From: Tribonema minus
Taxonomy: Eukaryota > Sar > Xanthophyceae > Tribonematales > Tribonemataceae
Length of the DNA: 64,000 nt
Reading direction: 5' to 3'
NCBI GenBank assembly: GCA_017506865.1
Contig: JAFCMP010000224.1
Coordinates: forward strand, 248,001-312,000
This document shows positions 1 to 64,000 of this stretch, piece after piece. A model generated the notes under the pieces. It saw nothing but the letters and a program-made list of their open reading frames with translations, was not told the origin of the DNA and made no database searches. The first letter of the stretch is position 1, and each line of letters begins with the position of its first letter. A program made the translations under genes and the position numbers.

Positions 1-4
1 CTAG

Positions 5-118
5 ATGTCCCCCCGACACCTGGGTACCAACATCGGCTCCATCGATGGCCAAGGCCTCCTCACAGAGTGCTGCGGAATCTATTTTGATGGCCTGTATGAC
101 CAGAGACGCCCAGTCTAG
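5..118 (+). CDS. Possible last exon of an upstream gene (partial, unrecognised)
   Basis: An open stretch of 37 codons follows a possible CTAG acceptor at the left edge and ends in TAG at 116-118. The translation reads like real protein near its end (CGIYFDGLYDQRRPV). It could be the 3' exon of a gene that starts left of the window. I do not recognise the family. The in-frame ATG right after the AG could be chance. Confidence is low because only one short exon is visible. Confidence 0.3.
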   Translation: MSPRHLGTNIGSIDGQGLLTECCGIYFDGLYDQRRPV

Positions 119-459
119 CGTTCGCCTGTCCCCATTTTTATGATACCGACTGCAGCGAGTGGAAGGAGCGAAGCCCACAAAAGCTCGGGGGTGAACTGGG
201 CCGTCCAAGAAGGGCCGACTGGAGATCTCCGTGGATGAAGCAGCATTGAGGTCCACCAGGCGATCGCGAGATTGCATGGTATGCATCAGCTCATGAGATT
301 GAATGATTGTTGTGTGGACGGTTACATTTCAGGAAGTGACAAGAACACTAACAAGCTGAGTCGGTGCCTGCTAATTCACGCACCTTTAGCAGAAGACGGA
401 GCACCTGCCAGCCCCCAAACAGTCGCAGGAGCAGCGTTCTACCTAGCGCTTCAGCTGGC
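119..459. other. Upstream region of the first SmG gene
   Basis: No coding sequence is supported here. It should hold the 3' untranslated end of the left-edge gene and the promoter of the SmG gene starting at 460. An in-frame extension of SmG upstream to 364 exists, but it is proline/serine-rich and unlike the family, so I treat it as untranslated. Confidence 0.4.
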
Positions 460-696
460 ATGGTGCGAGGAGGAGGGCCCGATCTGAAGCGATATATGGA
501 CAAAAGGCTGCACCTGAAGCTCAATGGAAACAGGGAAGTCAGAGGAGTGCTGCGGGGTTACGATCAGTTCATGAATATAGTGCTGGACGAAGCAGTGGAG
601 GTGCCAAGCAAGGCGGAGGAGCGGCTAATAGGGATGGTGGTCATCAGGGGCAATAGCGTCATCAGATTTGAGGTACTGGACCCGGTGCAGATCTAG
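460..696 (+). CDS. SNRPG: Small nuclear ribonucleoprotein G (SmG), copy 1
   Basis: A single exon encodes 78 residues, the usual SmG length. SmG is one of seven Sm proteins forming the ring around U1, U2, U4 and U5 snRNAs, so it acts in nuclear pre-mRNA splicing. Visible family features are PDLKRYMDKRL at the start, the Sm1 segment with LRGYDQFMN near residues 32-40, and the Sm2 signature VIRGNSV near residues 64-70. The ATG at 460 is chosen because MVRGGGPDLK matches SmG N-termini. A second SmG copy lies 2.3 kb away on the other strand. The two proteins have the same length but differ at many positions, so this is not a recent perfect duplicate. Assignment to SmG rather than LSm7 rests on the N-terminus and the compact Sm2. 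Confidence 0.93.
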   Translation: MVRGGGPDLKRYMDKRLHLKLNGNREVRGVLRGYDQFMNIVLDEAVEVPSKAEERLIGMVVIRGNSVIRFEVLDPVQI

Positions 697-2990
697 CTCG
701 TTGTCAAAGTGCCAGCTATTGCGCCATCAAATGAATGTGTGTTCTACATGTTTGCATGATGCTTCAGCTTCTTCCTGCACGCTGCCAGAGCAGGCTGATC
801 AGTGCATGCACTCCCCGAACTTCAAGTGTGGCCAGGTGAACTGAAGCTTTGTCTGTACCATCGAAGTGTTGGTGCGCCTTAGCTGTTGGCATTCCCCCCT
901 TCATGCATTCCAAAGTTGTATTACACCATGTTTGCAAGCAGCAGGCGATTGACATGGTTGTTCCCTCCATTGGTGCGGCAGCACGCCGAGCATGACAGGC
1001 GATGTGTTGTTGACAAACTTGTCATAATGTGCAGCCGCACCTCCTGCATCTGCTATGACACAGTCACCCTCGTAAGGACGCAAAGTGTCTACAGTGTCTG
1101 GTAGAGTTCAGCATTCTCGCCCTCGCTTTGTAGTGATCACGCCTCAGTAATCCTTGCGGCTGTTCAAGCACATGATATCTGTCTAGATCTGCCATGGCAC
1201 ATGACGCGCCAGCTGCATGCCATATGTGTTCAAACGGCCTATTGGGTGTAACACGTGTCAATTGATGACACCCCAACGTAGCCACAAGCATGTGTCTTTG
1301 GGCCAAGAAGTACGTTCTTGTCTCCTGTGTGCTTACATGGGAGGCCGCAGATGATAGGTTTTGTGCCCAGGCAAACATGGTGCACCACCAGTACAAGATC
1401 AGTTGTTGCTCTCACTTTTATCACTGATGTGGAGTCAATTCAATTTGTTGCAAGCTCCCATCCTGTGGTGGACTGCGCATTGAAGAGTGTTGCTGCGCAC
1501 AGGCATTAGACGCTTGCTTGAACGGGGCATGTGACATGACATTGTTAGAGGGGTTTGTCAACGGGGAGCCAGCTCAGTTCTGTAGTGCTTGTGGTTGGCA
1601 TTGCACCCACCTGAGAGACCCCAGTAGGAGTCGTCTCAATTGAGAGCTAGCTCATCACCAGGCCAGCTGCTGTGGTTCAACCATTACAGCCATGCACTGA
1701 GCAGACCAGCCTTCTCTGGACTACTGGTGAGACTGCATGTGATAGCTGGCCAGCTATGTTGTCACAGGGCAAGTTTGGCACCTCCTGTTTGTCATCACAG
1801 GCCTCGCTCAACATGATGCGCGCCAGCACTGCATTGCTTCACTGCGCCTTGCATCCATCTGAAGTGTGGTACGAGCCACAACAGCAGGTTATACTTTGCG
1901 AAGCCCATACACACCATCACTGTGCCGTTGTGCAAATGGGCAACATGCAATGAGGATGCCAAACTACATCAAAATAGCCCCTACATTGCAGCTATTGAAA
2001 ACTATGGCATATACTGTGGACGCCACATTATCATCAGAACAGCCCAAACCATAGCCAACACACGGCTGCAGTGATCATGTATGTGCAAACAGGCAGAGCA
2101 GTAACTGCGGTTGTCAATGACTCGTCATGCATAGCATTTGGGGGTTGTTGAGCGAGTAGCTTGAAAAAAAGTCCAAGCCCAGATCAAGTGGGGGCTGAGC
2201 CATAACATGAGCCCAAACGCCTCACAGGCATTGCGCGCAAGGCAAGGTGCAGTGTGAACGTATGCTGCGCTGCTGTTGCCAACAACTGCACGACTGCCGC
2301 ACTTCTCAAGTCATGTAATCAAGCGGCTTGCAGGATTGCAATTGTGATGAATTCTGGATGCGGCGCTACCTGATCAAGCAAAGTGCGTATGTATGCCTGG
2401 CCATCAAGTTGTCGATGCCTATACTGGCCGCAAACACATGCGAAAACACGGCTTGTGCTTGAGGCCATCACATGTATGATCCAAAAACAAGTCTGTCAGT
2501 TCTACCATTGTACACTTACTAACATGTCGCTTCCTGGCTGTAACGTACGCAACGGGTTGCCAGCGACATGCTTGTGAAAAGCACGGGCAACCATTGTCTG
2601 CCACTACTGTAGTCTATGTCGACGGCATGCGTTTGCGAGATTGTCAAATCTCGGCGATAAGCACAGCGGCACACCAGTGTATCATCATCATCCTGTCCTT
2701 ATGATGACATCGTGCGCAAGAACACGAAAGAGCAGAATGACCATAAGGCTCAAACTGGCATTGGACGCACCAATGCGTGCACCTGGATGTCTGGCAAGCA
2801 GAGCTGCGATCTCAAGCACAGCGACACAGACATCGGATCTGGAAAATACTGAGTAGATGCGGTGCTGGAGCAGCAAAGGGCGGCAGCAGTCACCGCCAAC
2901 TAAGGCAACAAATCACGAAAACAGTGCAAAACAGATTCATCAGGCCACAGTGATCAACAGTTGTATATTCAGACCAGCACTGTAGGCAAC
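697..2990. other. Intergenic region between two convergent SmG genes
   Basis: I find no supported gene in these 2.3 kb. Open frames are all short, overlap each other on both strands and have no recognisable domain. The region should contain both SmG 3' ends. No tRNA or snRNA signature was seen. Confidence 0.5.
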
Positions 2991-3227
2991 TCACGTTTGT
3001 TCTGTCCATAGCACCTCGAAGTTCTCTACGCTGTTCCCCCGTATGACTACCATACCTGGCAAAGGCTTTTCAAAGTTGGCGTTGACGACCTCGACTGCTT
3101 CCTCCAGCACCAAGTTCATGAACTGGTCGTACCCACGCAGCAGCCCCCGCACTGTCCTTTTGCCGTTTAGATATAGCACCAGCTTCCTGTCCATGAATCG
3201 CTTGAGATCCGGCCCGGAGCGTCCCAT
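2991..3227 (-). CDS. SNRPG: Small nuclear ribonucleoprotein G (SmG), copy 2
   Basis: A single 78-residue exon on the minus strand begins with ATG at 3227. It has the same layout as copy 1: PDLKRFMDRKL, then LRGYDQFMN in Sm1, then VIRGNSV in Sm2. It differs in the Sm1-Sm2 linker (VVNANFEKPLPG versus VPSKAEERLIG) and in the tail (ENFEVLWTEQT versus IRFEVLDPVQI). Both copies look intact, so the organism may have two SmG proteins for the Sm ring. Its start lies 296 bp from the divergent QCR7 start, suggesting a shared promoter. The convergent arrangement with copy 1 is what an inverted duplication would leave. Confidence 0.93.
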   Translation of the reverse strand: MGRSGPDLKRFMDRKLVLYLNGKRTVRGLLRGYDQFMNLVLEEAVEVVNANFEKPLPGMVVIRGNSVENFEVLWTEQT

Positions 3228-3523
3228 GGCGCCACTCCCGCTCCCTAGGCTTTGCTCGCTGGCTGGCCTAGCTGGCTCACCCTCTGTGTGACAGCGCTAC
3301 GCAGCACCGACTCTTGATTGCAACTGCTGCAACTGTCAGCAGCACCCAGCAGCAAGCGAACCTCGATCTCTTAGCTTGCCGCCTTGCGTACTCGCCCTGT
3401 GTGTAGCTTCACTCAGAAGTTCACTGAGGATCATTGCTGAGCGGTGCGGCTGGAAAAAAAAGTGAAGCTGAAAAAAAAAAAGTGTGCTGGTGAAGGAGGA
3501 GAGTGAAGCAGGAGACGGTGGCA
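3228..3523. promoter_or_regulatory. Head-to-head intergenic region, SmG copy 2 / QCR7
   Basis: The 296 bp between the two divergent start codons must contain both promoters and 5' untranslated regions. It includes A/T-runs at about 3454-3481 near the QCR7 side. No TATA box was identified with confidence. Confidence 0.45.
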
Positions 3524-3973
3524 ATGCTGAAGTCGCTGGTAGACTCGGTGGCGAGGCGGTACCAGAGGAACCTGGGCGGGACGCTCAAGGAATATGGTGA
3601 GCCAAATGCTGCCAACATCACGCAGCAGGAACAAGCATCACAGTAGCTGAGCCTAGGCGATGCAAGTGGCAGTGTGTGTTTCAAGAGCCGGCCTGACCTC
3701 ACTTTGCCGTTGCTTGCAGGCCTCAAGTACCAAGACCTGTTGATAGAGTACGACGATGTCAACACGGCCCTCGAGCGAGCCGACCCCGCCCTCGTGCAGG
3801 CCCGCAACAGGCGGCTGGCGCGCGCATCAGACGTGTCCCTCAAGCAGAAGCCCCTGCCACCACACATTCAGGAGCTGCAGAACCCCTTTGACTTCTATTT
3901 GACGCCCCTCATCGAGGAGGCCAAGAAAGAAAGGGAGGAGAGGGCAGCTATCAACAAGAACCTGCTTAGCTAG
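3524..3973 (+). CDS. QCR7: Cytochrome bc1 complex subunit 7 (QCR7/UQCRB)
   Basis: Two exons, 3524-3596 and 3720-3973, are joined across a 123 bp GT-AG intron in phase 1 and give about 108 residues, normal for this subunit. QCR7 is a small matrix-side subunit of mitochondrial complex III and contacts cytochrome b. Family features are the N-terminal helix followed by YGLKYQDLLIEYDD, then the RNRRLARASDVSLKQKPLP segment, and YLTPLIEEAKKEREER near the C-terminus. The exon 1 donor is G|GTGAGC and the acceptor TTGCAG|GC. It has no cleavable presequence, as expected. The short intron carries no obvious boundary-copy array, unlike the long introns elsewhere. Confidence 0.92.
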
Positions 3974-6396
3974 GAGGGACTGCACCTTGAATGTCAAGCC
4001 CAGGCAGTTAGTGTTGTAGTGGGGGAGCGGGGGCAGGGCTCGTTTGCACGGAGCAGAAGCGAGGCTCAAAAGTACATATACACAAGTGTTTTTTCTGACA
4101 CCATTGCAGCAAGTCTAGTGTCCCTGTGCGTTTGGATGCCAGCATTTTGATGTTGTCAGTCAGCATTGCTTGAGTGATGCGCGTTCGCAGTTCTGCCAGC
4201 GGCCACGTGACTTCATTCCGATCACATGCGACACTGATATATGTGATGATCACCCACTTGCTTTGATGGAAGTCTTGCGCACTGACACCATGCAATTTGT
4301 GCTACGCCTGTGCGCTGTGGTAGGTACCAGGGCGCGCGTATGCAATCCAGTGTGTGTAGATTTGACGAGTGCATTCAGCATTGATGCTTTTTATTCTTAT
4401 GTCACAAACATACAGAGTGCCGTCTTCCAATTAGCAACTCCCAAAGCTATGACTACGTCAAAAGCAAAGTAGACCAGTTCAAATGGTGACGCAACTGGCC
4501 AGTTTGAGCATCAGCTGCTGGTGCGCAAGCGCTTGTGAAAAGCGCAAAGACCTGCTCGGCACATAATCAAATAGACGCGTTGTGCACCCGTAACATAACC
4601 ACGGGCCCGTGGAACAAAACGTGGAGCGTCACCCTCGGTACTGAACACCAGAGATGCTGTGCTGCTCAATCTGGCACAAGTAACTGTGTAAAATCTGGTA
4701 CTTCCGATGGCTGAAAAATGTTGAGCAGTGCAGCAGAGTTTTAGGCGCCACACGCGCGCAACCCTGCATAGGTCTTGTGGGTGAGGTCACATGGACTACA
4801 CGACAAGATGCATCTCAAGTACACCATGCTAGTCTTCTCACTGATCATGCTGGTGGACGCCGTATGTATGCACCATACCTGCATGCCTGTCCTCTGCTTC
4901 ACCTGCACCCTGGTGTATTGGTAGTGTTCCAAAAGGCGAAGTCTGTGCAACAGCTCATGCCTGGCCTCTACTGGTAGGGGCTGTAGTAGTGACCCGCAGC
5001 AGCACACCATGCGGGCTATGCCAGACACGCCCACTGCTTGACGTGTTGTGTGTGTGCTTCACCTCACAATCATCGAAGGGCGATGACACTCCGCCTACGG
5101 GATTACCGGCCAAATGCTTCGCGGGAAGCGCACCTGCTCGACTTTATCAGTGACAGTGCTCTGCTTCATGAACCACACGCATCTAACGTCCGTCATTGTT
5201 GAACCAAGACCCAATGACGTGGGTGCACGTTCTTGCAAGCAAACAGCAGTAGAGACATTGATTGCAGATGCGGCCTGAAGGTGCATGCGCGACAATGCCC
5301 AGCCAAGGCCGTGAGGTGTAAACCACTTCTGGTGATGCCAACGTATGAGTACAAAGAGTGATCGTCAGCGAGCATCAACTATTGATGTGAGACAGCTTGT
5401 CACAAGGAAACATGCAGACCTTAATAGCAAGCGATCAACTGGGCCTTTTTTCGCACCTAAGCCTAAGGTGAAATTGATTGACAACAAGTCCATCCTTGTG
5501 CCAAGGGTTTCATGGCTCAATGTTGACACCTGATAACGACGCACTCGCGCCAAAAGCCCTGGCAATGGCTGGCACCTTCGATGCCTCGCCAATTCATCAT
5601 GTAAATGCGATTGGAGGGTGAGGGTCAGGCTTCAGTGATGACACTGAAGTCCATTTCCCATTGGCTGGGCCGTTTTGTGCCCCAAGTGCTTAGGAATGAC
5701 AAGTGCCTAATTTACATGCATTCCGCATGTTTGCCACGCTCCATCAAGGACATCATTCTCACACGTCAGAGCAAGTATGTCATCTGGACCATCTTGGGCT
5801 CCCAAGCGAAAATCACCAGACCAGAAGCAGCAGGCGGTGGTGGTGATCGTCTGTGCACCGTGATCACAGGAAAGTCCCAATGGTCTCGCCATTGCACATA
5901 AGATGCAGGAGGTATGCGACCAGAGCTGTACAAGTGCAGTCGTGCAACGTATGCCATGCTACCAGGAATGGCACCCCCAGGTGTTACTATTCCAGGGATT
6001 TTCCGATTGCATTACCGCAGCACAATCACCCAAGTGCAGATCGTCAACGCGCATTGAGACGCTTTGTCCATGTAGACTTTGCCATCAAGCTTGACATGAC
6101 ATCAAATCATTTGGGCTGTTCCGCGCCCTGGGAGCGAAAATGAGTGACCAGTACATACACATCATCAGACTGTGTTACAGCCAATGCTGCATCACCATAG
6201 CCAGCTTCACCCATCACAGGAGCAGAAGCAGCAAGCCAGCACGGCGCGAAAGCGATTAGCATGCGTTTGTGTGTTAGTGTCAAAATTTGGAGGAAAACCG
6301 AGCGCGGCGTGCGGGCGCATGCGCGCGTGTCTGCTCATCGCGCGGAAAAACAACGGCAACACGTCTAACGGTGGACAGTGGGGAATCGAACCCGCG
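3974..6396. other. Convergent intergenic region
   Basis: This lies between the 3' ends of QCR7 (plus) and the carrier gene (minus). No gene is supported; the open frames are short, scattered and without conserved motifs. Confidence 0.5.
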
Positions 6397-9300
6397 CTAG
6401 ATGAGCTGCGCGTCACGCACGGCCAGCTCCATGAAGAAGTCCTCTATGCGCCGCCGATGCCGCCTGCCGACCATCGTGTGGCCCGTCTCGTTGAACTTGA
6501 GCAGCTCGCGTTTGAGGTACTCGTACACGCCAAACTGTATGCCTGCAGTAGGGAGAGCGGATGGTGCGTGTGGATGAGCATCAGTGCGGCACAGCGATCG
6601 GGTGCGTGCGAACGCTGCGCTTCACGAGTTTACGGTCAGAACCATCATCGCGCTTGAGGTACTCGTACACGCAAAATCGTATGCCTGCGGTGGAGAGAGG
6701 CGCGGTGCGCGTGTGGTAGAGCATCAGCGCAGCGCGGCGATTCCGGCGCGTGCGACCGCTGTGCTTAACGAGTGCGCGGTCAGAATCATTCATGCACATG
6801 TCATGATACGTGTCAAAGGTGCTTCAAAGTTGTATGCTTGCGTTGATCAATGTATAATTCGTGCAGTGCATGTGTCGTGCGGGCGAGAGCGTCAAGCTGC
6901 ATCCCTTGGAGGCTTGATTCTCGTCTCTTACACCCTGTGTACGGATGATGCCTGCACTGTAGATCTGTCTGCGGCCATCTGCGGTGCAAGAGCGGGCGTG
7001 TTGAGAAACGCTGCCTGCATGCTGCGTGATAATTATGCCATGTGGCGTATAGCAAACCAGACTACTGACAAGCAGCCAGCGTAGGTCGGTAACTTGAAGT
7101 ACATGACAAACACGCCCTGGATGTAAGTACTGCCATCATCAAAACACCACGCTCGCCACCCCGGAGCTTCGTGTTCATGACATACAGACCGCAATGGTGA
7201 CCTCACCTATCATCGGTACCACGCTTGCTAGCCTTGGCCCAAGAGCTTTGTAAAGTGTCCCAATCCCCTCCTCCCGGATAACGCGCTGTATACACTCCAC
7301 AACCCCCGTATACGGCACCAGACCAGGAGTGGCAACCTGCTCACACAGGGGCAGCGACCTTGTGAGCATACTGGCGCTGTGGGGTGGTAACAGCAGATGG
7401 GGGTGGTTAAGTTCAAGAGAGACGTGCCTCTTGAAGTACAAAGCGAATGGCAGCGCTTCAGTGCTGACGAGGTAGCACAGCTGCAAAAGCTTTGACCGCG
7501 CTCATATGCACTGTGTGCACCAAACCTGGAGCTGCAACGTGCTGACATGGGGGCACCAGCAGGGTTTTGAGTGCAGCATGCAGCACCAACTGCGTCACAG
7601 AATGGCGTTGTGGGGTGGTGTACTTCGAAGTAGTTCATGATACACATGTTGCTTGAAGTACGAGCGCCCAGCACGCACTTCAATGTAAATGAGAGGGGCC
7701 TTCACAACTGCAGCGGCTCAGTTTAGGCGCATAATGCATCGTAGCAGTCCTTGCCAGCACTGAGCACTGTTCTGCAGCCTTGGTCAGCACATGAAGTGAA
7801 TGACAAGCGCAACAGCCATGACGCAACAGCAAGCAGGACAATTACCATGCCACGCACAGTGCAAGATTGCATGTACGCGCACCCAGCGGTAATCAGAACG
7901 CCAAGCTGGACAGCTTCAACATAAGACCATAGCGCCAGCCTCAATCTTAGCTCTAGTACGACCGCCACATCCCAGCCCTGATGCCAGCCATACACACACA
8001 GACACAAAATGCAGTGACCCTTTCCACCTCTTGCATCAAAGCCTACCCATTGACGACGACATGTGAAGTACGTGCAGCCACACTTGAAGTTGATAGTGAC
8101 GCACGTGCATGATGATGCGCCAACGACACGCGAAAGAACCAGCAGCGGCAGGTGCAGTCACGCGCCAACGACACTCAAGAAAAGAATCTGCTGCTGCAGT
8201 GAAGTCGATGCAGTTGCAGTCAATACTACAGTTGAAGTCATGGTGACGCACCTGCGTGACGATGCGCGTCTTGGCCGTGTCCAGCGGTATCAGGATGCAC
8301 ACCGTCGCCCCCGCCGCCGCCGCCCCCAGCGCAAAGTTCTCGCCGTTCGTGGGCTCCCTGCGCACGACCCTCTGGTGCGCCAGCTTGAACTGCTGGAAGA
8401 ACACCCACGTGAGCCCGTACGAGGGTATTTTCTGCGCCAGATTGGGCCCCCACCCCGCATAGAACCCCTTAAGCCCCTCCGTCTGCGATATAGTCCTGAC
8501 CGCCTGCTCATGGACACACAGTTGTTGGCACACAGGGGGTGAACGTAACAAGAGTTGGGGCATCTCGGGAAACACAAGTCAGGAGCACCGGGACCGAATG
8601 ACTGGCCCTGCACTGGTGACCTCATGCACCTACTTTGATCCTGTGAAGGACATGCGGTTTGACGCCCCAATATCAAAACACACATGCAATGGAGCTTCGC
8701 GTTAATGTCTGGGCGCGCTGCGCTGTCCCCTTCTGTCCCTTCCTGGCCTGGGTTGGTGCCCAGTTGCACAGTGTCTCATCTAGTTTGACACGTTTTAGTG
8801 ATCTGCGAGGCATTAAAGTTTGCCATGATGAGCAGCCTGCAAGTCCCGAGAACTAGGCTGCACTGCCAGGCGAACTTCAACAGCTGCAGTGATACTCAGC
8901 TCCGCCTGCATCTGCTTGCCATGAACTGTAGTTGACAGAGCGACTTCAGTAGCTGCAACATGACACCTGTCCTTGCGGCAGTGCGACGCAAGCGCCTGGT
9001 CAAAAGCAGAGTCCACTTGCCGGCTTGAATCTGCTGTCAACATGCGGCTTTCGCATCACAGGAAAACTGTGCATGAATCTGTGAGCTGATGCAGAGTCTT
9101 CATCTTGGAGATAATGCTCCTAGTGTCACAGCATGTACAGTACTCACCGACGCGAGGTTCGGGTAGATGTCAGCCATGATGCGGTCCGTGATCACCATCT
9201 GAGGCGTGCTGCAGGTACAGAGATTGTTCAAGTTGAAGTAAGTGTAGTCACGAAGCGTGTAGGTGAACAAGGTCATTGTTGGCAGCAATGCCAGTGGCAG

Positions 9301-10014
9301 GTCTTGAACTGCTGCAACGCTGCTGGCAGATATGGCTTGTGGTTTGCCATGAAGGTACTCGAGTCGCCGGGGACCACCATCACTGGCACGCGAAGCCAAC
9401 TTTCACAGCAGTGGAACACCAACTTCAAGTTCTAGAATAGGGTCTTGAGCAACCTCTGCAATGAAAAAAAAACATAGCATCAGCATTTACCTGATGATAG
9501 AGCATATTGTGGTGGCCACGGTGCTGCTGAAGAAGTCAAGCACAGGGCCCATGGCTCCCGCCGCAGGCAAAAAGCTGCTGGTGTACTCCTTGACGGCCTC
9601 CAGGGTGGCAAAATTGAAGGCGCCATGGGGCAATGACAGCAGGAACTGCGCTCCCGCCCCCCTGGTCAGCAGCTTGAAGCTCAGGTGCTTGAGCTGCCCT
9701 GATGTGCTGCGGCCCTGGAGCAGCGTCTTGACGACGTTGGCGGGCTGCATGGCGGTCTGCGCAATGGCCCTGCTCAGGGCGCCCGCGAACATGGTCTGTC
9801 TAAAGGTGAGCGACTGCGAGACGGCGGCTGCATTCGCTACGAGCGTTGGCGGCTGCTGACACTTGGCGGCAGCGCCCTCAACCGCAGAGCTGAACCTTCT
9901 CTCGCCTGCTCTGCTGCTGCGCCGTACAACTGCCCGTTGCCGAACGCCGACGGCATTGCACCTGTAGCAGCAACTGCACCAAAGCAGGAGCAGCAGCCAT
10001 CGGTGCAGCGCCAT
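6397..10014 (-). CDS. SLC25 (mitochondrial carrier) family transporter with signal-like N-terminus
   Basis: Five exons on the minus strand are 9491-10014, 9148-9208, 8252-8503, 7207-7336 and 6397-6542; all GT-AG phases close and the protein has about 370 residues. The three-repeat carrier fold is visible. Repeat 1 has MQPANVVKTLLQ in place of PxDxxK, repeat 2 has TPQMVITDRIM, and repeat 3 has PLDTAKTRIVTQ, followed by the last helices (GIQFGVYEYLKREL). Such proteins move metabolites or nucleotides across an organelle inner membrane; the substrate cannot be read from sequence. The first ~70 residues are unusual: MALHRWLLLLLWCSCCYRCNA looks like an ER signal peptide and is followed by an Arg-rich stretch. 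This fits targeting to a complex plastid rather than a mitochondrion, but it is an inference. Introns 3 and 4 contain copies of the adjacent exon edges (separate entries). Confidence 0.88.
6508..6790 (-). repeat. Tandem copy of the carrier exon 5 acceptor edge (~142 bp unit)
   Basis: The segment starting at 6508 (inside exon 5, across its acceptor into intron 4) recurs at 6650 with clear but imperfect identity. It includes the shared run TTGAGGTACTCGTACACGC. Unit length is about 142 bp. The second copy lies wholly in the intron and its acceptor-like site has decayed (CCTGCGG instead of CCTGCAG). Confidence 0.8.
8085..8280 (-). repeat. Degenerate copies of the carrier exon 3 donor edge
   Basis: The donor edge of exon 3 near 8235-8275 (GTGACGCACCTGCGTGACGA on the plus strand) is echoed near 8095-8125 (GTGACGCACGTGCATGATGA) and more weakly near 8150. 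These copies lie in intron 3, downstream of the real donor in gene orientation. Confidence 0.6.
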
Positions 10015-10908
10015 TGGCGCAAACTGCGTTCACGTTTCTACAAGGTGAAGTTTGGGCTTTGAGGTTGAAGTTGGTGGATCTATCCGTAGAGCCCCCCCTG
10101 AGGCCGGTGCTGAAGAAGCAGCGCTAATTGCGTATTGCAGGCAGCGTCAAGCTTTCTATTCCGCTGAAACACGGAGTTCCGATTTTTACAATTGCCTGTA
10201 CACCGGGTTTGCGCGATTGCTAGAAGCCGCCAGCAGCTGATGTCTAATCTGCAGTGCTCGTGAGTAGATGCTGCGCCATTAAGTGTGGTGCGCCGTCCAC
10301 TGACTGCGAATCGATGAAACTTTCTGCTGCCATGAGCTATCATCCGCCAGTGCTGCGCTTCGAGGACAGCAGCGACAAATAGGTACTCCATCGAAGCATC
10401 CTGGTTGGTCATGGCGTCGTGTTCAGCATCCTAACAGGTCCCGCATGTGAAGGCTGCGCGCTCGTCCCCCATGCCAGTACACGCGCGAATGCAAAGGGAC
10501 ATCGTGTGCAGCAGAAATGTTATGGTCGTTCTCATCTCTGCTGCAGATGCGCCCCACATACGGCAGCAGCTTGACTCAGTGAAATGCGGCCGTCGCCATC
10601 CTGTTCAGCAGCAGGAGCACAGCAACGTAGCAGACAGACATGTACTCAGCATAACCTGTCACACGGTGCAGCTTCAAATCATGGTGCAAATGTGACGTTG
10701 CAGCCCTTTTCAGCAACAACAGCAGCACACCAGCACACCCTCCATACGCCCACGGCACTATTAACTCGCGCACCACCACTCATTCATTCACAAGCGCCGC
10801 GGTCAATCGCTGCCGCTATTGTCGTCATCACCGCTGTCGCTATCCTTCATCCCCTCTTCCCCGTCCTCCGCCGCCTTGACATACCAGGCGGCCACCAGCG
10901 CCAACACA
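10015..10908. other. Region upstream of the carrier gene, no gene seen
   Basis: This should contain the carrier promoter and the 3' end of the hypothetical minus-strand gene that follows. No open frame here has recognisable features. Confidence 0.4.
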
Positions 10909-11907
10909 TCATTGCAGTGCTGGCCATCTAACTATTAGCACACCCTGCGCGCACTTCAACTCCGGGTTGTCATCCCACTCGTGCTCCTTGCGCTTTGTGG
11001 CGGCGACAATACCGGACTCCGCGTGCAGACGGCAATCAATGAAGCTGTTGCGCTGAAACTCATGGCGGCGGGCGGGATACCGTATGTACGTGAGGGCCTG
11101 CGCCAGCGGCAGGCGCGTCATGTCGGGCGCGACGCGCAGGTGGTCCATGCCGAGTACGCGCACGTGGTCTGCGCTGCACCAGCAGTACAACATCAGTACA
11201 ACAGCAGTACACGGCGTGCGTGCGAGAGTCATCAGGCATCGCGACAGACGGTGCCCTACAGGGCGTTCGAAGACGGCCTTTGTTGCATGGTTGAGCTGCG
11301 CTTGCGGGCGGCACGCGCATCCACGCCGACGCGCACAGTCACACGCCACAGTGCCTCTCCGCACCGCCGCCGCCGCCGCGGCGCGCGAGCACGAGGAACG
11401 CGCCATCCCACTGCGTCGCAAGGCCGCACGCGGCGTCATTGAGGCGGAGCGCTCCCGCGTGCCAGCCGCCGCTGCAGAGCGCTGCCTTCATGGCGTCCTC
11501 GACGCCGCAGCCGCGCGCCGAGCGCCGACGTCGAGCGCGATGGGCAGCGCGGTGACGACGGCCGCAAGCGCCACGTCCGCAGCGTTGAGAGCTGTCGCAG
11601 CGCACTCTGCAGAAGCGGCGCCGCGCGAGCCTTGGCGCGATGAACTCCTCTCGGCGCCCTCGCGCCACTCGTAGTTGGCGACTGCGGCGCGCGCTGGCGA
11701 CGCGCCACAGCGCGCGCCACGCGGCAGCGTCGAAGCGCACGTGAGTTGCGCCACCAGCACCGCCACCGCCGCCGCTACGGCGTTGCCGCTGCCGCCGCCG
11801 TCACCGTCACCGCCGCCGCGGCCCTCGTCTGCGGCTTCGCGGCAGCAGGTCAGGTCGTACGTGCGGCGGCACTGCGCGTCGTGGACAAGCGCGCGGAGCC
11901 GACGCGG
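10909..11907 (-). CDS. Hypothetical minus-strand gene, exon structure unresolved
   Basis: The best part is a probable last exon from about 11171 to 10909. It follows a CAGCGCAG acceptor and reads DHVRVLGMDHLRVAP, then TYIRYPARRHEFQRNSF and KRKEHEWDDNPELK, a charged, non-repetitive protein. Upstream, a start at 11922 or nearby gives an Arg/Cys-rich N-terminus (CRRTYDLTCCREAADEG), followed by very GC-rich sequence open in several frames. I could not fix the joins between these parts and recognise no family. Divergent orientation to the dehydrogenase gene at 12049 would make the 11.9-12.05 kb gap a shared promoter. The last exon may be real even if the rest is wrong. Confidence 0.35.
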
Positions 11908-12048
11908 CCGCCGACTAGGCATGCATGATCCAGAGCACAACAATGTGGCCGTACACACACACCGGGTTCAGCACCCAACTTCAATCATCATCTTCAACAG
12001 TTGCGTCGAACTCGGAACGAGTTGCAGCACAGGGAAAAAGAGGGCACA

Positions 12049-13600
12049 ATGGCAGGCGCCGGCGATGCTTTGAGCGCTCTGTTCGGCCTGCAAGACAAAT
12101 TTGTGCTCGTAACCGGCAGCACACAAGGGATTGGCAAAGCTACAGCCAAGGCGTTTGTCGCAGCGGGAGCAAAGGTGATCGTGAATGGCAGGCGGCAGGC
12201 AAGTTTCCGTCATGTGGAATCTGCTCATCACCCAATGCTTGCTGATGCAGCTTCAAGTACCATGCTGCTGACTGCGCTCTGATGGTAAATTGCTGACTCT
12301 CCACATGGCCTACGTACTGACGCAGGCCCTCACTCTCATGCTCATGATGCTGTACCTCATTCACCTGTGCAGCATGTGCCACCACCACACTGCTCATGCT
12401 GCTCACTGTTCCTTCTACTCGTGCTGTCAACAAAAAACAGGACACCGTCGACTCCACGGTGGCAGAGCTGAACTCGGCGGGGCTCGCTGGCAGCGCGGTG
12501 GGGGTCGTCGGTGACCTCTCCACTGCGGAGGGCATCGCCTCGCTCGCACGCCAAGTCGACGACATCGGGGCGCTGGCCGTCCTCGTCTCCAATGTTGGCA
12601 TCTTCGAGGTGAAGGACTTTTTTGCCATCCCCGACGCGGAGTGGCAGCGCTACTTCGACGTCAACGTCATGAGCACCGTGCGCATCTGCCGCCACTTCCT
12701 GGGCCCCATGCTGCAGCGCGGCGCGGGGCGCATAATCATCGTCTCCAGCGAGTGCGGCGTGCGCGGCCTGCACACCATGGCGCACTACGCCATGACGAAA
12801 GCCGCGCAGATCAATCTGTCGCGCTCGCTAGCGGAGCTCACGCGCAGCACGAATGTGACGGTCAACGCCGTGCTGCCGGGGCCCACGCTCACAGAGGGCG
12901 TCGTCGAGTACCTACGCGGCGTGGCGGAGGCGCGGAGCGTCACCCGCGAACAGGCGCAGGCCGACTACTTCAAGGAGAACGAGCCGACGAGCCTGCTGCA
13001 GCGCTTCCTGACGCCGGAGGAGGTGGCCAATACGATTCTGTTCCTGGGATCACAGGTAGGATGGGGTCTGCTGTGGGTGGTGTTGGTGTGCGGCGCTGTG
13101 GATTGTGGCAAGCAGACTGTGCGCGCCTCTTTGGGCCCCGCATTTCAATTGTGTGTATTGTTCAGGTGATGCCGGGGCAGTTTGTGGAGCAATCATGCAG
13201 CTCACTCCTGCATGAGCTGTTGGAGACAGTGTAGGATGCTTGCACTGCCATAATAATCATCGCAACTCTGTAATAGGCAACCCATGCATGCAGACTGCAT
13301 TCATCTTCACGTACGTCTATCCGGCACACTGACTCCTGCACCTGCACCCACATCACAGCAGCGCAAGCACATTTTTATGTGGCCGTGCCTACATTTTCCT
13401 CATGATCGCTCCGGCCGCGCTCACCAATACAGCCACAGCACGCGCAAGGCCCTGTGCCCAGACTTTCTTGATCCACTCACAAATACAGATGCTGTGTCTG
13501 ACGCGGTGTGCATCGGTGTCGCATCCCTCGTCAGGCCGCGAGTGGCATCAACGGCTCAGCGCAGCGCGTTGAGGGCGGCATCATTGCGACCGCCGCATGA
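12049..13600 (+). CDS. Short-chain dehydrogenase/reductase (classical SDR)
   Basis: Three exons, 12049-12198, 12441-13055 and 13535-13600, give about 276 residues, a normal classical SDR. The family oxidises or reduces hydroxyl/keto groups with NAD(P)(H). The cofactor loop TGSTQGIG is at about residues 22-29. The NNAG-equivalent is SNVG, the catalytic Ser lies in IIIVSSECG, and Tyr166/Lys170 are in YAMTK. The last exon supplies GINGSAQRVEGG, matching the usual SDR C-terminal substrate-loop/dimer segment. Intron 1 is a GC-AG intron (CAG|GCAAGT); the nearest GT would break the frame. No targeting sequence is apparent, so it is probably cytosolic. Substrate is unknown; the closest general type is the glucose-dehydrogenase/3-oxoacyl reductase-like SDRs. 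Confidence 0.92.
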
Positions 13601-14527
13601 TGCGCGTAGAAGGAGGGTAGGTATTGGTTTACTGCATGTATGAACTCATGATAATGAATTCACCATACATACCCCTGGCAGCCGTCACGTGCGCAGAGCC
13701 AGCGGTGTGCTTGTACAGGATTCCCCTAAGTGGGCAGGTTGCGTTTTTGACGCGGTCATATGCCGTCTTCCCAGCAGCCACTGGCTGCCTTTGATAGGGC
13801 CACTGGCCGAGACACACAGGGGGTGGAATATCTGCCAAGTAGGATATGTGGTGCAAGGCATCTGCTGTCCGGAGCCACCAAGGGAGCTCGGATGCCGACA
13901 ACCACCACCGTGTGCAAATGAAGTACTTCGAAAGTAATGATTTTTTTCTGACTTCGAACTTGAGCTGGCCTGTACCTCGGTGCCCCCTGCTGCTTGTGTG
14001 TACGCATTGAAGATGAGCGATTTTGTCTCATGCATTGCTCGTGCAACGGATTGCAATGGATTTATATGCCTGTCGACTTTTGGCATGCGACGAGACGCTC
14101 GTGGCTTCTGTGTTGTAGTGCTGTCAGCCTGTCGCGCAGTACCATTGATCCACATCATGCGCTCCCAGTCTTGTTCAGATCATAAATGCATTGGGTCAGC
14201 AGTTTGCTGAGTTAAATGAGAAAGTTCATAAAGAAAGCGAAAACTTTCAACAAGAAAAAAGAGTGATCCCCGGATCAGGCCTGTATCAAGTTCACGTGCA
14301 CTCCGACAGTTATCGCGAGCGCATGCCCGTTTTATAAATTTATTCGAGGCGAGACAAGATCGTCAGGCGGTGCATTGCAGAGGCGTAAGGTTGTCGATAC
14401 ACGCATCGCTGACTGCAGACTGCACCTAGACTCGGTTAGCTGGCGGTCGACAGGAGCTAAGAACGACGAAGGCATCTATATTCTTTCAAGAACTGCAAAG
14501 GCGACTCAAGATAACAAGCGGCCTGCC
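13601..14527. other. Region between SDR and elongin-B genes
   Basis: No gene is supported. It should carry the SDR 3' end and the elongin-B promoter. An A/T-rich stretch near 14215-14270 and TTTATAAATTTATTC near 14332-14346 are candidate promoter elements, about 190 bp before the elongin-B start. Confidence 0.4.
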
Positions 14528-15962
14528 ATGTCAATGTAAGCTGCCGCGCCAACAGTAGGCGTTGAATCATGCGCATGACTGATGCCGGTGGCAACGCTGG
14601 CTCAGCACGGCTTCCTGGGTTCTTTGAGCTATTTGTGATTTATTTGCATGCACTTGAAGTTGCTGAGATGCCTTTCTTCTCAATTCACAGGTACGTGAGG
14701 CTCAAGCGGAAAAGCACTACAATATTTCTGCACGTGGAGCCCTCCGACAACTTTCAGAGCATCAAGCAGCGGGCTGCACCGCTGCTCAAAACGGAACCAG
14801 GGCAGATCGGTCTGTTCACCAGCGAGGATAAGGCAAGGGAACTGGTGGATCTGGCGACGGTGGGGGACCAGGAAATACTGAACGATCAGGTCCTGTACAT
14901 GGTCTTGCGAAAAGGTGAGTTCGAGCTGCCTTTGCTTTGAAGCACAGGTGGTGAGAGCATCAGCAGCAAGCGAAAGCAAGCTGGAGGGCACTGGGCAATG
15001 GGGGCATCGTGCGTTGGCTTTTCGAGCAGTTTTTCCAGGTCTGTTCGTGGGTAGCATGACCGAAGTACACCGGCGAGAGCCTTGCCTTGAACTACTGAAA
15101 CGAATGCTTTGACCATGCAAGCATTCAAAGTCTATGAGGTAAATGCCTGGAGACAGTGGAAGTCATGAGCATCAGGACACCCAGGCAGGCGTAATTTCTC
15201 ATGCCCGGGCTCTTTATTCGTCCTACTGCGGCAAGTGTACTTCTTAGACGCACAACAGCATGATGTGTGACAGCGTGCCTGCAACTGCGACCGCGTTACG
15301 CAACAGCGTGCGGATACGTACATAGGCACAGGGCTTCGCCAGCTATGGTCACGACAACGTACACGTGTTATTTTATGAGCCCTGCGATCCAAGATCAGCA
15401 TTCAAATTGAGGCGATGCACGGCATTTGTACAACACTTGAGCATCAGTATGTGCTGCATTACATGGGCGAGCTAGCAGAGATCACTGAATTGGACTGTGC
15501 TGTTGGCACCTCTAAACCTGCGATCATGGTATATAATGCGGAATATGAGCAAGGGTGCTGCTTGCAAATGCTGCAGGGCTTTGATGTTGACTGGAGTTTG
15601 CACTCCCCCGCTGCAGCGCATCAGACGCAGGGCTGATTTGTCAACTCAAACCTGCATGAGCATCACAACGCGTGAGACAGTGCGCGGCCACCGCGCCGCC
15701 TGCCTGCTCGATCAATGCCCTCAAGTACCACACTCATATCACTTGGAACACTGGCATTTGCTTCAAGACCACACTAGAGCGCTGCCACCTCGACTCACAG
15801 TGCGCAACCATCGTGCATACCCATAGACACAGGCCGCCTTTGGTCACCTGTTGTGGTTTTCCTTCGTGTCGCCTCAACACTGCTGCAGGCGGAGACTCCT
15901 ATGAAGATGTCGAGATACCCATGTATACCGAGTACGGCGGCGATGAGAAGGAGGGCCGGTAG
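14528..15962 (+). CDS. ELOB: Elongin-B-like ubiquitin-fold protein
   Basis: Three exons, 14528-14535 (8 bases), 14691-14914 and 15889-15962, give about 101 residues. Elongin B is a ubiquitin-fold partner of elongin C in elongin-cullin ubiquitin ligases and in the elongin transcription factor. The protein starts MSMYVRLKRKSTTIFLHVE, closely following the family's start (basic residues, then TTIF), and has the beta-grasp pattern through LVDLATVGDQEILNDQVLYMVL. It ends in an acidic tail (EDVEIPMYTEYGGDE). The first coding exon is only ATG-TCA-AT, spliced to G-TAC in phase 2. This start is chosen because it restores the family N-terminus; the next ATG would lose it. A different small ubiquitin-like protein is possible but less likely. 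Confidence 0.8.
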
Positions 15963-16770
15963 CAACGCTCACCCGCACTTGCTCCGTCTGAGCCGGGCTT
16001 GTGTCGTGGCAGCAAGGGTGCATGGCATAGAATGAAGTGTGATCTGTCTACTTTCACATGTTCTAGCTTTCTGGCGTTGTTCGCAACATGCTATCTCAGT
16101 GCATGTCATGATCTGTGATCGCATGCTGTGACATCTTGCGGTTGTCTGTCAGCGATGTTGCCTCGGATCTTCCAGATCTTTGTTGCATGTATATCGTGTG
16201 GAGCGGCTGGTGTGATTTACTGAGATTGAAGCTTGTGCACATTTCTACATTCTGGCTTCAGGCCAGTCAATTCCGATCAGAGTGTCGGGAGCTCCTAGGA
16301 GTACGTATGGACTTGTATTTATAAAGGCCCAAGGGAGGCCGGGTTGCCTATGCAATCGAAAAGCTTGCGTCAAAGGAGTACACATCGATGATGCATCATG
16401 TTCACTTACACGTCGCCTTGTTGGCATCATTAGAATAGTCATCTGACTGCGGCAATGCAGTAGCCAGAAACCAATATTGCAATCCAATCCAAGAAAGATG
16501 CAACCTCGTACTCGCTATCGGAAACCAATTGAAATTACTCGTTACCAGATTTAGACTGCTTCTGTCGAGTCTTTTGCCTGAGTCATCGGCTCGCGAGTCC
16601 TTCAGCTCCTGCTTTTTGCAGCTGGAGCCTGTGCGCCGCCGAGGAGCGCAGCTAGCAGGCCAGCTCCGCCCGATGAGCCGCTGGGGCGGCCTCTCCCACC
16701 GCTGCTGGGCTGCACACCGCCCTGGTGCCTCAGACTAGCTCGAGTTTTCAAAGCTTGAAACTTTGGCAGC
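15963..16770. other. Region between elongin-B and the polyQ protein gene
   Basis: No gene is supported. It should contain the elongin-B 3' end and the promoter of the gene starting at 16771. A long minus-strand open frame entering from 18662 is a shadow of the low-complexity gene. Confidence 0.45.
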
Positions 16771-17628
16771 ATGCCGGAGGAGCAAGCCGCCAACGCTGCT
16801 GCGGGTGCAGCCGGCAGCAGTGACAGCAAGAGGTCGGACTCTCGGCGCAGAAGTGGTCCAAGGAATCCGGGAGCAGATGACAGCGCGGCAGGGGACAAAG
16901 CGGAGGGTTCACCTGCGCCTGGCAGCAAACCAAGCGGCGCTGCACGGCCAAGATCCAAGGGCGGCGGAGCTATGCCCAAGGACAAAGGGCAATCGGCAAC
17001 TGTGAAGAAGTCGGAGAAGCCTGAAGCTGCCAAGGCCAGGTCTGGCAGCAGTGGTGCGGAGAGCGTGCCGAATGGCGGCACCCCGCCAACGGCAGCAGCA
17101 GCTGCCGCAAAGCAGGCCAAGCCCGCCTCTGCAGCAGCGGCGGCAGCAACGGCATCTGCGGAGAAGACTCTCATGTCCCTGCTCCACGCCAACACTGATA
17201 CGCGCCTGGTGTACACGGTCGACCAGCTGCTGGCTATCTGCCGCTCCCTCCCCACGACGCTGCCGCAGCCTGCGTCTCTCGAGGGCCGCGCCTGGAAGTC
17301 AGGAGGGGCAGAGGTAGGATTCGTGACACCCTTTCCGGGCCTGGCTAGGGACGTCCATGCGGCGGCATTGCTGGCTGAGCAGCGCCGTGCTGCTCGCGTC
17401 GCGGCTCCTCCTGCTGCTGCCGCGAGGCCTCGTACCAACAGCGGCAGCGAACACGGCGGCGACCGTGGCAGCGCCGCTGCCGCAGTACGAAGCGCCAGAG
17501 ATGCTGGCAGCAACGTCAGCAGCGGTGCTCGTGACAAGCCCGTCCTGCGCACCAGCAGCGACGCCAACCGGGAGCGGCGCGTCAGCGGCGGCAGCAGCTT
17601 GGCTCGCGACAGGGAGCCTGGCGGCGGG

Positions 17629-17659
<31 letters not shown>

Positions 17660-19142
17660 CGCAGCAGCAGCGGGAGAGGCGCGGCGGCGCCGAGATCTGG
17701 GACATGCCTGAAGCCAACGGCATCAATCCGCAAAGTCTACCGATGCCGCCGGTCAACACGCGCGCCGCAGCACTGCTGGGGCCCGGTGGCCGCCGCGAGC
17801 GGCAGCAGCAGTCGCAGCAGGACCAGCTGGACCGCAGCCAGGCGGCGAGCTTTGAGAGGGAGCGCGAGGCTATTCTGCGTGAGCGCGCGAAGGCGAAGGC
17901 CGCCAAGGAGGCTGCCTCTGCTGCTGCTGCTACCGCGGCGGAGCAGCCGGCCGCGCCAACGCCAGAAGCGGCGGCAGCAGCTGCAGAGAAGCCGTTGCAC
18001 TCACAAACGGCGGCGGCGGCGGCAGCGGCGGTGGCAGCGGCGGGACCAGCGGAGGTCATGCCCGCTGCAGTGCCGTCAGCAGCAGCAGTGCCTGCAGCAG
18101 CAGCGCCTGCAGCGCCAGTGCCCTTTGATGAGTACATCAATACGCTGTTTTCAACAGACCTGTCGCAGCTGCTCGGCAGCGGCAGACCCAGCGGCGGCGG
18201 CGGTGGCGCCACCGCTGCTGGCGGCGGCGCCGCAAGCAGCAGCAGCAGCGCTGCTCCTGCCGCAGTGGCCGCGCCGTCGGCAGCCGCGCGCGCGGAGCTG
18301 ATCGCTGCAGACCCTGCCATCGCGTCGATCGGCAAGGCCCCTGCAGGCGACAGTGGCAGCGGCGGCAGCGGCGGCGCTGCAGGCGCAAGGGGCGCGCCGC
18401 AGCCGCCTGCCATCAGCAGCGGCGGCCTCTTTAGCTTCATGTCGCCGGGCGTCAGCCACTCCACGGTGGACAGATTCGCGGAGCTGACAGGCAAGCAGGT
18501 GGTGACGGACTCGCCGCCGGCGGTGTCCAAGCTCGGTCTGTGGTCAGGAGGGGGAGACGGGCATGGGGCGGTGGCGGCGGCGGCGGCGGCAGCGCGCCCT
18601 GCTGCGCAGCCGCACTTGCACCCGTCGCACGGCGCGGAGCGGACGCAGACGGACCAGCTCAAGAATTTGCTGTTTGGTGGAGGGGCGGCGGCACCACCGC
18701 CGCCGCCGCCGCCGCCACCGCCGCCGCCGCCAGGTCTCGTGATTGGGGCCGTGCCACAGCACAGGGGCTCTCCTGCGCCGGCGGCGCCCTACTCGCAGCA
18801 GGCGATGGAGTTGCGGGATTCAGTGGGCGCGGGGGGTGCTGGCAGCAGCGGCGGCGAGTATGGCGATGGCGCGCCGCCGCACTACTCGCTGCAGCAGCAG
18901 CACCAGACGCGGCAGCTGGCGCTGCCACCGCCGCAGCAGCAGGCGCATGCGACGCCGCAGCAGCAGCAGCAGCAGCAGCACTATCAGCAGCAGCGGATGA
19001 TGGCGGCAGCCGGCGCCGCACCGCCGCAGATGCAGGTAGACGGAGCTGCGTATGCACACAGGGGATCGCCCCCCTTCTCTTCTGCTCAAATGCGGCAGCC
19101 CACACATGGCGGTGGCGGCGGTTCAGCGATGCCTCCACACAT

Positions 19143-19175
<33 letters not shown>

Positions 19176-19244
19176 CATGTATCGCCAACAGCCACCGCCG
19201 CCGCCTCCGCCGCCACCGCCGTCGTATGACCAGTACTACCATCT

Positions 19245-19277
<33 letters not shown>

Positions 19278-19581
19278 CCTGCAGCAGATGCGCAGTCTCC
19301 AGGAGGTGGACCTGCTGGCGGTGCTTGGCATTCAGGGGCAGGCGAACGGAGGCGCGGGCGGCGCGCCGCTGCAGCAGCAGCAGCAGCAGAAGTTTGCGTT
19401 CTCGTCGCCGCTCACGCGCGCGCGGCGCAACTCCGGCGGCAACCCCAGCGACATGGCGCTCGACCGCGGCTCCGCCAGCAAGGCGGCAGCGCTGCCGCAC
19501 GCCGCGCACATCGCTGCAGCTGCAAGCAGCAGGGGTACGCCTCGGGGGCTCGTGCCGACGCGCGTAGTCATGCGGCAGGGG

Positions 19582-19612
<31 letters not shown>

Positions 19613-19872
19613 GCGCCAACCACCACATGTCGCCGCCACAGCATCAGCACTACCCCCAGCAGCGGCACCATCAGCAGCAGCACCAGCACCACCAGCAGCA
19701 GCACCAGCAGCAGCAGCAGACGTTTGTGGCCGGAGGCGCGCTGCGGTATCACGACGGCGGCGGCGGCGGCGGCAGCGGCGGCGCGCCGGCAAACAGCGCG
19801 GATGCTCAGCGGCAGGCTGCGCTGCTCATGCATATGCTCAACATTAGGGGCGCGCCGCAGGGAGGAAGCTGA
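16771..19872 (+). CDS. Large low-complexity protein with an eIF4E-binding motif (4E-T/4E-BP-like)
   Basis: This is an uninterrupted 1033-codon frame. Nearly all of it is disordered: polyAla, polyGln, polyPro, polyGly and His/Gln tracts, the longest CAG-type runs being near 17634-17660, 18957-18980, 19144-19173, 19243-19277 and 19673-19720. The one recognisable motif is YTVDQLLAI at residues 148-156, which fits the canonical eIF4E-binding pattern Y-x4-L-phi. It resembles the N-terminal site of eIF4E-transporter proteins (YTxxxLLxI), which repress and store mRNAs in cytoplasmic granules. Short conserved-looking islands follow: FDEYINTLFSTDLSQLL, GVSHSTVDRFAELTGKQV, LQEVDLLAVLGIQG and the C-terminal AALLMHMLNIRG. 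The role is inferred from one motif plus composition. The GC-rich repeats open long antisense frames, which I discard. Confidence 0.75.
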
Positions 19873-21405
19873 GCGGGCACAGCAACCTGCGGTGCTTGCT
19901 TTTACCCGGTGATATGGCGTGCCAGGCTTTCATGGCGATAGTGTTTCGAGCTGCGGATAGTCTATTCAGGTCGAGACCCTGTGCCACTGTGACCCTCCAC
20001 TCCCCGACTCCTATGAACAGAAGACAGCGAGTCAAGAAGGGGACTCGGAAGTTGCGCATGAGAAATTTCTTGCCGCACCTGCCGTCGCCGTTGCAGAGTG
20101 CCCATGCTCGCAAAGCGGCTGACTGTAGGGTTTATGTAGTAGACGCACTGGAGCTGCCGGGCTCAATGTATGCACGCCATGCCGCCGCAGCCGCCATGCG
20201 CGGGGTCACCACACGTTGAGACGTAGAGTGGTGCCATCACCATCCCCAAATGCACTTGTCATCACTCGCGCTTGTAGTGCATTTCTTTCCGTGATTTTGT
20301 TGTTGAATGCACTGCGGCATTGTCACGTGTTTCCGACGCAGCACACGTTGGTATGCTCAGCGGTCACTTTGAGTTTGAGGTTACGGACACTTTCCTGGAA
20401 AGGCTGGGAACTCTCTTGAACACAAAATGTCATGCGCCATCTTCAAGATTTCCTTCTCAGAATGCAGCTTCAGCATTCTCTGTGGACACACCGAATTGTG
20501 AGACATTTGAGCGGGTCACGTAAAGAGGCAGCAGGCGGATTGCACCTCTGGCGCAAGCATGTGCCAGAGACGACCAACCTGTAGTGACAAGGGAAGCACC
20601 GCTGCATGCCTGCTGACTCATGACATATATGTCACAGATTACATATCATCTGCAATCATATGGTGCATGTGTTCAAGTTATGGACGGCATTATAAATAAA
20701 TAACGTTGCAACCAACATGGTGCGTGTGTTGCCGATACGGCGCGTGTGTTGACCACAAAGCATCGCAGCGCACAATCATCAAGCTCAAGGGAGCGTTTGC
20801 TATAGAGTGCGAAGTACTCAGCTTTGCACTAGCATGCGCAATGCTCACCTTTGCACTCGCATATGCTATGCATGCTTGGCAAGAGCGTGTCAGGGGCCAG
20901 AAGTTGAAGTCACAAATTCTACAAAAATTCAACACAGGCTTGCCTGTGCACACAGCTGCGCCCTCCGTGCCACAACACATCAGACGGAACCGCAAAGATT
21001 ATTATGATGCACACAAGAGCAATGGCGCTTTCATGCGCATTGAAGAACATGACCCATACAACAGTTGACAACAGTTGACATTGGGGGCCACCATCATCGC
21101 CAATGGCCTGAGAAGCATCAAAGTCACAAGTAAAGCAAGCACTCGCACCACATCGCAATGCAGTGGGCCACCGGCACCAACGGCTCAAAAAGCAGCAGCT
21201 CGTAACAAACAACACAGACAGCGACAAGTGCAAACACCGCACGCCTGCGCCCGAGCAAATGATAACGATCTTCTAGCATTAGACGCGCACACGCGACCCC
21301 CCCCGCGCAGTGTGAGCGCACGTTACGAAGGACACACAGTGCGTGCGCGCGCACGCGTGTGCCTGCACCCGCACCCCCCAACCCCCCTCTATCGCCAGAC
21401 ACGCT
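19873..21405. other. Convergent intergenic region
   Basis: This lies between the 3' ends of the polyQ protein gene (plus) and the trigger factor gene (minus). I see no supported gene; open frames are short and without motifs. Confidence 0.5.
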
Positions 21406-24400
21406 CTAAGCGCTGGGCTCGGGGGCCACCTCCGTGTAGTTGATGGTGGATCGCTCCGCTATCCACTGCAGCACCATCTCCTTCTCCAGGGTCGCCTCCA
21501 CGCGCTCGCGCGCCGCTGCCTCGTCAAAGGGCTCCCCCTTGGCCTCCGCGCGCAGCAGCTCCATTTGGTCGTCCACCTCCAGGGGGTTCACCTGGGGGGG
21601 AGGGTGGGGTGGGGGGGTGAGCATTGCGATGCGAGCTAGGAGGAAGGGGGGGGGGGGGGGGGGGAGGACTGCAATGTGAGCTACAGAACAAGTGCGGGCA
21701 GCATTGATGCGTGCGTGTGGGTAAGGAGGGGACGGGGGTGGGCATTGTAGTTTGAGCTCCACGAGCACGGGCAGCATGTCCGCAGCCTGATACCAGTGGC
21801 GTTGTCTCAGCTGTATGAATGCGCAAGGCTGTGAAAATTGCTGAACCTGACGCAGCAGGGTGCCTGCAGCAGCTCCTCAGTGGTTGACACGCGCGCAACG
21901 CCCTACACTTGTCATATATAGAGGTGTGCTAGATGTTTGCAAGTGCGGAGATAACTTCAGCTTGAAGCAGCAGGGTGCCCGCAGCAGCGCTCACCTGGAG
22001 CCCCTCCTTCTCCGCAATGTCGCTGAGCGCCAGGCTGACCTGCAGCTGCTTGGTGGTGGACCCGCGTGCAATGTCCTTGTACTTGTTGAAGTTCTCAGGC
22101 GTGATCATACCGCGCAGCTCCTCGTCTGAGTGGGTGCCCTGCGCCTTCATCTGCGGTGGCGCGGCAGCATCGAGCATACAGGGGTATGCATGTATGGTGA
22201 GACTTCCGCGCATGGGCTGACAGTCAGGCTCAGACATAAAGCAAAGGGCCACAACAGTGTTGCACAGTGCAAGCAGGCAGCACTGCAGAGGTATACTTTG
22301 CCCAGCAATACATGCTGCCGCCTGCAGGGGGGTTGAGCAGCGCCAACAGCTTGTTTGTGAGAAGTGCTGCCCCTGTGATGGCCTGCCACTTTTGAAACGC
22401 CGTCAATGCACACTTTTGGATTCGCTTCCGCAAGCTTGTTGTTACAGGCAAACTTCAAATTCTTGGCACGTCACTCACGCAGCCATCATCATGGCAGAGT
22501 CTGGCGCGCCCTCACCGTGACCAGCGTCTCAGGATTTCACAGTCATTGTGAACTTCAACTGTGTGGCACATTACTCACGTCAGCCATCGTGATGGCACAC
22601 TTCTGACGCGCCCTCTCTGTCACCAGCGTCTTCACCAGCGTCTTAGGCAGTCACAAGCATGCTTATGAGGGCGAAGTTCAACTGACTGGCACGTCACTCA
22701 CGTCAGTCATCATCATAAATTCTGGCGCGCCCTCTCGGAGACCACCGTCGCAGGGGTTTACAAGCATGCTTGTTTCGTTGAACTTCAACCATGTGGCACG
22801 TCCTCACGTCAGCCACCATGATGGCAATGTTCAGGCGTACCCTCTCCGCGATCATTGTCTCGGGAATTGAAAGCTAAGCGTATCAGCGGCAAACTTCAAC
22901 TTCTTGGCACGTCACTCACGTCAGCCATCATGATGGCAAACTTCTGGCGCGCCCGCTCCGTGACCAGCGTCTCAGGAATTCACAAGCAGAGTTATTAAGT
23001 TGAACTTCAACTGTGTGGGACGTCACTCACGTCAGCCATCATGATGGCAAACTTCTGGCGCGCCCTCTCCGTCATCAGCGTCTCTGGGATCTCACAAGTG
23101 ATGCGCTCCAGCAGCGCAGCCTCCAGCGCGGCGTTGCGGCTCTCGTTCTTCTTCTTGTCGCCCTCCTGGTTGAGCGCTGAGAGCACCTGCGTTGTTGAAG
23201 TTTACAGATTGTCAGCGTACATGAAGGCATACGTACTGAGACACCTGTACACAAAACAAAAACTTCAAGCAGCTTAAGTGTAGCAGCTCTCATTGTTCTT
23301 GTTGTCACCCTTCTGGTTGAGCGCTGAGAGCACCTGCAGATGCTGTTGAACAGTGCAGAATTGTCAGCGTATATGAAGGCACATGTAACCAGTACTGAGG
23401 CACTTTGTAGCATACAAGAGTCTCAAGCTGTTACTCATTGCGCCTGGCGTGCTTCTCCTTGCTGTCATTGTGGCGAGCGCTGCGAGCATGAATGTAGGGA
23501 CATTATCAAGCACATTCAGGTGGGGTTGTGCCACGACATATGTGCAATAACTAAACAGGCAATATTGTTTTCCAATGCAGAGTCGCCGATGCGTGGAGCG
23601 TTGACGTACTGAACCAACCGCCTTGTGAGCAGCATATAACTGCCTGTGCAACTGCCCAAGGCATCTGCCACCAACCCTTGGCAGTAAAAATACCAGAAGC
23701 GACTGGCAACTTCTGGATGCCCACAGTGCTTTCCGCTGTGCTGTTGTGTTTTCAAGGACGGCTGAAGCGCGCATTCCTTTGCACCCAGCAAAGGCGCCGA
23801 GTCTCAACTGCAACTAAAACCCCATGAGCCCGGAGCCTGCGAATCGTTGTTATAGTTGAAGGCTCGTCCGATTCAAAATCACGTTGGAAGGACTGAGCCT
23901 GCAAGTTGTGTAATTGTGAAGTCTGGTGCTTCACCAAGCGAGCTTCAAGTTGAAGTACTTGCGGTACCCCCTGCATGTGCTTTTGACAGAGTACTGCAAC
24001 ATCTAACCCCCAGACTGGCCTGGCATAGACCGATGCTTTTCAAGAACCTTTTTGAAAGCAATTGCACGGCGGGAGAAGGCGCACGTCTACTAGCCGCCTC
24101 TTTGCACAGATGCGCCTGGGCACACGTCAGCCACAATTCGAACGCCATGATGCCGGTCACCTCCAGCACCGCAAGCACTCAGGCTTCATCATTGGCACAC
24201 TCATCGACACCGACAACCGCGTCTCACAGAAAACCTATCACAATGAAAGTGTGCACATCAAATGCGCCTCCTCACGTAACCAGCACCGCATTGCGCTGCC
24301 ACTACCGCAAGCGGCGACGCTCCCCCCTCCCTCTCACCTCCTCGCGCAGCTCCGCCATGGTCAGCCCCGGCCGGATCGCGTTCGCAAAGTCGTCGTCCAG

Positions 24401-26294
24401 CGCCGGCAGCGCGCGCGTGCGCACCTCGCGGCACGTCACGTCGAACACCGCGCGCTTCCCGCTGAGCACCGCCGCGGCGCCGCCGAGCCGCTCCGGGAAG
24501 TTCACCGCGATCTCGCGCGTCTGCCCCGCCGTGATCCCCAGCAGCCCCTCCATGAGCCCCGGCATGAACTTCTCCTCGTCCAGCACGATCTCCACCTCCT
24601 CGCCGCCCGCGAGCTGCGGCAGCGCGTCGCCGCGCGAGCCGTCGTCGAGGACCTCAAACGGGTACATGTCGACGATGACGGCGTCGCCCTTGCCTGCGGC
24701 GTAGTCGGCGGGCGCGGCGGCCGTCGTGCACGCGCGCTCGCGCAGGCGGTCCATGGTCGCGTCGTAGCGCTCCTTGTCGAACGCGGGCGCCTCCGCCGTG
24801 ACCATGAAGCCCGTGTAGGGGCCGTTGTACTTGACCTGAGGGAAGGGGGGGGGGGGGGGGGAGCATGTGCTGATAGTGGAGACGCACGGTGACGCGTTGC
24901 ACGTGCGCCGAGGCAAGTGTGGATTCGCACAGCGCCGAGGGGGAGCTGAGCGGTGCGATTTTGGGCTGTCGAAAAGCACAGGTCCACAAGGCATGGGCGC
25001 TTTTGAGCGCGACATGAACAGTGCGCTTGGCGCATGTGCACTTCTCGTGACCTCACACTCTGGCACACTGTACAAATGCCGAGCACTTCTCGACACGAGC
25101 TCGAATGTCTCTGCAGAAAAAAAACTGCATCCCATTTCTGTTTCTTGAAGCACAGCAAAGCCAGTGAGTTGACCTGATCTGATTTCACTGCAAGCATCGG
25201 GCAGGTAGAAAACACAGTCTCTGTGGTTTGTTTGAGACGGAATCAAGGCAGGGTTCTTGGCGCAGTCAATGGCTCTACATCAGACTATCTAACTGGAACG
25301 CTTTGTGATGTGAACAAGTGCATGTACCAGAGGCGCCAACAGAGCTCCCTATTCTGCAGTTTTGATGGCAAAAAGACTGAAGCATCAACTTCATCTGTCA
25401 AGATAAACTGGTGAGACAGGACGTGGAACATGAGAGGAGTAGGCTCGGTCATGCATCAGCTGACATGCACACATGCTGTCGCATCCGCGGGGGACGCATC
25501 CTCGATTCAACGCGTACCTCTGGCCAGATGTCCACCTTCACGTCCAGGTGCAGGGGTTCTCCTGGCGTCAGCGTTGCAACCAGAGATTCCGGGTCCTGAA
25601 CCAGCTCCGCCTGCCCGATGGCGCGCACACCGGCGTCCTCGATTGCCTTTTTGACAGCCGAGTCTGTGATCAGCTCCAGCGCTGATGTTTTGATCAGCTG
25701 GGCGCCGTAGTAGTTGACCAGAATCTGGTCAGGCACGCGCTTGTTGGGGCCGGCGGTGAAGCCAGGGACCTTGGCGCGCTTGCTGAGGTCCTTCAGGGCG
25801 TCCTGATATGCTTTCTGCAATGTGCGACACGACAGGATATTTTTTGGCAGTGACGACACCGCAGCTTGCAACGACGCCGAACACCGCGCATTGAGACGAG
25901 ACGCAGACACTCTAGCTTGCAGCGCAGCAAATGTGGCAGCCACATCGATGCAAGCAGCAGACTGCCGTGGGCTCGCCCTTAAGGCAGACATTGAAAACCC
26001 AGGCTGCGGTTGAAGTCCTGCTGAATAACTCAGCTAAACTCTCACCTGCGTGGCGGTGCCAGGCACTGTGACGCTGATCCTCATGCTGCTGTTGGCCTCT
26101 GGGTTCGTGACGGCACTGAAATCCACCTGGTTCACCATGCTGCATGTGTGCCTGACACTGCTGCTGCGGCTGCGGCTCTGGCACGCATGGCTGCTACGGT
26201 GCGACAGGGCGCGCTGCTGTGGCAGGGCAGGGCAGGGCACGAAAGCAAGGGTCGCCACCGGCGCCGCCAGCAGCAGGGCCACCACTGCCTGCAT
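21406..26294 (-). CDS. tig: Plastid-targeted trigger factor (ribosome-associated chaperone / prolyl isomerase)
   Basis: Six exons on the minus strand, 26046-26294, 25518-25814, 24338-24835, 23031-23186, 21995-22150 and 21406-21591, are all phase 0 and give about 513 residues. Trigger factor binds the ribosomal exit tunnel and folds nascent chains. The N-terminus MQAVVALLLAAPVATLAFVP is a signal peptide with an ASAF-like junction, followed by an Arg/Ser-rich transit-like segment, so it should act in the complex plastid. The ribosome-binding domain holds VPGFTAGPNKRVP (variant of GFRxGK). The FKBP-like domain fills exon 3 (from VKYNGPYTGF to VFDVTCREV). The C-terminal domain has ALLERITCEIPETL and ARQKFAIMMAD. 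An in-frame extension to 26453 would hide the signal peptide, so the ATG at 26294 is preferred. It is head-to-head with the helicase gene. Confidence 0.93.
21845..22005 (-). repeat. Copy of trigger factor exon 5 donor edge
   Basis: GCAGCAGGGTGCCCGCAGCA plus the donor near 21966-21998 is echoed at about 21852-21880 (GCAGCAGGGTGCCTGCAGCA). The same intron (5) also has about 60 bp tandem units near 21600-21780 and a G-homopolymer at 21646-21664. Confidence 0.65.
22450..23110 (-). repeat. Six-unit tandem array copying trigger factor exon 4 donor edge
   Basis: The exon 4 end plus GTGAGT donor (plus-strand CTCACGTCAGCCATC at 23026) recurs at about 22915, 22803, 22697, 22574 and 22474. Spacings are roughly 111, 112, 106, 123 and 100 bp. 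Each unit also carries the preceding exon bases (GGCGCGCCCTCTCCGT-type) and an intronic AACTTCAA block. The nearest copy is almost identical to the real edge; more distant ones diverge. This fills most of the 880 bp intron 4. Confidence 0.9.
23130..23480 (-). repeat. Copies of trigger factor exon 4 acceptor edge
   Basis: The acceptor edge at about 23155-23250 (CTGGTTGAGCGCTGAGAGCACCTGC, then TTGTCAGCGTA and ATGAAGGCA) is repeated near 23302-23390 with the same order of elements. A weaker third copy is near 23440-23495. These lie in intron 3, on the opposite side of exon 4 from the donor-edge array. Confidence 0.82.
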
Positions 26295-26459
26295 CTTTGG
26301 CTTCTTTACGTGAATGGAGCGCCCGGCTGCACCACAGCTCAGCAAGAAAGCTGAAGTTGAGAACCGCACACAATTTTTTGACGACTTGACCTGAGACTGG
26401 CACAGCACAGACGCTGTGGAAACCGCCAACAGCCTTGCATACAGCTGGGCCATCCTATC
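26295..26459. promoter_or_regulatory. Divergent promoter, trigger factor / helicase
   Basis: Only 165 bp separate the two divergent ATG codons, so both promoters and leaders must share it. Both products could serve organelle gene expression, which would suit co-regulation, but no specific element was identified. Confidence 0.5.
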
Positions 26460-29400
26460 ATGAAACGCGCGGCCATGGTGTGCTGCTGTTCAACCCTACT
26501 CCTCAGCCGAGCAACTCTCAGCCGGGCGCTGCTGTCCCACCGCCCCAGCCCCTCGCTGCTGCGCTCCCGCGTGCTGCAGACCATCCATGTCAGCAGAATG
26601 AGCATATCAGATCAGCCCTTCGCCTCTCCCGCCAGCGCACCGGAGGCCACGGGTGAGTGGAGCAGCCTGGGGCTGCTACCTGAAGTCCAGGGAGCGGTGG
26701 ACAACATGGGCTTCGCCACCCCCTCTTCCATCCAGCGCATAGCCATACCGCAGATCACCTCTGGAGGGAACATGGTAGTGGCGGCAGCCACTGGCTCCGG
26801 CAAAACCCTCGCCTATCTGCTTCCTGTCATCAACGCCCTCAAGTCACAAGAACAGTTGTCCGATGCCACCGTCCGCAAGCCTGGCCGGCCCCGGGCTCTG
26901 GTGCTGGTCCCCACTCGGGAGCTTGCAGCGCAGGTGCTTGGCGTCACGAAGCAGGTGGCACACACTGCCAAGGTGTCGTCGTGTGGCATCTTTGGGGGAG
27001 AGGACTACGGAAAGCAGAAACGGGAGCTGGCTGCCTGCCAAGACGTAGTGGTAGGCAGCCCGGGGAGGCTGCTCAAGCACAGAGACCAAGGCACCTTGTT
27101 CCTGAGCCAGGTCAGTGCTTTGCTGTGTTCAATAAACATGTTCCACTTCACAGCAGAAGTTACTGCTTCCAATGGCTCTGTGCTACTTCAACTCAGTGGC
27201 ACTTCAAAGCAGGTCCATATGTGAACGTGCATGTATCCATCCAGCTCATATCTGGTCCTGTGATAGTTTCCAGTCCTCACCTGACATAATGCTGGAGTGC
27301 GATGTCAATGCCTGGACGATTTTCACTCGTTGCACGTCATAAACATTGTACTGGTAGTTTTTAGTCTGCCATTGAACAGTAGACCGTTGCACTTCGTGTT
27401 TGATCATTGGACTTCAGGTCAGTGCTGTCGATGCTGGCTTGCAGCGTACATGATACTGTTGCTCTGCGGTGAATAGAACGCTCCCAGTTTCGTGCGGGTA
27501 GTATAGTGCACCTTCACGAAATACCTACACTTATTATTATATTAATTCGTCATTGCTCTGCAGGTGTGGCTATAGTTGAGTGCTTGAAGCATCACTTGCT
27601 TGCTCGATGACTTTTGATACGCTTCTTGAAGCCGGACAGAGGCTTTGCACCCCTTTTATCGCTGACATTTGGCATTATACTGTGATTGTAAATCAGTGTT
27701 GAATCGGCTCGACAGAGACTACACACTTGCAACTGCTGACACAGCCAACTCTTTCATTGCGCTGCCACGGGTCACTCGCAGGTCACCCACGTGGTAATCG
27801 ACGAGGTCGACACCATGCTCACGCAGGGCTTCGGACCCGACATAACGGCGCTGGTGAAACCGCTAATGCGGCGCCAGGGCGAGGACGCCGTGCAGTTTGT
27901 GCTGGTTTCGGCGACAGTTACAGCAGCGCTCAGGCGGTTGCTGGAGGCGGGGGAGTTCCCCAAGGTGCGCATGGTGGAGACGCGCGACGTTCACCGCGCG
28001 CTGCCGAACATGAAGCACGCCATGGTCGACTGCAAGGTGAGCGCGTGAATTCATGAAGCTGCGTGTGAATTTACTCATGAAATCGTGATGATGTGAAGAC
28101 GCGGGATGTTAACCGCGCGCTGCCAAGCATAAAGCACGCCATGGTTGTCTGCAATGACAGTTTGAATTCATGTAATGTTTCATGAAACTGCACATGCAGC
28201 CACAATTCATGACATTAAATCCCTCGTCACCCAGAGCTCTACGTTTTTGATTCGTTTCCATCAAAACAATGAAGCCGCAAGACGCGCAAGCTACGCAATG
28301 GTTGGGTGCATGTGGGTGCGGTGACTGCAGCTGAATGATGATTGAATTTCAACCAAGATCTGTTCTGAACCTATGTGAAGAACTATCATTCAGCCTTCAA
28401 TCTGACAGCTCTTTCCCACGCCAGCAGCTGTGATGCCTGCACCGGTGCCGGTTATGCTGTGGTGCCGCCAACTACTACAGTTGACGCCTGTTGGTAAAGT
28501 TTACATGATGTGCATACATCAAAATACATCGAGAGCGTTGCTATGGGGTTGTACGCAATGCGGATGATCGCCATCAGCCATTTGTTTACTGGCTTCCAGA
28601 GAACCATACTTCCAAGTATATTGCAATGCGAGTTCTTTCAAGTTAAAACTGCGTGGCATTGAATGTTTTTCACTGCGTTGTGCTTGGCAAGTGTCTTCAA
28701 AGCTCTTGATCGGTGCTGGGGAACCCTGTCGACAACATGTGTGTCATGACTGGTGTGTTGGCGCGTAGGCAATGGTTATATGTGCCTACACCAGTGCAAC
28801 AGCGCTCCAACGCATGGAGCATGTGATAGCTGCTGCATGATGATTGAATTTCAACCAAGATCTGTTCTGAGCCTACGTGAAGAACTATCATTCAGCCTTC
28901 AATCTGACAGCTCTGCTCTGCTCCTGGGCTCTGGTGATTTGCCAAACGTCAATTTCCTGCAATTGGTGGGACATTCGATGGTCACGCCAACATCTGGCTC
29001 TGTTTCTGTACTTCCAGTCAATTCACACCGCCTTTGACCAGCTCTTGATGTACTTCGAAGTTGCACGTAAGCAAATCTTGCAAATATTGCGGACACGTTT
29101 TGTGCTGCGGGTGGTGCGCCTTGCTGTGACTCAGATACATACGTACACCATTGTCAAGATCACGTCACATGCATTCACTATGAACTCACGCGCACGCCCT
29201 TGGACAGGCCTCAATGCACCTAGTCAGCACTTGGCAATCTCGTGGTCAAAATGTGTGTTGCGAATGGTGCGCTGTGACTCTGATAAATTCCTACACCGAT
29301 GGTACAGTGCAGTACTTTGACGGTCTGGGAAGGTGGCCACTGCTGCATGATGATTGAATCACAAACCAAGATCTGTTCTGACTCTATGTGAAGAACAGCC

Positions 29401-30482
29401 ATTCAGCCTTCAATCTGACAGCAGACCCCCCTTCCTCCCAGTCAAACCGTGATCCCACCCCCAACACCTCCCCCCTCTGTGCGCATCATGCCGTTCTCTT
29501 CGAGGGGCACTGACCCCCCAGAGCCCCCCCCCTCTCCCTCTGTCGCGCGCCACCGGCGCCACCGCAGGGCCGCGACAAGCTCTCCGTCCTGCTGGAGGTG
29601 CTCGCGCAGCACGGCGGCAGCGGCAGCAGCGCGGCGGCGCAGGCGGCGGCGCGCACGCTCATCTTCTGCAACACGGTCGCGTCCGCGCGCGCCGTCGACC
29701 ACGCGCTGCGCGACGCCGGCGTCGCCGCCGCCGCCTACCACGGCGAGGTCCCCAGCGCTCAGCGCGCGGCGGCGCTTGCGGCGTTCCGCGCGGGGTCTCC
29801 TCCGCGGCTCGTGGCGACTGATGTCGCCGCGCGCGGCCTCGATCTGCCGGAGGTTGGCCATGTGATTATGTTTGACTTCCCGCTGAACCCGGTGGACTAC
29901 CTGCACCGCAGCGGGCGCACGGCGCGCATGGGCGCGCGCGGCCGCGTGACTTCCCTGCTCGCCAAGCGCGACCGTGTGCTCGCCGCCGCCATCGAGGCAG
30001 CAGTGCTCGCCGGCCGCCCCCTCGACGCCCTCACCGCGCGCCGCACCGACTACCTCCCTGGCGGCAAGCTCGCCGCCAAGAGCGGCAGCAGAGGCGGCGG
30101 CGGCGGCGGCAGCGGCAGCAGCGCTCGTCGTACTGGCAGCAGCGATGCGTCGGCGCGGCGGCCGCGGTCGGCGGCAGGGGGGGGGGGCAGGGGGGCGGCG
30201 GCGGGGGGAGGAGGGGGGCCTAGGGGAAAGGGGGTGCCAAGGCGCAGGCGGCGGGGCGGGGGCGGGCCGGGCGATGACTCGACTGGCGGTGTTTTGAGAT
30301 GTGTATGTAGTAGAGGCGGTAGAGGCTGGGTACGTTTTTGCTTAATGTCAATATCAGTGGGTTGTGTTTTTGTGTACATGCACGGCTGGTTGACTTGGCC
30401 TCATGCTGCTGATGTTGTGCGGGTTGTAGGGCGCTGGTGCTTTGTATGCGGTCTCTGCTGGCCAGCTTCTCAATCATCGTGA
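26460..30482 (+). CDS. DEAD-box-type ATP-dependent RNA helicase (DEVD variant), probably organellar
   Basis: Three exons, 26460-27110, 27782-28036 and 29568-30482, join in phase 0. Helicase motifs appear in order: Q-motif (FATPSSIQ), I (ATGSGKT, about residues 110-116), Ia (PTRELAAQ), Ib (GSPGRLL), II as DEVD in [13 protein letters not shown] (SAT), IV (LIFCNT), V ([10 protein letters not shown]) and VI (HRSGRTAR). Such enzymes remodel RNA or RNA-protein complexes, often in ribosome assembly. The N-terminal 50 residues are Arg/Ser/Leu-rich with few acids, consistent with mitochondrial or plastid import (DDX28/RH39-like). The C-terminus becomes Gly/Arg-rich ([12 protein letters not shown]) and ends at TGA 30480 in this frame. 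A miscounted G-run near 30178-30190 could shift it to the stop at 30297, so the last ~100 residues are uncertain. Intron 2 contains two kinds of repeat. Confidence 0.9.
27985..28160 (+). repeat. Copy of helicase exon 2 donor edge
   Basis: The exon 2 end (GACGCGCGACGTTCACCGCG...CACGCCATGGTCGACTGCAAG) is repeated from about 28098 to 28155 as GACGCGGGATGTTAACCGCG...CACGCCATGGTTGTCTGCAA. The donor itself is lost in the copy (CAATGAC instead of CAAGGTGAG). Unit spacing is about 117 bp. Confidence 0.82.
28337..29422 (+). repeat. Three ~75 bp blocks at ~505 bp spacing in helicase intron 2
   Basis: A block beginning GATGATTGAAT and ending TTCAATCTGACAGC occurs at 28337-28412, 28839-28914 and 29349-29422 (spacings 502 and 510). 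Blocks 1 and 2 are nearly identical; block 3 has small changes. Fainter similarity continues between blocks, suggesting decayed ~505 bp tandem units. No coding potential or transposon ends were seen. Confidence 0.8.
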
Positions 30483-31410
30483 ATTGGATTGCACATGTGT
30501 ACTGGATTATTTGTGGCATTGTTTGCTGGAAACATCCTAAATCATGCTGGCGACACTTCTAGGCATTGTTCACGTCAAATATCGGTGCGTTTGACCATTA
30601 CTCTCTGTCACGAGAAGGGATAATGTTGAAGTTGCTGCACTGAACTGTGCAACGTTGCACTGAGTGACTCGCCTCTGGCACCATCTTGTCGTCTGGTTGT
30701 GAGTTTCAGGCCAAGGGCACAACAAGCAAACCCACATGACTGCATGCACAATCAACCCCAAGAGCCACCGCCCTCTCAACAAAAGTACCAATACCAACCA
30801 GCATACATGTAAGCATCAGCAACAGGGCTTCACTGACGGCAAACACAAGACTGTAGCGTAAAAGCTGTGAAGCAGAGTAGATCAACACTGTCATGAAGGT
30901 AGAGAGAGACACAGCAAAGCCAGCATAATTTAATGTTTGGATTGAAATGTCAGAATGTGTCTCTGCAGGACATCTTTGCCCATGTCCTTTAACTCATCTT
31001 TGCCCATGTCCATTAACTACACTCTTCCACCGGCGGTGCAACATGCGTTCACACCACAGCATGTGCTGTGCCAAATCGCTTACGCCGATGCCGATGGCAG
31101 ACAGAGAGATGCATTGAAACTGCCTCTACGTGGCGCTGCGCGGTGCAGCACGAGCAGTGTCGGGTACTCCTGCCGCCACCCCCCTGAGTCGAGTCCTCGC
31201 TGATGCTGGTGGCCTTTTGAGACGGTGAGCGCGGGGCTGTCAGTGGGGCGTCACTGCTGAGCACTGATGCTGGCAGGTGCAAACCCTAACCCTAATGCTA
31301 GCCCGCGCCTCTCAGTGCGCTCACGCTGACAGGCACCATGTGTGTAGCTTGCGCTTGTGACTGAAATCTGTCGCTGTCCGCTGCTCCTGTGAGCACGTGA
31401 GTGGGGTGGA
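30483..31410. other. Convergent intergenic region with a short telomere-like tract
   Basis: This lies between the helicase and COA7-like 3' ends. A short CCCTAA-type tract is at about 31278-31293. No gene is supported. Confidence 0.5.
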
Positions 31411-33801
31411 TCACTTGAGACGTCCCATGAGGTCCACCAGCTCATTGGTCCTGTCAGCGTACTGCTTGTACTTGTCCATGTCTCTGCGGGCATCGCGGAG
31501 GAGGCAGCGACAGCAATGCTCAGATGATGAAACCGTCTCGTAACCCTTCTCTTTACAATAGCACTACCGAGGGCGTGCTGCTGCAGTTACAGCAGTGAGT
31601 ATGCTGGCAAGGAAGGATCAAACGCATGAAGTGCGCGGCAGATGCCAAATGCAGTTGAAGTATGCAGGAAGTTGCAGTAAGAAGAAAGTTGCCTGCCAAC
31701 GGCGCACGTGCTCAACTTCAAGTACCTGCGTCTCTCTCACCCCACTAGCACGTAGCCTTTTACGTCCACAACAAACAACACATTTCTACTATCAGTGGAG
31801 CATGCTACGCTACGTCTCAGGCAGCAGAATTGATGCACTGAAATGTTACCGATGCGACGCTCCTGCTGCGGTCAGGACAGCGTTGACCACTGCTGAGTTT
31901 GGTGGCACTGTGCCGCTGCCACATACGCAGAAGCGCATGCTCTACACATGCTGAAGGGCCTCTTTCCGTTAACATTCTGCAAGCTAATGGCGAGTACATT
32001 GCTACTTGTAAAAGGACCATGAATAACACACACACGAAAGGCCACATTCGCATGCTGGTGTTAGAAACCGCGGCTCCTCCATCACCACGGTAGTTGTCAC
32101 CTTCCGACTGAGAATAGACAAAATACAGCATGCCCACAACATGAGCGCATGTATGCTGCGCCCACACATATGGCACCCCATGCCCGCACTCAGTATGTCG
32201 AGATGGACATTATGTGGTTGATTCGAGACCATCAGCGATGCTCAGCACAGCTAGGTTTAGGGTTGGGTACGCACTCACGTCGGTATGCCGTCATCGCCGT
32301 GCTGGGGTTAGGGTTGGGGCTACGCTCAGGGTTGCGTACGCATCAGCAACGCTCAGCATAGCAGGGTTGAGGTTAGGGGTAGGTACGCACTCACATCGGT
32401 ATGCTGTCACCGCCATGCTGGGGTGAGGGCAAGGGCTAGGGTTAGCATTGCGTGCGCACTCACACTGGTACGCCGTAACGCCATCCTGGGGTAAGGGTTA
32501 GGCCTACACTTGGGGGTAGGTACGCACTCACATCGGTATGCCGTCATCGCCGTGCTTGTACATGACTGCAAGATTGAAGCACGAGGGGCCATGCCCCTGC
32601 GCACACCCCATTTCCAGCAGCCCCTTTGCCCTGTTCACATCCCGCTTCACCACCCCCTTGCCATCTCGTCTCAAGAACTGACTCCCCAGGTGGTAGCAGC
32701 TGTCGCTCGCCCCCTGCTTACAAGCTCCCTCCATGAGTGACAGCGCGCGTTCTTTGTCCGACTGGACGCCGTGGGGTCCTTCTGAGCCGTGCAGCAGCAG
32801 CAGGCCAAGGTGGTTGCAGGCCTGCGTGTGGCCGCCCTTGCACGCCTTGTCTGCGATGGTGTGAGGTTGATGGATGGAGAGTCACGCTTCAAGTCACACG
32901 GCAACGAGAGTGCTGAACAGGCTAGGGCAGAGTGACAGACACAAGTTGGGCGTTAGTGACGGTAGGTGCTGTCAGCGGTACTTGATTATGACCGCAGATA
33001 CATCAAAGGCGTGTGGTCGAAGATGAAATTGAAGTGCATCATCCTCGCTCTGTGGGGCAGCAGGTCAAGGAGGCAGCAGGCCTAGCGCACTTAGCTACTG
33101 GCATCGAATGAATGACATATGTGGCAAACAGTGGCTGCTATTTTTCTGCCTTTCCAAAGAGTGCGAAGCTCTGACCTGACCCATTCAGCCTTGGAATATC
33201 ACCAGCGGCAACTGTTGTACTGTTGGCGCAGGGCGGACAATGAGGTGCCGAATCACCTTGCTGATGCAACCACGTGGCAGCTCTGACAGTCGTGCATCAC
33301 TATGGAAGTCCCCTTGCGAGAATGAATCACTGCAGTCAGTTACATGCGCTGCAACAGCACTCCGGGCTTCACTGCGTGTGCAGAAAAGACCGAGCAAACA
33401 TGCTGCAGCTCGCCAATTGCCAATTGGTTGAATCTCTACAGTCAGTCACATGAGCCGCCACAGCATGCACTGCTGCAAAGCCTGCATACAACGAGATCGG
33501 ACGAATATGCGCTGCTGCTGCTTGCAACTCGCGAACGCATCACCGACCGTGAGCAACAAAGCTGCAACTCACCAAATAATCGTGCTGCCTCCGTGTCATT
33601 CTGCTCCACGCCGACGCCCTTGAGGTGCAAGCGGCCCAGCAGGAAACAGCTGGGAGGGTAGTTCTTCGTCTTACAGTTGTGTGCATAGACGGCAGCAGCG
33701 CCTGCCCTGTCCTGCTTGACTGCGCTGATGAACTCCCCCACGCCATGGCAGGCGACGGGATCCCCTCTGCCCTCGTCACAGTCCATCTTGGCCAGGTCCA
33801 T
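31411..33801 (-). CDS. COA7: COA7-like Sel1-repeat protein (cytochrome c oxidase assembly)
   Basis: Three exons on the minus strand, 33573-33801, 32532-32850 and 31411-31483, give about 206 residues with closed phases (1 and 2). COA7 is a small Sel1-repeat protein of the mitochondrial intermembrane space needed for complex IV assembly. The repeats show its paired-cysteine pattern: NCKTKNYPPSCFLLG, ACKGGHTQACNHLG, ACKQGASDSCYHLG and GCAQGHGPSCFNLA. These follow an N-terminal MDLAKMDCDEGRGDP like the animal protein start, and it ends NELVDLMGRLK. The frame stays open upstream to 34032 through a hydrophobic stretch (IFAVLLLVMLLFVFCVAVY); a CCAG just before the ATG could instead be an acceptor for an unseen first exon. 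The start is therefore the uncertain part. The other explanation, a generic Sel1 protein, is less likely given the Cys spacing. Confidence 0.83.
32265..32570 (-). repeat. Tandem copies of COA7-like exon 2 donor edge with TTAGGG spacers
   Basis: The real edge at about 32521-32565 (GCACTCACATCGGTATGCCG) recurs near 32455, 32387, about 32333 (decayed) and 32271, at 54-69 bp steps. Each unit has the minus-strand donor, the exon-derived GGTATGCCGTCATCGCCGTGCT-like part, and a GGGTTAGGG-type spacer, so telomere-like sequence is built into the repeat unit. Confidence 0.88.
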
Positions 33802-35566
33802 ACTGGCACAGTAGACAGCCACGCAAAACACAAATAATAGCATCACAAGGAGCAGGACGGCGAATATTGAGCCACGCAAAGCAGGAGAAACAGCATCACA
33901 GAGGGGGCAGACGGCGATTCTTGGCATGGTCATGAAAGCACTCTCTGCCGGCGTGACAGACGCCACTTGCAAAACTTGCGATGCAGTCACATGCAACTTT
34001 AAGGCCACTGTATTTGCGGCTTTAAGGAGCATGATCTACAGCTCAAGAAGCAGCAAGCAGATAATCATGAGTCAGAGAGCTCCAATACACAGCGATGGCT
34101 CACCGCTTTTCATAGTCCTCATCGACGAGATCCAAGCGCATGGACATGCTTTCTATGAGGCTGCAGCCAGTATTCCTCTGCCAATCGTCTCAGCAGCAAG
34201 CGGTCTCCGGCACGAGTATCCGACAAACTTCCGAACAAACTTCAATTCTGGATCCATGGAGACCCCACCGAGTCAGGTTCAACTTGGGGGCGGGAAATGG
34301 GAGGAAGGGATCCGCTATGGGAGGATCACATCATCACACGTGGTTCATGTATGTACATGAACGTTTCTTGAGTTCGTGCTTACCCATTTGTCCTTTTATT
34401 GATTCTCGCAAGGGCGTGGAAAGCCCACTGACAGGTGGTAGATGTCCCGCTTCAAGCAATGCTGCATTGCGACCAGTACTAAGTAGCACTACGCTATTGC
34501 CAATGATCAATACTTGAGGTGTTGGTACAGTGAACATGATGATGCACCTGCAACAGGGGCTGCTTCATTCTTGTGGCAGGAGGATTGCACGAAAATCGAT
34601 GTGACCGCTGCCTCATCATCAAATGATGCTGTCAAGCATGCTCAACAATGCTTGTGCACCGCAGCCAGTGGCCCCTCAGCAGCGCTCCACACTTACTAAT
34701 GTGCCCCTTATTCGCACCATTGTGAGGACCTGTTGGAGAATCTATCATGATGCCGCATTCGGCGAATGCTCAATGATCGTTCAAGCCGAGTTGCAAGCTG
34801 GTGAACCTCAGCTAGCAGCCGATCAGCAACAAGCAAGCAGTAGAACTAATAATACTTGAATTGGAGAACCAGCAGCCTGCGTAGAGCAGTGCGCCGGCTG
34901 AGCATTGCATTCATGACAGCGCACATGTTTCAAAGCGCACGGCTGTGGAGTTCGGCACAGGCCTTGCCTTTCAGGCACCTTCTTCTGAGCAGTGCAGGCA
35001 TGAGTCGGCAGCACAGGCGAACCCTAACCCTAGCCTAAAACTGGCAGCACAAGCGGCGCCGCCAAGTGGCGCTCTTGCGCAGCGACGCTTTTGACGGCGC
35101 AAGCCGCACACGTCAGCAAACACTGCCTGTCTATCCAGCTGTCACCCAAAGCTTGCGCATCAGCAGTCCGCAATGCGATCCTTCGTGCAATGGCCCTTCC
35201 TTTACCCTCCCCACGGGTTGGGGGAGAGGGGCAGGCAGTGGCACTGTCACTACCTTGCAGAGAATGCTGCTGAGCACTGCTGCAGTGATGCTGCCGCAAA
35301 GTGCCCTCTGCCGCAGCGCTCCGCATCAGCCAGGACGCTTCGCAACAGCGTCGCATAGCTCCGCTTGACTGCGGGCCATTCATGTGCAACATGGTCGGCA
35401 CGCGCCGCCGCCGCCGCCGCTGCCGCTGCTGCACTGGCCCCTGCCCCGCCAGCAGGCGCGTTTATTTCGCATTCTCAGGCTCACAGCCGCTGCTGCTGCC
35501 GCTATTCGCAGCGCGCCGCCGCCGCGCCGCACCGAAATCAAGCACCGCCGCCGCCGCCGCGCGCGG
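33802..35566. other. Region upstream of the COA7-like gene
   Basis: This may contain an unseen first exon of the COA7-like gene and its promoter. A short CCCTAA tract lies at about 35018-35034. No independent gene is supported; GC-rich antisense frames near 35.4-36.1 kb are shadows of the zinc-finger gene. Confidence 0.4.
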
Positions 35567-36645
35567 TCATGGTGCGCCGCCCTCGCTGCCGCCGCTGCCG
35601 CCCTCCGCCTGCGGCGCGCGCACAACACTGCGCACGCGCACCTCCAGCCCCTGCTCCGTCGCGCGGTGCGTCAGCGAGTGCTTCTCCAGAATGGCCGCCG
35701 CGTCCGCCGCCGCCGCCGCCGCAGCAGCGGAGTCGCCTGCCGCCGCCGCCGCTGCTGCCGGTGCTGGCACCGCCTCCGCCGCCTCGCCCTGGCGCTGCCG
35801 CGCCGCCGCCTCGCGCAGCGACTGCGGCGGCGGCGCCGCGGCGAGGTCGCGCGCGTCGTGGCGGAACGGGCATGCGTTGCCCTTGGCGCAGCGCCCCTGC
35901 GCGAAGAAGCTGCAGGGCGGCGCCGCCGCTGAGCGCTGCTGCTGCGACTGCGCGGCGACGGCAGCGGGCTGCGTGGGGTCCGCCGGGTGCTGCTGGCCGC
36001 AGCGGCCGTCGCACCATGCGTAGCTCGCCCACGCGGGGCACACGGTGCGGCAGCGCGCGGCGGCGGGGTTGTGGCGCCAGGGGCAGCCGTCGCCTTGTCT
36101 GAAGAGGGGGAGAGGGGGGAGGGGGGTTGGGGTTTGAGCGTTGGTGCCGCGTGGCGCAGCAGCTGCTGCCTTGACACTGCAGCACGATGCGCCTGGTGAG
36201 AGTAGGGCACAGTGTGCGGCGGTTTATTGCTGCGCGGCGGTTTATTGCTGCGACATGCTCTGTTTCGATTACGCAGCGTCAGCATCACAGCTTGTCCTTG
36301 TTGAATTACAGCTGCAAGTGTAGACAGCTGCACAGCAGTAGCTGTCGCATTGATGTCGCATGTGTCCGCAACGAAGGATGTCGTGAACTGGTCTATCCAT
36401 TAGGAAAAACACTTGCAGCAACGGAACCTCGAATCGATAATGGTGCTACCATAACTGAAACAAATGCGGCAGTGGACAGCGGCATGTCGGCGCTGAAGCG
36501 AGTCTTACACTCGGCAACATGACATGTATTCAATATCCGACGGCGTCCTGAGCACAGGAAACGAACAGTACGATGAATTGAGCGGATCGTACCTGCAAGC
36601 GGAGGTCATATAGAACACGCAATCTGTCACGCTCCGCTCCGCCAT
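35567..36645 (-). CDS. CCCH zinc-finger protein, ZC3H11-like
   Basis: Two exons on the minus strand, 36593-36645 and 35567-36098, give 194 residues with a phase-2 join. The first exon is tiny but decisive: MAERSVTDCVFYMTSAC joins R-QGDGCPWRHN to make a complete finger C-x7-C-x5-C-x3-H at about residues 9-27. A second finger is CPAWASYAWCDGRCGQQH and a third is CSFFAQGRCAKGNACPFRH. Three N-terminal CCCH fingers in this order and spacing, beginning almost at the start codon, match ZC3H11A, an mRNA-export factor associated with the TREX complex. After the fingers come polyAla and a tail (ILEKHSLTHRATEQGLEVRVRSVV). The family name is inferred from finger layout; the RNA-binding nature is well supported. 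The intron carries a perfect 18 bp tandem duplication. Confidence 0.82.
36216..36251. repeat. Perfect 2 x 18 bp tandem duplication
   Basis: The unit GCGGCGGTTTATTGCTGC occurs at 36216-36233 and again at 36234-36251 without change, inside the intron of the CCCH zinc-finger gene. Perfect identity suggests a recent event. Confidence 0.95.
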
Positions 36646-37215
36646 GGCGCTGTCGTCGCAGCTATCGCTGTCCCGCGCTGGCAGTTGGTGTACTCCCAGT
36701 ACTCCTGTGTCCTATGCCTCTGACAGCTCACAGGACAGGTCCTGTGCACAGCACTGCGATGAAAACTGTAGAGAGAACTTTCGATGCGATGCCGAATCCG
36801 GTGGCGCTGCTACAATGCCGCTGCGCCGTGAGTGTGGTGCAGGTAAAGCTTGCTTGGCGCATGGTTTAGCCCCGAGGCGCAACGTTGCGCCCCCTGTCAT
36901 TTTGGCCCGCAACGCTAACTGGGGCGCGAAATGGCGGGGCGCAACCTCTTCGGCGCAAGGGCAGAGGCTTAGCCACACAGTCCTGGTGTGGAGGAGACTA
37001 CTCTGCGTGTCCAAAGTCACCAGTCCGAGTCAACAACGTACGGTCCAATCAGGGGTTTCCCTCCAGCTTTTAAGTAAATGAAGCACAGTCGGGGTTTTCC
37101 GCTCCTCAAGCGAAAATAATCAAGTACAAATCCGGAGCAAACACACCAATAAGGCGCACGAGACAAATTGGTGCAAGGGCGCTGCCCACGTGTGTTACTT
37201 GCAGACACGCGTGCG
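36646..37215. other. Region between hydrolase 3' end and CCCH gene start
   Basis: These 570 bp should contain the promoter of the CCCH zinc-finger gene and the hydrolase 3' end. No gene is supported. Confidence 0.45.
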
Positions 37216-40200
37216 CTATACAGATACGCCGGGTCCGCGGCGTTGTCGTGGCACGAGACACGCTTCACAAGCGTCGCACAGTGCCTCATTGATCAGCGTG
37301 CACCGACCGCACTCCCATGGCTCCCCCTCCCCCTCAACCGCCGCAGATGCGGCAGCCAGCAAATCCAGCTCTAGATCTGCTGCGGGCCGCGCCGCCTGCG
37401 CCGCGGCCACCACCGGCGCCGCCGCTGCTGCCGCGATGGTAAAAGCGGGCGGTTGGCCTGGCGGCCCTGCCGCAATGCTGCTGGCGCCGCTGCTGCTGCT
37501 GCCAAGCTGCGGCGGCGCCATCGCTGCATGGCTCCCGCTGCTGCTGGCGCTGCCGCTGCTGCTGCTGCGCCCGGAGAACTCTTCGATGATCTCCACGCCG
37601 CGGCAGTCGTGCCGCGCTGCTGCCGCGATGGCGCCCGCGTGCGCCGCGCTGCCGCTGCCCACCACGAGCCCCAGCGGCAGCGGCGGCAGCGCCCCAGCGG
37701 CGCGCAGCGGCGGCGCCGCCAGCGGCGGCGGCGGCAGCAGCAGCTCGTCCACGTCCGACGCGGCGCGGCCCTTGGCAGTGGCAGCGATCGGCGGCGACGA
37801 CGCCGCCGCAGCGCCGGCAGCGGCAGCGGCAGCGGCGGCGCCACTGGCCATGGTGCTGCGTTCCTGAGCAAGCATCTGGAAGAGAGCCGCCTGTATTTCT
37901 ACTTGGCGCTCGGGGTTGCGGCCGTGGCCGTCGAGGAAGCCTGGGTCGCCGTCCATGTTCGCGCCGTCGTCTATGTAGTACATGGGGTCCTCCTGCGCGC
38001 GCGTGAGCGGTGCGCGGGGGGGGGGGCGAGGGGGGGCTAAAATCAGGGTTAGGACTAGCGGGCGGTGCGCGACGAGCACGTCGACAGATCAGGCACCACT
38101 CCGTGTCATGAGTGTTTGTGGCAGTTGCCTGTAGCATCGATGACTGTGACAGTTGCAACTGGTGTCAGTTGCAATGATGCCGCGTGCAACTGTGATGTCT
38201 CCACAGCACGCAGCGGGCACCCGTTCTGCTCTTTACGATGGCCTTGCCACCAGAGCCCCCCATGAATGTTCACCAGCAACTTCAACCGAGTCAGCGACAC
38301 ACTTGTGTCTGGCGGGCAAAAGCATCCTCTCTCTTGAAATAGGTCCTGCATCAGCAAAGCAAGTGCCAGCTTCAAGTGTGTAGGCACGTTCAGCAAAGAA
38401 CTTCAAGTATGGCAATAGACCTACCTGAGACCCCCAACCAGCTGTGCCGAACCAAGGGGGCATCCCCCCTGAGGTGTCTGTCCCTTCCAGCGCCCATTCA
38501 AGGGGTATCTGCAAATAATTCTGTGACAAACGAGCACCGCAAAACCATCCACATCAGCAAACGGCAGAACTGATCAGCATCAACAATCAAATCAGGGCTG
38601 TTGCATGATAAAGTACCAATTGGCGTCCATACATTTGTGGGGAGCTCCTAGGTTATGCAGCCGAATGCACTCAAGTGCATGCTGCGTACAGCTCAAAAGC
38701 CCGGAGTCTACTAAGAAGCCCCCCGGAGCCCCTCGGGCGGAGCGCTGACGCCAAGCGCCACATCCGGATGCTTCCACAGACATGAATCGTCAAGTGGCCA
38801 CAGTTGCAGCGACCGTTGCGTAAGCAACCCTGCACTACTTGGCTGCGCTATGTGAGCTGCGCAATGTGGTGCAATTTTAGTTCTATTATGGCATGAGACT
38901 GGGGCCATCGGCGCCAACGCGTCGACGGCCGCGCTGCCAGAAAGCAGGCCGCACCATCAAAGCGAAACCGCTGTGACGGTTGAGAGCACACGCGCTGCTT
39001 CTGCCTGCACCACGAAACCCTAACCCTAACCCTAACCCTAATGCAGAGGGTGACGGGCTGCTGCGCGACTTTGCGCGAACGGCGCTCGCAGTTGTGGCAG
39101 CAGCCCCGACCCTAACCCTAACCCTACCACACATAACCCTACCCCCGACTCTCACCCTGACCGTAGCCCTGACGCATGCATCCAGATCAGCGCTCGGCAT
39201 CGTGCCCAAACTCTTCAAGTGCTTGCCATGGAAATCTCAGGCACACCTCAGTGGGCACAGCAACTGCAGAGGCATACTGATGATAGTATAGCCTTCCTGG
39301 ACTGTGCAGGTGACATTGATGCCTGGTCGGCAGAGAATACAAATCAGGGCCCAGCTTCAACGCTCAACAACACGACATCTGGTGCCACCTGAGGCAAACT
39401 TCCGCGGGCACAGCGACAGCAGCTTGTCGTGCCAGGTATGCGACCTTGCGGCCTTAGGGTGACGGGTTAGGGTAAAGAGGTAAAATTGGGGTGAGTTAGG
39501 GTTACACCTAGAGTTAGGGGTCAGGGTTGAGGGTTAGGGTTAGGGTTAGGTTAGGGTTAGGGTTCGGCAACGGGTCTCCAGGCGCCTGTACTACCTGAGG
39601 CAAATCTCCATGGGCACTTGAGCGAGCAACCTTGTCGTGCGAGGCATGCAACCTTGCGCCCCTAGGGTTACGGTGAGGGTTAGGGTCAGGGTTTAGAATT
39701 CGGGTGTGGGTTAGGGTTACGGTTTGAGATTAGGGTTGGGATGAGAGATGAGGTTAGGCCTAGGGTGAGAGGGATTAGGGCAGGTTTAGAATCGCCACTT
39801 GGCTGCTGTGTTGTACACTTTTTATTCAAGTATCGCTCAGGGCGCGCAAAAGCCCAGATGAATGGTATCTTACTTGAAGCTTGCTGTACGGAATCTACTT
39901 GTCGTGTGACAGTCTGAAAGTGTCTCAATGACAGCCACTCAAACGCCGCCGCCGCCAAATGGCATCTCGGGATGTGCATGGCGGCTGTACATGCGTGGAC
40001 TCTCGCACAGGACACTGCAAATGCTTTCCTGGCGTCAGCTCAAGTACACAAGTGTACATGGGTATGCTTCCAAGGTACGTCGAGGAGTATGTACATGTGA
40101 ACATACGCCACCCACAACATGCGCTGTAGATTAAGTGAACTCGCAATGCACCACCAGAAGCACACACACAGCTACGGCATGTACCTGTAGGAATATGTAT

Positions 40201-43200
40201 ATGCTGTCGTGCAGGAAGTCGGGCCTCTGGCTGTTGTGGTCGCCGTCCACCAAAACCTGTGGCAGCGAGCAACGCAGGGGGTAGGCAGGTACGCACTGCG
40301 CTGAGCACTGAGGCAGTTCAGAGGGTGGGGTGGGCACTTCAGCACTTCGACATACAGCGGGGTGGGCTAAGGTAAGGCGCAGAGGACGAACTTTTAGCCT
40401 CGGCCCTCTACAAACCCCTGATTCGAAGAGGTAGAGCAAGAGACACGTGAAGGTGGGGCAGGTTCCCTGTAGCTCAGGTGTGCTGGTGCTGCAGTACTGA
40501 GGTGAGGATGAGGCGAGCACTGCTGCTTACGTTTCTGCCATACGTGCACCAGCGTTCATTGCGGGCCATAGTGTTAGCAACCCTAACCTTAGCCCTACCC
40601 CTAACCTTTGCCAATTTGCTGTCGCAGCGTGCGCTGCAGTAACGGGTCAGCCACCTTGCGGTGGGCAACCGCAACTTTGTTGTGTCTTGCCACCTACAGC
40701 GATGCGCCGTCGAACATCCAAGCCAGGAGAAATGTATGGTGGTACTGTTTGACTCGTGGCCAATCGCTGCAGCAGCGGCGACCACAGTTACTGGTGGAAG
40801 GCACTTGCGGCAAACCATCCCTTGTCACCTAGAGCTCTACGGTCTTTTAATTCGTTTTCATATGGGGCTCACCAGGTTTTTATCGCCCGCGTAGGCGTCG
40901 TGTATTTGCTGCGAGTGGTGCGCGCGGATGAAGTCGTCGCCGGTGGCGTGGACAAAGAGGGCGGGGATGTAGGTGCGGTTGGCGTGCTCTATCGGGCACA
41001 GGTCCTGCGAGAACAACGCGCAGAGGCACGCGCGTCACCGACACGTACGTCGCGCGTGCATCTTCAAGTGCACATCTTCAAGTGCGAACTGCATGCAGCA
41101 CGCAGCAGAAGACGTTGCGGGGTCCTTTGCGGCGCACAAGCCGTCACGCGCCATGCGTGCGTCCTACGAGTGCGCCTTCGTGGGCCTGTGCACTCTGAAC
41201 GCAAAAAACAAACAAACAGGGCAAGACGTGGCAGCAGCCACCAGCATTTTTCAGTGGCGCATGGGCTTTGCGGGCTGAGGTTGGGAGTTGCAGGCGAGAA
41301 CTGGTGGGCATTTTTTTGCATCTCCTGATGCCAGGCGTCGCTAACCCTAACCCTGAACCTTAGTGTAACATGCATGCCTGCGCAGCGCAGCGCGACGCTA
41401 CCCTGGCCGCAACACAATGCGGAGCGGCCAAACATGCGCTCTCCGTCTGCTGTTGAACTTTGCCTCTGCTGCAAGGTGGCGTTCAGTTGAAAAAGCCCGA
41501 CTCGTCTCTCCGGGCTGCGGCGGCGGCGAGGGCGCCTTGATGTTGAAGTCGGAGGCGAAGCGCACGCTGCCGCCACGTTGTTCGACGCGCCACAGCGCGG
41601 CCAGTTTCAAAACTTTTTTTGTTTACCTTCATGTTGAAGTTGGTGGCGCGCGCCTTGCTCGCGCATACCGTGCGCAGCGCGGCGTTTGCCATGAGGCGCG
41701 GCACAACCACGGCTAGGCCAACTTCATCAAAAGATCACCTTGATGTTGAAGTTGGCGGCGCGCGCCACGTCCGCGCATACCATGCGCAGCGCGAAGTTGG
41801 CCACGAGGCGCGGCACGGCGAGTCCTGCGTCAAAGAAAACAACTTCACCTTTGTCAACTTCAATAAAGAAGCTCACCTTGATGTTGAAGTTGGCGGCGCG
41901 CGCCACGCTCGCGCGCACCATGCGCAGCGCGACGTTGGCCACAAGGCGCGGCACGGCGAGCCCTGCGTCGCGGCCGCGCTGCACCATCTCGTTGGCCAAC
42001 AGCGTCAGGTCCGCAAACGCGCTGTCGAGGACCATGGCCGCGATGCCTGAGAGAGGCAGAAGGCGGAGCGAGAGGTGAGAGGCGGGGGCAGGCGCTGAGC
42101 ACTGCTGCTGATGTGCCTCATAGAGCCATCAAGGGAAGTGAGAGAGCTGCGCCATTGCGCTATGCAGGCAACAGCGCCAGGTCCGCAAACGCGCTGTCGA
42201 CGACCATGGCGGCGATGCCTGCACGCGCACGCCGCCGAGCAACTAAACCAAACCGATCCATACTTTGTGTTCTGATGATGGGGAGCACAGCTTGTACGTA
42301 TGATTCTCCAAACTTCAAAGGTTGTAGGTGTCTCAAATGTCAGAAGGTATGCAGAGGCGGAGCTGGGCGCCGATGCCGCTGTGTATAGTATAGTGTATAG
42401 TATAGAGGGGCGCGAGTGTGCGCTCCTGAAGAAGTTGAGGTATAGAGAGCGCTGCGCCTAGTGGCCGCCAGCAGCTTGGGTCCGCATATGCGGTAAAGCG
42501 CACCACAGGCGATGCGGAACGAACACCTTTCAAGACTGCGGGCAAGTGAGTGGTCTCACGATTTGAGTGCTGTGCCACGTGCGCTAAACTCTAACCCTAA
42601 CCCTAACCCTAGTAGAGTTCTGAGCAAGTGCTCTAAAGAGCACAGCTGACCCGCGGACATGGAACTTAGTCGCCTGTGATTCCTAGAGGCAAACTGTTTT
42701 GATTTTTTGAAGCCGGGCATTGAAGTGGACAGTTGAGTTTAATATTTCTGCGTCGCCGTGCCGGCACACGTAGTGGCAGCGAAAACAAAACAAGGCGCGC
42801 ACTGCTAACAAAAAACGTTGTGAGAAACAAGCTGAACTCCTATCAATGACATGGGTCCCTGCCGTGGTTGCGGCATTCATGGTGCATTTGCACCTCGGAT
42901 GTCTATGACAGGCGCGAAATCGAATGAAATCAAAGTTTGAAGTGGTGAAAGAAGGCTTGTGGCTGGGTCCCTGTAGCGCTGCAGCAGCGCAGTCGCGGCC
43001 ACCCATGTGAGTTGAATTTGGAATAAAATGTACCTGGATCCCTGTCGCCGTGCAGCAGTGCAGTGGCAGCGCCCATGCTGCGGCCCCAGAGTGCCACCGC
43101 ACCAACGTCGCCGGATGCACGCAAGTGGTTGATGACGGCGCCCTGAGGCCAGCGGGGAAGCGTCACAGGCAAGTTGAAGTTTGACAACAACACTGTTGAA

Positions 43201-46200
43201 GTAGTGGTAAGGGTGCTGAGCATAGCGCAAATCTAGCACATGCCAGTATAAACGATGTGAACGTCGATGACGGCGCCCTGAGGACAGCGGGGCAGCGCCA
43301 CAAGCAAGTTCAGGCACAACATAGTTGGAGTAGCGGGTGGGTTAGGGTTAGGGTTAGGCGGCCTTCCATCATGAGCCTGGCTCACACAGCATGTTCAAAG
43401 AGCTTGAAGCGCCACCGCGCCGACGTCACCGGATGCGCGCAAGTGGTCGATGACGGCACCCTGAGGGCAAGTGAGCAGCGTCACAATCAAGTTGAAGTAG
43501 TGGTGAGGGTGCTGAGCACAGCACGCGGCGGCATGCTTGATCGATCTGCTGTGAGCTAACACTTCAAATAGCCCCCACCCTACCCCTGAGCCCTACATGC
43601 CTCAAAGTTGTCTTATATCTAACACCCTGATGTTGACCTGAGCCCCTACCGCTTGAAAAACTCCTGCACAACTTACTGCACTCTTGACGTGCAGGTTGCA
43701 CTCACCAAGCCATCCTACTTTTAAGTTTGCTTCTGTACAACACCCTTACATGAGCCCTACCCTCATACTTCAGCACAACTTTCACTTTATGGATACAGTA
43801 ACTCCAGTACAAGTTGTGATGCTTCACTGTTGAAGTACGTGTTGCACTCACCAGGTTGTCCCTCTCCCAGTAATATCTACTTCTCAGTTTGTTCCTTTGT
43901 GTAAAACCTTGAACTTGACCGGAACCACACATGTACTCAGTGCACCTTACTTTTGACTTTATGGATACAGTACTCTAGATAAGCACTTCACTGTTGAAGT
44001 ATGTGTTGCACTCACCAAGTCGTCCCTCTCCCAGTACCCCAGGCTGACGTACTCGCCGTCGCTCATGCCACTGCCGCTGCAGTCAAAGGCCAGCAGCGTG
44101 GCGCCCAGCGACAGCACCAGCGCCAGCTGCGGCAGCGCCTCTGGGCGAGCGCTGCTGTTGCCGTGCAGGTACACCACGCACGGCAGTTGCTGCAGAGTAC
44201 AGCGGCGACGAGAGTGTGGCAAAGGCAGCGTGAGTGTAATGGCACCGTACGCATGGCAGTTAGATGCTGCCTCAGTCCTAACCCTAGTCCTCGGGTAAGA
44301 CAGCTGCGCCGGACGAGTGCTGCTGTTGCCGTGCAGGTACAGCAGTTGCTGCGCAGCGGCGAAAAGCTTGAAGTGAAAGCACTGAGTGTATGGCAACCAG
44401 TTTGAAAAGCTGCATCCCAGTAGCCCTGACCCTACTCCTAGGGTAAGACAGCTGCGGCAGCGCCTCCGGCCGAGCGCTGCTGTTGCCGCGCAGGTACGCC
44501 ACGCACGTCAGGTGCGGCACATCACAGCGGTGAAGAGAATGTGATGAAGGCAGTGCACGTATGAAGGCACTGTATGCATGGCAGCTGCTCGTTTTCTCGC
44601 TGAATCTTCCCTTAGTCCCAACCCTAGTCCTAGGGCAAGACAGCTGCGGCGACACCTCCGGACGAGCGCTGCTGCTGCATGCAGGTGACCACGCACGGTA
44701 GTTGCTGCGCACGGGCGGAAAGCTCGTGGTTAAGGCGCCGCACAGTTGCAAGCTGCAGCAGGGCAAGCGGTTCTCGCGCAGCAAACTGACAGCAGTCCTG
44801 GCCCTAGCCCTCAAGGATCGGCTACAGAATCACACTCGCAGTGTTGTGAACTGCCTCCAAACTGCTTCTGATTTTTTTTCGAACACCATGTACTGTTTGC
44901 AGACTCCCGGGGCTGCTGTCGGGACGGCTTGCGCCTTCTTGAGGCACCAGCACGCTTGCAGCCCACAACCGCAAGTTCGTACTGCCGCGTTGGAAAACTT
45001 GAAGTTGAGGATGGGGTCGCCCGTCCCAGCCTAGCAGCACCGTTGCGCTGGCAGCGACCGCACCTTCTGCGGCAGTTGCTGCGCGCCACCCATCAGGAGG
45101 CGGGGCTCCCCCAGGGGCTGCGCTTGAGCGCTGAGCACTGTGGAGCTGAGGAAAAAAATCTAACCCTAACCCCAAGAACAAACACGGCGGAGCACTTGGG
45201 GACAGTCGCTTGCGGCAGCAGCGCTCACCTCCGCCACACGCCACCCATCGGGGGGGGGGGGGGGGGGGGGGGGCTCCCAGGGGCTGCGCTTGAACGCTGC
45301 TGCGCACTGTTGAGCACTGGGGACAGGCACTGTGGAGCACTAGCGTGCGGCAGCAGCACTCACCTCAGCTACACGCCACCCGTCGGGCTCCCAGTGGCTG
45401 CACTTGAGCGCCATGCCGCGCGGGTTGGTAAGCTCAAAGTCGCTGCGGCGGAACGCGCGGCCGTTGAACTTGAACTTGCGCGGCCCCAACGACCCTATCG
45501 AGTACCTGCGGGGGGGGGGGGGGGGGGGGGGGGGTAGGTATGTGTGCACGTCACGATGAGCAGTGCGCGTGAGCTGCAGGATGAGACAACTAAATGTATG
45601 TTGACATGTGCACATGTGCTAACCTCGCGTGCGCTCATCGGGCGCCAACACGCATGTGCGCATGTGATCACACTGAAGTGCTGTCCTTATCCCAATGGCC
45701 TCGACTGATCAAAGTAAGGCATGGGTCGGGCCACGGTGGCCCACATTTATGATCACACTCCAGAGTTGGGACGAACCCTAACCCTAACCCCCCCTTGCAA
45801 TGCTACAAAGGCGCTGCCGCCATGCCCGAATTATACGTAGCGAGCAAGGTGGTATGAACGTCAAGTACGCGATATGTGCACCTGAATTCCCGAATGACAG
45901 CGTTCACCACATCTGCATATCCTCGCCCGTGCGCTCCTCAAGAACCCACCCAAGTACAAACTTCAACATAAACTTCAAGCTCAGGTACCGTCATGTGCCA
46001 AATAAGGCCGGTCGGTCAAAGATTTAGAATGGTCAAAAAAAGCACTCGGACACTGAATAAGGACCACGCAAAAAAAGCACCAGGCGCAATTAGGACAGGG
46101 CCCTCAAAACACCTCCAATTGGGCACTATATGACCATCAGCGAGACCTGCAATACAGTGCGTGTCTGCTTTGTTTCGCGTTGCACGATCCCGGAAACACA

Positions 46201-47380
46201 CTTGAAGTTGCATTGACGCGAAAAACGATTTCGCGCCAAGCGGCTGCATCACACAGTGGTCAAAGACAGCTCAAAATCTTAAGGGTGTTATCTCCACCCG
46301 CGAGCCCCAACAGCAGCACTAGCAATACCACCTCCAGCTCCATCCTCACATTCAGACGTGGAGGTACTTGCTTGCTTTCCAAATGATGTGCAAGCCACAA
46401 TAGGGTAACCACACAAAAAGTACCACCAGGCCTAAATAGGAATGCCCAAAAAAACACCCAGGCCTAATAAGGATCGGTGCCCGGTACGCTCCTAATTCTT
46501 GACTGACCGGCCTAATTTGGCACATGACGGTAGCGGACCTGGCGCTCGGAGGCCGAATGACAGCGCTCACCACCTCCACATGGCCCCGCCACCCCAACTC
46601 CTCAAGCGTCACTGAAAAGGAATTCACTAATGCAAACTTCAACATGGATTTCAGGCATACATGGGCGTTTGCCATCTCAGCATGTGCCGGCCAGCACGAC
46701 CTTTAAGGCGTCTCTGACTGCAAGTCCACGAGTACAACTTCAACAACGACTTCCTGTACAGGCCAGCTGATGCTTGTACAGTCAGCACCGGCTTTATTTC
46801 TACAAATCTATGTACTCGGAAGTATACTAAGTACACATTGCGCGAACCTCGCTCTCAGCAGCCGTGTAACACCTAGAGCTCACCAGCTCCAAGTCCCCCG
46901 CCACCGCGAGTCCTCGAGTACGAGTCAGAGTGACCAGACTTCAAGTGCGCATACGCCATGCGCACCTGGCTCTCGGCGGCCGTATGATAGCATTCACCAG
47001 CTCCATGTACTCTGCCACCACGAGTCCCCCGAGTACGAGTCAGAGTGACCAAACTTCAAGTGCGCCCACGCCATGCGCACCTGGCTCTCGGCAGCCGTAT
47101 GATCGCGTTAAGCAGCTGCGCGTAGCCCGCCACCACGAGTCCTCGAGTACGAGTCAGATTAACCACACTTCAAGTGCGCACATGCCCCGCAACCTGCGCA
47201 CCTGGCTCTCGGCGGCCGTATTATCGCATTCACCAGCTCCGCGTAGCCCGCCTTTGCCATCTGCAGATACGACATGTCGTCGCCATCAGGGTCGATGCCG
47301 GCACCGTCCTCTGCCGCGGTGAGCGCGCTGCTGCGCCTGTCGCCGCCCTGCTGCCTGTCCTGCGCCGCCGCCGCCAGCAT
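37216..47380 (-). CDS. Alpha/beta hydrolase with C-terminal RanBP2-type zinc finger
   Basis: Eight exons on the minus strand, 47202-47380, 45364-45505, 44016-44189, 43034-43142, 41877-42046, 40873-41004, 40185-40256 and 37216-37992, all close in frame (about 584 residues). The fold is a serine hydrolase of the protist/plant group that begins YxELxNAIIRPPR, then KFKFNGRAFRRSDFELTNPR. The oxyanion motif is YLHGNSS, the nucleophile elbow GRSMG (Ser about 187), and acid and base are in HATGDD and DGDHNSQRP (His about 309). The large last exon adds a low-complexity Ala/Ser/Pro linker and ends with WECGRCTLINEALCDACEAC, a RanBP2 zinc finger (C-x2-C-x10-C-x2-C with N) that binds ubiquitin or RNA in other proteins. 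Substrate unknown. An acceptor-like CAG just upstream of the chosen ATG suggests an earlier exon, so the N-terminus is provisional. Introns total about 8.4 kb and are crowded with junction copies. Confidence 0.87.
39016..39180. repeat. Interstitial telomere-like CCCTAA tracts
   Basis: Four uninterrupted CCCTAA units are at 39016-39041, and further units with changes at 39107-39127 and to about 39170. They lie in the last intron of the hydrolase gene, far from any chromosome end visible here. Confidence 0.9.
39455..39780. repeat. Interstitial telomere-like TTAGGG tracts, opposite orientation
   Basis: Degenerate TTAGGG arrays at about 39455-39570 and 39660-39780 are on the opposite strand to those at 39.0-39.2 kb. 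The two are linked by a repeated AACCTTGCG-containing phrase near 39442 and 39650. All are in the same intron. Confidence 0.85.
41530..41960 (-). repeat. Tandem copies of hydrolase exon 5 donor edge
   Basis: The end of exon 5 (plus-strand CACCTTGATGTTGAAGTTGG from 41874, then CGCGCGCCACGCTCGCGCG and CACGGCGAG) is repeated at about 41736 and 41628 with donor-like CACCTTG or TACCTTC, and more weakly at 41538. Unit length is about 110-140 bp. The most distant copy translates to a look-alike (FASDFNIK) but lacks the GT. Confidence 0.88.
42000..42235 (-). repeat. Copy of hydrolase exon 5 acceptor edge
   Basis: CAGGTCCGCAAACGCGCTGT and the following CATGGCCGCGATGCCTG acceptor at about 42005-42048 recur at about 42178-42221 with few changes (CATGGCGGCGATGCCTG). 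The copy lies in intron 4. Confidence 0.9.
42945..43500 (-). repeat. Copies of hydrolase exon 4 donor and acceptor edges
   Basis: Donor side: the edge near 43030-43080 is copied at about 42955-43015. Acceptor side: GATGACGGCGCCCTGAGG at 43130-43147 recurs at about 43263-43281 and 43449-43466. Each copy is followed by GCGTCAC/GCGCCAC and a GTTGAAGT-type block. Exon 4 is therefore flanked by copies of its own two edges. Confidence 0.85.
43690..44710 (-). repeat. Copies of hydrolase exon 3 donor and acceptor edges
   Basis: Donor side: TTGCACTCACCAAGTCGTCC at 44007 recurs near 43850 and 43697 in degraded form. Acceptor side: the CGAGCGCTGCTGTTGCCGTGCAGGTACACC segment at about 44147 is repeated near 44313, 44472 and 44663. 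Between copies are CCTAACCCTAGTCCTNGGGNAAGACAGCTGCG phrases, which themselves repeat three times. Confidence 0.85.
45070..45410 (-). repeat. Copies of hydrolase exon 2 donor edge with G-run expansion
   Basis: The exon 2 end with CACGCCACCCGTCGGGCTCC at about 45372 is echoed at about 45238 and 45083. In the middle copy the GGG has expanded to a 24-base G-run (45250-45273). Each copy is followed by GCTGCGCTTGA and a GAGCACTG motif. Confidence 0.82.
45510..45534 (-). repeat. 25-base C-homopolymer just before an acceptor
   Basis: In gene orientation this is a run of C ending two bases before the CAG acceptor of hydrolase exon 2 (AG at 45506-45507), so it occupies the polypyrimidine-tract position. 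Confidence 0.85.
46840..47270 (-). repeat. Tandem array copying hydrolase exon 1 donor edge
   Basis: The donor edge near 47195-47250 (GCGCACCTGGCTCTCGGCGG, then ATTCACCAGCTCC) recurs at about 47077 and 46961, and in decayed form at 46842 and 46535. Unit length is about 116-120 bp and each unit includes CACGAGTCC, TCGAGTACGAGTCAGA and ACTTCAAGTGCGC. Confidence 0.92.
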
Positions 47381-47640
47381 GGAGTGCCGGTCGTTGCCTG
47401 CGGCGCCGCGCGCCACGCAACAAGTGTCAATGGTGGCGGCGGCGTGTGGCCCCAAATTAGGGTTAGGGTTAGGGTTAGGGTAACCCTAAGTGTGCACGCA
47501 GAGGCACACACAGGGTGTGCGCGGTCGCGCGGCTTCAGAGTGCACATACATACCATCTGCATTCCCCCACGATGAATGGAGTGCCGGTCGTTGCCTGCAG
47601 CGCCGCAAGCCGCAGAACGACCGTTGGTCGCTGTCAACGG
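47380..47640 (-). repeat. Duplication around the first recognised hydrolase exon and inverted telomere tract
   Basis: GAGTGCCGGTCGTTGCCTGC and following GC-rich sequence at 47382 are repeated at 47579. The segment GCAG|GCAACGACCGGCACTCC in gene orientation could be the true acceptor of this exon. Between the copies, 47457-47490 is four TTAGGG units running straight into TAACCCTAA, a head-to-head telomere-like junction. Confidence 0.82.
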
Positions 47641-48424
47641 TGGCGGCGACGTGCGGTGTTGCCGCGTGTGCGCGCAGAGGCACGCGAAGAGTAGTCCGCG
47701 CGATTGCACGGCTTCAGAGTGCGCATACATGCGTCTGCATTCTCATATGGTGATTACGCGTGTGCGCGCAGAGGCACGAGCGGAGTCTGCGCGGTTGCAC
47801 GGCTCAGCGTGCGCATACATGCGGTCTGCAGTCTCATATAGCGGTCGCGAGTTTGTATGCGTTTGAGTTTTCGATTTGGCGCAACAGCCCCACACGACGG
47901 TGATGTGCAATGCGCACCGGCCAGAGGCATTTCGCTAAAGCCTGCCCGCTCCGTCATGGTGATGCTCAGCAGCCGTGCTCCCTCGACAAGGGAGCAGACT
48001 GCCACTCCTTTTCCGCTAGTCACTTGCAGCTTATCGCAACAGGCACTTCATGTTTATGTGCATCTGGCTATGATGATCTAGCTACTCACAGGAGGCTGAG
48101 ACATCTGCCGCACTACCACTATTCCAGCGCCGCAGCCACTGGCGTGTAGCGCGCAGCACTGCAGGAGCTCGCTGTGGAGAGCCAGAGCCGGCAAACGCCC
48201 GGTGTTCAGGCCACTTCACGTGCCCTCACTGCAGCACCAGCAGTGTGTGCACATGAGAGCGCATCGCCACTCTTTGGTGCAGACATTGCGGATTTATGAG
48301 GTTTGACCCCCGAGTAGAGTTGCTGGGGTGACTTGTGGCATCCGAGTCGATTTGCCACCGAGTAAACTCCCTCTGCCAAACAGACCGAGTCATGATTAAT
48401 GTGGTCAGCGAAAGAGCGAGACGA

Positions 48425-49200
48425 TTTTTACTCAACCCCCGAGTAAATGACCAGCACCTCGCTAGGCAAGTAATGGCGAGTAATGCGGCAACATGATCCG
48501 ATTTTTACAATTGCATTGCAATGTCCATCGTCGTCTCGGAGTCCTTCTTGATTCCATCGCGCCTCAAGCAGGAAAGTTGCACTTAGTCTAGTTACTGAGG
48601 CACAGACTGTTGCTGGTTTTGTCGAACTTGATGTGACGAGTGACGTCGCGTTTCTTGCCAAGCTTTTACGGTGCAGCAGCTACAGAAGCCTCCCAAGAGC
48701 TTCTTCTCCTCCGTGAGATGCCCGTCCTCGACCTCCGAAGCTTGGTTGTTGCGTTGGATGACTGAGTATACTTTAGAAACTCCACGCGTGCCATTTTTCA
48801 TGAAGGCGCTTAGAGCATGTGGCTGCAGGCAGTGCGGTGGGACTTCCAGCTATGTAGTACATCTGCTGCTGCAGCGTCAGGATCTGCTGCTTCACAGCAT
48901 CGTATTTTTTGGCACACCCACCAACCCGGTAACCCCGAAGTCGGCCCGACTTCGGAATAAATTATTCGATTCGACCTGTCGGGACTTCCGTCGTTTCGGA
49001 AAAGGCCCCACCACACACACACAGCATGTGCAGCTTTGAAGAATCGGTGTGGGACACCACACCGAGTAATTTCTTGTAGCATCTCTGGCAGACCGAGTGA
49101 TTTATCACCGATTTCAATCGGTGTGTCCGGGACCCCGAGTTGCGAGTACAACTCGGTCAAAAATCGATTCACGACTCGGTCTGCCGAATAAATCGGCAAT
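48425..49200. other. Cluster of perfect short hairpins (CCGAGT/ACTCGG family)
   Basis: Perfect inverted repeats are packed here: TTTACTC/GAGTAAA at 48427-48447; a 10 bp stem with one-base loop at 48935-48955; GAATAA/TTATTC at 48954-48966; a 9 bp stem at 49044-49065; 8 bp stems at 49106-49123 and 49135-49156. The last two sit between a perfect 12 bp inverted repeat (49087-49098 with 49174-49185). A further 5 bp stem is at 49183-49197. The shared core is ACCGAGT/ACTCGGT. No such density was seen elsewhere in the window. It could be a structured RNA, a decayed element or a DNA structure; function unknown. Confidence 0.75.
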
Positions 49201-49277
49201 GTCTGCTTTGGTGTCGCGCGGGTCGTCCGTGAACGCCGCCCCGGAGACGCGGCGAGCCTGACTGGACTCCAGTACAC
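48810..49277 (-). CDS. Hypothetical open frame across the hairpin cluster
   Basis: A 155-codon minus-strand frame includes a soluble-looking segment (LPIYSADRVVNRFLTELYSQ, then IEIGDKSLGLPEMLQEITR). In another frame the same strand encodes a short helical end (KKYDAVKQQILTLQQQMYYI). I recognise neither. The frame overlaps the perfect hairpins, so the protein-like look could come from the repeats. An exon of a longer minus-strand gene is possible. Confidence 0.2.
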   Translation of the reverse strand: MYWSPVRLAASPGRRSRTTRATPKQTLPIYSADRVVNRFLTELYSQLGVPDTPIEIGDKSLGLPEMLQEITRCGVPHRFFKAAHAVCVWWGLFRNDGSPDRSNRIIYSEVGPTSGLPGWWVCQKIRCCEAADPDAAAADVLHSWKSHRTACSHML

Positions 49278-49697
49278 TGGTGCTGATGGTCAAACTATTA
49301 CACTCTTGACAGGCAATGTGCTACGCACACGGCAACGCCTGGTGGTGACAGCAGCTGCAGGTATGGTTCGTTTGAACGTCTTCTTCAACTTCAACTTCAA
49401 AATGCTAGAATCTCTACACGAGCTGCAAGACAAACGCGTCCTTGGTTCGATGCTCAATTTATGTGTCATCCGGTCGAGATCGACCTCTCTAGCATTGCTC
49501 GAGGTAAACATCGTTGCCAGCGAGATTGAGATTTGAAGTCGGCGACTCGTACTTGTGGTTGCATACGACGTATGTGACTGCTGGTCTGTCGCTGAGCCAT
49601 CTAAGACGAAAAATGATGTTTGCGTCGCTCATGTATTGCAGCCCCAGAGCATCACTGTAGTGGCCAACACACCGACTTATGCGATACACATCCTTAC

Positions 49698-49865
49698 TAT
49701 GCGATCCGACTTCAGCATCAGCTTACCTACAGCAGCTGCAAGGGCTGTTTCCCTGAAGGACGACTCCCGTGCTCCGTGACTAGACCCCCCAGTTCCCAAG
49801 GAGCGCATGCTACCGCCATCCTGGCCAGAGCTTCGCCTCGATGGAGACGATGTCTTGTTGCCCAT
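49698..49865 (-). CDS. Possible first exon with N-myristoylation-type start
   Basis: Minus-strand ATG at 49865 opens MGNKTSSPSRRSSGQDGGS, continues through ETALAAAVGKLMLKSDRI and meets a GTAAGG donor after 56 codons. Gly2 and Ser6 fit N-myristoylation. A phase-compatible next exon was not found, and the family is unknown. A candidate further exon (REVDLDRMTHKLSIEPRTRL) lies near 49380-49495. Confidence 0.27.
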
Positions 49866-50418
49866 CGTCTCTCTGTGTACGCAGGAGCTCCCGAAAACAA
49901 AGACGCAGGCCTGTGGCGAACTGGCTCTGACAGAAAATACTAGGCGATGTACCGCCAGATTGAATAGTGGCTATTAACACTGCGCTAACGGCGACGTACA
50001 CGCATCCTCGGCGAACAAAGCAGACGAAGCCTTGCAATGAAACCCCCCCTTTTGATTCCAATCCCCCCCTGAAACGGCTCGTAGCCCTCAGGAGCTGCTG
50101 CAGCGGCGCCACGACGACTGCAGAGTTTATTGGGGTTGTGCCGCGGTGGGCAACAGCAGCACGAAACGAGAGGAGTGACCATTGTTAGCACCAGCCGAAG
50201 GCCCTCTGTAGCTGTCCAGGGGCACAAGAGACAACAGCTGCTCACCGAGTTGTTGTCTTAGGCACCAGTTGTCAGCCCAGCATCAAAGCGAGGGCCTGGC
50301 CCTTATACGGTGCAGGGAGACATTGTTGAGGCGAAAATAATGCCGTCTGATCATAAGCCGGGCCATCCGGCCAGCCCAACCCACGGACACGCACACCGGG
50401 TGTCTCATGGTTCCGACG

Positions 50419-50704
50419 CGCGAAGGTGGGCAACGAGCAGGACAGCGACTCCACAACGTTTTGCAGCACGCCTTAGCAGCTGCGTTTACAGCGGTGTATG
50501 TAGTATCAGCGCTGCTGATTGCTCTTACTCACCAGGACGCTTTGCCCTAGTATGTGTGCGCGCGAAGGTGGGCATCCAACGGGACAGCGACTGCACATGC
50601 GTATTGCAGCACGTTCTAACAGCTGCTTTGTCTACAGCGGTGTATGTAATATTGGCGTTGCTGATGGCTCGGTCTGACTAGGACGCTTTGTCCCTGTATG
50701 TGTG
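50419..50704 (+). repeat. Two ~142 bp tandem units before a putative acceptor
   Basis: CGCGAAGGTGGGC at 50419 and again at 50561 begin two units that share GACAGCGACT, GCAGCACG, ACAGCGGTGTATGTA and GGACGCTTTG. The second unit runs into the CCCGCAG acceptor at 50711-50717. Confidence 0.85.
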
Positions 50705-50717
50705 CGCGTGCCCGCAG

Positions 50718-50949
50718 GTCGTCTAGGTCTGGGTCAGTTGTGTTTCCGGAAGCCACGGACGAGGGGAAGCCCAAACTGTTCGCGCGGCAAAGCTTTCTGG
50801 TGACTGCTGACAATGAGGCGATGGCGGAGACTATACTGGAGGCCAGAAAGCTAGGTGCGCAGGCTTTCACAGGAACTGCTGATGAGCACTTGGGATCGTC
50901 GGTGCACCCTGTCGGTGCAAGCCATTTGACTGTCTTAGCGGCAACATGA
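50718..50949 (+). CDS. Putative exon of an unrecognised plus-strand gene
   Basis: After a CCCGCAG acceptor the frame reads SSRSGSVVFPEATDEGKPKL, then FARQSFLVTADNEAMAETIL and EARKLGAQAF, which looks like real protein. It either ends at TGA 50947 or is spliced at AAAGCTAG|GTGCGC near 50852. No upstream or downstream exon was placed, and I do not recognise the family. The tandem units before its acceptor resemble those at confirmed exons, which mildly supports it. Confidence 0.35.
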
Positions 50950-51826
50950 GGATTGGCACCATTACGTCCGTGACAGCCAGACAGTGAACTGCCTGAGGCA
51001 GAAATAAGAGGTAGAGAGCAGGGCAGTAGTGAGTCTGCTCAGGGGGGGTACAGTCCTAAGGTACGTCAGAGAGCGCGATACGCCATGTTGATATGATAGC
51101 ATGACTGTCGGAGTGTCACATCATGTGCACTGGAAGACACAAAATATCTATTAAGCTACCGAGCATCACCCCTGCAGTGTATCATGGCCATAACTTGCAC
51201 AAGAACTGCTGGGGCACTGCATGAAGCAGTCAACGCTGCAGTGCATTCTTGTTGACTTCTGTCCAACACAGCTGCAGGCGGACCTTCATTTAAACGACAC
51301 ATCTCAGGTAAACAGCGAGCCAGCCCTTGAAGCTGTAACATTGTGTGCATGCCGCCGCTCTGGACGTAGCGGACTGCCCTGTGCGTTTGGGCAACAGACA
51401 AGGCGCAGATGCTGATAGACCGAGACCACAGTGCAGCTCATAGAACTCACCAGTGACATTACCAAGCACTTGCTGTGGCCAGCAATATACATTTGCATTC
51501 GCTCATTGACCCATGCACCGCCTCGGCAATGGAAGAGCGGAGCTCTGTCATGGGTGTGCTGACGACTTGCCTAGCTGTAGGCAATGGATTCACGCTCATC
51601 CACCGCTGATTTTCTGTCAAGTGCACCCATGCAGAACTAATTTGCGGAGCGGCGCCGGCCAGTCACAGACTGTGGAGCACTCACTTCCGGCGCTCACTGC
51701 GCATTCATTCGCTGATGCGCCCGCCTCTGCTTCAAATTCAACAGTGCCGCGGCGGCGCACTGCCAATTCATATACTGTGTAGTGCATTCATTCATGAACG
51801 CATTCATTCGTGCATGCCATTTAGCG
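50950..51826. other. Region upstream of the phosphatase gene
   Basis: No gene is supported. It should hold the promoter of the phosphatase gene. ATTC-type tetranucleotide repeats begin near 51784. Confidence 0.45.
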
Positions 51827-52110
51827 ATGGAGCGGCGGCGCTCCGTTGCGGACGACGGCGGCATGCGCGCCCTCGCGCTTCATGCATTCATTCATTCATT
51901 CATCCATTTGTTCATTCATTCATTCACTCATTCGCCCACTCAGCAATGGAGCGGCGGCGCTCCGCTGCGGACGACGGCGGCATGCGCGCCCTCGCGCTTC
52001 ATGCATGCATTCATTCATTCATCCATTTGTTCATTCATTCATTTACTCATTCACCCACTCAGCAATGGAGCGGCGGCGCTCCGTCGCGGACGACGGCGGC
52101 GTGCACGCCC
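51827..52110 (+). repeat. Three tandem copies of the phosphatase start-codon region, 119 bp unit
   Basis: The start codon with ATGGAGCGGCGGCGCTCCG is present at 51827, 51946 and 52065, exactly 119 bp apart each time. Units also share GCGGACGACGGCGGC and an ATTCATTCATTC/CATCCATTTG tetranucleotide stretch. Only the third copy leads in frame into the spliced gene; the first two stay open but run out of frame with it. Confidence 0.95.
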
Positions 52111-55100
52111 TCGCGCGCCGCGCCAGCGCCGACGACAAGGCCGCGGCGATGGCGGCGCAGGCAACTGCGGCGGCGGCGGCAGCAGCGGCGGCCGCCGCCG
52201 CAGAGGCCGCGGAAGCCGAGGCGGCGGCGGCGGCGGAGGCGGCGGAGGAGGGGGACAAGCCGCACCTGGATGAGCGGCGGCGGTCGAGCGCGATACAGAA
52301 GCTGCCGCCGCAGCTGCGCGCGCTGATGCAGCAGTCGGACGAGAACGGCATTCAGCAGAAGGTGAGAGCGGAGGGGGTTGGTTACTGGTAGGGCTAGGGT
52401 TAGGGCAGGAGGCTGCCTGATCAGCAACTCTACGATTAGGGCTGCCGCCGCATAGCTGCGCGCGCTCATGCAGCAGTCGGACGAGAACGGGATACAGCAG
52501 AAGGTGAGAGCGGGGGGGAGGGGGGGGTGGGGGGGGTAGGCAGGGGCTGCCTGACTGTTAACCTCAAGATTAGGGCTGGTGGGCTCATGGTGCAGTTAAA
52601 CGAAAATGCGATTCGGCAGAAGGTGAGCGAAGGGGGGCGGTAATGGCTAGGCTCAGACGGGGGTTAGGGCGGGTGAGGCCTGATTATTAATAGGGTTGAG
52701 GCAATAAGGGTTCCACGCTCATGGTGCAGTTGGTTGAAAACAGCTTCTAGCAAAAGGTGAGCTGAGTGTGTGTTAGGGTTGGGATTAGGGCTAGGGTCAG
52801 GGCAGGGGTTGCCTGAAATCAGGCCCGACCCCCCGTAGATTAAGCCTGGGGCGGTGGGGGTTCCACGCTCATGTTTGAGTTGGACGAGAACGGCACTTGG
52901 CAAAAGGCAAGGTGAGGGCGTTTAGGGCTAGAGTGAGGGCGGGGGGGCGGGCAATCATCTCCACTTTGTCTGCACTTTGCTGTTATTTGAAAGGGGGGGG
53001 GGGGGGGAGGTGCTCAACGGTCACGTGTCACTAAATGCGCTGCAACATTGTCTTCATGGCTTCAAAGCAGTATTGATGGTTGGAGTTGAATACTGTGTGC
53101 AGCGCTCATCCCCGCATATTATGCACGCTCGCAGCCGAACCGCTCAGCGCGTCCCAATTTGTCGTGCTGCCCCTGCCCGCAGTGGGAGGCCCCCCCCATG
53201 CATCACCAGCTCACGGGAGTGCAGGAGGCCGCAGACGCTGAGGAGGAGTCCATACATGTGTCCGCAGACAGGTACGGCTCGCTTTTTAATGGCTCCAGGT
53301 GAAGTTGAACGTGGGTTGAAGACACAAAGGGATGTCCGTGCATGCCTCCGCAGACGGGTACGGCTCGCATTTTACATGGCTCCAGTTGTTGAACATAGCT
53401 TGAAAACACAAAGGGAAGTCCATACACGTGGCCGCAGACAGGTGTGGCTTGCGTTCAACATGACTCCAGCTGACACAGAATTCAACTTGAAGACAACTAT
53501 GCAATGTGTCGGCTGACAGGTGCAGCGCGCGTTCAACATGACTCCAGTTGAAGTTGGACATGGCGACGAAGTCAGCGACCGGGAAGTGCATCTTTTGAAT
53601 TTAGAATGGTGGCCCCCGATCCCGAGGAGAAGTCCATTCAACATTAATTCTACAGGAATGTAGTTTTGCATCGCGGTTCGGGGGTGGCAACCTGCAATCG
53701 CATCAGCACGTTGCACTTTATCTGCAAGAGCTTCACTGCGGCAGTTACTCATTGTCGCGGCACAAAGCCAACATTGCTCCGGCTAAAGTTCAATGTAGCA
53801 TTGAAGTTAGAGGAAAGGGAAGTGCATATCAGGTTGAAGTTGGACGTGATACCGCAGTTGAAGGCATGGCAAAGTGCAAGAGCATCAGCACACACTGGGG
53901 TGGTGCTGCGCAGGAACTGTGCTGCGCTTCTTGGTTCCAGGAGAGCTCAGTCGCAGGCTGTGCTGCACTATTAGATGATTCAGATCACCGCAGCAAGTTT
54001 TTTGTACAAGGCAGAATGGCGCGAACAGAGCATAATTCTCTGGAATCAGTGGTGTTAATAAGTAGGGGGGGGAAGGTAGGGCTTTCCCACCAATTCCAAT
54101 TTTTGTGCCTTCTCGTTTCCTCGTGTTTCATAAGGTGCGACACAAATATAAGAATTGGTAGGAGAGCCACAACTAGGGTTCCCCCCCCAGTGTGCTGGCG
54201 CATAGAAAGAGTCGAGCCGCAAGGCAGCATACCAGCTGAGCGGCGCTTAGAGAGGCCGCGTAAGGCACAGTAGCAACGTATTATAAGTAGCTAAGCCCAC
54301 CAACGCTCACCGGCAGCTTCATGGCGCGAGCAAGCAGCAAAAGCAGCCAGCGTTTGAAGTTCTGCCCTTTTTTCTGAGGCCGAATCCTGTTATTGCTTGC
54401 GCCACGGTGCTTGTCAGCGCGCCGTGGATAGCAGCCGACAGTCCACGATACATAGCATCAGTTCGTCCCATTACAAGTGCAACGCGCGCTGTGTCGACAT
54501 CGTTTCATCAAGCTTTCTTGAGGTTGTTGCAACAGGCGCCCTCAACAACAAGCGTACAGCAGCTGCAACACACAGCGAGAGCATGCACGTTGCAGCTGGT
54601 GATGTTGAGTGGCTATATTAGGATACATTTTACATGGTGTGCGCCAATCATATATGCGTGTGTGGCAACGCGCGAGCAACTGCATCTTGCAGAAAGCATT
54701 CAGCCACACCAAAGATGCATTTTCAGCCGCCGTACACCGCGCGAGCCGGTGGCATGAAGCAGACAATATCGTGGGACACTATACGACAGTAGCAACCTGT
54801 ACTGAGGCCACGGGCATGCGTGTGTGGTGTGTGCGCGCCGGTGGGGGGGTCGGGGGGGGGAGGACCCCCACCAATTCCTGACAAGAGTAAAAAAATATGC
54901 ACATGGACACACTTAAGAAACAGCATCATTTGTGCCATCTGAGTATCCCGGACAGAAACTGAACGCCCATGCACAAATTGGTGACCAGTTCGCTGATACC
55001 TGTGCACACCGCTCAGTCGCTGTGGACACGCTGCCAAACTTCAGCTGGTGCAGTGACGCTCCTACCAGCGGAGCACTGAACACACCGCTCAGTAGCTGCT

Positions 55101-58100
55101 GAGCGCTGACACAATGCCACCGCCCTTGCCCTCTGCCACCTCAACAGCCCGAAGCAGCAGTCGCAGTCAGCCTCAGGGAGCGGCGGCAACGGATGGTACA
55201 CCACCATGGTCAGCTGCTTCAAGGTACGCACAGAGCTGAACTTCAACAGAGGAGTGACTTGGCTTAACCATCTGTGCGTTCTTGCCAACGGATGGCACGC
55301 ACATCAAGATCAGCTGCTGCCTGCAGTTACTCTCGTCCACACCTCAACTTCAACAGCACAGTTCTCACCAACAGTGTGTGATTTGACCACACTATGCTTC
55401 TGAGCGCTGCTGCCAACGATCTCAGCTTTATCTACTTAGTAGGCCCCATCGAGCCGCAAGGCTGCTGCCACACAGAACTGCCGTATTGCGTTGAGCACTG
55501 CTGCATGAGGTTGAAGTTTGCCCCAAACAAGCGCGTTTGGCAACGAGTAGCACTTTCGGGGGCTCTGGTTGCGGCCTTTGCTGCCTGCATGTTGTGCATG
55601 TCTCCATCGATGCTCAACACACGCACAGTGCCCTGGCATCGCAATGACAGCGACGCCACAATCAAACAGTTTTCTCACCCTGATACATGCCAGGTTGTTC
55701 TGTGTGCGTTTTGCTGGCTGCAGGCGAAGTTCCAGCTGCGGCGCAGCAGGAGTCACTCGCCTAGCAAGGGCAGCAGGAGCACAAGATGCGCCGCTGTAAG
55801 TTGATGGAGCCTAATAGAAGTGCCGAGAAGTTTCAGTAGTCGTCATTGAGACACGTGCAGACTGTCACAAGCCATGTACATTCCGTACAGCAAGCTGAGC
55901 CATTCATCTGGGCTGCTTCGCGCCCTGAGCGAGAATTAACGAAAAGTACATCACCGTTATTAATTGAAGTTTCAAAAAAGACAGTAGGCTGATGGAGCGC
56001 AATGGAGCGCCACATCTTCATGAACCTCAAGTTTCAAAATCCTTCACAGTAGACAGTTTTCACGCCGCAAGTGTCGACGAATATGTACATGACAGCGACC
56101 GCCGCACCAAACAAACCAAGTTGCTGCGTCTTTGAGATGCGTGCGACCCGCAAGAGCCAACACTGTGAGCCGGTGTACATGGCTGCCGTAGGTACCATAG
56201 GTACACACCTACTAGCAACGACACACTGCTGGTTATTGTTGTCAAGCGCCGTCACTTTGGAACTGGCGGACACACGACAGCCACGTCGGCAAGTACACAA
56301 CTGCTGCACTTCTTGCAATCAAGAAACAAAACAGAACTCCTAGAAGGCATTGTATGTGGACGACCGCCACTTGAAGGTGGAGGACATGACAGCAGCGTGT
56401 TGACCAAGGCTCCAACATGGCTTGAACCAGCACGCAGACGGGGCCATCGATAACTGCCAAGGACGCAGAGGCCAGAGGCCAGCGCTGCGCCACCGCCACC
56501 GCTGCCCGCGCCTTGCTCCGGTCATCACCCCCCTTCGCACCCCTGCTTTGTCTGATTCTAGAAGGCTCCTCTTCACGCGCCCTCTATCTGTCTCGTCGCA
56601 AAGACTCGCCATTGCTCTTTGCGAACTTCCACGGTCCCAAAAAATCAGGCGGAAATGCCCCAGATCACACGCTGCGCGTTCGCCGCCCCCCCTCTCACGA
56701 CGCCATGCCTACCTACCCATCAACTTGTCGCACACCGCTCAGCGCTCGGACGAGGCGAATGATGACGCCAAGGCTGCGACTGCCGCGGCAAGCACCGCGC
56801 CGTCCAGCGCCACCGGCAGCGGCAAGGGCAAGACGTTCACGACGTCGGAGCCGACCGTGCCGGCGTCGCTGCTGCCGCCGCAGGCAAAGGTATGTACGTA
56901 GGTATTCCACCTGTATGTATGTAGGTATTCGAACTGCTCAATGCACGACCTTCACGACATTGGAGCCGATCGTGCCGGCGTCGCTGCTTCCGCCGCAGGC
57001 CAAGGTATGTAGGTATTGGACGCATTGCTGAACGGGCATTTTTGTGGTCAGGTTTGGGACGGGGGGGGGGGGGGGGGGGGGGGGCGCTAGCTGCTGCTCG
57101 CCTTGGTGCACATATGCGGTGCATGGTACAGGGTGGTAGCTCTAAACGCAACCCTTCTTGTATCTTACAAGCACGCCTTCAGCGCATGCGCGCTGCTGGC
57201 CAACGCAACGGCCATATTGCGTGATGCCCTGATCGGTTTGCTTCACGCTGGTTTTCTTTTGGGTGTGGTATCGAAGTACTCGGTTGATGGGTCTGAGGCA
57301 CACCAACAGTGATGATTGGACGCATGGCCTCATTTCAGACCGCAGTCAAAGCACATACTTCTATCATCAAATGTGACCACGATCTGTCATCTTACTTTGA
57401 AGTCATGTGGCGACCGTCAATGCAACCAGCATGAGCCTTGTACCAATTCGCCGGCCGCTTACCCTCATCCTGTGACCACCGTCACTCACAACACCGCGTG
57501 CCCCGCAGCAATTTGCCGGGCGCTTGCTGTGCGCATCTTCAGGCGTCTCCACAATCTGTGACTCTGCAACTGTAGTACGTCGCGCGCGTTTGCAAACCTC
57601 TCAATGATGTGTCATCCTGTATATAACCGCCGTCAGTGCAATCATCACGCGTCTCGCAGCAATTCGCTGGGCGCAAGCTGCTGGTCCTGGACTTGGATGA
57701 AACGCTGGTGCACTCATCGTTCAAGCCCGTGCCGACCTCCGACTACATTCTCGACATCATGGTGGACTCCACTGCCTACAAGGTCAGTGAAAAAGCGGGG
57801 GTTGCCGCACTGCTGCACTTAGCTGGCATTGCGCTGCGGCAGCGTTTAGGTTCAGGGTTAGGGTTGGCGTTAGGGCCAGGTTGCAGGCCCTAGGGCACGT
57901 GCCGGCGGAGTGGCCCAAACCTAACCCTAACCCTAAATTCAACTGTCCAGCCGAGTATGAACACGGCAACGCTGCGCACTGCACACGCCTCGGTGCGTTG
58001 CGAGGTTATGCGGTCTGGTACGACTGAAAGGTTGTGCATGTACATGGGAAGAAATGGCATAATCCAGTACATACACACTCCTACATACAGGGCGCCATCG

Positions 58101-61100
58101 CCACTTGCACATTGTCTGTGCAGCGTTCACTCTTCCCTGCTGTAGCAGCTACACGCGCTACTTGCTCTGAGATGGTACTGAGCACTGCGCACAGCCCTGG
58201 CAGCATAGCTCATCATCCCACGTCCGTGGATGAGAAGTTATTCACCCAAGGTGTCCAAAAACAAAATCTCGCCAGCGTGCCTGCAAGTGCATGTGTTTGC
58301 ACCCTCATGCGTGCCTGCGAAAGCCGCAGTTCCCTTTCCCAGTCACGCATCGAACTGCCCCGTGTGCCGCTCTGATCGCCTACGATGCATCGTGTCGCTG
58401 GTGCCACTTTCCTCATACTTCTCGTGGTCCACAAAATGCGTGGGGTTAGGGTTAGGGTTAGGGTTAGGCTCACGTGTGGAAGCTCCCAATCTTTTTTCCC
58501 CCATTGTTCGTTTATTCAACTGCCCCCTGTTGCCCTTCGCAGGTGTTTGTGCTCAAGCGCCCTGGTGTCGATGAGTTCCTGGAGCGGGTGTCCAAGGACT
58601 ACGAGGTGCGTCAACTTCAATGTTCATGAAAATGAATCAAAAGATCGTAGAGCTCTAGGTGACAAGGGATGGTTAGCCGCAAGTGCCATCCACCAGTAAC
58701 TGTGGTCGCCGCTGCTGCAGCAATTGGCCACGAGTCAAACAATACCACCGTATCCACCAGTCTAATGTGTGACAAGGTGTTTCACTTCACCACCACTGTG
58801 CATGGACAAGTGCATATGCGTCGAAGTACTATAGGTGCGGCACCACCAATGCTCATGTATGTATAGAGTGACAGTAAGGTGCATTATCACCATTGGTATA
58901 CGAAGAAGTATATATGGGTGTCCAAGGACTATGAGGTGCGTCACCATCAAATGTAATGCATTGGAGCCCTATAAGGTGCGTCACCATTACTGTTCACGTA
59001 GAAGTATATATGGTGGTCCAAGGACTATGAGGTGTGTCAACTCTAATGTGCATGTATCTATGTATGTATAGGCGACAAGGTGTTTCACCACCACCACTGT
59101 GTGTATATACATGTCTGGAACATCACAGTAGCAACGATCTCAATGCGTAGGAACCTGTTGTTCTTGCAGCCCGGGCAGTGCCTGGTGGGTGCCGTTGGGT
59201 GGCCAGAGACATGATGCATCATTACCAATGAGTATGTATAAGAACATAATGCGTCATTGAATACATACAGAGTATCCGCCGCGCCCCCACAGCTGTGCAT
59301 GTAGGCCTTGAGGTGCATGACCACGTTTGACCACCTTAGAGTATTAGGGGAGAGCCGGCAATGCCTCTGAAGGGTAATCACTTTTGGCAGGCATTATTGT
59401 AGTTCAGGCAATGCCTGGTGGCGGCCATGCATTGCATTCATGTAGACCAGACAAAGCTTCTGGGATCAATCAATCCGCGTGACTTCACTGCCCAGGGCAT
59501 CATTGCGTGGCCACAGTGCTGCTGGACATAGGCACATCATTTCATTCACATGAATCTGCACGTTAGTTCATAGGTATATGATTGTGTGCGCGCAGGTGAC
59601 ATTTCCGGCTGCCACAATCATCCCTCGAGATGTTGATTACTGAATTCATCCACACATGCTCTCTGCTGAACTCATTGATCAAGTCACCATGATTTCATGC
59701 ACACTAACCTCTGCTGAATTTATCGATGAAATTCATCCATGATTGTGCGTGTACGCAGGTGATCATCTTCACGGCCTCGCTGCCGCAGTACGCCAACCCC
59801 CTGCTGGACATGCTGGACCCTAAGGGCTACATCACCGGCAGGCTGTTCCGCGAGCACTGCACGTTCCACGAGGGCTACTTTGTCAAGGTGCGCCACCAGC
59901 TGAGCACTGCTGCACTTGCCATTGCTGTGCACAATGGCGCAGAAAACTGCACACATAATAAGGCTGTTCCGCGAGCACTGCACGTTTCACGAGGGGTACT
60001 TTGTCAAGGTGCGCCGCCCGCTGAGCACTGCTGCGCTCGCCATTGCTGTGCACAATGGCGCAGAAAAGTGAAGACATAATAAGGCTGTTCCGCGAGCACT
60101 GCACGTACCACGAGGGCTACTTTGTCGAGGTGCGCCGCCTGCTGATCAGTGCTGCACATGCCATCGCTGTGCGCAACGTCGCGGAGTAACGAACATAGAC
60201 TGCGATAATATTGAGTTGACGGAGAAAATTGGCGAGAGACTGCAATGCTGGGGGCAGAACACTCAAGGAAAGTGTTGATTGAGACCTGATGTTCCTCAAC
60301 AAGACGACGGATTACTCTGTCGAGATGCTCTGCTTGCTGAGCGAACATCTGCACATAATAACGGTGCGCGCATGATGCGGTCTGTCCAGCCCGTGGCGGT
60401 GGGGTACAAGGACATGGTATGTATGTATCATAACACACGCGTGCACCATGCATGTAGGATGCATTCATGCGTGAACTTTTACGCAGGCACTACTTGTGCT
60501 ATGCTGATGGATGGATGTATGAATGTTTCTACAGTCATGTTGTTGGTGACAATGGCAGCGGCAAACAGCGGCAGAGCCGTAGCCGATGCAATGCAGCCGC
60601 CATCACTTGTGCTCCGCTCTCACTGCGATCGGTAATGCAACACAGGGTAGATGGTGCAGCTTGTGTACTGCAAGTGTACATCTGTAGTTTATCTACTATT
60701 GGTGCAGCTTGTGTACTGCAGGTGTACATCTGTACTTTATCTACTATTTGAGGGGCGGAAACCCTTTGAAAAACGCAACTAGTGTAGACATGTGCTGTGT
60801 CAAGCGTGCAAGACATGCGCTATTTACACATCTATACTTCATGTGTACTCACCGCGTGCCTACCTGAATGATGCTGTACCACAGGACCTCACTCTCCTGC
60901 GCAACAACAAGAATCTGTCGGACACTATTATCGTGGACAACTCGCCCATGGCGTACATGTTTCAGCCGGACAACGCCATCGACTGTACCAGCTGGCTTGA
61001 GGTTAGCATGAACTTCCGTACTTCGAGTGCATACTTCATGACTTGAAGAAGGTTCAATCAGTGGCATGCGACAGGGTGCCCATTTGCTGGTTGAATACAT

Positions 61101-61806
61101 GCTGTAGGTGTATCTGCGATGAACATATCAATATAGAATGGGCGTGTCAGCAGTCTGTACACGCCTATTTGCTGGTTGAATGCGTACATACCATTGCTGC
61201 TGGTTTGAAAAAAACACACAGCAGGCCGTGACGCGCCCCACCACTGCTCTGCTCTCAGCATACATCATCAGTCAATCCCCCTTTGCAGCTGTAAAAGCAG
61301 GCGCGCATGTAAAGTATGTTGTCACCGTTGCATGCTTCACCACCACGGCCTGACCCTCATTCTGCTGCTGCATTAGGTACATCGTAAACTAGCCAACACA
61401 CACACTACCTCGACCCCGCACGAGGATACTGAACGCACGGGCTGGCACGCGACTGTCACTGTGCCGCATGATTCACCCCCTTGCCCCCTCCCCCCCCCAC
61501 CCTCCCCCCAAGCCCTTGCTGCAGGATCCAGCACCTCACACAATGTCACCTCACACCCATATCACATACGAACGACGCTGAACGTGTTCTATTGGCTGGC
61601 ATACGATTGTGACTGTGCCGCAAGACTCACCCCCTTGCCCCCCCCCCCCCCCCCCCCCCCCGTTGTCGCAGGACCCTGTGGACGAGGAGCTGTACGTGAT
61701 TGCAGACTTCCTGGAGAAGACCAAGGACGTAACCGACGTCCGTGACTACGTTGAGTTCTGGCGGGAAGGGGCGGAGGTGCTGAGCCCTGTTTCGGCCACC
61801 TCATAG
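52065..61806 (+). CDS. FCP1/SCP-type protein phosphatase (NLI-interacting factor / CTD small phosphatase-like)
   Basis: Ten exons are 52065-52361, 53183-53271, 55148-55223, 55724-55795, 56743-56889, 57660-57782, 58543-58605, 59759-59887, 60885-61001 and 61672-61806. Every junction is GT-AG and all phases close, giving about 415 residues. The C-terminal half is a haloacid-dehalogenase phosphatase domain: catalytic DLDETLVHSS (Asp238/Asp240), then VFVLKRPGVDEFL, VIIFTASLPQYANPLLD, FREHCTFHEGYFVKDL, IIVDNSPMAYMFQPDNAI and a C-terminal helix. These enzymes remove phosphate from Ser, for example in RNA polymerase II tails. The N-terminal ~225 residues are low-complexity, starting MERRRSVADDGGV and containing Ala/Glu runs. 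The N-terminal exons 2-5 are supported by splice sites and phase only, less strongly than the catalytic exons. Introns total about 8.5 kb and most carry junction copies. Confidence 0.9.
52362..52920 (+). repeat. Tandem copies of phosphatase exon 1 donor edge
   Basis: The exon end GACGAGAACGGCATTCAGCA plus AG|GTGAG (donor 52362) recurs with its donor at about 52504 (three changes in the last 30 bases), 52623, 52757 and 52913. Spacings are about 142, 119, 134 and 156 bp. Divergence rises with distance. TTAGGG-like spacers lie between units. Confidence 0.92.
53255..53560 (+). repeat. Tandem copies of phosphatase exon 2 donor edge
   Basis: TCCGCAGACAG|GTACGGCTCG at 53261 recurs at about 53347 (CCGCAGACGGGTACGGCTCG), 53432 (CCGCAGACAGGTGTGGCTTG) and 53511 (GGCTGACAGGTGCAGCGCG). 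Units are about 78-86 bp and also share ACATGGCTCCAGTTG and a GAAGACA/AAAACACA block. Confidence 0.93.
56855..57020 (+). repeat. Copy of phosphatase exon 5 donor edge
   Basis: CCGTGCCGGCGTCGCTGCTG through CAAAG|GTATGT at about 56862-56895 recurs at 56969-57011 with few changes, including an intact AAG|GTATGTAGGTATT donor. Unit length is about 113 bp. Confidence 0.93.
57061..57084 (+). repeat. 24-base G-homopolymer in phosphatase intron 5
   Basis: A pure G-run of 24 bases on the coding strand lies about 50 bp after the exon 5 donor copy. Its length may vary or be misassembled. Confidence 0.9.
57440..57690 (+). repeat. Copies of phosphatase exon 6 acceptor edge
   Basis: The acceptor and exon start CGCAGCAATTCGCTGGGCGC at 57655 are echoed at about 57506 (CGCAGCAATTTGCCGGGCGC) and 57439 (TACCAATTCGCCGGCCGC). 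Both extra copies lie in intron 5; the middle one keeps a usable CAG. Confidence 0.88.
58440..58470 (+). repeat. Interstitial TTAGGG tract
   Basis: Four perfect TTAGGG units occur in phosphatase intron 6, about 75 bp before the exon 7 acceptor. Confidence 0.95.
58590..59080 (+). repeat. Copies of phosphatase exon 7 donor edge
   Basis: GTCCAAGGACTACGAG|GTGCGTCA at 58590 recurs at about 58919 (GTCCAAGGACTATGAGGTGC) and 59017 (GTCCAAGGACTATGAGGTGT). Partial forms (GACAAGGTGTTTCAC, CCTATAAGGTGCGTCACC) are near 58771, 58968 and 59081. AGAAGTATATATGG accompanies several of them. Confidence 0.88.
59840..60185 (+). repeat. Three copies of phosphatase exon 8 donor edge, 121 bp unit
   Basis: GGCTGTTCCGCGAGCACTGC through TTTGTCAAG|GTGCGCC begins at 59841, 59962 and 60083, exactly 121 bp apart. 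The second copy keeps the exon bases and donor nearly intact and the third has more changes. The intronic part (GCTGAGCACTGCTGC...ATTGCTGTGCACAATGGCGC) is copied too. Confidence 0.96.
60653..60748 (+). repeat. 2 x 48 bp tandem repeat in phosphatase intron 8
   Basis: A 48 bp unit starting GGTGCAGCTTGTGTACTGCA occurs at 60653-60700 and 60701-60748 with two differences. Confidence 0.95.
61460..61690 (+). repeat. Copy of phosphatase exon 10 acceptor edge with C-run expansion
   Basis: The segment ACTGTGCCGCAAGACTCACC, then CCCTTGCCC, a C-run and GCAGGA before exon 10 (61612-61675) is matched at about 61456-61530 (ACTGTGCCGCATGATTCACC, CCCTTGCCC, interrupted C-run, GCAGGATCC). The real one has a pure 24-base C-run at 61638-61661, in the polypyrimidine-tract position. 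Confidence 0.9.
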
Positions 61807-63640
61807 GGGGCACAGGCTGCCGTGGGAGTCACCATTGGAGCTTCAGAAAGGAACAGGGTTCTGAGCGGGGGGGGGACAGCAAGGGGGGGAGGGAATGAGG
61901 TAGCCCTTGCATCAGAAGGGCATACGTGCTCATGTATAGAAGCGCTAGCGTGTGGAGATCAGCTGCTCCCGGGGAGCTTGCTGGTGGTGCGTGGGATAGC
62001 GGCGGGGAAGGGTGCAGGGGGGGCATTCCCGCAGCACTGAGGGAAGTGTGACTGCATAGCATTGAGGGTAATGACTGCATGCCGGCTCTGGTGTGCCGGG
62101 GAGAGCATTGGAAGTAGTGCTCTGTGGGTGGGTGGGGGAGGCGTGGTGTGTGTACGGTATGGCGTTTGAATGTTGGACACCGATTACATTGTTCTGTCAC
62201 TGATGGCATACATACATGATGTGTGGGTGTGTTGGGGTGTGAGGCAGATATGGCCATGGCATGATCCGTGCTCATCGTGATCTAATATAAACTCAAAAAC
62301 ACCATGCGGATGTGACTGCCGATATATGTGTGCGTCGTTGTTATCCTTTCCATTCAGTACATGCATCACTAAGAGCCTGCTGCAAGTTGTTGCCTCGGCG
62401 CTGGACATGTAATACACTTCAAAATATGTAGGGGCCTACAGCATGTGAGACACTTGCATCATTGCAGCACTGTCGCATGACGCCCAGTGATACACATGAG
62501 GCTAGCTACGCATCGTACCTCAGATCAGATCTGGCATCGTCCAACCTTAACACCTCAAGTTGAAGTTGGCCAACTTTGAGAGAGTGAGAGTGGGGTGGGT
62601 GATGGATGTTTTTCGAGGGCCAGAGCTTAGGGTGGCAAAAGCGTCACCAGTTGCTGCCTCTCTGGAGGCCGGTTACGTCCCAGCCATGAGCCAAATCAAA
62701 ACGTTTCTTCCCCTTTTTGACCCTACATGACCCTAAACCGGGAAGTTTGGGTTTAGTAAACCCTCACTTCTCATCCCCCCTCTTGTGGTGCAAAGCTTCC
62801 ACAAGGGGCTCTCCTCTGCTACAGGAATGCTTTCAAAGCGCTTCCACCAGCGTGCGACTCTCCCAGCTCGCTCGCCACTGCCGTTCTTCAACAGAAATTT
62901 GAAGATGTAGTCGAAGTAAAATACAAACTTCAATTTGGTCTTCTGTCAACTTCAACGCCTAGCCGTGAGTGCCGGGAGTGAGTGGGATTCGGGTCCTGAC
63001 GGGGGAGCACGGAAGTGAGAGCCTCAGAGTGCAGTGATTAACAACACTGCATGAGAGAGGCTGAGAGAGGCTGGACCTGCTGGGGCACGAATGTCTGTGT
63101 GACGGGTTGGTAGGGGCGTAGCTGGGGTGGTGTGAGCATCACTGTGTCAGCTGATCATTTACATCCTGATGCATTGAGTGCTAGGACTTTTTGGCAACGC
63201 AATCCTTGCTTCATGACTGGCGACTACGGGACTAGCCCTTACCCAAATCCTAGCCAGCATTCAGCACATCCATGGGCTGTTCAAGCTGCACATCTTCTGG
63301 CCAGCCAAAGGTTTCGTCAGCAAGCCGCCTTTTTCAAAGGCGCTTGTGCATTGCATATGAGGTTGTCGACATGATTTTTTTTGTCACACCATGTAGTAGC
63401 AGAGCAAGTGCAGTTTTCGACCTCAGTGTGGTGAGCAAGAAGATGCAATTTCACTCAGATGATTACGGGTTTGCTCTCCACTGCCGCCAGTTTTGCTCCC
63501 TCTGTCGAGGGTGTGGCTGAACTGAGTCGGGAAAAAAAAAAAAGGATGGATCGCGATTCGTCGGATCCCTCCAAGGAAACTTGAAGAATCCTTCAGATGA
63601 GCTACGCGTACATACACAATCACTGCACCCACACAGCACC
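61807..63640. other. Region between phosphatase and psbO genes
   Basis: No gene is supported. It should contain the phosphatase 3' end and the psbO promoter. A 13-base A-run lies at about 63531-63543, about 100 bp before the psbO start. Confidence 0.5.
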
Positions 63641-64000
63641 ATGAGGACAGCCGTGGCATGCGTAGCTGTGGCAGCCATCGGCGGCGCCTCCGCCTTCCAG
63701 ACCCCGTTCATGGGGTCGCGCGTGGCGGGCAAGGCGACCCAGTCCTCTGGGCTCACCATGAGCGCCAAGGATGACTTCAAGGCCGCCGCCGCGGGTGCCC
63801 TGGCTGTGTTCGCTGGCATGTCCTTCCTAGCTGCCCCCGCTCAGGCCATCACCCGGGACCAGGTGGACTCCCTGTCCTACATGCAGGTCAAGGGCACAGG
63901 CCTGGCGAACCGCTGCCCGGAGGTCATCGGCACCAGCAGCATCACGGTCGGAGGGAAGGCGAGGGTCGTGGATCTCTGCATCGAGCCCAAGACCTTCCAG
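63641..64000 (+). CDS. psbO: Photosystem II oxygen-evolving enhancer protein 1 (PsbO), 5' part
   Basis: The first 120 codons of psbO run off the right edge. PsbO is the 33 kDa extrinsic protein that stabilises the manganese cluster on the thylakoid lumen side of photosystem II. The N-terminus is a three-part targeting signal. Residues 1-17 (MRTAVACVAVAAIGGAS) are a signal peptide with an ASAFQ junction for a complex plastid. A transit-like part follows, then a thylakoid transfer segment ending in APAQA. The mature protein starts with ITRDQVDSLSYMQVKGTGLANRCP, matching the PsbO signature around KGTGLAN, and includes LCIEPKTFQ at the cut end. No intron is seen in this part. This gene gives the clearest evidence for the organism type. 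Confidence 0.97.
   Translation, partial: MRTAVACVAVAAIGGASAFQTPFMGSRVAGKATQSSGLTMSAKDDFKAAAAGALAVFAGMSFLAAPAQAITRDQVDSLSYMQVKGTGLANRCPEVIGTSSITVGGKARVVDLCIEPKTFQ

Follow-up and report, generated by a model that had tools for sequence, protein, structure and literature searches.

Introns of a probable algal genome hold decaying tandem copies of their adjoining exon-intron borders

Many introns of a probable algal genome hold decaying tandem copies of the adjoining exon-intron border, and the pattern extends beyond the window, a 64-kb stretch of DNA picked for displaying it. Nine spliced gene models were rebuilt by hand in the window, giving 33 introns. Pfam matches above the cut-off were obtained for eight of the nine genes (a partial protein was submitted for the helicase), and none for the Elongin-B-like model. 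The carrier, COA7/Sel1 and Elongin-B-like models are without their first exon or its start, and the helicase model stops at 30297, its reading frame continuing to a stop codon at 30482. A 60-mer across each junction was scored against the remainder of its own intron. At a score of at least 44, junction-spanning copies were present for 12/33 donors and 5/33 acceptors of the window, compared to a top score of 30 in the control with 30 shuffles per side, which upholds the earlier note's description of introns carrying tandem edge copies on the donor and the acceptor side.

Tandem arrays were also searched directly, excluding low-complexity and telomere-rich pairs, offsets below 30 or above 1500, and pairs shorter than 35 bases. 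Junction arrays occupied 5,622 of the 26,286 bp of curated intron DNA, about one fifth. Introns with junction arrays had a median length of 997 bp (n = 15) versus 630 bp without (n = 18), the latter including all seven introns below 450 bp; both figures agree with the intron growth that the earlier note had proposed. All arrays together covered 7,042/26,286 intron bp, compared to 1,721/29,398 bp of other non-coding DNA in the window, or 394/24,716 bp when the partly unmodelled stretch 47381-52062 was left out.

Edge copies claimed for carrier exons 3 and 5 were both present on the minus strand, namely, the exon 5 acceptor edge with one tandem copy (6506..6789, unit 142, 71/84 identical, AG retained) and a weak donor-edge copy of exon 3 (8081..8120, score 45, 34/40 identical); the exon 4 acceptor copy was weak, too (score 38). 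The donor edge of trigger factor exon 4 (exon end 23031) was followed by five copies in 22447..23098 (-) with identities of 0.81-0.90 and GT in 5/5, so that the six donor units described earlier are five copies and the true edge. Its acceptor edge (exon start 23186) had a single copy (23133..23387 (-), 88/103 identical) where several had been claimed. One copy of the helicase exon 2 donor edge (28036) was found as expected in 27974..28172 (+), without GT, and intron 2 of the same gene contained a three-copy repeat not spanning a junction (28321..29422 (+)). In the COA7/Sel1 gene the exon 3 donor edge (32532) had three copies within an array containing TTAGGG-like words (32230..32556 (-)); the copies reported for this gene were therefore present, but at what is exon 3 in our numbering and apparently exon 2 in the earlier one.

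The hydrolase gene, on the minus strand, carried edge copies at all of exons 1 to 5, as had been reported. On the donor side, these were four copies for exon 1 (edge 47202, 46533..47252, identities 0.77-0.91), one junction-spanning copy for exon 2 (edge 45364, 45192..45387), a copy for exon 3 (edge 44016, 43780..44036) with another weak one at about 43715, and copies for exon 5 (edge 41877, 41625..41969, 0.87-0.91) with a third, weaker one at about 41576. On the acceptor side, exon 3 (edge 44189) had three copies (44124..44724), exon 4 (edge 43142) two (43090..43498) and exon 5 (edge 42046) one, which begins 3 bases before the exon (41997..42221, 65/72 identical).

In the phosphatase gene and the stretch upstream of it, all on the plus strand, donor-edge arrays were found for exon 1 (edge 52361, four copies, 52301..52953, identities 0.95, 0.80, 0.83 and 0.82), exon 2 (edge 53271, three copies, 53247..53563), exon 5 (edge 56889, one copy, 56828..57015), exon 7 (edge 58605, three copies, 58586..59054, with a dispersed element between donor and copies) and exon 8 (edge 59887, two head-to-tail copies of unit 121, 59840..60185, 0.94 and 0.91). 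The exon 6 acceptor edge (57660) had two weak copies (57414..57680, scores 44 and 35), and weak copies were also seen at donor 3 (score 36) and acceptor 8 (score 32). The earlier list for this gene thus stands for exons 1, 2, 5, 6, 7 and 8 but not for exon 10, since the tandem pair at 61440..61661 lies wholly inside intron 9 and ends 10 bases before that exon. An array over the 5' edge of exon 1 (51487..52116, exon from 52063), where an acceptor is likely, was not counted as a junction array, and a 142-base tandem pair at 50417..50708, which appears to cross the donor where a putative first exon would end (50424), was noted by eye and left uncounted. The copy-free phosphatase model gave an unbroken alignment over residues 215-387 with 2hhl, a CTD small phosphatase-like protein of solved structure, a match that fits splicing at the true exon edges.

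The placement of arrays was compared with random placement, a check that the earlier note had proposed, and enrichment at splice junctions was found in each of three samples. In the window, 17 of 20 in-gene arrays crossed a curated junction (random 7.9 ± 2.0, maximum 15 in 2000), the three others being 28321-29422, 45096-45315 and 61440-61661. In the second sample, 200 kb of one other contig, 42 of 60 arrays crossed a predicted junction (null 22.7 ± 3.5, maximum 36 of 1000). Genes there came from a home-made finder, for which the window had supplied part of the training data; the sample counts took in predicted exons with a minimum length of 36 or 45 bases, and of five proteins scanned with Pfam from the 19 predicted genes, two were above a cut-off and three had no match. 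The same finder reads edge copies as exons at two loci, L043 and L037. The third sample consisted of loci around DEAD-helicase exons, three pairs of which overlap (L005/L027, L014/L020 and L016/L024); array counts were corrected by removing three overlapping loci in either of two ways. Arrays across a Pfam-supported junction numbered 10/49 in the first variant (null 5.6 ± 2.1, p = 0.039) and 15/50 in the second (null 6.1 ± 2.2, reached by 0/1500), and arrays across any predicted junction 23/49 (null 13.1 ± 2.7) or 26/50 (null 14.6 ± 2.8). By the score test, with overlapping loci included, this set gave modest counts of 3/26 donors and 5/23 acceptors.

Such enrichment could be mimicked if duplication fell evenly over genes and was filtered from exons, given that the exon half of a junction copy stays recognisable longer and gene models are noisy. 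Tandem arrays do occur within introns and between genes, and in a neutral simulation of 6,000 draws, each with one duplication and with detection by score cut-off in place of the array search, constraint on the exon half made junction cases rise from 24% at birth to 29% among those detected. The youngest in-gene arrays (identity of at least 0.9; 6/12 at junctions, p = 0.10 against 29%) are consistent with this reading and do not prove a bias by themselves, and one of the two de-duplicated DEAD variants reached just p = 0.039. Against it, 40 of 61 arrays with non-coding identity of at least 0.8 lay at junctions, compared to 24-39% expected (binomial p = 1.2e-5 against 38%), after an age filter that took out 19 of the 80 in-gene arrays, 15 of them, each at a junction, for a shortage of non-coding columns and the other four for an identity below 0.8. 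The 17/20 of the window was obtained with hand-made models, and gene ends were hardly affected: in the window, 17/66 splice junctions but 0/20 start or stop codons lay within an array by 8 bases or more (p = 0.006), and counting the start codon of the hydrolase, which lies within one by 1 base, gave 1/20 gene ends (p = 0.037). An absence of junction preference is consequently judged rather unlikely, and in the age-limited comparison the preference amounts to about 3-6 fold, although the youngest arrays fall short of proving it.

Copies differed from their source mostly by 5-25% and appear to decay for the most part neutrally, with constraint persisting at the true exon edge. At donors, identity between master and copy was 0.894 on the exon side and 0.846 on the intron side, and between copies 0.823 and 0.776; synonymous changes made up 109 of 225 on the exon side (random 0.26). 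An order with the newest copy nearest the exon was seen in phosphatase exons 1 and 2, where the closest copy was the most similar, but trigger factor exon 4 showed no trend, and a strict conveyor belt was rejected as only partly seen. This divergence and the occurrence of arrays on many contigs leave hardly any room for an assembly artefact, prone as tandem repeats are to assembly error.

Selection might have retained the copies as splice-site decoys or back-ups, or as additional sites for U1 binding. This was suggested by unmasked comparisons, in which GT was present in 43/45 aligned donor copies versus 1018/1292 exon-side dinucleotides and copied donors scored 5.26, compared to 5.63 for true donors and 3.44 expected after drift. 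Most of this excess disappeared once the donor site was masked: GT was in register in 34/44 copies versus 0.60-0.75 of control dinucleotides, and core identity was 0.828 versus 0.77-0.83 in exon-side controls. Splicing at the copied donor would introduce an in-frame stop in 9/12 window cases and a frameshift in 7/12. At acceptors, the masked core was somewhat better kept (0.852 versus 0.68-0.75 in exon-side controls) and this signal persists. With the donor excess largely gone, selection is weakened as an explanation and seems improbable overall.

The copies are direct, in the same orientation and close to their source; 60 of the 65 cases mapped had an offset of 74-241 bp. Pairs in junction arrays had a gap of at most 5 in 31/65, some arrays being counted at two junctions, and the other 34 were not head-to-tail and had unaligned sequence between copies, stemming from decay, filler or inserted elements. 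Donors carried copies somewhat more commonly than acceptors (32/108 versus 19/108, p = 0.054), and donor spacing showed no reading-frame bias (14, 17 and 17 by remainder). A dispersed 127-base element exists in the genome, sometimes near donors, and could have pointed to an introner or other mobile element as the bringer of the repeats. No sharing of units between genes was seen in the window, however, where 0/912 comparisons of donor edges with introns of other genes reached a score of 36. A mobile source was therefore dropped as scarcely credible, in line with the earlier view of a recurrent process acting on many junctions and not of the transposition of a common element.

The copies would also arise as leftovers of intron birth if the introns had come into being when exon segments with an AGGT were duplicated in tandem, a mechanism that has been proposed and once demonstrated (PMC3443670). 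The border homology that it predicts stayed at control level: intron start and next exon start were alike (score of at least 40) in 1/108 introns (control 1/108), and intron end and previous exon end in 1/108 (control 0/108). This origin was dropped, too, as very improbable.

The reading that we consider probable is that small tandem duplications arise repeatedly and are tolerated provided that they leave exon and splice site intact, their rate being raised roughly 3-6 fold at junctions. A small tandem duplication with breakpoints flanking a donor would turn exon-GT-intron into exon-GT-intron-exon'-GT-intron; the true exon edge would still be spliced, the added piece would thereby become intron, and the mirror event would take place at acceptors. 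Duplications that break exons would be purged by selection, and the intronic copies would mostly decay neutrally and sometimes be re-amplified into arrays. The claim that edges only are duplicated thus holds as junction enrichment but not strictly, tandem duplications being found also inside introns and elsewhere, and it may in part express a survival filter, because exon-breaking duplications would be lost.

We infer that breakage or copying of DNA is more frequent near splice junctions than elsewhere in the intron, possibly through fill-in of staggered breaks and end joining followed by array dynamics. Replication slippage, which the earlier note named beside repair, may be the cause instead. 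A repair flavour, albeit weak, is given by a 94% copy with unrelated filler, noted by eye at L037 (3874-4181), and by 18 of 45 telomeric tracts overlapping arrays, whose length makes up 17.5% of non-coding bp. A bolder version, which we consider less likely than not, would make the junctions of this lineage, and donors most of all, hot spots at which DNA breaks or is copied anew. Each junction would be duplicated time and again, several times as fast as the intron interior; introns would then extend outward from the splice sites, preserve former exon edges as a dated record and now and then return edge copies as new in-frame exons.

Lengthening of introns is usually ascribed to neutral insertions and to transposons. 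In the curated introns of the window, about one fifth of the DNA lies in arrays made from the introns' own borders, which suggests a DNA instability tied to splice junctions that leaves a countable, datable record. The arrays also offer a natural experiment in splice-site choice, in which the spliceosome apparently passes over several close copies of edge and donor crowded into a few hundred bases.

Intron gain by tandem genomic duplication is the subject of a model treated in a review that cites Gao and Lynch 2009 and Hellsten 2011 (PMC3443670). Genome-wide junction-spanning tandem arrays were not found in a literature search that had preprints and most subscription journals outside its range, so the earlier statement that no such system was described stands for the genome-wide pattern but not for the single event, since a junction-crossing duplication is known (PMC4974935). 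As far as the accessible parts of these sources go, one of the closest cases is the potato RdRp gene, in which one tandem genomic duplication crosses an intron-exon boundary and carries the splice signals along within the copied piece; that acceptor-side event created a new exon and intron, whereas here many junctions are involved and the copies remain intronic (PMC4974935). The intron-gain model shares with our arrays a short internal tandem duplication but starts from exon sequence with an AGGT, the duplication of which creates an intron, while here an existing junction is duplicated and the predicted homology is absent (PMC3443670). Small tandem duplications are also made at induced breaks in mammalian cells, where CST-Pol alpha fills in the 3' overhangs and the ends are joined (PMC8355091). 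Such a process would leave near-blunt joins with little microhomology; the array breakpoints have diverged too far for joins of this kind to be scored. Introners likewise change intron content on a large scale in some lineages, but their copies spread between genes, in contrast to the units of the window, which are without matches in other genes (PMC9860276, PMC7789003). Direct repeats near splice sites, in the portion of the study available, resemble the arrays in lying at intron-exon borders; they measure 4-30 bp and come from comparing both borders of an intron, in contrast to the copies described here, which reproduce tens of bases of one border (PMC11782384).

Direct repeats comprising an exon edge, its splice site and adjoining intron sequence were present in many introns, as the earlier note had described. 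At a score of ≥44 (top shuffled score, 30), copies in their own intron were present for 12 donors and 5 acceptors, out of 33 each, in the window, and none of 912 cross-gene comparisons reached ≥36. When the threshold was lowered and a spanning rule was applied, the counts were 14/33 donors and 6/33 acceptors in the window and 18 donors and 13 acceptors among 75 predicted introns of a 200-kb contig 1 sample; in the two sets together, donors (32/108) exceeded acceptors (19/108) with P = 0.054. At loci around DEAD-helicase exons elsewhere in the genome, a single-junction score test with overlapping loci included gave 3/26 donors and 5/23 acceptors. The copied edge claimed for phosphatase exon 10 was not borne out, the repeat there stopping short of the exon.

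The window gene set consisted of nine hand-built spliced genes, eight with Pfam matches, with 33 introns (26,286 bp in total, median 770); the window covers 248001 to 312000 of contig 224 in a 554-contig assembly of 158 Mb. The first exon or its start is missing in three of the nine models, and the helicase reading frame continues beyond its modelled end, to 30482. The phosphatase model built without the copies aligned uninterrupted to the solved protein 2hhl (residues 215 to 387, exons 6 to 9 into exon 10), consistent with the exon 7 and 8 copies being absent from the protein. Genes with presequences apparently of the plastid type point to a probable alga carrying a secondary plastid. The short-chain dehydrogenase model has a GC donor (GCAAGT) at 12199, and two single-exon genes named by eye as SmG-like (460 to 693 and 2993 to 3226) lie in inverted orientation with 75% identity over 128 bases.

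Array placement was compared with a null in which arrays were re-placed randomly, with coding overlap of up to one unit allowed. A junction was spanned by 17 of the 20 arrays lying in window genes (null 7.9 ± 2.0, maximum 15 in 2000 placements). The contig 1 sample gave 45/76 for all arrays (null 21.7 ± 3.7, maximum 33, 300 placements) and 42/60 for in-gene arrays (null 22.7 ± 3.5, maximum 36, 1000 placements). For the DEAD-helicase loci (29 of 30 fetched, the window's own helicase left out), where exon edges are gene-finder placements, 15/57 arrays lay over a Pfam-supported exon junction with three overlapping pairs counted twice (null 6.6 ± 2.3). Without overlaps, the figure depended on which locus of each pair was dropped, being 10/49 (null 5.6 ± 2.1, P = 0.039) or 15/50 (null 6.1 ± 2.2, reached by 0 of 1500) for Pfam-supported junctions and 23/49 (null 13.1 ± 2.7) or 26/50 (null 14.6 ± 2.8) for any predicted junction.

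Splice junctions in the window lay ≥8 bases inside an array in 17/66 cases, compared to 0/20 start and stop codons (P = 0.006); seven of these gene ends belonged to single ORFs identified by eye, the end taken for the helicase was not its true stop, and scoring as a match the hydrolase start, 1 base inside the array at 47379 to 47656, changed P to 0.037. Arrays covered 7,042 of the 26,286 bp of window introns, including 5,622 bp in junction arrays, versus 1,721 of 29,398 bp of other non-coding DNA, or 394 of 24,716 bp without the partly unmodelled region 47381 to 52062. Total array bp rose with predicted intron bp across 20 sample loci (Spearman 0.65, P = 0.002). Donor-side coverage peaked at the junction (window 0.44, sample 0.30) and was 0.06 in the window, yet 0.20 in the sample, 400 to 600 bases into the intron; the acceptor-side profile had no clear peak in either.

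An excess at junctions could also arise from detection, since a junction copy's exon half is matched against sequence under constraint and can be recognised for longer. When duplications were simulated at a uniform birth rate, 24% arose at junctions, and junctions accounted for 29% of the arrays detected. The 80 in-gene arrays were reduced by 15, all at junctions, with too few non-coding columns and by four below 0.8. At non-coding identity ≥0.8, 40/61 arrays were at junctions (window 13/16, sample 27/45), with 23/36 at ≥0.85 and 6/12 at ≥0.9. The 40:21 odds are about three times those of 38% (binomial P = 1.2e-5; sample only, P = 0.002) and about six times those of 24%; for the youngest arrays (≥0.9), 6/12 against 29% gave P = 0.10. 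Arrays likely have a real preference for junctions, which the youngest arrays alone do not show.

Among 65 junction-array pairs, some arrays counting at two junctions, the copy offset was 74 to 434 bases (90 to 190 in 51 pairs), the exon portion was 9 to 122 bases (mean, one third of the unit), and 31 pairs were joined head to tail. Gaps between copies did not have a single cause. In some the intron half had decayed, a fresh copy at locus L037 (94% identity over 129 bases) contained filler as judged by eye, and others held later insertions; in phosphatase intron 7 and at locus L046, for example, a dispersed element separates the donor from the first copy. At locus L038, exon-edge units alternated with two intron types in higher-order growth, and the first copy was identical to the exon edge across 55 bases. 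The gene finder called edge copies as consecutive in-frame exons at L043:9265-9644 and L037:3892-4239, a possible exonisation of junction copies.

Donor copies matched the true edge at 0.894 (exon side) and 0.846 (intron side) and each other at 0.823 and 0.776, respectively. Exon-side changes were 109 synonymous and 116 other, a larger silent share than at random (26% synonymous) but a smaller one than under coding constraint; drifting copies and a true exon that changes chiefly at silent sites would give this pattern. Two tests without site masking pointed to special retention of copied donors. With the splice site hidden during alignment, GT was in register in 34/44 donors, and the nine-base core had 0.828 identity (exon-side controls 0.77 to 0.83, intron-side 0.60 to 0.66); acceptors kept the site in 16/21 cases, with a core of 0.852 (controls 0.68 to 0.75 and 0.52 to 0.62). 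The fully constrained true site accounts for most of the retention, and copied acceptors may be under some selection. Use of a copied donor in the window would bring a stop in 9/12 cases and a frameshift in 7/12.

The dispersed 127-base element (40735 to 40861, 58626 to 58752, and 28219 to 28261) had at least 41 genome matches at 93 to 100%, with 40 of 1,895 first-look candidates scored. It lay 11 and 20 bases downstream of the donor in two window introns and, by eye, ≤50 bases from the donor in 4/8 intron-placed copies, the L014/L020 and L025 locus copies being left out. The motif AACTTCAA was over-represented 8.6-fold in introns of window and sample, its heptamer being more frequent in window introns (2.1 per kb) than in other non-coding DNA (0.6); CTTCAA/TTGAAG was denser in the first 40 to 60 bases past donors. 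Seven runs of ≥14 G or C occurred in the window, three (24845 to 24861, 45510 to 45534, and 61638 to 61661) no more than about 10 bases upstream of an acceptor, where the polypyrimidine tract would lie.

Local duplication across junctions recurs, and arrays grow. Break repair may be the origin: small tandem duplications can form when 3' overhangs are filled in under CST guidance and the ends are then joined (PMC8355091). In mammals, interstitial telomeric repeats have been tied to break repair (PMC2246262, PMC7215372). Here, TTAGGG repeats open contig 2, and exact 18-base (three-unit) TTAGGG matches numbered 11,474 genome-wide, overlapping ones counted, with 0 for the reversed pattern. In window and sample, 0/45 tracts of ≥12 bases were coding (non-coding examples at 39016 to 39039, 42591 to 42608, 47457 to 47486, and 58443 to 58466) and 18/45 overlapped arrays, beyond expectation (P = 3e-4); the arrays themselves may multiply telomeric tracts. 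No genome-wide case of junction-spanning duplication was found in the literature searched. A duplication spanning an intron-exon boundary is described (PMC4974935), and the phenomenon is classed here under tandem genomic duplication, as intron growth via junction duplication.
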